IMG/VR virus record: IMGVR_UViG_3300030104_001764
Location: 1 to 26,486 of that record
DNA: 26,486 nt
Strand: one strand, 5' to 3'
Source of the DNA: a virus
The translations under genes were made by a program, and so were the position numbers. Each line of letters starts with the position of its first letter. The first letter of the stretch is position 1. The notes beneath the pieces are model-generated. The model saw only the letters and a list, made by a program, of their open reading frames with translations. It was not told where the DNA came from and searched no databases. This document shows, piece after piece, positions 1 through 26,486 of this stretch.

Positions 1-750
1 CCACCAGTTGATCCAGATGTAGAGGTAATATTATACTGTATACCATCAACAAAAATAGATAACTTTCTTTCTGAATCTATTTCAATTTTAAAATGATAAA
101 TAGTATTTGCTGCGACTGTGATAGGCAACTGACTTATAAAATCTGTGCCACCTATACTGTGTACAAAATGCCACTTAGTAAAGTCCGTAAATGCTTCAGA
201 GTTTGTTGCATCAGTTTGAAACTTAAAAAATGCTTGGTTCGCATCGGTTGCTACCAACTGGTCATTAGTAAGCTTTAAACCTGCCCATAATTTTTGGTTA
301 TCAATAGCATTTGTGTTTATAGAACATTCCCAAATTGTTTGGTTTTCTGTTCCCCACTTTGTGCCTGTCCATGCAGTTTGATTACTGTCTAAATGAGGAA
401 GAACAATCGCTTGGTCTTGATCTGCACCCGCTGTGGTTAATGTTATACCTGCTGCTGTGGCATTTCTAGTAGATAATGCACTTGTCATATTAGTGCCTAA
501 AACTTCAAAATTTTTGTTTGCTAAAACATGAAGTGCTAATGCTGAAGCATCATCTGCATCAGGATCAATAATATTAACTGCATTTAATTTAGGAAGTTGT
601 ACAAAATACTCCTCTAAGTAATATCTACGAGTATCTTTAAGACCACTTGCTTTAGTTCTGTCTTGGATTAAGCCAGTAGTTGTGTTTTTACTTACTAACT
701 TAAAATTGTCTTCTGATCGGACTGAGCCCGAAAAAGTTGTATTAGCCATT
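1..750 (-). CDS. Lectin-like (LamG/ConA-fold) structural protein, 3' end cut off
   Basis: The frame is open from an ATG at 748-750 to the window edge, giving the first 250 residues and no stop. AAGGAG lies 7-8 bases upstream. The N-terminal ~70 residues look like a virion attachment segment. Residues from about 120 on alternate short beta strands and end in the pattern YHFKIEIDSERKLSIFVDG, typical of concanavalin/LamG-type jelly-roll domains that bind carbohydrate or decorate particles. It follows the major capsid gene after a strong terminator, so it needs its own promoter or readthrough. I infer a structural protein (head fibre, decoration or receptor-contact domain). The fold call rests on pattern only. 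Confidence 0.6.
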
Positions 751-817
751 TAAATCTCCTTGTCTTGGCAAATGTCAGTTACACCATGTAACTGTCAAGG
801 TTTCTTTTATTATACAC

Positions 818-845
818 AAAAAAAGAAGGGCGGCAAGTGCCGCCC
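818..845 (-). terminator. Intrinsic terminator after the major capsid gene
   Basis: A perfect 7-bp GC stem (828-834 GGGCGGC with 839-845 GCCGCCC, loop AAGT) is followed on the minus strand by TTC and a run of eight T. It lies 30 bp beyond the capsid stop codon. A terminator straight after the major capsid gene is common in phages and uncouples the very high capsid mRNA from the genes beyond. Confidence 0.9.
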
Positions 846-875
846 TCAAAACTGGTGCAATAATTTGCTTGGAGG

Positions 876-1787
876 CTAGGCCGCACCAGGTGTTCCAAAT
901 AAACATCTCCAGTCTGAAAAACCGAAGCTGTATCTTTCTCTTGCCTTAAAACGCATATTTCCAGTGTCAAAGTCACCTTCCATAGCAGTCTTAATAGCAG
1001 CTCTATTAAAGTACTTTAAGCCGTTAGGAGCATCTGTTTTAATAAAGAATGCATCTGTATCTGTTAAGAAATGGTTTACAACGGCACCTTCAGGTATCAT
1101 TCCCATATTCTTAATAGCATTTGCATCGTTATCTGCAGTTCCTACTCTTAAATTACTGTTTAACACTCTTTCAGCAATAAATTGTAATTCTTTTGGAATT
1201 ATCAACTTAGTGCCTCTTACAGCGATTTTTAAGCCTCTCTCATCCTGTAAACCAGCAATGTCAATTAAAGCTTGCTCTAGCGAAGTCTCGTTTAAGTCTG
1301 CCGCTGTTGACAATATATTACTTTGATTTCCACTGATAGTCGGATGAGCATTACTTAATAAAGCAACTCCGTCACCACCTGCACTAGCTCCTGCAGTAAA
1401 AGCATTATTTAACACAGCTGCAGCTTTAATTTGCTTTGTCTGTGCCATTGATCTTGCCAATGCTTTTGTGTAACGACCCGCAAGACGATCATAAAGATTA
1501 TCCTCAATAGCTTCTTCAGTAATAGAGAAAGCTAATGCGATAGTCTCATGTGTGTATCTTGAGGTAAAAGTTTCTTGTGCGTCATCAAAACTAATCGATC
1601 CACCCTCTGACTTAGACGGTGCAGTCGAGAAGCCTGCTAACATCACTTCTTCTTCAAACGCTCTATCTGATGATTCCTCATCAAATATCTCCGAATGCTC
1701 GTTCTCATAACGATCATACTCTAGACCAAACAGGGCGTTAAGTCCAGGTTCTAGCTCTTTTGCTAGTTGTGCTCTTGAAATAGCCAT
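876..1787 (-). CDS. Major capsid protein
   Basis: This 303-residue protein forms the head shell. The family is recognised from its overall pattern and position: an acidic N-terminal arm (ELEPGLNALFG near residues 11-21, then EDER-rich stretches), a central DGVALLSNAHP motif, a helical IKNMGMIPEG segment and an aromatic C-terminus ending FSDWRCLFGTPGAA, as in major head proteins of uncultured marine phages. Position agrees: portal, scaffold and decoration-like genes precede it and a strong terminator follows. The ATG at 1785-1787 has AGGGG 7-8 bases upstream. The fold is presumably HK97-like (inference). Length is normal and nothing is broken. Confidence 0.85.
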   Translation of the reverse strand: MAISRAQLAKELEPGLNALFGLEYDRYENEHSEIFDEESSDRAFEEEVMLAGFSTAPSKSEGGSISFDDAQETFTSRYTHETIALAFSITEEAIEDNLYDRLAGRYTKALARSMAQTKQIKAAAVLNNAFTAGASAGGDGVALLSNAHPTISGNQSNILSTAADLNETSLEQALIDIAGLQDERGLKIAVRGTKLIIPKELQFIAERVLNSNLRVGTADNDANAIKNMGMIPEGAVVNHFLTDTDAFFIKTDAPNGLKYFNRAAIKTAMEGDFDTGNMRFKARERYSFGFSDWRCLFGTPGAA

Positions 1788-1801
1788 TTTCTAACCCCTT
1801 C

Positions 1802-2434
1802 CTATATGCCTGTTGTAGCGTAAGTACCTACTGCAATAGTAGTACCGCTATTAAAGTGACCATTTAACCTTACGATGTATTGATGCCCAGCAGCAGAATA
1901 ATCTGCGTTTGCGGCATCTTCGTAAAGACCTACAATCCTCACATCAAGTGTATTAGTTGTAGCGGCTGTACTGATATCTAACATATCGCTAGATTTACCA
2001 GTAGCTGTGCTACCGTTGTTTACACTTGCCATGTCACAGTTGATAAAAGTATCTGCAAGAGCTGTTGCTCTGTCAGTATTTGTACCATCTGCTACTACAA
2101 CATAAAGTTGCATAGGATCGTCATGTACGAATGCTTTCACAGGATGATTTGTGTCCACACTTACTGCGTTAGATCCAGGCCAATAGTTCTTAAAAGTAGT
2201 TTTTCCAGTGACTGAGTCTACAAACTCTACACCTGCTAATACACCTAATGGGGCAATCGCTTGATCAGAAATAACGATTGTTCCTGAAGAATCAGGAACA
2301 ACGATTCCGCCATTGTATATAGCTGTTGTATAGTTATTTGCAATCTCATACTGAGTTGTGGCCATATTACTTGGGTTGCCACCTACCTTACCTATCGGAC
2401 GAAGACCAAAACCAGCTGATAGTTGATTTGCCAT
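1802..2434 (-). CDS. Probable capsid decoration / minor head protein
   Basis: This 210-residue protein is rich in Ala, Thr, Gly and Asn, with many short predicted beta strands and no membrane segment. The start MANQLSAGFGLRPIGKVGG resembles small head-associated proteins that often sit directly before the major capsid gene in marine phages (the MANQ.AFGLRP type). The ATG at 2432-2434 has GGAG about 9 bases upstream. The gene ends 14 bp before the capsid gene starts, so the two are co-transcribed. A role in decorating or stabilising the head is inferred from composition and position. Confidence 0.55.
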   Translation of the reverse strand: MANQLSAGFGLRPIGKVGGNPSNMATTQYEIANNYTTAIYNGGIVVPDSSGTIVISDQAIAPLGVLAGVEFVDSVTGKTTFKNYWPGSNAVSVDTNHPVKAFVHDDPMQLYVVVADGTNTDRATALADTFINCDMASVNNGSTATGKSSDMLDISTAATTNTLDVRIVGLYEDAANADYSAAGHQYIVRLNGHFNSGTTIAVGTYATTGI

Positions 2435-2461
2435 TTATTTTACTCCAATAATGGGGCCATC

Positions 2462-2950
2462 CTATTGTTTTTTAGGACCGCCAAAGGTTACACGAGATTG
2501 ACGATCTGGTCGATTGATCGTCATAGTTGAATGTGCGTTTTCTCTCATCATATCTGAATCCACTGCTTGCATTTGATCTGCTTTCCTTTGATTAAAGTAT
2601 GCAGTTCTTTCTGCTATAGTTTCTTCAGGCATACGAGCTAAAACTAACCCACCTACTCCGAAAACACCTTCATATTTACCCGAATCTACTACTGGGGCTT
2701 CAAAATCTGGGTATTCATCTGCTCTTACGAGCTCCCAACCTTCTCTAAGTTTTGCCGAAACATTCTTGGTATCATTGAAACCACGAGTTTCTGCTCTTAC
2801 CCATCGATGTTTAAAGCCATCTGGTGCGGGTGGTGCATCCAGCATGGATGGTGGAGCCCACGGCTTACGCGATGCCGCCTTCTCCCTTGTCTGTGTTGCG
2901 CGAGGAGTTCTTTTAATAGAACCTTCAAACATATCGTCTTGTTGTGCCAT
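2462..2950 (-). CDS. Conserved head-module protein of unknown function
   Basis: A 162-residue hydrophilic, charged protein. It has a proline-rich stretch near residues 30-45 (KPWAPPSMLDAPPAPDG), then HRWVRAETRGFND, a compact domain to about residue 110, and a Gln/Arg-rich tail. No catalytic motif, membrane segment or cysteine pair is visible. It lies between the scaffold-like gene and the decoration-like gene, and its ATG has AAGGAG about 10 bases upstream. Its position suggests a head assembly or completion role, but I do not recognise the family well enough to assign one. Confidence 0.6.
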   Translation of the reverse strand: MAQQDDMFEGSIKRTPRATQTREKAASRKPWAPPSMLDAPPAPDGFKHRWVRAETRGFNDTKNVSAKLREGWELVRADEYPDFEAPVVDSGKYEGVFGVGGLVLARMPEETIAERTAYFNQRKADQMQAVDSDMMRENAHSTMTINRPDRQSRVTFGGPKKQ

Positions 2951-2955
2951 TTATT

Positions 2956-3846
2956 TTACTCCTTAACGTATTTTGCGTATTGCTCTAGAGTTACCCCAAG
3001 TTTTTTAGCCATAGCTACTTGCCTTTGGGTTAATCTAACCTTGTTCCCACTACTGCGCCCAGTTCCAGAGGATCTATTTACAGAGGCAACCGTCTGGGCG
3101 GGTCGCTTGCTCTGAGTATCCTCCTTAAACTTATGAGGAAATTCTTCCTTCATACGTCTATCCAATGTATCATAGTACTCATCGCTCTTCGGGTCAATAC
3201 CTTCTGATTCGACAAGTTCTTTATGAATACCAAATGCTGCATAGGTCATAGCGCTATCATCGCCAAACCAATCATTCCGTTGTGCCCAGCTTTCTGCTTT
3301 AGGATCAGGCCTTGCAGGAGCTTGAACAGGTGTTTGTTGGACTACAGGCTGTTCCTGAGCTTGCTTTTGTCTTCTCTCGTTAGCAGACTTAGCCTGAGCC
3401 GCTCTATCCGCATCTACGGCAAGCTGTGTCATTTTTCTCTGCGCAGCTACCACCGCTTCTGTATCACCAATTTCCATGGCACTTCTTAAAGCAGATTCTG
3501 TTTGAGCTAATTCAGATTCTACGCGACCACTATATTGATCAACGTAGCTGTTATCCATCTGATTAAGTCTTTGAGCTAATTCTTGGTTTTCTTTTGCTTT
3601 TTGCTGCGCAAACCTAGTCGCTTCATCAGCGCTTTTCTCAGCTTCTCGCATTTTTTTAGTAAGACGATTAATTCTTTTTTGAGTTTGATTTTCACTTTTT
3701 TGAAACTCATCCTCAGACGCTGCAACTTCAGGTTCAGCTGCAACCTCTTCATTTTCAGTCGGTTGTTCGACAGTAACTTCCACATCTGGACCATCTTCTT
3801 CACCTAAATCTAAATCTAGTTCTGCTTGTGCTTCTTTTCCACTCAT
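2956..3846 (-). CDS. Putative capsid scaffolding protein
   Basis: A 296-residue, very hydrophilic protein. The first ~50 residues are strongly acidic (ELDLDLGEEDGPDVEV). Residues ~50-175 form a long heptad-like Lys/Glu/Gln/Ala coiled coil with many RLNQ and AQ repeats. The C-terminus ends in a small basic helical segment (VRLTQRQVAMAKKLGVTLEQ). Acidic plus coiled coil plus basic capsid-binding end is the usual architecture of phage scaffolds, and the gene lies between portal and major capsid as scaffolds normally do. GAGGT is 5 bases before the ATG. Sequence similarity to a named scaffold is not claimed. Confidence 0.7.
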   Translation of the reverse strand: MSGKEAQAELDLDLGEEDGPDVEVTVEQPTENEEVAAEPEVAASEDEFQKSENQTQKRINRLTKKMREAEKSADEATRFAQQKAKENQELAQRLNQMDNSYVDQYSGRVESELAQTESALRSAMEIGDTEAVVAAQRKMTQLAVDADRAAQAKSANERRQKQAQEQPVVQQTPVQAPARPDPKAESWAQRNDWFGDDSAMTYAAFGIHKELVESEGIDPKSDEYYDTLDRRMKEEFPHKFKEDTQSKRPAQTVASVNRSSGTGRSSGNKVRLTQRQVAMAKKLGVTLEQYAKYVKE

Positions 3847-3855
3847 ATCTACCTC

Positions 3856-4275
3856 TTAATAATGTAAAATGTCTTCAGGGTCCATGATTTTTGCTAAAAT
3901 CTCATCATCATTTAAAATTCTGACCTCTCCGCCGTCTATTTTAAAACGAGATCCTGCATATCGGGCAAACATTACCCAATCCTTTTCCGCGCACCAAGGG
4001 CCCGCTGGAAACTTCTCTGTATCCTTGTAAGCTAGTGAGCCTACTTTCAATACATAACCCACTTGCGTGGAAACCTGTCCTTCTTCTACAAGCTTGTCTG
4101 GTAACAAAATACCGCCCTCTGTCTTACCCTTACCTCTGTACGGCAGAATAAGTATTCGCCAGCCTGTTGGCTTCGGCATTCTTTCTATTAAGCTTTGTTC
4201 TATTAAGCTAGGGTCTAAAACTCTGTCTTTTGGATCTACATAAGTTCCATTTAATTCTGTGGGGGACGTATCCAT
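3856..4275 (-). CDS. Phage-encoded GroES-like co-chaperonin (Cpn10)
   Basis: A 139-residue protein with a Cpn10 core at about residues 36-130. It contains PTGWRILILPYR (first strand of the barrel), a Gly/Lys mobile-loop segment ending GGILLPDK at ~54-61, VGYVLKVGSLAY, the DWVMFARYAGSRFKIDGGEV strands and a final DDEILAKI. GroES caps GroEL and closes the folding chamber; phage versions such as T4 gp31 adapt host GroEL for capsid protein. The ~35-residue N-terminal extension is longer than in bacterial GroES. It sits next to the scaffold gene, fitting a job in capsid folding. Its start abuts the stop of the upstream gene with no gap. Confidence 0.85.
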   Translation of the reverse strand: MDTSPTELNGTYVDPKDRVLDPSLIEQSLIERMPKPTGWRILILPYRGKGKTEGGILLPDKLVEEGQVSTQVGYVLKVGSLAYKDTEKFPAGPWCAEKDWVMFARYAGSRFKIDGGEVRILNDDEILAKIMDPEDILHY

Positions 4276-4473
4276 CTAAGCTTCCTCTTGTTCACGCTTA
4301 TCCAAAAGATTTTTTATTTCGCCCTCTAGATAATCTAAAGATTTTAACTCACCCATAAGACCTTTGTAATGTTCCATGTCTTTCACGTTATCAAACTCTA
4401 AAGTCTCTCGAATAAGTTCTCTTCTTTCTTTTATAAGCCTAAATACAGCTTGTGCAAGATAAATCTCATTCAT
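4276..4473 (-). CDS. Small helical protein of unknown function
   Basis: A 65-residue protein, almost entirely charged helix (KERRELIRETLEF, LKSLDYLEGEIKNLLDKRE), probably a short coiled coil. It ends exactly where the GroES-like gene begins (TAG directly followed by ATG), so the pair is translationally linked. GAGG lies 11 bases before the ATG. No family is recognised. Confidence 0.65.
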   Translation of the reverse strand: MNEIYLAQAVFRLIKERRELIRETLEFDNVKDMEHYKGLMGELKSLDYLEGEIKNLLDKREQEEA

Positions 4474-4496
4474 TTGTATAAAAACCTCATATTATT

Positions 4497-4658
4497 CTAT
4501 TCTGTCGTATATTCTCTTATACCTTCAAAGCTACTTTGACACATTGGGCATTTATATTCAACAAATTTTAAAATTCCTGCAAAAGGAATGGGTTCTTCAA
4601 CTTCGTGTTTTACAAAAGCTACTTTATGTATATAACATATTTCAGTTTCTGGCTGCAC
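4497..4658 (-). CDS. 53-residue zinc-binding-like microprotein, GTG start
   Basis: An open frame begins at GTG 4656-4658 with GGGG about 6 bases upstream and ends at TAG 4497-4499. An in-frame TAA two codons upstream of the GTG excludes a longer product, and the only internal ATG falls inside the CPMC motif. The protein has CYIHK near the start and KCPMCQSSF near the end, so a Cys/His cluster for one zinc ion is plausible. It fills the gap between two certain genes on the same strand. No family is recognised and the non-ATG start lowers certainty. Confidence 0.6.
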   Translation of the reverse strand: MQPETEICYIHKVAFVKHEVEEPIPFAGILKFVEYKCPMCQSSFEGIREYTTE

Positions 4659-4739
4659 GTTTTACCCCATTGACATGTTTTCTGTAAAAATAATTACCAA
4701 TTTTATTAAAAAACCTAAATAATTCTAAATTTATGCGAA

Positions 4740-4880
4740 TCATACTTTTTTTACAGTCTGTTTTGCTCGTTTAAAGTTTTTTTTAGTTGGAGCTCCTTTA
4801 GCTCCCGCCTTACGCATCTTCTCGCCACTACCTGCAGCTATTCTTTTTCTTTTTGCATGAATGTTTTTGTATAAACTCAT
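4740..4880 (-). CDS. 46-residue basic peptide, conserved in marine phages
   Basis: The ORF starts at ATG 4878-4880, overlapping the TGA of the holin-like gene (ATGA), and ends at TGA 4740-4742. The product begins MSLYKNIHAKRKRIAAGSGE and continues with Lys/Arg/Gly/Ala-rich sequence to a KKV end. I recall near-identical short peptides (MSLYKNIHAKRKRI...) in uncultured marine phage genomes, so this is a real gene although it is shorter than most gene-caller limits. It is strongly basic with no membrane segment. Its function is unknown; nucleic-acid or membrane-surface binding is possible. Confidence 0.75.
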   Translation of the reverse strand: MSLYKNIHAKRKRIAAGSGEKMRKAGAKGAPTKKNFKRAKQTVKKV

Positions 4881-5272
4881 TTGGTTAATCCTTTCTGCTT
4901 TTCATATGTCCTAAGTCCCCCCAATCCGAGCATTCCCATCAAAACGGTCATAAGTGAACCCATGTCAAAAGTTGGCAATTCAGGTATCTGCACGGTCAAA
5001 TAAGCACAAACAAACATAGTAACAGGCGCCAGTACGAAATGCCAACATAGGGCAATACCGCATGTCCAACCGATAAAGGGGCGCCAGCCCGCCACAAATA
5101 TAGATTTATGTTGCGCTTCAGCTTTATTTATCTCTATCTGACCTTTTGCAAGCTCCTGCGCGTGAGATTCGGCCATAGTAGCTACCTCGTGAGCCAGCTT
5201 GTTTTTCATGTCCTTATCTTCTATAAACTTGCCAAGTAAGTTACTTACTGGCCCTATTAACGCTGTTAACAT
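4877..5272 (-). CDS. Holin-like membrane protein (3TM / GTA-holin type)
   Basis: Translated from the ATG at 5270-5272, which has AGGGAG 7-8 bases upstream; a start 45 bases earlier has no such site. The 131-residue product opens MLTALIGPVSNLLGKFIEDK and has a charged helix with EVATMAESHAQELAKGQIE. Two hydrophobic segments follow, with GWRPFIGWTCGIALCWHF before the first and MGSLMTVLMGMLGLGGLRTYEK in the second. This layout, including the WRPFIGW motif, matches the 3TM holin family seen in gene-transfer agents and phages. Holins permeabilise the inner membrane to release endolysin; no endolysin is in this window. It overlaps genes on both sides. Confidence 0.75.
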   Translation of the reverse strand: MLTALIGPVSNLLGKFIEDKDMKNKLAHEVATMAESHAQELAKGQIEINKAEAQHKSIFVAGWRPFIGWTCGIALCWHFVLAPVTMFVCAYLTVQIPELPTFDMGSLMTVLMGMLGLGGLRTYEKQKGLTK

Positions 5273-5477
5273 TATTATCTCCCTTATGTTCGTGGCCCAT
5301 CCATATACCAAATACACCTGTCATTACACCCATAACAACAGAGACAAATGCTGATTGCGAGGCTGTTGGAGCATCTAAGCCCATAAACCATTCTGCACAA
5401 CGCCAAGACATTACTGTACTAGCAAGCATCATCAATCTTGGTAATATTTTCCATCTTAAAAAAGTGTCTACATTCAT
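5241..5477 (-). CDS. Small two-helix membrane protein of the lysis-like cassette
   Basis: A 78-residue protein with two hydrophobic stretches, about residues 13-33 (LPRLMMLASTVMSW) and 42-62 (SAFVSVVMGVMTGVFGIWMG), then a short polar tail GHEHKGDNN. The type (WRCAEWFM...FGIWMGHE) is familiar from marine phages, where it stands beside holin-like genes. Its ATG overlaps the TGA of the previous gene and its 3' end overlaps the start of the holin-like gene by 32 bp, so production of the two is coupled. A role as pinholin, antiholin or accessory membrane protein is inference. Confidence 0.65.
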   Translation of the reverse strand: MNVDTFLRWKILPRLMMLASTVMSWRCAEWFMGLDAPTASQSAFVSVVMGVMTGVFGIWMGHEHKGDNNVNSVNRASK

Positions 5478-5683
5478 TTCATCAACGCCTCATTCAACCC
5501 AAATACTTCTAATATCATAAAAGTAAAAAACAATAATAAAATACCGCCTGCTATTAATTTACCAGAAAAATTAGTTGAGCCTATCTTTATTGCAATGAAC
5601 TCATTTCCTAATATGCGAAGAATAAGCTCAAAGCTATTCTGACCTATGTCTATATTAACAATTTTCTTTTTATCTTCAGGCAT
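5474..5683 (-). CDS. Small single-TM membrane protein
   Basis: The start chosen is ATG 5681-5683, preceded by GAGGGT at the right distance; a longer frame upstream lacks a ribosome site. The 69-residue protein has a charged N-terminus (MPEDKKKIVNIDIGQ), an amphipathic middle and one strong transmembrane helix near residues 43-60 (AGGILLLFFTFMILEVFG). Its ATG shares a base with the stop of the upstream gene (TAATG) and its TGA overlaps the next ATG. It forms a run of four coupled membrane or secreted small proteins, presumably a lysis or membrane-remodelling set. Confidence 0.6.
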   Translation of the reverse strand: MPEDKKKIVNIDIGQNSFELILRILGNEFIAIKIGSTNFSGKLIAGGILLLFFTFMILEVFGLNEALMK

Positions 5684-5880
5684 TAATACACCCTCACTTT
5701 CTTTGGATCTATCTTTGGAACTAGTTTGCACATGCATTGATATGTAGTTTCTTTGTTTTCCCGCATAATAGTTTGATTATGCAATCTTTTTTTATATGAC
5801 AAACAATTACTGACATCTTTGAAGTAGATCCCGCCTTCCAGCTGTGCGCCTAAATAGCAGACAAGCATGAAGGCCGTCAC
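5683..5880 (-). CDS. Small exported or membrane-anchored protein, GTG start
   Basis: A 65-residue product starting with GTG at 5878-5880 (AGGATC 12 bases upstream); the next ATG, four codons in, has no ribosome site. The first ~14 residues are hydrophobic (TAFMLVCYLGAQLEGG) and would act as a signal or anchor. The rest is basic, with cysteines at C8, C26, C49 and C51. Its TAA overlaps the next ATG by one base. Position beside holin-like genes would suit a spanin-like or other envelope role, but no lipobox is clear and no family is claimed. Confidence 0.55.
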   Translation of the reverse strand: MTAFMLVCYLGAQLEGGIYFKDVSNCLSYKKRLHNQTIMRENKETTYQCMCKLVPKIDPKKVRVY

Positions 5881-5882
5881 TT

Positions 5883-6077
5883 TTACAAGAGATCCTTATA
5901 GTAATCAGAGTTAGGAGCAAATACTTCACCACCGTCTGCCATTTTCATAGGTTTCACTTTATCCCCGTGACCTTCTCTAATTAAAAACTGCTCGAAACTC
6001 ATAAAATCTGAAGCGGGACCGTCAAAAAATTCTACTCTTAAATCTTTTTCTGTTCTTTTATCACCTGCTTTAGCCAT
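5883..6077 (-). CDS. Hypothetical protein with KMADGGEV motif
   Basis: A 64-residue soluble, charged protein. It has a basic start (MAKAGDKRTEKDLRVEFF), then FEQFLIREGHG and the motif KPMKMADGGEVFAPNSDYY. Short proteins with such an M(A/K)DGG tag recur near portal genes in uncultured marine phages. AAAGG lies 8-9 bases upstream of the ATG. It ends two bases before the GTG of the exported protein gene. Function unknown. Confidence 0.6.
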   Translation of the reverse strand: MAKAGDKRTEKDLRVEFFDGPASDFMSFEQFLIREGHGDKVKPMKMADGGEVFAPNSDYYKDLL

Positions 6078-6078
6078 C

Positions 6079-6237
6079 TTATTTACCTTTCTTAATTTTT
6101 TTCATACCCTCAGACGCTTTTATTATACCTCCTGGATCTGGCATAAGAATCTCTTTAATTTTTGCAGAGCCTTTAGAAGCTGAAATAATACCTCCTGCTC
6201 CTAAGTTAACTTTTGAAGTTCCTTTATTTTTAGCCAT
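6079..6237 (-). CDS. 52-residue microprotein with an internal duplication
   Basis: The frame runs from ATG 6235-6237 to TAA 6079-6081. A near-perfect ribosome site, AAGGAGGT, is placed 4-5 bases upstream inside the end of the portal gene, and the two genes overlap by 8 bp. The product holds the same 14-residue unit twice, GGIISASKGSAKIK at 15-28 and GGIIKASEGMKKIK at 36-49. It is basic and Gly/Lys-rich. The strong ribosome site and the repeat argue that it is real and well made. Function unknown; a small virion or DNA-binding peptide is possible. Confidence 0.7.
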   Translation of the reverse strand: MAKNKGTSKVNLGAGGIISASKGSAKIKEILMPDPGGIIKASEGMKKIKKGK

Positions 6238-8656
6238 CTTGACCTCCTTGGTTGTTTTGTTGTTTTAATAACTCACGTTGCATAGACGAATCAATCCTAG
6301 CCTGCGCTATATTCTCAGAGCTTTGTATCCGCTTATCAAACTGTTCGTCTCTTTGTTGCACCTTCTTCTCTTCAAGGCCAAGTTTAGCCCTGTCTACCTT
6401 AGCGTCATTTTCTTCAGCCTGTGATTTCAGTTGTAACTCCTGTTCCTTTAGTTTTACAAGAGGATCAGGTTGATTTGCACCGCTTAGTTGTCCGCTTAGT
6501 GCTTTCAACTGCGACATGCCTTCTGCAACATATTGAGCTGTCTTGGCTTCCATATCAATCATCTGCTCTTCTGATACAGCCTGACCACCACCAGCTTGGA
6601 TCAAGTCAACAGCAGCTCTTTCACGAGCTCCTATCTTAACGTGTTCCATTATGTGCTTTTGTAAAGTGACTGCCATAGCAGGAGACTGAGCTACAAGAGG
6701 AGTAGATCCAAAAACCATGTGTGCCATTATGTGGGCTTCATGGGACTGACCCTCAAAAACAGTGAGCTTTATCTGATCTAGAACATCTATGTTCTCTTGA
6801 GCTGGATCCTTTGGTACAGCCTCTGGCTCAGGTGTACGTTTCAAAATCCTGTCTATATCTCTAACGCCCAGTGCCTCGTACATATCCCTGAAGACTTCAT
6901 ACAGATTATGCATATCAGGAGCTGAAGTAGCTAACTGCATTTTAGTCTGCGCCAAAGATATCCTCTGTGCCTGACTAAATACATTAGGATTAGATACAGG
7001 TAAAACATCTACCCTATCATCAAAGTCCTCTCGTCTTATACTACCGTCAACACCCGTAATACTATACGGATACTCGTCTGGTAAGAACTCGGACATTACC
7101 TTGGATAACAGCTTAAACTCCAACTTCATCGCATAATGTAATCTTTTGTGTACAGCTGACATGACCCGTGAGCCCTGTTCCAACATCGCTATAGTGGTGC
7201 CCACAGCTGCCTGTTGATTACCATCGCCTACTTTCAAGTCCGTTATGGTAGCGAATCGTTGTCCCGCATCAACTACAAAGCCTAACAAACTCATCAAAGT
7301 CTGGTCAGGGCCCTTGAACGGCAACGACATTAAACTCGCTTTTATATCACCACCTGGAGCATCTACATCTCTAAACTCTCCAGGCTGTAAAGGCTCGTCA
7401 TCATCCCTGATCCGTAGGCCGCGGGCTTTAAATCCTGCTGGCAAATTCGATAATGTACCAGCATCAATCAACTGCCTCAATGCGGCAGTCGCGGTTCTCG
7501 ATAAACCACCAATAGTATGTATCAACCCTAATCCATAGAAACCAAAGCCTGGAAGAAACTTATAATGTACAAAATATTGTATCTTTGACTTCTTCTCATC
7601 ACCTTCTCTGTAATTCCTGCGAATCGCCAGTATCTGGCCATTATCCTGTGATATTGTCACAACATATGGTATCTTAATCCCTGTTGGCTCACCGTCCTCG
7701 CCAGTCTCTTCATAACCCTCTAAATCCAAATCTACATGACATTCCAATAACGTACAGTCATAATCAATCTGTGATGGATACATACCATCAATTCTCTCAA
7801 TCTCATCAGCCAAGGCCCCAGAATCAGATTGAGCTGGCATCACAGGTATGTCCCTGTAAAATCCCGCTACCTGTCTCTTTCTCAAATCATTCAAGCTTAA
7901 CTTCAAAACCTGTGTGATATTAGGGCACGTCTCTAAATCTGTCGTGTTATACGGTACAATCAAATTCTCAGCTGGAACAAACTTACTTACAGCCCGCTCC
8001 AAGTTCTCATCATAATATACCTTCTTGAACGTACTGCCCGCCAGAGGCAAGAAAAATAACATCTGATCTAACTCAGGTGTATATTCTTCCATCTCACAGG
8101 TAATATAATAGTTCATAAACTCCTTTACACGTTGAGCTTGATCCTCTTTGTCAGGAGTACTAGATCCAAGCACTGTTGTTCGCACGGGTCCAGTCGGCGG
8201 CAACAATTCATTAAACGCTTGAGCTTGGAACTGCGTGGCTGACTCGGCAAGCAAGGGATGCGTGACACCGCTCGCGCCTCGAAAAGGCTGTGATCGTTCT
8301 TCGTAACTAAATCCCAACAACTCCAAACCGTTAGCGAAAGCATCTTCCCACTCCTGTCTACCACTCTTGTTTTCATCAAACTCGCCCGTCAGCTCACTGG
8401 CTATCCTACCCAGTAAAGCATCAGGCATCTCTTCAGCTAAGTTAGCGGAAAACTCTTCAGTCGTGCCTCGTTGATCCTGTGGCTCAAAATCAACGACAAC
8501 ACTTCCATCATCTTCTTCCATAATCTCTACATTCTCTGGCACAGGTCCCATGTCAAGACTGTCGGGCATCTCTATTTCTACTTCAGCCGCTAACTCATCC
8601 TCGTCTATCTGAGACGGGACATTTTCCATCATGCTGCCTATCGGTTCTCTTGCCAT
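6230..8656 (-). CDS. Portal protein (head-tail connector)
   Basis: An 808-residue protein, the longest in the window. It has a very acidic N-terminus (to ~70), then the portal-like block with HPLLAESATQFQAQAF and PPTGPVRTTVLGSSTPDKED. It continues with the central body (FFLPLAGSTFKKVYYD, GFYGLGLIHTIGGLSRTATAALRQLID, QQAAVGTTIAMLEQGSRVMSAVHKRLHYAMK) and a Gln/Lys-rich coiled-coil tail from about 700. These blocks match the large portal proteins of marine podovirus-like genomes. It would form the dodecameric DNA channel at one head vertex. GGAG stands 7-8 bases before the ATG. Its place after terminase agrees. Confidence 0.82.
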   Translation of the reverse strand: MAREPIGSMMENVPSQIDEDELAAEVEIEMPDSLDMGPVPENVEIMEEDDGSVVVDFEPQDQRGTTEEFSANLAEEMPDALLGRIASELTGEFDENKSGRQEWEDAFANGLELLGFSYEERSQPFRGASGVTHPLLAESATQFQAQAFNELLPPTGPVRTTVLGSSTPDKEDQAQRVKEFMNYYITCEMEEYTPELDQMLFFLPLAGSTFKKVYYDENLERAVSKFVPAENLIVPYNTTDLETCPNITQVLKLSLNDLRKRQVAGFYRDIPVMPAQSDSGALADEIERIDGMYPSQIDYDCTLLECHVDLDLEGYEETGEDGEPTGIKIPYVVTISQDNGQILAIRRNYREGDEKKSKIQYFVHYKFLPGFGFYGLGLIHTIGGLSRTATAALRQLIDAGTLSNLPAGFKARGLRIRDDDEPLQPGEFRDVDAPGGDIKASLMSLPFKGPDQTLMSLLGFVVDAGQRFATITDLKVGDGNQQAAVGTTIAMLEQGSRVMSAVHKRLHYAMKLEFKLLSKVMSEFLPDEYPYSITGVDGSIRREDFDDRVDVLPVSNPNVFSQAQRISLAQTKMQLATSAPDMHNLYEVFRDMYEALGVRDIDRILKRTPEPEAVPKDPAQENIDVLDQIKLTVFEGQSHEAHIMAHMVFGSTPLVAQSPAMAVTLQKHIMEHVKIGARERAAVDLIQAGGGQAVSEEQMIDMEAKTAQYVAEGMSQLKALSGQLSGANQPDPLVKLKEQELQLKSQAEENDAKVDRAKLGLEEKKVQQRDEQFDKRIQSSENIAQARIDSSMQRELLKQQNNQGGQDG

Positions 8657-8675
8657 GTAATTCTCCTTTTAGGTA

Positions 8676-10049
8676 CTATACAACATTCCTATACATTTTA
8701 ACAGCCCTGTCCTTTAGGCCTATAACACCGCCTTCGGCTTTTGCTTTTGGTGTATACAAATCAAAGTTTGGCGGTATTTGTTCTGGAAAATAAGAGTCAT
8801 AATCTTTTGAAAGACGAGAGCTCTTAGCTTTTTGCATCGTTTCCGCAAATTTTTTTGTTATGTGATCTTCTGCCATAATAGCATTAGCGGTGTCAAATAT
8901 AGCCATGCTATGTCTAAAAGGCATTATATCAAATATATCTGCTATCTTATCATAATCGTAATCCTTTGAAAGAAAATACGAAGATATTTTATTTGCTTCT
9001 AAAACAGGTGAGGCTATGTTTATAAACTTTTGTCTGTTCTCTTTAGTCATATACAAGTCAAAAACTCTTTTGGCTTCCGATATTAAAGTTTGATTTCGGT
9101 CCCCATGAAGCTTTTCTTTGTAATATTTTACTTCTTCCTTGTAGCGTTTATCATCAGGTTTTTCTTTAGCTCGTGCTTCATAGTACGCTAGTTGTGAACG
9201 AGAAAAGTCAGAGGCATTTATTAACATCCTGTCTACATAAGCCTTATTAACAATACTTTGTATATAACGATGTTCTGCTTTTGACATTCTTCCTCTTGCC
9301 ATAACATTTTTTCTTAGTTTTTCAAGATCTTGCCCAGATGCTTTTTGTAACAAATCTGCACCTTTGTGCATCAACTCGTGAGTTAAGGTTGCATTAAAAT
9401 TATCTTCAAAAATAAGAGGATTCATCTGTATAATATTATCTGTTCCCTGATAATAAGCTTGTGACGTGTTTAAAGCCCTAGAAGTAGTCTTATCAGACCT
9501 TCTTGGTATTTTGACAAAATCAGATAAAGTTCGGCTGTCTCTTAATCCCGCAAGTAAAACTTTGTTGAAATCAAGCTGACCCAATAAATCAAATCCTGTT
9601 TCTATGTCTCCAAACTCCACCCCTGTTTGATATGTGCTTGGGACAGGCGGCTTTTTTGCATAAGGATCGTCCTGAAGACCTAAATTTTTTTCAAAAGGAG
9701 TAAATGGTTGTTCGCCTTTTTTACGGATCCTTGCAGCTATCATTCGCATCAAAGGACCTTCCTCATCAAATCGTGTTAAACGCTCATCTGTTTCTCTTCC
9801 TTCTTTAGCTCTGGCTATTCCTTCTTCTACAGTGGGTCTAAACTTTTCTTTCTCTGCAACCTCCCGTTGCTCTTCAAATATATTCCTTGTTTCAAGAGGA
9901 GCTTCCTCGTCTCCATAACCAAGGTAATTAAGAACTCTGTTGACCACTCCTCCAGGTTCCATGTATTGAACGTAAGGCTCTATGCCCCGTGGGCCGCGGT
10001 TCATGTTGACCGCTTGGTCTTTCAAAGATGTTAATCCTGACTTAGCCAT
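8676..10049 (-). CDS. HExxH zinc-metallopeptidase-like protein of the head module
   Basis: The ATG at 10047-10049 is chosen because GGAAGAG precedes it; a codon three residues earlier is less well placed. The 457-residue protein has a zincin signature, THELMHKG, with HELMH at residues 224-228 after a hydrophobic strand. The rest is charged and helical. The same short motif occurs near both ends, LKDQAVNM at ~9-16 and LKDRAVKM at ~445-452. It lies between the terminase and portal genes, where a head-maturation protease or an injected protein could be encoded. No third zinc ligand or family could be fixed, so peptidase activity is inferred from the motif alone. Confidence 0.6.
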   Translation of the reverse strand: MAKSGLTSLKDQAVNMNRGPRGIEPYVQYMEPGGVVNRVLNYLGYGDEEAPLETRNIFEEQREVAEKEKFRPTVEEGIARAKEGRETDERLTRFDEEGPLMRMIAARIRKKGEQPFTPFEKNLGLQDDPYAKKPPVPSTYQTGVEFGDIETGFDLLGQLDFNKVLLAGLRDSRTLSDFVKIPRRSDKTTSRALNTSQAYYQGTDNIIQMNPLIFEDNFNATLTHELMHKGADLLQKASGQDLEKLRKNVMARGRMSKAEHRYIQSIVNKAYVDRMLINASDFSRSQLAYYEARAKEKPDDKRYKEEVKYYKEKLHGDRNQTLISEAKRVFDLYMTKENRQKFINIASPVLEANKISSYFLSKDYDYDKIADIFDIMPFRHSMAIFDTANAIMAEDHITKKFAETMQKAKSSRLSKDYDSYFPEQIPPNFDLYTPKAKAEGGVIGLKDRAVKMYRNVV

Positions 10050-10563
10050 CTCTTCCAAGAACCTGTGCTAGCTGGGCCATGAGCCGTGGATCGCGGGTTT
10101 GCGTCACACCACCCTGTTTCATAATGCGGTTCATAACCAACATCTTTCTGTCAGCAGGTATCTCCTGCATCTCAATAGTGGTCTTCTTCATTATACTCTC
10201 TATACCTGGAGACCCACCATACTTTAATGGAATAAACTTCGGCTTAACATAGTTAGTGTCTAATAAATCAATGCCACCTAAAGGCGCATCCGCCAAGCCG
10301 CCTTCCATCTCGCTACCACCGAACTCCAACATCTTGTCACGGATCGCGTCCATCGGTTCTATATATTCTTCTGGAGGACCCGTCCTGTCTTTGTCCAAAG
10401 GATCCATGGCATACGGATCTTCTTCCAACATCCTTACAATTTCATCATACCCCATGTCACTAAAACTTTGATTTTCCATCATATACTGATCGCCAAGATC
10501 AGTGCCAGAATCAAAAATGGGAATGTCTTCTTTGTTTGCGTTGCGTACTACACTGTCAGCCAT
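10042..10563 (-). CDS. Unknown protein between large terminase and HExxH protein
   Basis: A 173-residue acidic protein, read from ATG 10561-10563 with GAGGTG 5 bases upstream; a GTG two codons earlier would leave no room for a ribosome site. It is rich in Asp, Glu, Met and Gly, with GYDEIVRMLEEDPYAMDPLDK and a C-terminal helix MNRIMKQGG...MAQLAQVLG. No enzyme motif or membrane helix is seen. It starts 8 bp after the terminase stop and overlaps the next gene by 8 bp, so it is part of the late operon. A head or packaging accessory role is inferred from place only. Confidence 0.6.
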   Translation of the reverse strand: MADSVVRNANKEDIPIFDSGTDLGDQYMMENQSFSDMGYDEIVRMLEEDPYAMDPLDKDRTGPPEEYIEPMDAIRDKMLEFGGSEMEGGLADAPLGGIDLLDTNYVKPKFIPLKYGGSPGIESIMKKTTIEMQEIPADRKMLVMNRIMKQGGVTQTRDPRLMAQLAQVLGRDG

Positions 10564-10570
10564 GTTCACC

Positions 10571-12025
10571 TCAATAATAAGCTCTTACCTGAGCCGACCC
10601 ATCGCCTTCTTCCCAATCGTCAGTCGGTAGCTGTACAAAATTACCCTGACGATAGCGCATTAAGGCCTGCGTCATGCTATCCACAAGGTCATCATACTCT
10701 CCATTTGGAAAAGCTGCAACCTCTTCTATCATCTCATCCGCGAAAGTCTCGTCAGGGACCCAAACCATCCCCGCTTCAAACAAAGGAGACACCGCATGTA
10801 CTCTAGATACCTTATCATTACCTTTACTCGGTGTAAAGTTCACAACAGGTATGCCCATATTACGCAATTCATGTGTCAGCGGCAGCCCCGTGGCCTTGGC
10901 TTCTATAATTACTGTCTCAGGGTCCCAATAATTGTACTGCTCTAACGCAATAGTCTTCAATTCTGGGAAATCCCACCTGTCTTTTACACTATCAAGCAAA
11001 ATCAAAGCAGGCTGACCACCCACTTCCTCTGGATAAAAGACACCCCATGTCGTAATAGCACTATAATCTGCCGTTTCACGTTTCGAGAAAGCAGTATCAT
11101 AGCTCTGAATTACATATTGCAGGTTAGGAACACTCTTTTTCTCCCATCTCTTCCACCATTCTCTCTTAATTATCGCATTTTCTTCACCAGTAGGCTGCTG
11201 CTGGTACTGCGCGTTCCATTTACTGGGCGGAATAGACGCTTTTACTGCCGTTAAATCATCCAAACTCCAATATTCTGGCCAACAAGGCTGACCACTATCA
11301 AAAATAGCAGGCAATTCCACTATCTCCCACTGATCCGCTAGGGGATCCTTTGCCATCGAGCGGACTAACTGACCCGTCAAGTCCTTCTCTGACCACCTTG
11401 TCTGTACTAAAACTATACTACCTCCAGGCTGGAGCCTCTGTCGGGGGCCCCCAGTGTACCAATCCCACGCATCTTCAAAACCATTGTTACTCATAGCCGT
11501 CTGTTCCGAGTGCGGATCATCTATTATAACTAAATCACCACCACGACCAGCTAAGTTCGAGCCAACACCCACAGCATAATACATACCACCCTTATTCGTA
11601 TCCCATCTTCCTGACGCTTTACTGTCCACAGCTAAACTTACATCTGGAAATACCGTCTTGAACTCATCCGTTTCAATAAGGTTCTTGACCTTCCTGCCAA
11701 AATTGACAGCGAGCTCTGTCGTGTGTGTTGCCTGAATGATCTTCATGTTCGGACTGCGGCCCATCATCCACGCGGGGAACAAGAAAGATGCAAACTCCGA
11801 CTTCGTATGTCTAGGGGCCATGTTTATTATTAGACGTTTCAACTCCCCACGGGCAACCCTCTCTAACTTCTCTGCTATGATCTCATGGTGTCTGCCCTGA
11901 ATAAAACTCGGCCAGATGTTTTTTACAAAACTTAAAAACGTATTTTGGCACTCCTCATTCTTTTCTAACTGAGCTAGTCTTAGTTCGAGTTTGAGGATCC
12001 TCTCGTCTTGTATTCTACCATCCAT
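10571..12025 (-). CDS. terL: Terminase large subunit (packaging ATPase-nuclease)
   Basis: A 484-residue protein that drives DNA into the prohead and cuts it. The N-terminal ATPase has a Walker-A-like MAPRHTKS (69-76), Walker B DLVIIDD (164-170) and the coupling motif QTRW (208-211). The C-terminal RNase H-fold nuclease shows SYDTAF (D310), VIIEAK (E375) and YDDLVDS (D446/D449), the expected acidic set. Length is normal for the family. It is the first late gene behind a strong promoter (12068-12095) and a tandem-repeat region. The small subunit is not adjacent but 7.5 kb upstream. AGGGAC lies before the ATG. Confidence 0.93.
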   Translation of the reverse strand: MDGRIQDERILKLELRLAQLEKNEECQNTFLSFVKNIWPSFIQGRHHEIIAEKLERVARGELKRLIINMAPRHTKSEFASFLFPAWMMGRSPNMKIIQATHTTELAVNFGRKVKNLIETDEFKTVFPDVSLAVDSKASGRWDTNKGGMYYAVGVGSNLAGRGGDLVIIDDPHSEQTAMSNNGFEDAWDWYTGGPRQRLQPGGSIVLVQTRWSEKDLTGQLVRSMAKDPLADQWEIVELPAIFDSGQPCWPEYWSLDDLTAVKASIPPSKWNAQYQQQPTGEENAIIKREWWKRWEKKSVPNLQYVIQSYDTAFSKRETADYSAITTWGVFYPEEVGGQPALILLDSVKDRWDFPELKTIALEQYNYWDPETVIIEAKATGLPLTHELRNMGIPVVNFTPSKGNDKVSRVHAVSPLFEAGMVWVPDETFADEMIEEVAAFPNGEYDDLVDSMTQALMRYRQGNFVQLPTDDWEEGDGSAQVRAYY

Positions 12026-12050
12026 GTAGGGGTCCCTTACCTTAAAATTG

Positions 12051-12095
12051 TATGCGATTTATGGGTTATTATAATATAGTTAACGACTATATCAA
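12051..12095 (-). promoter_or_regulatory. Promoter of the late (terminase-head) operon with operator-like sites
   Basis: Minus strand -35 TTGATA (12090-12095), 16-bp spacer and -10 TATAAT (12068-12073) give a start near 12061. An inverted repeat ATATAG/CTATAT spans the spacer. Two copies of the window's recurring element follow at and just after the start, TATGGG at 12060-12065 and TATGCGA at 12051-12057 (plus-strand reading). A host sigma-70-type RNA polymerase would use it. A repressor bound here could hold off late transcription. Confidence 0.65.
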
Positions 12096-12328
12096 ATTAT
12101 TTATAATTGTTTGTGAAAAACTTAGCCCTAGCTCACGCTGTCGCGACCTATGGCTCGCTGAATTTTTTTTAAGAATCCTATATTTTAAGCCGTTTTTTAG
12201 CCTCTATTGTCTAGGGTACCTTAACCGCTTTGGAGTCTATTTGCCCCGCTGACGTTTGCCGTTGCCCCACGAATCATTATTTATTTAGCGTTATTCCTTC
12301 ACGTTTTACAGCTGATAACGGGGCTTAA

Positions 12329-12412
12329 ATTACTGGGAAAATTACTGGGAAAATTACTGGGAAAATTACTGGGAAAATTACTGGGAAAATTACTGGGAAA
12401 ATTACTGGGAAA
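12329..12412. repeat. Seven tandem copies of a 12-bp unit (ATTACTGGGAAA)
   Basis: The unit is repeated seven times with no mismatch at exact 12-bp period, then runs into AATTAAAAAA. The complementary unit is TTTCCCAGTAAT. The array is not in frame with any gene. Exact iterons near terminase suggest a binding site for a replication initiator or for the small terminase, but a young slippage-type expansion would look the same. Confidence 0.95.
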
Positions 12413-12567
12413 AATTAAAAAATCCTGGTCGATTTCTAGATATTCCAGACTGGTTGCTGTTGCCCCGTAAATCTTTATATATTGATTCGGTGTTCATATG
12501 TTTTAAATCTTGGTTGGTCGGCCGTGGTCGGCTTGTTTAACTATTTAATACTAATTAGATAAGGCAA

Positions 12568-12594
12568 TAAAAAAGCCCCGCTTAAACGGGGCTT
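12568..12594 (-). terminator. Terminator at the end of the early block (AAGCCCCG family)
   Basis: A perfect 8-bp stem, 12573-12580 AAGCCCCG with 12587-12594 CGGGGCTT, loop CTTAAA, followed on the minus strand by six T. It lies 28 bp after the 37-residue ORF and is one of four terminators in the window with the same arms. Confidence 0.88.
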
Positions 12595-12621
12595 AAATCG
12601 GCGTTAAATGTTATTTAGTTT

Positions 12622-12735
12622 TTATATGTTCCCCGCAATTAAAAGAATAAAGAAAGCAAATAAAAACATAATTGGCATAAACAAAAGTTCACATATAAAG
12701 CAAAATACTTTCCTAATTTTTAAATAAGTTTTCAT
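12622..12735 (-). CDS. 37-residue single-TM microprotein
   Basis: An ATG at 12733-12735 overlaps the TAA of the 146-residue gene by one base (TAATG), and AAGG sits 8-9 bases upstream. The product is MKTYLKIRKVFCFICE followed by a continuous hydrophobic helix (LLFMPIMFLFAFFILLIAG) and a short end NI. It is then closed by an intrinsic terminator. The coupled start, single clean membrane helix and position before the terminator support a real gene. Function unknown; small inner-membrane phage proteins often act in takeover or superinfection exclusion. Confidence 0.6.
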   Translation of the reverse strand: MKTYLKIRKVFCFICELLFMPIMFLFAFFILLIAGNI

Positions 12736-13175
12736 TAGGCAACCTTATCCAATTTAACCAAGTCCATATAATCCAATTTATCAAAATCTAGAAATAAATC
12801 CGAGGCTAATTGAAATTGTAAAAAATCTTGTATTTGCTTTTGGTAATTCTCAACAAAAGCTTGAGCGTGAAAAATACTAGTTTTAATTCCTAGATAATCT
12901 TTAACTTTATACAAGCCCCGACTCTCATTCTCATTTATAAATTTATTATAAGCGGTAATAGAGTCAAACATATGTCTACAAGTAAAAAACTTTGCTGATA
13001 AGTTCGCCGTAAATTTTCCATAGTCTCGACCATAACAAAAATTGCGGTGGCCTTTTTCGTATCCAAGTTCTAATTTATAAATCTCGTCTCGGTGTTTAGT
13101 CCAAGTAATATTATTCATAAATTGAAAACTAACATACATTTTATTGATGGTTTTTATTTGTTTGTTATTAATCAT
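12735..13175 (-). CDS. Unknown early protein (146 residues)
   Basis: Lys/Phe/Tyr-rich soluble protein with NITWTKHRDEIYKLELGYEKG, a CYGRDYGKF turn and a helical C-terminus rich in Gln and Asp. No motif is recognised. It has a private transcription unit: terminator of the previous gene, promoter-like cassette (13204-13231), then the leader ATAACTTTAATTAATAGGAG ending about 10 bases before the ATG. Followed by a coupled membrane microprotein and a terminator. The AT-rich codon use matches its neighbours. Confidence 0.7.
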   Translation of the reverse strand: MINNKQIKTINKMYVSFQFMNNITWTKHRDEIYKLELGYEKGHRNFCYGRDYGKFTANLSAKFFTCRHMFDSITAYNKFINENESRGLYKVKDYLGIKTSIFHAQAFVENYQKQIQDFLQFQLASDLFLDFDKLDYMDLVKLDKVA

Positions 13176-13203
13176 TTTCTTAAATCTCCTATTAATTAAA
13201 GTT

Positions 13204-13231
13204 ATCCTATTTTATCGCATACTTTACCAAA
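13204..13231 (-). promoter_or_regulatory. Promoter-operator cassette, copy A
   Basis: On the minus strand TTTGGT (13226-13231), then AAAGTATGCGATAAAA, then TAGGAT (13204-13209): hexamers 16 bp apart with the element TATGCGATAAA in the spacer. The T-run of the terminator just upstream runs into the -35-like hexamer. The leader below is ATAACTTTAATTAATAGGAG, identical to that of copy B. The hexamers are weak matches to sigma-70, so an activator or a phage-specific factor is possible. Confidence 0.5.
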
Positions 13232-13263
13232 AAAGAAAAGCCCCGCAAAAAATACGGGGCTTT
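13231..13263 (-). terminator. Intrinsic terminator (AAGCCCCG family)
   Basis: A 9-bp stem AAAGCCCCG (13237-13245) with CGGGGCTTT (13255-13263), followed on the minus strand by CTTTTTT-type sequence. It ends the unit containing the 75- and 115-residue genes. Confidence 0.85.
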
Positions 13264-13297
13264 ATAAGGGTTTGAGGTTAAGCAGCTCTCAAGTTTT

Positions 13298-13525
13298 TTA
13301 GCACGTTTCAAGTTGTTCTATATCGGGGCGGTGCCGTTCTTCTAAATACTTACAAACTTTAAACCAAGTGTTTAGATTATCCCTGACGGAGTCAATATCG
13401 CAAACTACCCCGTCAAAGTTTTCATTATCGCAAGCTACTACAAAATTTGAATCTTCTTCAATATCTCCATAGCAATAAGTAGTTCCGCCGTCTTTACGAT
13501 TGTAAATATAATCAGCTTTTGTCAT
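13298..13525 (-). CDS. Unknown small early protein (75 residues)
   Basis: Acidic protein with YIYNRKDGGTTYCYGDIEED, two further cysteines (VVACDNENF, VVCDIDS) and a WFKVCKYLEE helix. Some of these cysteines could bind metal but the spacing fits no known finger. The ATG lies inside the end of the 115-residue gene (14-bp overlap), with GGGGG 8 bases upstream. It is second in a two-gene unit closed by the terminator at 13231-13263. No family recognised. Confidence 0.65.
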   Translation of the reverse strand: MTKADYIYNRKDGGTTYCYGDIEEDSNFVVACDNENFDGVVCDIDSVRDNLNTWFKVCKYLEERHRPDIEQLETC

Positions 13526-13859
13526 TTGTTAAGCCCCCGTTTAAAATGGTTTTTAATTCAGATAGTCTTTCACAATTAAACCCCGCATCTTCCTTATCCA
13601 TTTCTTTTGCTCCTATAACGTCTTCCCATTCATTTATTAAATCTTGTAAACAATAAATAAAATGGTTTTTGTCATTAAAGCTAGAATCTTTTTTTAAGTT
13701 TATTTGTATAATCGTTTTTTCCTTTTGTTCATACTCCGCCTCTATAATATAACCATTATTTTCTAGTATTTCCAAAGCGGTATTAATATCGTTTCCGACT
13801 AATACTTTGTTTTCGTCTGTATCGTCTGTATAGATTTTAAAACTTTTTATTTTAGTCAT
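13512..13859 (-). CDS. Unknown early protein (115 residues)
   Basis: Read from ATG 13857-13859, which has AGGAG 6 bases upstream; the codon directly before is GTG and is less well spaced. Residues 1-60 alternate strands (KIKSFKIYTDDTDENKVLVG, AEYEQKEKTIIQINLKK) and the rest is helical and acidic (LINEWEDVIGAKEMDKED). No catalytic motif. It is first in its unit behind promoter-operator copy B, with the same 20-bp leader as the 146-residue gene. Confidence 0.68.
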   Translation of the reverse strand: MTKIKSFKIYTDDTDENKVLVGNDINTALEILENNGYIIEAEYEQKEKTIIQINLKKDSSFNDKNHFIYCLQDLINEWEDVIGAKEMDKEDAGFNCERLSELKTILNGGLTNDKS

Positions 13860-13882
13860 CACTTTCTCCTATTAATTAAAGT

Positions 13883-13911
13883 TATATAGTTTATCGCATA
13901 TATTAACCAAA
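13883..13911 (-). promoter_or_regulatory. Promoter-operator cassette, copy B
   Basis: TTTGGT (13906-13911), a 17-bp spacer containing TATGCGATAAA and TATATA (13883-13888) on the minus strand, then the leader ATAACTTTAATTAATAGGAG. Same order and spacing as copies A and C. Confidence 0.55.
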
Positions 13912-13941
13912 AAGAAAAGCCCCGTAAAAAATACGGGGCTT
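13909..13941 (-). terminator. Intrinsic terminator (AAGCCCCG family)
   Basis: A 10-bp perfect stem AAGCCCCGTA (13917-13926) with TACGGGGCTT (13932-13941), loop AAAAA, followed on the minus strand by CTTTTTGG. It ends the unit of the 40- and 52-residue genes. Confidence 0.88.
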
Positions 13942-13963
13942 ATTCAAAGTTTTAAAAATTTTA

Positions 13964-14122
13964 TTAATTGCCGTTTTTGGCGTTTTCCTCTTTTTCAATA
14001 TCGGTTAGCCATTCATCAAAAGCGTTTTGTAAATCGTTCGGCATTTCATGTAATAAAATTTCCATTTTTGGCTTATCGTTCCATTCAGCCTTTATTACAG
14101 TTGATACTATTTTTTTATACAT
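13964..14122 (-). CDS. 52-residue acidic early protein
   Basis: The ATG at 14120-14122 overlaps the TAA of the 40-residue gene by one base (TAATG), so it is translated by coupling. The product MYKKIVSTVIKAEWNDKPKM continues with a helical FDEWLTDIEKEE tail. The ORF ends 23 bp before a terminator. No family is recognised. The two tiny ORFs form a complete small unit with its own promoter cassette and terminator, which supports both. Confidence 0.62.
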   Translation of the reverse strand: MYKKIVSTVIKAEWNDKPKMEILLHEMPNDLQNAFDEWLTDIEKEENAKNGN

Positions 14123-14244
14123 TATTCTATCTTCTCATATGATAAACAATTTTGTTCAATTAGTTCTTGTAGGTACTGTATTACATCTTCTTCATCTACT
14201 TCTTCTTTATTCTCAAATTCTAAAATTATCATTACTTTTTTCAT
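14122..14244 (-). CDS. 40-residue acidic early peptide
   Basis: ATG 14242-14244 is preceded by AATAGGAGATTAAAAT, a good ribosome site. The product starts MKKVMIILEFENKEEVDEED and goes on as an acidic helix with one cysteine, YLQELIEQNC. It is first behind promoter-operator copy C. The frame is closed by TAA that overlaps the next ATG. Function unknown. Confidence 0.6.
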   Translation of the reverse strand: MKKVMIILEFENKEEVDEEDVIQYLQELIEQNCLSYEKIE

Positions 14245-14283
14245 ATTTTAATCTCCTATTAAAATTATCCCGTCTAGCGGGCT

Positions 14284-14313
14284 TATGTATTTTATCGCAT
14301 ACTTTATACCAAA
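14284..14313 (-). promoter_or_regulatory. Promoter-operator cassette, copy C
   Basis: TTTGGT (14308-14313), an 18-bp spacer with GTATGCGATAAA and TACATA (14284-14289) on the minus strand. Below it a small hairpin CCCG/CGGG (14269-14281) lies in the leader before AATAGGAG. Order is the same as copies A and B. Confidence 0.52.
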
Positions 14314-14341
14314 AGAAAAGCCCCGCATTTCTACGGGGCTT
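14311..14341 (-). terminator. Intrinsic terminator of the DUF932-like gene (AAGCCCCG family)
   Basis: An 8-bp stem AAGCCCCG (14318-14325) with CGGGGCTT (14334-14341), followed on the minus strand by CTTTTGG. Its right flank continues into a ~25-bp near-duplicate of the flank of the terminator at 12568-12594. Confidence 0.83.
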
Positions 14342-14366
14342 AAATCGGCTTTAAATGTATAGAAAA

Positions 14367-15506
14367 TTATGAGGCCATAGCGACTCTATTCCAATCGGTT
14401 TTTTTCATGTTTAAAACTTGCCCGCCTAGTTTTTGCCAAAAGTCAACATCATCAGCTTTAGCAGTATTACCGACTCTAGTTACTGCATTAACAAAAGTTG
14501 CCCTGTTAACGGGCTTGTCATTTTCATAACCCGCTTGCCCAATAGTTTTTAACAATCCGTCTAATACGTTGCTAGTTTCTTTTTTAGATAAAGTTAAAAC
14601 TTTTCCTAAATTTTCTACTGCCTCGGTTGTTTCTACGTCTATCGTATCTTCTGACGCTAATTTCATTTTTTCTAAATTTTCATCAAAAGAATCTCTGGAC
14701 GCATAAGAGCTAACAATATCCCGCAGTTGTAATTTTAAACTGTGATTATCAGCCTCTTTAGTTTCATTGGTTAAAATATTCCAAGTGTCCCCGTCTCGAG
14801 CTGACGTTATATGAGATTTTCTTGTTATGTTTTGGTTCTGCATTCCATTAAGGCAAGCTAGAGTCCAATTAATTCCGAATGCTGAAATACTGCCCGCTCC
14901 CGTTTCAGAATTAGAAAGCCCGATTCCATGTGCCATAATGTCATTAACATTAGCTCCCGTTCCCGTTATGAGTTCGGATTTTAAACGTATGTACATTTTC
15001 TTTTGAGTAATGGCGCAATTAACAATCTTCCAACAAGCGTCCGATTCCATTAATTGAGGCAATGCAGATTCTAATAAATCAGAATTATCAAAAGTTTTAA
15101 ATTTATCAGATAAAAAAGCTCTAGCCGTACCGCTTGGGTTCATACCTTGGTTTAAATCATCATAAGTTCTAACCATTCGCTTATTGTTTTCTTTTTGCCA
15201 AATAGCATTAGTCAATGAATCATATTCTCTAGGATATTCAGATTGTAAACGCCTAGCCGTTCTAACATCTAACCCGTTCTTTTGGGCTATTTGGTCAAAA
15301 CATAAATCATTAACTTTTAAAAAGCGTGTCGGCTCCCCGCCGTTACCCTCTATAACAATTTCACTTTGTGTGTGTGGAACGTCCTGAATAGTTCTAAATT
15401 GAAGTTCTTTAGTTGGTGCTATAAAATCTTGTTTCCTAGCATTGGTATCTTTAATGCGGATTAAAAGCTTTTCTAAAGTGTTATTTTCGTTTTCTATATT
15501 ATGCAT
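14367..15506 (-). CDS. DUF932-like phage/plasmid protein
   Basis: A 379-residue soluble protein. It shows the run of motifs I associate with DUF932/TIGR03299: ARAFLSDKFKTFDNSDLLES in the first half, then a SNSETGAGSISAFG block followed by LACLNGM, then the ITRKSHI motif and a helical C-terminus with SKKETSNVLDGLL. Family members are common on phages and plasmids and have no settled function; links to DNA metabolism or takeover are only suggested. Start ATG 15504-15506 follows AATAGGAGATAAAT. It is alone in its unit between the promoter at 15558-15585 and the terminator at 14311-14341. Confidence 0.72.
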   Translation of the reverse strand: MHNIENENNTLEKLLIRIKDTNARKQDFIAPTKELQFRTIQDVPHTQSEIVIEGNGGEPTRFLKVNDLCFDQIAQKNGLDVRTARRLQSEYPREYDSLTNAIWQKENNKRMVRTYDDLNQGMNPSGTARAFLSDKFKTFDNSDLLESALPQLMESDACWKIVNCAITQKKMYIRLKSELITGTGANVNDIMAHGIGLSNSETGAGSISAFGINWTLACLNGMQNQNITRKSHITSARDGDTWNILTNETKEADNHSLKLQLRDIVSSYASRDSFDENLEKMKLASEDTIDVETTEAVENLGKVLTLSKKETSNVLDGLLKTIGQAGYENDKPVNRATFVNAVTRVGNTAKADDVDFWQKLGGQVLNMKKTDWNRVAMAS

Positions 15507-15530
15507 ATTTATCTCCTATTTTTAAAATGC

Positions 15531-15555
15531 AAAAAGCGGGCTTAATTACCCGCTT
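15531..15555 (-). terminator. Intrinsic terminator overlapping the next transcription start
   Basis: A 7-bp stem AAGCGGG (15534-15540) with CCCGCTT (15549-15555), then TTTTTGC on the minus strand. A promoter lies directly upstream with its predicted start inside the right-hand arm, so only readthrough RNA from upstream would form the whole hairpin. Confidence 0.75.
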
Positions 15556-15557
15556 AA

Positions 15558-15585
15558 ATAGTATACGATTTTTCTTATATGTAAA
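15558..15585 (-). promoter_or_regulatory. Promoter of the DUF932-like gene
   Basis: Minus strand TTTACA (15580-15585), a 16-bp spacer and TACTAT (15558-15563); start predicted near 15551. A degenerate copy of the recurring element (TATACGA reading, 15562-15568) touches the -10. The promoter lies between the stop of the 52-residue ORF and the terminator hairpin. Confidence 0.55.
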
Positions 15586-15589
15586 GTTT

Positions 15590-15748
15590 TTAGTTATTTA
15601 CTATTGGTTTAAATATTAGAACGCCATTTTTTAATCTGCTGACCCATCCTACGCTTATCCATTTATCTTTATAGGTTTTCATTTTTAAATGATTTTCTAA
15701 AATATTAACTTCCCTATAAATAACTTTTTGTATTTCATCATTTAACAT
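15590..15748 (-). CDS. 52-residue early protein
   Basis: ATG 15746-15748 lies inside the last codons of the Gp88-like gene (7-bp overlap), with GGGAG 9 bases upstream. The product MLNDEIQKVIYREVNILENH continues with a basic WISVGWVSRLKNGVLIFKP tail that looks like a small beta unit. It ends just before the promoter of the DUF932-like gene. No family recognised. Confidence 0.6.
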   Translation of the reverse strand: MLNDEIQKVIYREVNILENHLKMKTYKDKWISVGWVSRLKNGVLIFKPIVNN

Positions 15749-16440
15749 TTTCCAAAATCTCCCGCTATGTGATGTCTTAATACAGTTCCAAAAGGTAGTT
15801 CTTGAGTAAATTTTAATAACTGTATTTCGTCCCGCTCGGTATCAGCTCCGTTAACTGTTGCCTCCCAATGTAATTTAACATTGCCTGCCGTTGCATAACA
15901 ACCGCCGTTTTCTGTTTCACTACCCGCTTTTTTCTTATACGTCCCATGGTCGGTAAATCCAATAGCAAAATTTCTATCAATACGACTACATAATGGTTTT
16001 CCATTTCCGCAGTCCCTACAATTAGAATTGTTATATTCAGCTGGGCATCTAACAATTTTAAAATCATTTAGCGTTTCTGATTTACCATTAGTTTTCCAGA
16101 ATGTCTCTTTAACATTTATAACTACGGGTACGAATGAATGTAAAAGCATATCCGCAATGTTTTTTGCTGAATAGTTTATAGCCGTTTTACCTTTTCTTAA
16201 CTTATGTTTCCAAAAGCTAGGATTAAAATGTGAGTAAGTAAAACTAACGCCGCCTTTTGGAACGGAATCAGATACTGCATCAAGATAGCTATAATCTATT
16301 TCTGTGGCACCCGCTGAAGTATCAGGTTTTAAATTACAAGTTTTAGGGCAAGTTGCAAATTTATCTTGGCCTCCCGCTCTATAAGTTACTGCACAATAAG
16401 TTGTTTTTTTTGCAGTAGAATTTTTGACTAATTTAATCAT
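15742..16440 (-). CDS. Gp88-like cysteine-rich protein
   Basis: A 232-residue protein with nine cysteines: C16, C31 and C35 (CPKTC), C132, C141, C144, C151 (CPAEYNNSNCRDCG...LC), C181 (GGCYATAG) and C232. With VSFTYSHF, IGFTDHG, LHWEA and LRHHIAGDF these are the conserved blocks of the phage Gp88/DUF7227-type family, whose function is not established; the cysteines suggest an Fe-S or zinc site. Compared with the order I recall for other phages, GGCYA..RHHIAGDF lies after the CPAEY block instead of before it. Start ATG overlaps the upstream TGA (ATGA). Confidence 0.65.
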   Translation of the reverse strand: MIKLVKNSTAKKTTYCAVTYRAGGQDKFATCPKTCNLKPDTSAGATEIDYSYLDAVSDSVPKGGVSFTYSHFNPSFWKHKLRKGKTAINYSAKNIADMLLHSFVPVVINVKETFWKTNGKSETLNDFKIVRCPAEYNNSNCRDCGNGKPLCSRIDRNFAIGFTDHGTYKKKAGSETENGGCYATAGNVKLHWEATVNGADTERDEIQLLKFTQELPFGTVLRHHIAGDFGKC

Positions 16441-16766
16441 TTATCAGCTCCCTTTACTTTTTTAGCCGTTGCATCATATTCGGCCTCGGTTACATAAGAA
16501 TAAGAGGCTAGAAATTCTTCTTTTGAAATTTGAAAAAAATCCCTCATTTTTTCCCAATCGGTCGTAAAGTCTATCGCTTTTGAATTTCTTGAATAACCAA
16601 TTACCAAAAAATCTATATCTTCAAAATGTTCTATTTCATCTTTAGAAATATAATTCGCAAGTGAGCTATGGGTTTTTCCTCCGAACCAAGCCGTTCCGTC
16701 TTTAGTTTCCATAGGTATCCAATTATTTTTTTTAAGTTCTTTTATTTGTTTATCAGATAAAAACAT
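16437..16766 (-). CDS. Early protein, paralogue A of the W-F-G / IGY family
   Basis: A 109-residue protein. It begins FLSDKQIKELKKNNW and contains AWFGG and FLVIGYSRN, then an acidic helical extension FFQISKEEFLASY. The same pattern occurs in the 74-residue product at 18177-18401, so the two are paralogues within one genome; this copy has ~40 extra residues at the C-terminus. ATG 16764-16766 follows ATAGGAGAAATAAA. The gene is first in its unit and its TGA overlaps the next ATG. Function unknown. Confidence 0.68.
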   Translation of the reverse strand: MFLSDKQIKELKKNNWIPMETKDGTAWFGGKTHSSLANYISKDEIEHFEDIDFLVIGYSRNSKAIDFTTDWEKMRDFFQISKEEFLASYSYVTEAEYDATAKKVKGADK

Positions 16767-16779
16767 TTTATTTCTCCTA

Positions 16780-16810
16780 TATATGTGATTTATCCCATAC
16801 TTGTACTAAA
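16780..16810 (-). promoter_or_regulatory. Promoter-operator cassette, copy D
   Basis: TTTAGT (16805-16810), then GTATGGGATAAATCACATATA on the minus strand, followed by ATAGGAG. This copy has TATGGGA instead of TATGCGA. The -10 position is less certain (CACATA or CATATA, spacer 17-19). Confidence 0.45.
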
Positions 16811-16837
16811 AAGAAAAGGCCGTGTCAATCACGGCCT
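16808..16837 (-). terminator. Intrinsic terminator
   Basis: An 8-bp perfect stem AGGCCGTG (16817-16824) with CACGGCCT (16830-16837), loop TCAAT, followed on the minus strand by TTTTCTTTTT. It ends the long unit that includes 16843-19107. Confidence 0.87.
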
Positions 16838-16842
16838 ATTTG

Positions 16843-16938
16843 TTATCGTTTTCGCCCCCGTCTTATAGGTTTATTTTTAAGATGTTTTTCATAATCTGAC
16901 CCGTATAAAAGTTTAGCTAATAAATGAAATAAAAACAT
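16843..16938 (-). CDS. 31-residue basic microprotein
   Basis: ATG 16936-16938 overlaps the TAA of the previous gene by one base (TAATG) and AATAGGAG lies 9 bases upstream. The product is MFLFHLLAKLLYGSDYEKHL followed by a very basic end (NKPIRRGRKR). It is amphipathic at the front and ends 6 bp before a terminator. The clear ribosome site, coupling and terminator support translation; the short length keeps this tentative. Confidence 0.5.
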   Translation of the reverse strand: MFLFHLLAKLLYGSDYEKHLKNKPIRRGRKR

Positions 16939-17330
16939 TATGCAATTCTCCTATTCTCGGCTTTGGCCGTTACATTTATGACAATTACATTTTCTTGTAA
17001 ATCATTATCTAAAATTATTCTTTTATAATTAAAAGCTATTAAATCATTTATTTGGGCTTTTTTCTTTATCCCTGAAATAGATAATCTTCTATCGCCTCTA
17101 TTTACAGTTTTGTAAAATGAAATAGTACAAAGCGTATCATCTTCATAATAGGCCAATAACTTATGCTTTTCGCCATTTACCATTTTATCAAAATCAATAC
17201 CAAATAGTTTGGCAAATCTCCTGATACTTGTATTAGCATCTATTATCGCCTTGTTTAACATTGTGTTGGTTAGCCTGAGCTGTCCGAAGTCAGGGCTTAA
17301 AGTTTTTAAAATTTTATCTTCTTTATTCAT
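16938..17330 (-). CDS. Unknown early protein (130 residues)
   Basis: A basic, helical N-terminus (MNKEDKILKTLSPDFGQLRL, then IRRFAKLFGIDFDKM) is followed by a beta-rich half with LLAYYEDDTLCTISFYK and a VIVINVTAKAE end. No motif known to me. Its ATG overlaps the TGA of the gene before it (ATGA) with GGAGG 6 bases upstream, and its TAA overlaps the next ATG. It is part of a tightly packed unit with a single terminator at 16808-16837. Confidence 0.65.
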   Translation of the reverse strand: MNKEDKILKTLSPDFGQLRLTNTMLNKAIIDANTSIRRFAKLFGIDFDKMVNGEKHKLLAYYEDDTLCTISFYKTVNRGDRRLSISGIKKKAQINDLIAFNYKRIILDNDLQENVIVINVTAKAENRRIA

Positions 17331-17482
17331 CGTTCGCCTCCAAGTTGTTCAATTACATTTTCAATACAATCGCCAATAGTTATTAAACTGCCATCGTTAT
17401 CTTTTGGTTTATCATATAACTTGGCTTGTTTTACCTGACGTTGAATGTCATACATATCGCATAACATGTCTTCTTTATCCAT
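17327..17482 (-). CDS. 51-residue acidic early protein
   Basis: ATG 17480-17482 follows AGGAGGT at 5-6 bases, a very strong ribosome site. The product MDKEDMLCDMYDIQRQVKQA continues with GSLITIGDCIENVIEQLGGE. It is acidic and helical with two cysteines. The TGA overlaps the next ATG, and the front overlaps the previous gene by 8 bp. No family recognised. Confidence 0.62.
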   Translation of the reverse strand: MDKEDMLCDMYDIQRQVKQAKLYDKPKDNDGSLITIGDCIENVIEQLGGER

Positions 17483-17639
17483 CGGTTACCTCCTGTATTC
17501 TTTTAAAATCTATTGATTCAGTTTCAGATATTTCTTCATGTCCGTCAGTATAGTTTGCTTTTGCATCTTCTTCATTTTCAGCGCAAACAGTCCATACTTC
17601 AGTAACTTCTTTCCATACTTCTATTTCATAGGTTTTCAT
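17475..17639 (-). CDS. 54-residue acidic early protein
   Basis: ATG 17637-17639 with AAAGGAG 7 bases upstream. The product MKTYEIEVWKEVTEVWTVCA then NEEDAKANYTDGHEEISETE resembles small single-domain beta-alpha proteins that phages carry with unknown function (a strand with alternate aromatics, then an 'A-x-EDA' helix). It overlaps the neighbouring genes on both sides. Confidence 0.6.
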   Translation of the reverse strand: MKTYEIEVWKEVTEVWTVCAENEEDAKANYTDGHEEISETESIDFKRIQEVTDG

Positions 17640-17798
17640 TTAGTCGCTCCTTTAAAGTTATTCCAAACTCGTAGCCTCTTCTGTAGTAGGCAGATGATCG
17701 TTTGGATTCATTCATACTGCCGTTTATAAAAGCATCACTCACGCCCTCTTCAAAAGCCGTTAAATACGTTGCTCTTTCTTTTGTAATGGGTGGATCAT
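17626..17798 (-). pseudogene. Frameshifted paralogue of the SAYYRRG small protein
   Basis: From the ATG at 17796-17798, which overlaps the TGA of the gene before it (ATGA), only 12 codons are open. One base later in register the frame stays open to TGA 17626-17628 and reads PPITKERATYLTAFEEG, then a tail containing SAYYRRGYEFGITL. This matches the intact 57-residue protein at 23417-23590 (HFEEG...SAYYRRGFDFGMTL) along its length. The 173-nt stretch is one base short of 58 codons. A single-base deletion just after the start explains all of this; a sequencing error, a non-AUG start or programmed slippage remain possible. Confidence 0.65.
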
Positions 17799-18187
17799 TG
17801 CGTTGCCTCTACACAATTATTACAAAAGACTTTCCCATTGTTTCCATGAAATTCGCCATCACAATATAAAGGCTCTTCAACTTCGTAATATTGATAATGT
17901 TTGCAACTATCACATTCTAAAGATTCAGTTTCAGGAATAACTAATTCATTATCAAAATCGGTTTCTAAATCTCCATTACAATTAATTTTTACTGAATAAA
18001 TGCAATCCATATCGCCATCTTCATCGTCAAATAAATGTAGATCATACCACCAGCTTTTATATTTAAAGCCTCCCCAAGCGTCATGTCTTTGATCAATGTC
18101 TTGCATTTCCTTTTTAAATTTTTCAAAGTAATTAATTGCTACTTTTCTAAATTCAAAATCACTTTCCCATAATTCTTTAATCTTCAT
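17795..18187 (-). CDS. Early protein with C-terminal zinc-ribbon-like cysteines
   Basis: The chosen start ATG 18185-18187 follows GGAGC 6 bases upstream; earlier codons in the frame lack a site. The 130-residue product has an aromatic, acidic N-terminal half (HDAWGGFKYKSWWYDLHLFD). Near the end it has CDSC, YCDGEFH and CNNC, two CxxC pairs with a middle Cys/His that could bind zinc. It overlaps the previous gene by 11 bp and its TGA overlaps the ATG remnant of the frameshifted gene. Function unknown; zinc-mediated binding is inferred. Confidence 0.63.
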   Translation of the reverse strand: MKIKELWESDFEFRKVAINYFEKFKKEMQDIDQRHDAWGGFKYKSWWYDLHLFDDEDGDMDCIYSVKINCNGDLETDFDNELVIPETESLECDSCKHYQYYEVEEPLYCDGEFHGNNGKVFCNNCVEATQ

Positions 18188-18401
18188 TATATTGCTCCTT
18201 TTTATAACCAATAATTAAAAAATTATATCCTTGTGTTTCTTCGCTACCATCAAGATCAATTATATCATTAATGGTGGATAAAGCGTTGTGTTTGCAATCC
18301 CAATCTTGGCCGAACCACATACAATTAGATTTAGTCGGTATTAAATCCCAACCTTTTGCTTTAAGATCTTTTTTTTGATCTTTTGTTAAAAATGACTTCA
18401 T
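18177..18401 (-). CDS. Early protein, paralogue B of the W-F-G / IGY family
   Basis: Start ATG 18399-18401 is fixed by GGAGG 8 bases upstream; the in-frame ATG five codons earlier would place that site inside the gene. The 74-residue protein begins MKSFLTKDQKKDLKAKGW and has MWFGQDW and FLIIGYKKE, matching the product at 16437-16766 (FLSDKQIKELKKNNW, AWFGG, FLVIGY). The TAA of the upstream 39-residue gene overlaps the ATG (TAATG). Function unknown. Confidence 0.66.
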   Translation of the reverse strand: MKSFLTKDQKKDLKAKGWDLIPTKSNCMWFGQDWDCKHNALSTINDIIDLDGSEETQGYNFLIIGYKKEQYNED

Positions 18402-18520
18402 TATATAAGCCTCCATTGATTAGGGTTGCCCTCATGCCAAATTGAATGCCACATATCAACTTCTTTTTTGTTTTTAAAATATCGAGCTGAGGCCACGGCT
18501 TTTTTAATTACTTCTTTCAT
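18401..18520 (-). CDS. 39-residue early peptide
   Basis: The frame is open further upstream, but ATG 18518-18520 has GGAGG 6-7 bases before it and matches the overlapping-gene pattern here. The product is MKEVIKKAVASARYFKNKKE then VDMWHSIWHEGNPNQWRLI, basic then aromatic. The TAA overlaps the next ATG by one base. It overlaps the previous gene by 17 bp. Short, so only moderately sure. Confidence 0.52.
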   Translation of the reverse strand: MKEVIKKAVASARYFKNKKEVDMWHSIWHEGNPNQWRLI

Positions 18521-18806
18521 TCTCGGCCTCCACATACTTTGAAAGGTCATAATCACAAACATCCGCAAGACTTTTTGGACATTGAAAACGAGTGAACAAA
18601 AGTTTGGCATCTTGTAAAATGCCTCGCTCTTTTCTTCTGGCCTCAGTTGTACTCAGCTCTCCGTCTTCATAAATGCTTTCAGGAGCTAACCCACATACTA
18701 TGTCTCGCCAACATTCATAAGCCTCCGCTTTAGTTTTAGGAAAAGCACCCCTAACGTAGTTCCATCTTGGGTCATCGTTAGGAAATATAATTTTAACTCT
18801 GTTCAT
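18504..18806 (-). CDS. Unknown early protein (100 residues)
   Basis: Read from ATG 18804-18806 with GGGAG 7-8 bases upstream; the frame has earlier ATGs without a site. The product begins MNRVKIIFPNDDPRWNYVRG, has CWRDIVCGLAPE and RRKERGILQDAKLLFTRFQC, and ends acidic. No motif recognised. It overlaps the preceding and following genes. Confidence 0.62.
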   Translation of the reverse strand: MNRVKIIFPNDDPRWNYVRGAFPKTKAEAYECWRDIVCGLAPESIYEDGELSTTEARRKERGILQDAKLLFTRFQCPKSLADVCDYDLSKYVEAENERSN

Positions 18807-19107
18807 ATTTTTTCTCCCTTTGGTGCATATCTGTATCTTCATCAAAAAAAGCCCCCATATAAGTTTTTTTCTTTAACTCTTCAAAGCATCTTTTTGTAAT
18901 TCGAGCAAGAGTACCACTTTGATAGGTCATACAATCATTCCAATAAACACCCTCTTTATGAGGGTCTTCATTAAGGTCTATGCCATACCAATCTTTGGTA
19001 ATTTCTTCATGTCTTTGATAAGCATCTTTTTCAGTAGCAATCAATATTGATTGGCTACATTCAAATTCTCCATGATGCTCTTCAACAGTCGCATAATAAT
19101 ATTTCAT
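18793..19107 (-). CDS. Unknown early protein (104 residues)
   Basis: First gene of a long unit. ATG 19105-19107 with GGAGG 6-7 bases upstream. The product starts MKYYYATVEEHHGEFECSQS (a strand with alternating aromatics, then the surface) and has ATEKDAYQRHEEITKDWYG, plus a CMTYQSGTLARITKRCFEEL segment. It resembles small single-domain phage proteins of unknown function. The leader contains one reversed TATGSGA element at 19147-19153. No family is named. Confidence 0.63.
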   Translation of the reverse strand: MKYYYATVEEHHGEFECSQSILIATEKDAYQRHEEITKDWYGIDLNEDPHKEGVYWNDCMTYQSGTLARITKRCFEELKKKTYMGAFFDEDTDMHQREKKYEQS

Positions 19108-19159
19108 ATCTAGCCTCCAAGCTATTTGTTTAAATTAAAATAACGATATGCGATTTTTT

Positions 19160-19591
19160 CTATAAGATCAAGTCAAAAGTTTTTTGCCAATCAAAAGGCT
19201 CAGAACAAAAGTAATGTGGCTCTAATTTTATTCCTTGTTCTTTCAGCTCTATGGCTTGGTCAGCTCTATATAAATGAAGGCCTTTAGTGCTTTTAACTAA
19301 TATCCAAACGGAAGCGTCTTTATGCAGAGTTATCCAACTAATTTGTTGAGGGCTTAGATTGACGGCATTAAACTTCACATATTTCAATTCTACAAAATGA
19401 AATTTATGTTTGTCATCACAGATTAGTAAATCAGGAAGGCCAAGGGTCATCCAATTTTCTATTCTACTAAGTCTTAATGGTTTACTGTATTGTAGTGAGG
19501 CTCTCTTTAATTGTTCGTACAGACCCGCTTCCTTTTTTATCGGGTTTTGTTTCCTCGTGTTCAATAACTTCCTCAGCGTATCTCGGTTCAT
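19160..19591 (-). CDS. PD-(D/E)xK endonuclease (VRR-NUC-like)
   Basis: A 143-residue nuclease-like protein. It has LSRIENW (Glu at ~45), the signature GLPDLLICDD at 51-60 (Asp54), FVELK at 66-70 (Glu68, Lys70) and the LSPQQISW helix at 79-86 followed by WILVK. This E...GxPD...ExK...QxxW order is the VRR-NUC/Holliday-resolvase-like fold found in many phages, cutting branched or structured DNA. Its first ~36 codons overlap the end of the small-terminase gene in another frame. That region carries GLYEQLKRASLQYSK, which is family-like, so the overlap seems genuine. AAGGA lies 11 bases before the ATG. Confidence 0.78.
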   Translation of the reverse strand: MNRDTLRKLLNTRKQNPIKKEAGLYEQLKRASLQYSKPLRLSRIENWMTLGLPDLLICDDKHKFHFVELKYVKFNAVNLSPQQISWITLHKDASVWILVKSTKGLHLYRADQAIELKEQGIKLEPHYFCSEPFDWQKTFDLIL

Positions 19592-20063
19592 TTTGTTTCA
19601 GTTCCTTCAAAGCTTTTAGGACTTCGTCTTTAGACATACTATCTATAGTCCCGTGACGGATTTCTGATTTATTAATATAAATATTTCCATTGGCTTGGCC
19701 TCGTCTATATTCGGCCTGAACTGCGGCTGAATATGCCCCATTCTCTATAGCCAAATCTCTAATTCTTTGTAGGTCTCTTAAATGTCTTTTAAATGTAATG
19801 CCGTATTTCTCATCAAGTTCATCTCGATAAGCTTGGATAGCTCGACAGATATGTGGGCAGATTTGAGGGTTAGTCATTTCATAAGCTCTAGTGTGAGCTG
19901 AAGAAGCTGGGTATCCAGCATTAATTGCAGCTTCCCTCAAAGTTATCATTCCATCATTAGAAACAACTTCTTTTACAAACTTCTCTTGTTTCCTAGTAAG
20001 CTTACTATGAAGGTCAGCTTTTGGTCTTCCTCGACCCTTTTTCAAAGGCTTTAAGTTATTCAT
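19482..20063 (-). CDS. terS: Terminase small subunit (Terminase_2-like)
   Basis: A 193-residue protein from ATG 20061-20063. It has a basic front (LKKGRGRPKAD), then the helix-turn-helix LTRKQEKFVKEVV...TLREAAINAGYPASSAHTRA (22-60), a helical middle with FKRHLRDLQRIRDLAIENG and YSAAVQAEYRRGQANG, and a SMSKDEVLKALKELK stretch. This is the pattern of small terminases, which bind the packaging site and pass DNA to the large subunit. It stands among early genes, 7.5 kb from terL. An ATG 63 bases earlier would add an aromatic leader unlike the family and crosses a promoter. No ribosome site precedes the chosen ATG. Confidence 0.78.
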   Translation of the reverse strand: MNNLKPLKKGRGRPKADLHSKLTRKQEKFVKEVVSNDGMITLREAAINAGYPASSAHTRAYEMTNPQICPHICRAIQAYRDELDEKYGITFKRHLRDLQRIRDLAIENGAYSAAVQAEYRRGQANGNIYINKSEIRHGTIDSMSKDEVLKALKELKQNEPRYAEEVIEHEETKPDKKGSGSVRTIKESLTTIQ

Positions 20064-20069
20064 CCTATA

Positions 20070-20098
20070 TATATAGACCAGAAAATATTTTTTTGCAA
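20070..20098 (-). promoter_or_regulatory. Promoter placing the transcript start at the terS ATG
   Basis: TTGCAA (20093-20098), a 17-bp spacer and TATATA (20070-20075) on the minus strand, with only six bases (TATAGG) between the -10 and the ATG. The expected start coincides with the ATG, so the mRNA would be leaderless or nearly so. Confidence 0.5.
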
Positions 20099-20146
20099 AA
20101 AACTTTTTCGCCCTTAGTAAGGCCAAAATTGATCTAATATTGTAAA

Positions 20147-20246
20147 GTTACATTTTTGAAATCAAATATGTAACCAAATATGTAACCATAGAATCCTTAT
20201 GTACTAACGATTACAGAAGGAAGTTACATAAGTTACACCAGTTACA
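20147..20246. repeat. GTTACA repeat cluster upstream of terS
   Basis: GTTACA occurs at 20147-20152, 20223-20228, 20232-20237 and 20241-20246, and its complement TGTAAC at 20169-20174 and 20181-20186. The last three are spaced exactly 9 bp, the two reversed copies 12 bp. Together they form an inverted arrangement around a ~40-bp centre. They lie between the terminator of the 151-residue gene and terS. A protein-binding array (packaging site or origin) is inferred. Confidence 0.7.
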
Positions 20247-20304
20247 CCTATATTTAACAAAAAATATTTTTTTTATTTTCAGCTCTATATATAAAGAAGA
20301 TTAA

Positions 20305-20335
20305 CAAAAAAGCCCCCGACATTTCTGTCGAGGGC
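20305..20335 (-). terminator. Intrinsic terminator after the 151-residue gene
   Basis: The stem GCCC-C-CGACA (20312-20321) pairs with TGTCG-A-GGGC (20326-20335), with one C/A mismatch and loop TTTC, followed on the minus strand by TTTTTTGTT. It begins 11 bp past the stop codon. Confidence 0.85.
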
Positions 20336-20346
20336 CGTGAGCCGTG

Positions 20347-20802
20347 TTAGGCAGATAGTTTTTCAAATACAGTTTTAGGATGGATATAATCCACTATAGC
20401 TCCCACTAGAACCATATGAGATTTATTACGTCCCATGTATTGGCTGGCTTCTTTACTAGCCTCCTGAAGTCCGAACTTATAAATTAAATCCCAGACTATA
20501 GCTTCGTTAGACACGGCCTTCAGGCTTTTGACCTTTTTGCCTTGAACATAAATAGTGCTTTTAGGACTACTAAAATTACTTTTATGAACTCTTACGAAAT
20601 CTTCGATATAACTCATTGGGAAATTACCTTTTCCATCGAAGTTTTTACTAGAAGTATAATAAGAAGGAGCATTTAAGCTGTATGGATCATTTAAAGTATC
20701 GTAAATTTCATTTTTCGATAATTTACCCAAGAAAGTTTTTACTTTTCTTGCCATGATTTTATCAAACTTATTTGCTTTATTTTCGAGTGTATTTTTTTTC
20801 AT
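20347..20802 (-). CDS. Unknown protein with an elaborate promoter (151 residues)
   Basis: A basic protein: a helical Lys-rich N-terminus (MKKNTLENKANKFDKIMARK), the aromatic patch PSYYTSSKNFDGKG, FPMSYIEDFVRVHKSNFSSPK, a strand TIYVQGKKVKSLKAV and a helical C-terminus ending AIVDYIHPKTVFEKLSA. No known fold recognised; the basic character would suit nucleic-acid binding. AGGAG is 7-8 bases before the ATG. It is alone between two tandem promoters with a palindromic operator and its own terminator, so it is separately controlled, as expected of a regulator or early switch gene. Confidence 0.68.
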   Translation of the reverse strand: MKKNTLENKANKFDKIMARKVKTFLGKLSKNEIYDTLNDPYSLNAPSYYTSSKNFDGKGNFPMSYIEDFVRVHKSNFSSPKSTIYVQGKKVKSLKAVSNEAIVWDLIYKFGLQEASKEASQYMGRNKSHMVLVGAIVDYIHPKTVFEKLSA

Positions 20803-20835
20803 TAATTTTCTCCTATTAAATAATGAAAGATTAAC

Positions 20836-20919
20836 ATTACAAAACTAATCACCAACTATGTCAAACAGATATGGGATTTCTCCCATACTTAATAGTATCA
20901 AATTACAAGATAAAGTCAA
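20836..20919 (-). promoter_or_regulatory. Two tandem promoters with a palindromic operator between them
   Basis: P1: TTGACT (20914-20919), 16 bp, TACTAT (20892-20897). P2: TTGACA (20859-20864), 17 bp, TGTAAT (20836-20841). Between them the perfect palindrome TATGGGA-TTTC-TCCCATA (20870-20887) covers the P1 start and abuts the P2 -35. It is the two-sided version of the element found singly elsewhere. Confidence 0.7.
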
Positions 20920-20949
20920 GTATTAAAATTATTCAATAAAATCAAAGAC

Positions 20950-21600
20950 TTATTTAGACGATTCTTTTTTTGTTTTCCAAAAATATTCGTTAGTATCTCC
21001 GAGTCGGGTCTGATTCCCATTCTCAACTTGGTACTCGATTGTACTAACTTTGAAGTCTGGCCGTAAAGGTTTATCAGGCGTGAGACTATTATCATAAACT
21101 CTCATCCGATTGTTTGGATAAACACAAAACTGTCCATTATCCAGCTGAAGCAGATTAAAAGATTTATGTTCGTCAGGTGTTTCAGCTGTACTATAATCTA
21201 TGGCATTAACATCGGCGTGATAATTATCTAGGGTTGCGATATAAACACCTTTTTGTATACCAAAATCTCTGGTTAGCACCTCATAATCCATTGAACCGAT
21301 GAATTGCTTATGAATAGCAGTGATACCATAATCCATACAATTCCAGAACTGCAAATTATTAAGAGGTAGGTCTGGATTGGGTATTTCAGGTCTAGATACA
21401 AACGCGCTAATAGGCAACTTGTCAAACAAAGCGCCATATTGAGGCAAATAAGTCTCAAAATAAAATGCTCTTCCAGGTATAGATTTACATGAGACCCAGA
21501 CCCCATCGACAAACTCGCCAAATCCATCTTCTAAATCCCTTAAATATTCTTTTCTAACATAAACTTTTTGAGCGGGTAGATTACAAATCAACTCACTCAT
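20950..21600 (-). CDS. Conserved phage protein of unknown function (216 residues)
   Basis: A soluble mixed alpha/beta protein starting MSELICNLPAQKVYVRKEYL, with many aromatic residues (GRAFYFETYLPQYGALFDKL, FWNCMDYGITAIHKQFIGSMD) and a C-terminal YQVENGNQTRLG segment. No catalytic signature is obvious. Similar proteins with this start occur in marine phages by my recollection. The ATG overlaps the TGA of the zinc-ribbon gene (ATGA), with GAGGT 6 bases upstream. It is the last gene of the methyltransferase unit; no terminator follows, so the unit may read into the next promoter region. Confidence 0.65.
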   Translation of the reverse strand: MSELICNLPAQKVYVRKEYLRDLEDGFGEFVDGVWVSCKSIPGRAFYFETYLPQYGALFDKLPISAFVSRPEIPNPDLPLNNLQFWNCMDYGITAIHKQFIGSMDYEVLTRDFGIQKGVYIATLDNYHADVNAIDYSTAETPDEHKSFNLLQLDNGQFCVYPNNRMRVYDNSLTPDKPLRPDFKVSTIEYQVENGNQTRLGDTNEYFWKTKKESSK

Positions 21601-21881
21601 ATAATTACCTCACTAAGCGTTGTTTCGTGAGGCGCGGCATTAGATACACGACTAACGCGCCCATACTCAATTTCATTAACAGCTCTTGGATCATCTTCAA
21701 ACCACATTTCATCGGGAGCTGGGGTTGTTGGATTTCTTTGCATTTCTTTAAAGATATCTCTAACGGATGGGTTAAGTTTTTGCACACAATCAGGACAAGA
21801 CATGGGCCTTGTTCTGATATGCTTTGTATTTTTTAATCTAACACCACAATCTTTGCAATGATCTACACTATTTTTTGGCAT
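21597..21881 (-). CDS. Zinc-ribbon protein
   Basis: A 94-residue protein with two CxxC knuckles, C9/C12 (HCKDCG) and C29/C32 (SCPDC), that form a classic zinc ribbon in the first 35 residues. The rest is acidic and proline-containing (NPTTPAPDEMWFEDDPRA). The ATG follows the stop of the previous gene with no gap (TAA then ATG), and GAGG lies 8 bases upstream. The finger suggests nucleic-acid or protein binding; the partner is unknown. Confidence 0.7.
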   Translation of the reverse strand: MPKNSVDHCKDCGVRLKNTKHIRTRPMSCPDCVQKLNPSVRDIFKEMQRNPTTPAPDEMWFEDDPRAVNEIEYGRVSRVSNAAPHETTLSEVII

Positions 21882-22055
21882 TTAGTAACCTCGTTTAATA
21901 ACAGTTAGACAATTTGTTAACAATGCGGCCATTTTTGCATTATCGGCTTTTTTTAATTTGGATACTTCCTCATTAACAAGGCCTTCTATTTCTAAAATAG
22001 CCTCTGCCCATAGTGGCATTTCATTAATATTAATCCAAGTTTTTTCTTTGCTCAT
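21882..22055 (-). CDS. 57-residue helical protein
   Basis: ATG 22053-22055 with AAAGGAG 6-7 bases upstream, inside the end of the HTH gene (26-bp overlap). The product MSKEKTWININEMPLWAEAI continues as an amphipathic helix with NEEVSKLKKADNAKMAALL and ends TVIKRGY. It is translated between two recognisable DNA-binding proteins and stops directly before the zinc-ribbon gene. No family recognised. Confidence 0.62.
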   Translation of the reverse strand: MSKEKTWININEMPLWAEAILEIEGLVNEEVSKLKKADNAKMAALLTNCLTVIKRGY

Positions 22056-22476
22056 TTTTTGCTCCTTTTTCTATTTCTTTAGCTTTTGTAAAGAGTTGAT
22101 GGACATATTGACGGCTTACATTTAATTTTTTAGCAATTTCATTAAATGTACGCCCTGATTCTCTCATTTTAATTATTTTTTTTCTTCTTTTTAATTGGTT
22201 TTTTCTTTTTTCCGATAATTGTTGTGGCGTACTTTCAACAATTCCATGTTTTTTTCCAATTCCATGTCTTTTTCTATAACCAAAAGCTCTACAAGCATCT
22301 GAACAGTACTTTCTGCCTTTTCCTATTTTTGCAGTAAACACCGTTCTTTTTTTTATTTCGTGACAAGAAGGGCATTTAAAGTCATATGTATAATTTTTTT
22401 TTATATTCCTAATACAGAGCTCAAGTCTTTCAATCTTTAGGTCAGCAGATTTTTTTGCTTCTTCATAAGATTTCAT
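22030..22476 (-). CDS. Zinc-finger plus helix-turn-helix DNA-binding protein
   Basis: A 148-residue basic protein with two parts. Residues 35-62 carry CPSC and YCSDAC (C35, C38, C58, C62), a zinc knuckle. Residues ~102-132 form a helix-turn-helix, MRESGRTFNEIAKKLNVSRQ then YVHQLFTKAK, of the kind seen in sigma-like and resolvase-type DNA-binding domains. A highly basic linker (KRRKKIIK) lies between. It is likely a transcription or DNA-processing regulator acting on phage DNA. AAGGAG 8-9 bases upstream lies in the end of the methyltransferase gene, and its ATG follows that stop at once. Confidence 0.75.
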   Translation of the reverse strand: MKSYEEAKKSADLKIERLELCIRNIKKNYTYDFKCPSCHEIKKRTVFTAKIGKGRKYCSDACRAFGYRKRHGIGKKHGIVESTPQQLSEKRKNQLKRRKKIIKMRESGRTFNEIAKKLNVSRQYVHQLFTKAKEIEKGAKNEQRKNLD

Positions 22477-23211
22477 TTAAATATCTCCTTCAGTTTTTCC
22501 AAAAAGGTCGGTTTGTGGGGCGTGACCCGTGGGTCGAGAATGTGGAGTTTCCACACGTTTTTCATAGTCGGCATTTTTTTCAAAGATTCGCCGTGATGGC
22601 GGGATCCAGACCAGCTGTGTTTGGTCATTGTCTTGATTTGTTCGCCATATGAACCAAGCGTAGCTTGTAGCTGTCGAAGCAGTTGCAGACAGACGGCCTT
22701 TAACGATTGGCACTCGTTCACAAAACTGCGCGATAATCGTTGGCGGGTTTGGTTTAAATAATCTTTCATAACGTCCTATTCCTTCCATGAATTGAGTTCG
22801 TGCGAAGATTGCCACCAGCTTTCGTGTCATGGGCAAAGCTTTACGGACAAATTCTTCAGCTAAATTAAAAGGTGGATTGGTAATGATCCAGTCAAACGTG
22901 TTATAAGAAGTGTAGGCACCGACTACCTGACTATAATCCATGGCAAGAAAGTCCTGAATACGATCCTGACCATAATCAGCTATGTCACATGATTCGACTT
23001 TATCAAAATATTCTTGAAGGACCTTAACCATGTGACCACCACCGCAAGCTGGTTCAAGTACACGATCACTATAATGGATCATACCCATAGGCTTTATAAT
23101 AGAATGAAACAGAGCTCGCGTGGCCCATGGCGGAGTAGGAAAGTAATCCAGACTATCTTTTTTTTCATGCCGTTGAGACATAACAGCATGAGTTGTGTTT
23201 TGCGCGTTCAT
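22477..23211 (-). CDS. DNA adenine/cytosine-N4 methyltransferase
   Basis: A 244-residue S-adenosylmethionine-dependent enzyme. It begins with a DYFPTPPWAT segment (22-31) often seen before phage methylases. It has motif I, LEPACGGGHM (52-61), and motif IV, TNPPF (111-115), with the order I then IV of the amino-methyltransferases acting on adenine N6 (or cytosine N4). The C-terminal part from ~180 is basic and may read the DNA site. Without a linked nuclease here it is likely an orphan methylase that protects or marks phage DNA. ATG overlaps the upstream TGA (ATGA); the ribosome site is weak, consistent with coupling. Confidence 0.85.
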   Translation of the reverse strand: MNAQNTTHAVMSQRHEKKDSLDYFPTPPWATRALFHSIIKPMGMIHYSDRVLEPACGGGHMVKVLQEYFDKVESCDIADYGQDRIQDFLAMDYSQVVGAYTSYNTFDWIITNPPFNLAEEFVRKALPMTRKLVAIFARTQFMEGIGRYERLFKPNPPTIIAQFCERVPIVKGRLSATASTATSYAWFIWRTNQDNDQTQLVWIPPSRRIFEKNADYEKRVETPHSRPTGHAPQTDLFGKTEGDI

Positions 23212-23420
23212 TGTAATCTTTGAACTTGTATTACATCTACTTGTTCCCCTTGTTCATAAGATTCTCGTTCCATTTCCATCAAACCAATAGTTCGTTCTAA
23301 TTGAGTTAACTCTTCTCTCCACATAACTTCTGTTGGTTCGAGCTCTATTTGTCTTTTTTTAGCAGTAGCCATCTTTTTTAAAAAATTTATGCTTAAATCT
23401 AATTCGTTATTTAATATCAT
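23208..23420 (-). CDS. Small coiled-coil protein (70 residues)
   Basis: Almost wholly alpha-helical and charged (LSINFLKKMATAKKRQIELE then EELTQLERTIGLMEMERESY), likely a coiled coil, with a short polar end QVDVIQVQRLQ. The ATG overlaps the TGA of the upstream SAYYRRG gene and its own TGA overlaps the methyltransferase ATG, so it links the two. No family recognised. Confidence 0.62.
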   Translation of the reverse strand: MILNNELDLSINFLKKMATAKKRQIELEPTEVMWREELTQLERTIGLMEMERESYEQGEQVDVIQVQRLQ

Positions 23421-23590
23421 TTGATACTCCTTAATTTTAAATGCAACGTCATTCCAAAATCAAAGCCTCGTCTATAATAAGCCGAAGACTTTTTGTCCTC
23501 ATTCATTTGTTGGTAAAGGACAGCATCCTCAGCTCCTTCTTCAAAATGCATGAGATAGCCGCGCCTCTTTTTTTCTGTGGGATTTAACAT
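23417..23590 (-). CDS. SAYYRRG-family small protein (intact copy)
   Basis: A 57-residue protein from ATG 23588-23590 with GGAGGT 3-4 bases upstream. It begins MLNPTEKKRRGYLMHFEEGA and ends with SAYYRRGFDFGMTLHLKL. The motif SAYYRRG(Y/F)(D/E)FG recurs in short proteins of marine phages by my recollection, and a second, frameshifted copy lies at 17626-17798. It is the first gene behind the structured leader and promoter at 23697-23725. Function unknown. Confidence 0.72.
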   Translation of the reverse strand: MLNPTEKKRRGYLMHFEEGAEDAVLYQQMNEDKKSSAYYRRGFDFGMTLHLKLRSIK

Positions 23591-23690
23591 ATAACCTCCA
23601 AGTCTTTGTTAATGTTGGTGTGCAGATTGTTTTGAGGTATCGTCACTAAGGTCGATGTTGCAATTTACCACAGTGCTAAACAATCCGCAC
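23591..23690 (-). ncRNA. Structured 5' leader (candidate cis-regulatory RNA)
   Basis: The leader of the methyltransferase operon starts near 23690 and could fold into a 13-bp stem. The first arm is 23690-23678 (GUGCGGAUUGUUU) and the second 23632-23620 (AAACAAUCUGCAC). All Watson-Crick except one G-U wobble that is allowed in the transcribed strand only. Inside the closed 45-nt region GGU/ACC and AUCG/CGAU can stack with a 10-nt bulge. The ribosome site GGAGGT lies ~20 nt beyond the second arm. It fits no riboswitch I can name. Confidence 0.5.
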
Positions 23691-23696
23691 ATATAA

Positions 23697-23725
23697 TAGA
23701 TAAGATTTATCGCATACTATGTCAA
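23697..23725 (-). promoter_or_regulatory. Promoter of the methyltransferase operon
   Basis: TTGACA (23720-23725), a 17-bp spacer holding TATGCGATAAA (TCGCATA at 23710-23716 on the plus strand) and TATCTA (23697-23702) on the minus strand. The predicted start near 23690 coincides with the first base of the leader stem. Confidence 0.62.
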
Positions 23726-23742
23726 GTACAAAAGTTTTATAC

Positions 23743-23778
23743 AAAAAAACCCGCTAGGGATAGCCTAACGGGTTTTTT
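23743..23778 (-). terminator. Terminator with T-runs on both strands
   Basis: The stem CCCG-C-TAGG (23750-23758) with CCTA-A-CGGG (23764-23772), flanked by seven A on the left and six T on the right, can work in both directions. It ends the 63-residue gene unit on the minus strand. Confidence 0.85.
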
Positions 23779-23786
23779 AGTTTTGC

Positions 23787-23812
23787 ACTTAATGAATAGG
23801 AGTACATTAAGT
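23787..23812. repeat. 8-bp perfect inverted repeat around an AGGAG loop
   Basis: ACTTAATG (23787-23794) and CATTAAGT (23805-23812) flank AATAGGAGTA. It is in the gap between the 63-residue gene and its terminator. On the plus strand the loop resembles a ribosome site, but no usable start follows. Confidence 0.6.
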
Positions 23813-23864
23813 CTTTGTCATAGTGTCTCTCACAATTAAGTTGTACTAAATTAAATTAATATAG

Positions 23865-24056
23865 TCAATCCCATATATTAATATATTTATATTTTTTTAA
23901 TTTTGCCCGTAAATTTATGTCACTGCAATTTTTACAAAAGAATTTTATTGCGGTTCGACTATCGCCCATAAACAAAAGCTGATCTTTGTAATAAAGATAG
24001 GACTTAGCGCTGTTGCCCGTGTCCAACACATAGTCATCACATTTGTAAACCGTCAT
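23865..24056 (-). CDS. Unknown small protein (63 residues)
   Basis: A Lys/Tyr-rich product, MTVYKCDDYVLDTGNSAKSY, with an apparent strand-turn-strand, then FMGDSRTAIKFFCKNCSD (a CxxC) and a basic end. Cys6 plus the CKNC pair could bind a metal. The ATG overlaps the TGA of the membrane protein gene (ATGA) without a visible ribosome site, so it depends on coupling. No family recognised. Confidence 0.58.
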   Translation of the reverse strand: MTVYKCDDYVLDTGNSAKSYLYYKDQLLFMGDSRTAIKFFCKNCSDINLRAKLKKYKYINIWD

Positions 24057-24814
24057 TTATTTTTAACGGCATTATTTAAAGAATCAATAACATCATCAAT
24101 GTTTGGTTCTTTTCCCCATGGATTGTAAACACACTTATATTGTTTCGGGCACCACGATTCGATCATCAGCTCATATGTTTGATTATTGCCTATATAGATA
24201 CAAGCCATCATGCCTGTTCTTGATTTAACTCTTTTTTTTAAACGGCACGTTGTGTATTTTTTCTTTTTAATTTTGCCTTGGTTTTCTAGTTGTTTCTTTG
24301 TATAGGTTTTTGGAGTGTATTTGTAAGTGTCTGCTTTTGCTTCTTTAATCCAAATACTAGCAACCAGTGCTATAAAACCACCGATAATGGCAATTAAAAA
24401 AAACCAAGCAATAGCTTCGCCTATCTGCCTTCTCATTTGTTGTTGTTTATATATGGTTTGCTGTCTTTGTTTTCTTATTTGACCTTCCATCTGCAATAAT
24501 TCATCGTAAGCTTTAGGACCATGAGTTAAATTCAAAAACATCTTGAGTTCGTATCGTTGTTCCTCAAGTTTCTTTTTAGCAGCATAAGCAGATAGAGCTG
24601 CTTCTTCTATAGATCCAGCCTTAAACAATTTGCCAAACAGGGGAGGATTCTTGGCTTGCTTTTCTGCATTATCTACATCTGAAACAGCTCCCATCCAACG
24701 GCCGATGTCCCCAGACATTTGTTCAATATCGCGACCGACCGCAAATCCTTGTTTAATAGCGGAGAAAGCTTTGGACGCGACTCCCATCGCGAGTGAAATA
24801 GTAACTGGGTCCAT
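24053..24814 (-). CDS. Phage membrane-associated protein with one TM helix (253 residues)
   Basis: The first ~60 residues (MDPVTISLAMGVASKAFSAI and on) are amphipathic. Residues 80-135 form a Gln/Arg-rich coiled coil, one transmembrane helix lies at about 137-159 (WFFLIAIIGGFIALVASIWI), and the rest is basic with four cysteines (TCRLKK, MMACIYIG, SWCPKQYKCVYN) likely to pair outside the cell. Proteins with this MDP(I/V)TI start and layout are common in marine phages but have no known role. An in-frame TAA two codons before the ATG fixes the start. No ribosome site is seen; TATAAT lies 5 bases before the ATG. Confidence 0.65.
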   Translation of the reverse strand: MDPVTISLAMGVASKAFSAIKQGFAVGRDIEQMSGDIGRWMGAVSDVDNAEKQAKNPPLFGKLFKAGSIEEAALSAYAAKKKLEEQRYELKMFLNLTHGPKAYDELLQMEGQIRKQRQQTIYKQQQMRRQIGEAIAWFFLIAIIGGFIALVASIWIKEAKADTYKYTPKTYTKKQLENQGKIKKKKYTTCRLKKRVKSRTGMMACIYIGNNQTYELMIESWCPKQYKCVYNPWGKEPNIDDVIDSLNNAVKNK

Positions 24815-24909
24815 ATCTTATTATAACACGTTTTTAAAAAAAAATGAAAGTCAAGACTATTAAAACAAAAAATAATTTTATATGATGTTTAATTCAGAGG
24901 AGAAAATAC
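24815..24909. promoter_or_regulatory. Divergent promoter region
   Basis: This 95-bp gap lies between the only divergent genes. Leftward: TATAAT (24820-24825) 5 bases before the ATG, with a weak -35 (TTCATT). Rightward: TATGAT at 24881-24886 with no good -35, then AGAGGAG about 7 bases before ATG 24910. The middle is a long A/T tract. Promoters are tentative. Confidence 0.4.
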
Positions 24910-25134
24910 ATGTCAAATTTACCAAACAGAAGACCGTGTGTAACCACGGACGTAGGAGAAGGTTTAGCTGTAACCGTCTCATTTCATCCAGAAACAAATA
25001 CACCAATAGAAGTTTTTTTATCAGGGAGAGGTAAGAAAGCATCTGATGGGCCTATGACGGATGCTTTATACAATATGGGCGTTGAAGCGTCTAAATTAAT
25101 GCAAAATAAAGACAATCAACCCGCAACGGAATGA
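24910..25134 (+). CDS. TSCPD-like small protein, the only rightward gene
   Basis: A 74-residue protein with a good ribosome site, AGAGGAGAAAATAC, before ATG 24910. It begins MSNLPNRRPCVTTDVGEGLA and has PIEVFLSGRGKKASDGPMTD followed by YNMGVEASKLMQ. The strand-GRGK-helix pattern resembles the TSCPD domain, found at the end of B12-dependent ribonucleotide reductases and as small phage proteins. It may therefore act with nucleotide metabolism, but it could be an independent protein. It runs against the rest of the genome and its end overlaps the RHH gene tail to tail by 19 bp. No terminator is seen. Confidence 0.68.
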   Translation: MSNLPNRRPCVTTDVGEGLAVTVSFHPETNTPIEVFLSGRGKKASDGPMTDALYNMGVEASKLMQNKDNQPATE

Positions 25135-25325
25135 TCTTTGGCTTTTCTCAAGGTCATTTCGGCGTCTACGAGCTCTTTTACTCTCTTTTGTTCCTCGGAA
25201 ACATATTGAGAGTAGATGAACCGTAGTTGTCCACCCAAAGTTCTGCCTTCTTTAGCCGCAATTTTCTTAATTTCTAAATAAACATCTTTAGGAACTAGAA
25301 TGCTTTTCCATTTTTCTGTATCCAT
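25116..25325 (-). CDS. Ribbon-helix-helix-like DNA-binding protein
   Basis: A 69-residue basic protein. KWKSILVPKDVYLEIKKIAA (5-24) looks like the strand and first helix of a ribbon-helix-helix (Arc/CopG type) and EGRTLGGQLRFIYSQYV (26-42) the second helix. The tail is charged. Such proteins bind palindromic DNA as dimers and repress promoters, often their own. Its promoter region holds two copies of the TATGSGA element, and one lies between the ribosome site and the ATG, so self-repression is likely. A candidate for the factor reading that element throughout the window. AAGGAT lies 11 bases upstream. Confidence 0.7.
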   Translation of the reverse strand: MDTEKWKSILVPKDVYLEIKKIAAKEGRTLGGQLRFIYSQYVSEEQKRVKELVDAEMTLRKAKDHSVAG

Positions 25326-25326
25326 A

Positions 25327-25382
25327 TCGCATAAATCCTTCTCTTTTACGCGATTATATGCGAGATTATATAATTACGTCAA
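25327..25382 (-). promoter_or_regulatory. Promoter of the RHH gene with two TATGSGA elements
   Basis: Minus strand TTGACG (25377-25382), an 18-bp spacer and TATAAT (25353-25358). The plus-strand elements TATGCGA (25357-25363) over the -10 and TCGCATA (25327-25333) next to the ATG lie ~30 bp apart in opposite orientation. The -35 is just past the polymerase stop codon. Confidence 0.68.
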
Positions 25383-25386
25383 TATG

Positions 25387-26486
25387 TTATTTCGATTCGC
25401 CCCAAGAGGGGCCTATTTCTACATCAACTTTGCTAGGAACACCTAATTTGACTGCATTTTCCATGGCATATACGATCGAATCAATCTGATCATCGTTAGA
25501 AACGGAGATAGCTACTTCATCATGTATTTGAATTAATGGAGTTATCCCCAGCTTGTGGATATCTACCATGGCTTGCTTGGTCATATCAGCGGCTGATGCC
25601 TGAATAAGACGATTTAAGGCCTTATATGTATAGGCTCGCTTCAATCTGGTCGTTGGGCCGTGTTCATTGAGGGCCTCTTTATAGGGCAAGGCCTTGTTCA
25701 TAGCAAACGTATCGGGCTCCCAAAGGTCAAAACGGCATTTTCTACCCAATATAGAGCGGATAGAGCCTGAGCTTTGTCGTGAATTGAGCTTATTCATCAC
25801 GCCATGCATGAGCATTTTAACAAAAGGGACACGGTCATGGTACTGGTTCACGAGCTTTTTGGCTTCATCCACGGGTATATCGAGCTGATCTGACAGCTTA
25901 TTGACCCCCATGCCGTACATCATGCCCAGATTTATAGTTTTAGCTTGCTTACGAGGTATTTTTGCCATGTCGGCTACCATGGTATGGAAGTCCATATCGG
26001 GATCATTTTGATATCCATCAACAAATTCTTGTACACCTTGCATGTCATGGCCTTGGGATTTGCCGTAAGCGTGGGCATAATGGACCAAGATTCGTGGTTC
26101 CTGTTGCGAGAAATCTATACTAGCCCACTGTTCATTCTCTTCAGGTAGAAACAGGGAGCGAATCATAGGACCTAGCTCAGGATCACGGGCGGGTATCTGC
26201 TGTAAATTTGGATTATTCATGCTGATTCGGCCTGATACGGTACCACCATCGTCAGATCGGATTTGATTTATATGTGAATGTATGCGCCCATCTACAGCTG
26301 TATGCTTCATAATTGTGTTAATAAAGGTGCCGTGTGTCTTGTTAAGCCCTCGTGTTCTTAGTATCATCTTAGGTAATTCGTGAGTATGGTCGGATAAAAA
26401 GGATTTAGTAAATGACGGGGCGCCCTTTTCAGTCTTTGGATAGTTTATACCGACTGTATCAAATGCTTTGGCGAGCGATTGAGCCG
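25387..26486 (-). CDS. polA: DNA polymerase, PolA family (5' part outside the window)
   Basis: The frame is open to the window edge; 365 residues of the polymerase domain are present and the front is missing. In fragment numbering, motif A is SIDFSQQEPR (~122-131), motif B RKQAKTINLGMMYG (~178-191) and motif C QIHDEVAIS (~319-327), in the right order and with the catalytic acidic residues D (motif A) and HDE (motif C). The residue at the Escherichia coli Pol I Phe762 place is Leu (INLG). Polymerases of this type replicate phage DNA. No exonuclease part can be seen because it would lie outside. The stop is followed directly by the promoter of the RHH gene. Confidence 0.93.
   Translation of the reverse strand, partial: AQSLAKAFDTVGINYPKTEKGAPSFTKSFLSDHTHELPKMILRTRGLNKTHGTFINTIMKHTAVDGRIHSHINQIRSDDGGTVSGRISMNNPNLQQIPARDPELGPMIRSLFLPEENEQWASIDFSQQEPRILVHYAHAYGKSQGHDMQGVQEFVDGYQNDPDMDFHTMVADMAKIPRKQAKTINLGMMYGMGVNKLSDQLDIPVDEAKKLVNQYHDRVPFVKMLMHGVMNKLNSRQSSGSIRSILGRKCRFDLWEPDTFAMNKALPYKEALNEHGPTTRLKRAYTYKALNRLIQASAADMTKQAMVDIHKLGITPLIQIHDEVAISVSNDDQIDSIVYAMENAVKLGVPSKVDVEIGPSWGESK

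Follow-up and report, generated by a model that had tools for sequence, protein, structure and literature searches.

Arc, the ribbon-helix-helix (RHH) repressor of phage P22, acts at one early promoter region. In the archaeal virus SSV1, dimers of the small RHH protein F55 bind tandem repeats of the ATAGATAG type. These overlap the start site at the promoter of F55 itself and at several further viral promoters, and the outcome is repression with self-control (PMC5569661). The omega protein (ParB) of pSM19035, also an RHH dimer, recognizes asymmetric 7-bp heptads in direct and inverted orientation; arrays of these heptads cover the omega promoter and several others (PMC9499535). In the cluster A mycobacteriophages, one repressor serves more than 20 stoperators scattered over the genome, at promoters and in small gaps between genes (PMC9283540). 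Two papers on HTVC023P-type podoviruses, searched by keyword, make no mention of promoters or operators of these phages, and literature searches turned up nothing directly on a global repressor of the RHH type in phages.

We analyzed a 26,486-nt stretch of viral DNA (the window) whose group falls among the marine podoviruses of the HTVC023P type. The original prediction was that an operator-like element, TATGSGA, is bound by a single regulator, most probably a small RHH protein. We consider it likely that TATGSGA(TAA) is the half-site of an RHH operator through which sigma70 promoters would be blocked and the RHH gene would repress itself.

Occurrence of TATGSGA in the window

With the window split by gene calls, 13 copies of TATGSGA were found between genes (0.86 expected) and 6 inside genes (5.0 expected); the total of 19 cores compares with 5.85 expected and was reached in none of 100 shuffles. 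The element had been described as lying almost only in promoter gaps, with one copy inside a gene (17457-17463). The enrichment between genes held, and the coding copies numbered six (1101, 5612, 7129, 17457, 18165, and 19089), which is the chance level. All coordinates listed earlier carried the sequence given for them, and intergenic copies at 4732 and 23869 had been missed. The exact sequence TATGCGATAAA occurred on the minus strand at 13211-13221, 13890-13900, 14291-14301, and 23706-23716. Gaps of 45 bp or more upstream of minus-strand genes numbered 17; the exact core was found in 10 of them and a relaxed core in 12. Presence at most promoters is thus a reasonable description, although not every promoter carries the element, and the observation as a whole was partly confirmed.

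A motif-free k-mer ranking placed TATGCGA among the most intergenic-enriched 7-mers. Its neighbors in this ranking were terminator, Shine-Dalgarno, and tandem-repeat words, which were likewise enriched between genes.

The sites and associated promoters, with the RHH gene, are as follows:

25353-25382, minus strand: RHH gene promoter TTGACG-18-TATAAT (agrees with the consensus at 11 of 12 bases; tied for the best match on the transcribed strand of the scanned region)
25347-25373, minus strand: proposed autoregulatory operator array over the -10 of the RHH promoter, with tandem heptads at a 10-bp period (written on the plus strand: TATATAA, weak, 25367-25373; TATGCGA, 25357-25363; TACGCGA, 25347-25353)
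25327-25333, minus strand: extra TATGCGA at the RHH start codon, kept in the close relatives L131, L155, L165, and L291
25116-25325, minus strand: gene for the 69-amino-acid RHH protein, our candidate repressor; it lies immediately downstream of the DNA polymerase A gene
23869-23875, minus strand: additional intergenic TATGGGA, a possible weak site
23697-23725, minus strand: promoter TTGACA-17-TATCTA, predicted from sequence, with TATGCGATAAA (23706-23716) in its spacer; the placement recurs in G001 as TTGACA-3 nt-TATGCGATAAATCT
20870-20887, no strand: putative palindromic operator TATGGGA-TTTC-TCCCATA, its inverted +11 spacing being a peak across relatives; it lies between the promoter-like pairs TTGACT-16-TACTAT (20892-20919) and TTGACA-17-TGTAAT (20836-20864)
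19147-19153, plus strand: putative operator heptad with the partner TTCTATA at inverted +11, upstream of the gene at 18793-19107; kept in G001 and G004
16782-16799, minus strand: putative operator TATGGGA-TAAA-TCACATA just downstream of the promoter TTGACA-17-TACAAG, whose -35 falls within the upstream terminator hairpin (16817-16837); the arrangement is identical in G007 and has a related form in G001
14291-14301, minus strand: putative operator TATGCGATAAA between the terminator at 14318-14341 and the gene at 14122-14244; kept in G002 and G005
13890-13900, minus strand: putative operator TATGCGATAAA between the terminator at 13917-13941 and the gene at 13512-13862; G001 and G004 share this terminator-operator-leader sequence
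13211-13221, minus strand: putative operator TATGCGATAAA with the direct partner AATAGGA at +10, between the terminator at 13237-13263 and the gene at 12735-13175; kept in G004, with AATGGGA at +10
12051-12095, minus strand: late promoter of the terminase, TTGATA-16-TATAAT (12068-12095), which agrees with the consensus at 11 of 12 bases; TATGCGA (12051-12057) lies where transcription is expected to start
4732-4738, plus strand: intergenic TATGCGA between two small structural-region genes, with no partner heptad, which may be a chance occurrence

The promoter calls rest on the Escherichia coli consensus, and the scanned region overall was not enriched in matches to that consensus (48 versus 56). 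Early, late, and regulator promoters had all been said to carry the element. The RHH and terminase promoters do so here, and the terminase-promoter heptad was kept in 11 of 21 nonredundant terminase promoters of relatives, which suggests that control of the late promoter is conserved in part of the group only.

Heptad spacing and position on promoters

Among 119 nonredundant sites, second heptads peaked at direct -10 (30 sites) and +10 (24) and at inverted +11 (18) and +21 (8), against a background median of 1. The TATGSGA element is the strongest unit of an array whose further heptads lie on one face of the DNA. Direct 10-bp pairs were more common than inverted pairs in the spacing table of the relatives and the window held just one perfect palindrome, so a purely palindromic operator was rejected.

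The center of the element fell between -21 and +8 of the -10 center in 64% of sites, compared with 23% of random positions; sites were depleted upstream of the -35 and concentrated on the spacer, the -10, and the start. The element had been placed in the spacer between -35 and -10 in four cases. This was clear at 23710 (TTGACA-3 nt-TATGCGA), and at the other promoters the -10 or the start site was the more frequent location. Overlap with the -10 and start of sigma70-like promoters, together with the upstream depletion, points to the geometry of a repressor. It is quite unlikely that the RHH protein is instead an activator, or that it switches from activation to repression as its concentration rises, as reviewed for AvtR (PMC5569661): the RHH proteins AmrZ and AvtR are capable of both and several operator-bearing promoters have weak -35 boxes, but the sites are dense exactly where binding normally blocks polymerase and rare upstream of the -35.

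Both orientations of the element relative to transcription were found (83 versus 68), and a stoperator model, with sites oriented along transcription as in cluster A, was rejected for lack of such a bias. The same finding bears on the reading of the element as a promoter used by a phage sigma factor or by a single-subunit phage RNA polymerase, a reading that we regard as very improbable. The sequence TGCGATAAACTATA does resemble a T7 promoter, and a constant TATGCGATAAA precedes the Shine-Dalgarno sequence and ATG directly in several cassettes; against this, the distance to the gene is variable, the heptads form tandem and inverted pairs, and the T7-type RNA polymerase family (PF00940) had no match in the near-complete relatives G001, G007, G010, and G014, with a positive T7 control, the window itself being a fragment. 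Orientation, spacing, and the polymerase search together led us to reject a T7-like promoter. The operator reading withstood tests in which it might have failed: the density between and within genes, the heptad spacing, and the position relative to the -10.

The RHH protein and its association with the element

Pfam RHH_5 matched all 14 family members, with E values up to 0.01; the member in the window scored 24.3 bits, under the curated cutoff of 26. An AlphaFold2 model from a 14-row alignment, predicted as a single chain only, had a strand at residues 3 to 12 and helices at 13 to 26 and 30 to 68 (pLDDT 86.9). Its fold matches were mainly RHH proteins, and Foldseek returned Arc, CopG, AmrZ, and AtaR at high probability with weak E values, none below 0.001. 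A PDB sequence search gave only marginal RHH matches, plus spurious matches to streptavidin, and a search of INPHARED, which possibly omits near records, gave no convincing homologue among phages. Fold and sequence matches thus place the product, as modeled, in the ribbon-helix-helix (MetJ/Arc/CopG) superfamily. The predicted DNA-contacting strand, WKSxLVP, is almost invariant: residues W6, K7, S8, L10, V11, and P12 do not vary across the 14 members, whose identity goes down to 50%. At least 137 IMG/VR stretches encode the protein, and its synteny with polA was seen in nine relatives.

All 18 nonredundant RHH promoters contained direct 10-bp heptad pairs, whereas 0.4 were expected and at most 2 were found in 100 shuffles. 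A motif-free seed search of these promoters regained the same heptad, and a spacing of 10 alone reached 18 of 18. The enrichment between genes recurred across uncultured RHH-bearing relatives: 80 RHH-encoding contigs held 292 intergenic sites versus 11 for the reversed motif, while 80 HTVC027P-lineage contigs, which lack the RHH protein, were not enriched (49 versus 43). That the motif is simply an AT-rich word favored in intergenic DNA has next to no probability. Such DNA is indeed rich in A and T, and other repeated words show enrichment too, but dinucleotide shuffles, the reversed motif, the RHH-less sister group, the chance-level coding density, and the sharp spacing peaks refute this reading.

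The single regulator of the original prediction fits the presence of the element in related phages and its absence from RHH-less ones. Of the gene families of G001, G010, or G014, only the RHH was shared by all ten genomes with the motif while being missing from the four reference phages, a co-occurrence that is phylogenetically confounded because RHH-bearing and RHH-less phages form two lineages. Together with the own-promoter array, it gave strong support to the RHH protein (25116-25325) as ligand. The alternative ligand named earlier, an HTH/zinc protein (22030-22476), was rejected; it occurs in the window alone, with homologues in 0 of 21 other genomes compared. There were exceptions to the association. 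Phage 023Pt_psg01 had 6 intergenic sites (0.86 expected) and no detected RHH; G009 had only a divergent RHH, with no array at its promoter; and G002 carried the element without a detected RHH and is probably mosaic or incomplete, because the group's polA and terS are also missing from it.

It is unlikely that the element is bound by a transcription factor of the host, or by another phage regulator that escaped detection, and that the RHH gene is only one of its targets. Sites at the RHH gene are also what one would see at a target, and 023Pt_psg01 has sites without a detected RHH; however, the RHH is the only family to follow the element as described, heptads at steps of 10 to 11 bp are what RHH arrays would be expected to occupy, and the HTH protein lacks homologues in the 21 other genomes compared. 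The earlier interpretation, of an operator, a single regulator, and the RHH protein as that regulator, is supported.

Proposed mechanism and comparison with described systems

In the proposed mechanism, RHH dimers would occupy the strong heptad TATGSGA(TAA), and binding would extend cooperatively to a weaker heptad at a distance of one helical turn, which is 10 bp for direct and 11 bp for inverted pairs. Placed on the -10 or the start region, the protein would keep the sigma70 RNA polymerase of the host from most promoters of the early and accessory genes, from the terminase promoter in this subgroup, and from the promoter of its own gene, the last giving negative feedback. Lysogeny was rejected as the setting: no integrase (PF00589) was found in 11 relatives and no serine recombinase or resolvase (PF00239) in 4, so that genes expected with a temperate-phage immunity repressor were not found in these relatives. 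We regard as doubtful the wider idea that one RHH protein governs an entire virulent tailed phage as its master switch. It would then silence the majority of early and accessory promoters, and the late ones in some lineages, for as long as its level stays high, and might also provide a nonintegrating carrier state or superinfection immunity.

The finding supplies a concrete candidate operator, regulator, and regulon, and it shows how, with neither lysogeny genes nor its own polymerase, a phage that seems to depend on the RNA polymerase of its host could bring some ten promoters under common control. The heptad and the 10-bp rule should make regulons predictable in uncultured phages.

Arc, which with F55 and omega is among the closest described systems, is a phage RHH repressor of similar size and appears among the sequence and fold matches, with marginal sequence similarity, but it serves a single region, whereas the sites here are genome-wide. 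SvtR of SIRV1 and AvtR of a lipothrixvirus, the latter also among the sequence and fold matches, regulate their own and other viral genes, as proposed here; they belong to archaeal viruses and have few known sites and other operator sequences. The cluster A system resembles ours in that one phage repressor is proposed for many promoter and intergenic sites across the genome. Its repressor, however, is of the HTH type and binds as a monomer to asymmetric 13-mers that follow the direction of transcription, while here an RHH protein and paired heptads in both orientations are involved and lysogeny genes were not found. Omega shares with our locus asymmetric 7-bp heptads, direct and inverted, and the inclusion of its own promoter, but its WATCACW heptads are contiguous with a 7-bp period, whereas TATGSGA repeats at 10 to 11 bp, which places our array outside the omega family; no partition ATPase was noted here. 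F55 acts on archaeal promoters of a lysogenic virus; here the virus is a tailed bacteriophage in which integrase was not found, with another heptad and about ten promoters. In both, a small viral RHH protein is paired with tandem repeats at several promoters, including its own, that overlap the start. As in F55- and omega-type arrays, the half-sites lie on one face of the DNA, the regulator's own promoter has sites (G009 excepted), and so do the core promoters of other genes.

Heptad enrichment within a phage group

The window is a fragment of a virus genome (26,486 bases, IMG/VR record), with nearly all genes on the minus strand; from right to left it carries the end of DNA polymerase A, small early genes, the terminase small and large subunits, and portal and capsid. 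By its terminase it groups with HTVC027P, HTVC023P, 023Pt_psg01 and DSL-LC04 (54-63% identity) and with many uncultured contigs (84-98%).

The heptad TATGSGA matched 19 times in the window compared with 5.85 in shuffles, and TATGSGATAA occurred 5 times against approximately none expected. According to scripted gene calls, 13 heptads lay between genes (0.86 expected) and 6 within coding sequence (5.0 expected), bearing out the proposed link to intergenic gaps. The original prediction had reported a single copy within a gene, which was wrong; however, since the coding copies are at chance level, the conclusion of an intergenic, operator-like element holds.

The excess recurred in whole contigs of four relatives: G001 (9 versus 0.56), G010 (11 versus 0.94), G012 (13 versus 1.6) and G013 (11 versus 1.1). 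HTVC027P showed none (0 versus 0.58), nor did DSL-LC04 (1 versus 1.4) in the 50 kb covered; coverage of HTVC023P was also 50 kb. In 80 pooled contigs retrieved via the ribbon-helix-helix (RHH) protein, there were 292 intergenic heptads in 91.5 kb versus 11 copies of the reversed motif, while 80 pooled HTVC027P relatives, none with an RHH match, had 49 versus 43. The heptad is conserved within a defined phage group, and its co-occurrence with the RHH protein is confounded by descent.

Helical spacing and placement at promoters

Partner heptads (relaxed form TAT[GA][CGA]GA, at most one mismatch) were scanned around 119 nonredundant intergenic sites. Direct partners lay at offset -10 at 30 sites, +10 at 24 and +20 at 6, and inverted partners at +11 at 18 sites and +21 at 8, against a median of 1 across all offsets. 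Given these peaks at 10 and 11, the heptads recur once per helical turn, and the 11-mer originally described is explained by TATGSGATAA being one 10-bp repeat unit. Examples in the window are as follows:

20870-20887, perfect inverted heptad pair
16782-16799, near-perfect inverted partner
23710, near-perfect inverted partner
13211-13221, direct partner heptad
25357-25363, direct partner heptad

Relative to the best sigma70-like promoter of each gap, 64% of element centers fell within -21 to +8 of the -10 center (23% of random positions) and 15% at -22 to -200 (45% of random positions), with both orientations used (83 and 68). This placement is where a repressor would sit. The median promoter score was 8.3 in element-bearing gaps versus 6.5 in element-free gaps, and the top two promoters of the scanned region (11 of 12 bases each), those of the RHH gene and the terminase, both carry the element. 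Because promoter matches in that region were not commoner than in shuffles (48 versus 56), individual promoter calls stay predictions. The claim that the element marks most promoters is fair. The terminase promoter heptad was present in only 11 of 21 nonredundant relatives.

Several other elements were observed. An exact copy of TGTTNCACGTGNAACA, the bacterial chromosomal parS consensus (a ParB site), occurs in L038, L042, L043, L048, L051, L055, L059, L067 and about 40 other loci of relatives, mostly about 80-130 bp upstream of the terminase large subunit and sometimes in two copies; it is absent from the window. These sites may recruit host ParB, and relatives carrying them often lack the heptad in the terminase promoter. 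In the terminase promoters of these relatives, for example L042, L048, L051 and L059, the place that the heptad occupies in the window's group is taken by another conserved motif, cTTGTTAACTG or cTTGTTCACTG and then GCATATT; GTTAACT occurs in the window's terminase promoter too. Between that promoter and the early genes, 12327-12413 holds 7.2 perfect tandem copies of a 12-bp unit, AAATTACTGGGA, possibly origin or packaging iterons. TGTAAC/GTTACA repeats cluster at 20130-20240, just 5' of the gene for the terminase small subunit. At 16817-16837, a promoter -35 box (TTGACA) is within the preceding gene's terminator hairpin, so that terminator and next promoter are fused there and at the equivalents in G001 and G007. 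In the leader (23600-23695) of gene 23417-23590, GTGCGGATTGTTT ... AAACAATCTGCAC make up a long-range inverted repeat that might give the 5' RNA a folded structure.

The RHH product as candidate ligand

The proposal that the RHH product (25116-25325) is the best ligand candidate gained support from co-occurrence, a conserved strand and an array at its own promoter. In the window and in nine relatives, its gene is the next one downstream of polymerase A. In a test that took in all genes of G001, G010 and G014, RHH was the sole family that turned up in every one of the ten motif-bearing genomes but in no reference phage out of four. All 14 members matched Pfam RHH_5, and the strand residues WKS.LVP were invariant among them at identities down to 50%; the predicted fold is strand-helix-helix. 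The window's helix-turn-helix (HTH) protein, the other candidate, had no counterpart in the other genomes compared. This product (22030-22476) combines a sigma70 region 4-like HTH with cysteine pairs, possibly a zinc site.

RHH-gene promoters were gathered from 19 nonredundant loci, and with the divergent G009 excluded, all 18 carried two heptads in direct 10-bp register (0.39 expected, maximum 2 across 100 shuffles). Since the relaxed heptad had been picked after some of these promoters were read, a motif-free seed search was run; it reached 18 of 18 at spacing 10 only, and its best seeds include TCGTATA, TCTCATA and TCCTATA, the same heptad on the opposite strand. L291, L292 and L293, loci from marine bacterial MAG contigs, likewise carry heptad arrays.

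The pairing has exceptions. 023Pt_psg01 has 6 intergenic heptads and RHH was undetected; in G009, RHH is 38% identical, heptad enrichment is weak and the promoter array is absent. In G002, RHH was undetected, and neither the polymerase nor the terminase small subunit of the group is present. This contig (68,001 bases; L094-L097) has the group's structural genes, but its polymerase is unrelated and 26 of its genes are on the minus strand; it is probably mosaic or chimeric.

Proposed mechanism and known systems

RHH dimers would bind neighboring heptads along one DNA face and, by covering the -10 or start site, would block host RNA polymerase; we infer the binding, its cooperativity, the regulatory sign and the timing. 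No T7-type polymerase was found in four relatives, no integrase in 11 and no serine recombinase in 4, and thus these phages likely use the host polymerase and lead a lytic life.

The nearest parallels are SSV1 F55 in function, the omega repressor in operator and the cluster A stoperators in regulon. The phage system differs in its heptad and 10-bp period, and also in its setting, a tailed phage with lysogeny genes undetected, and in its reach, with sites across most promoters.
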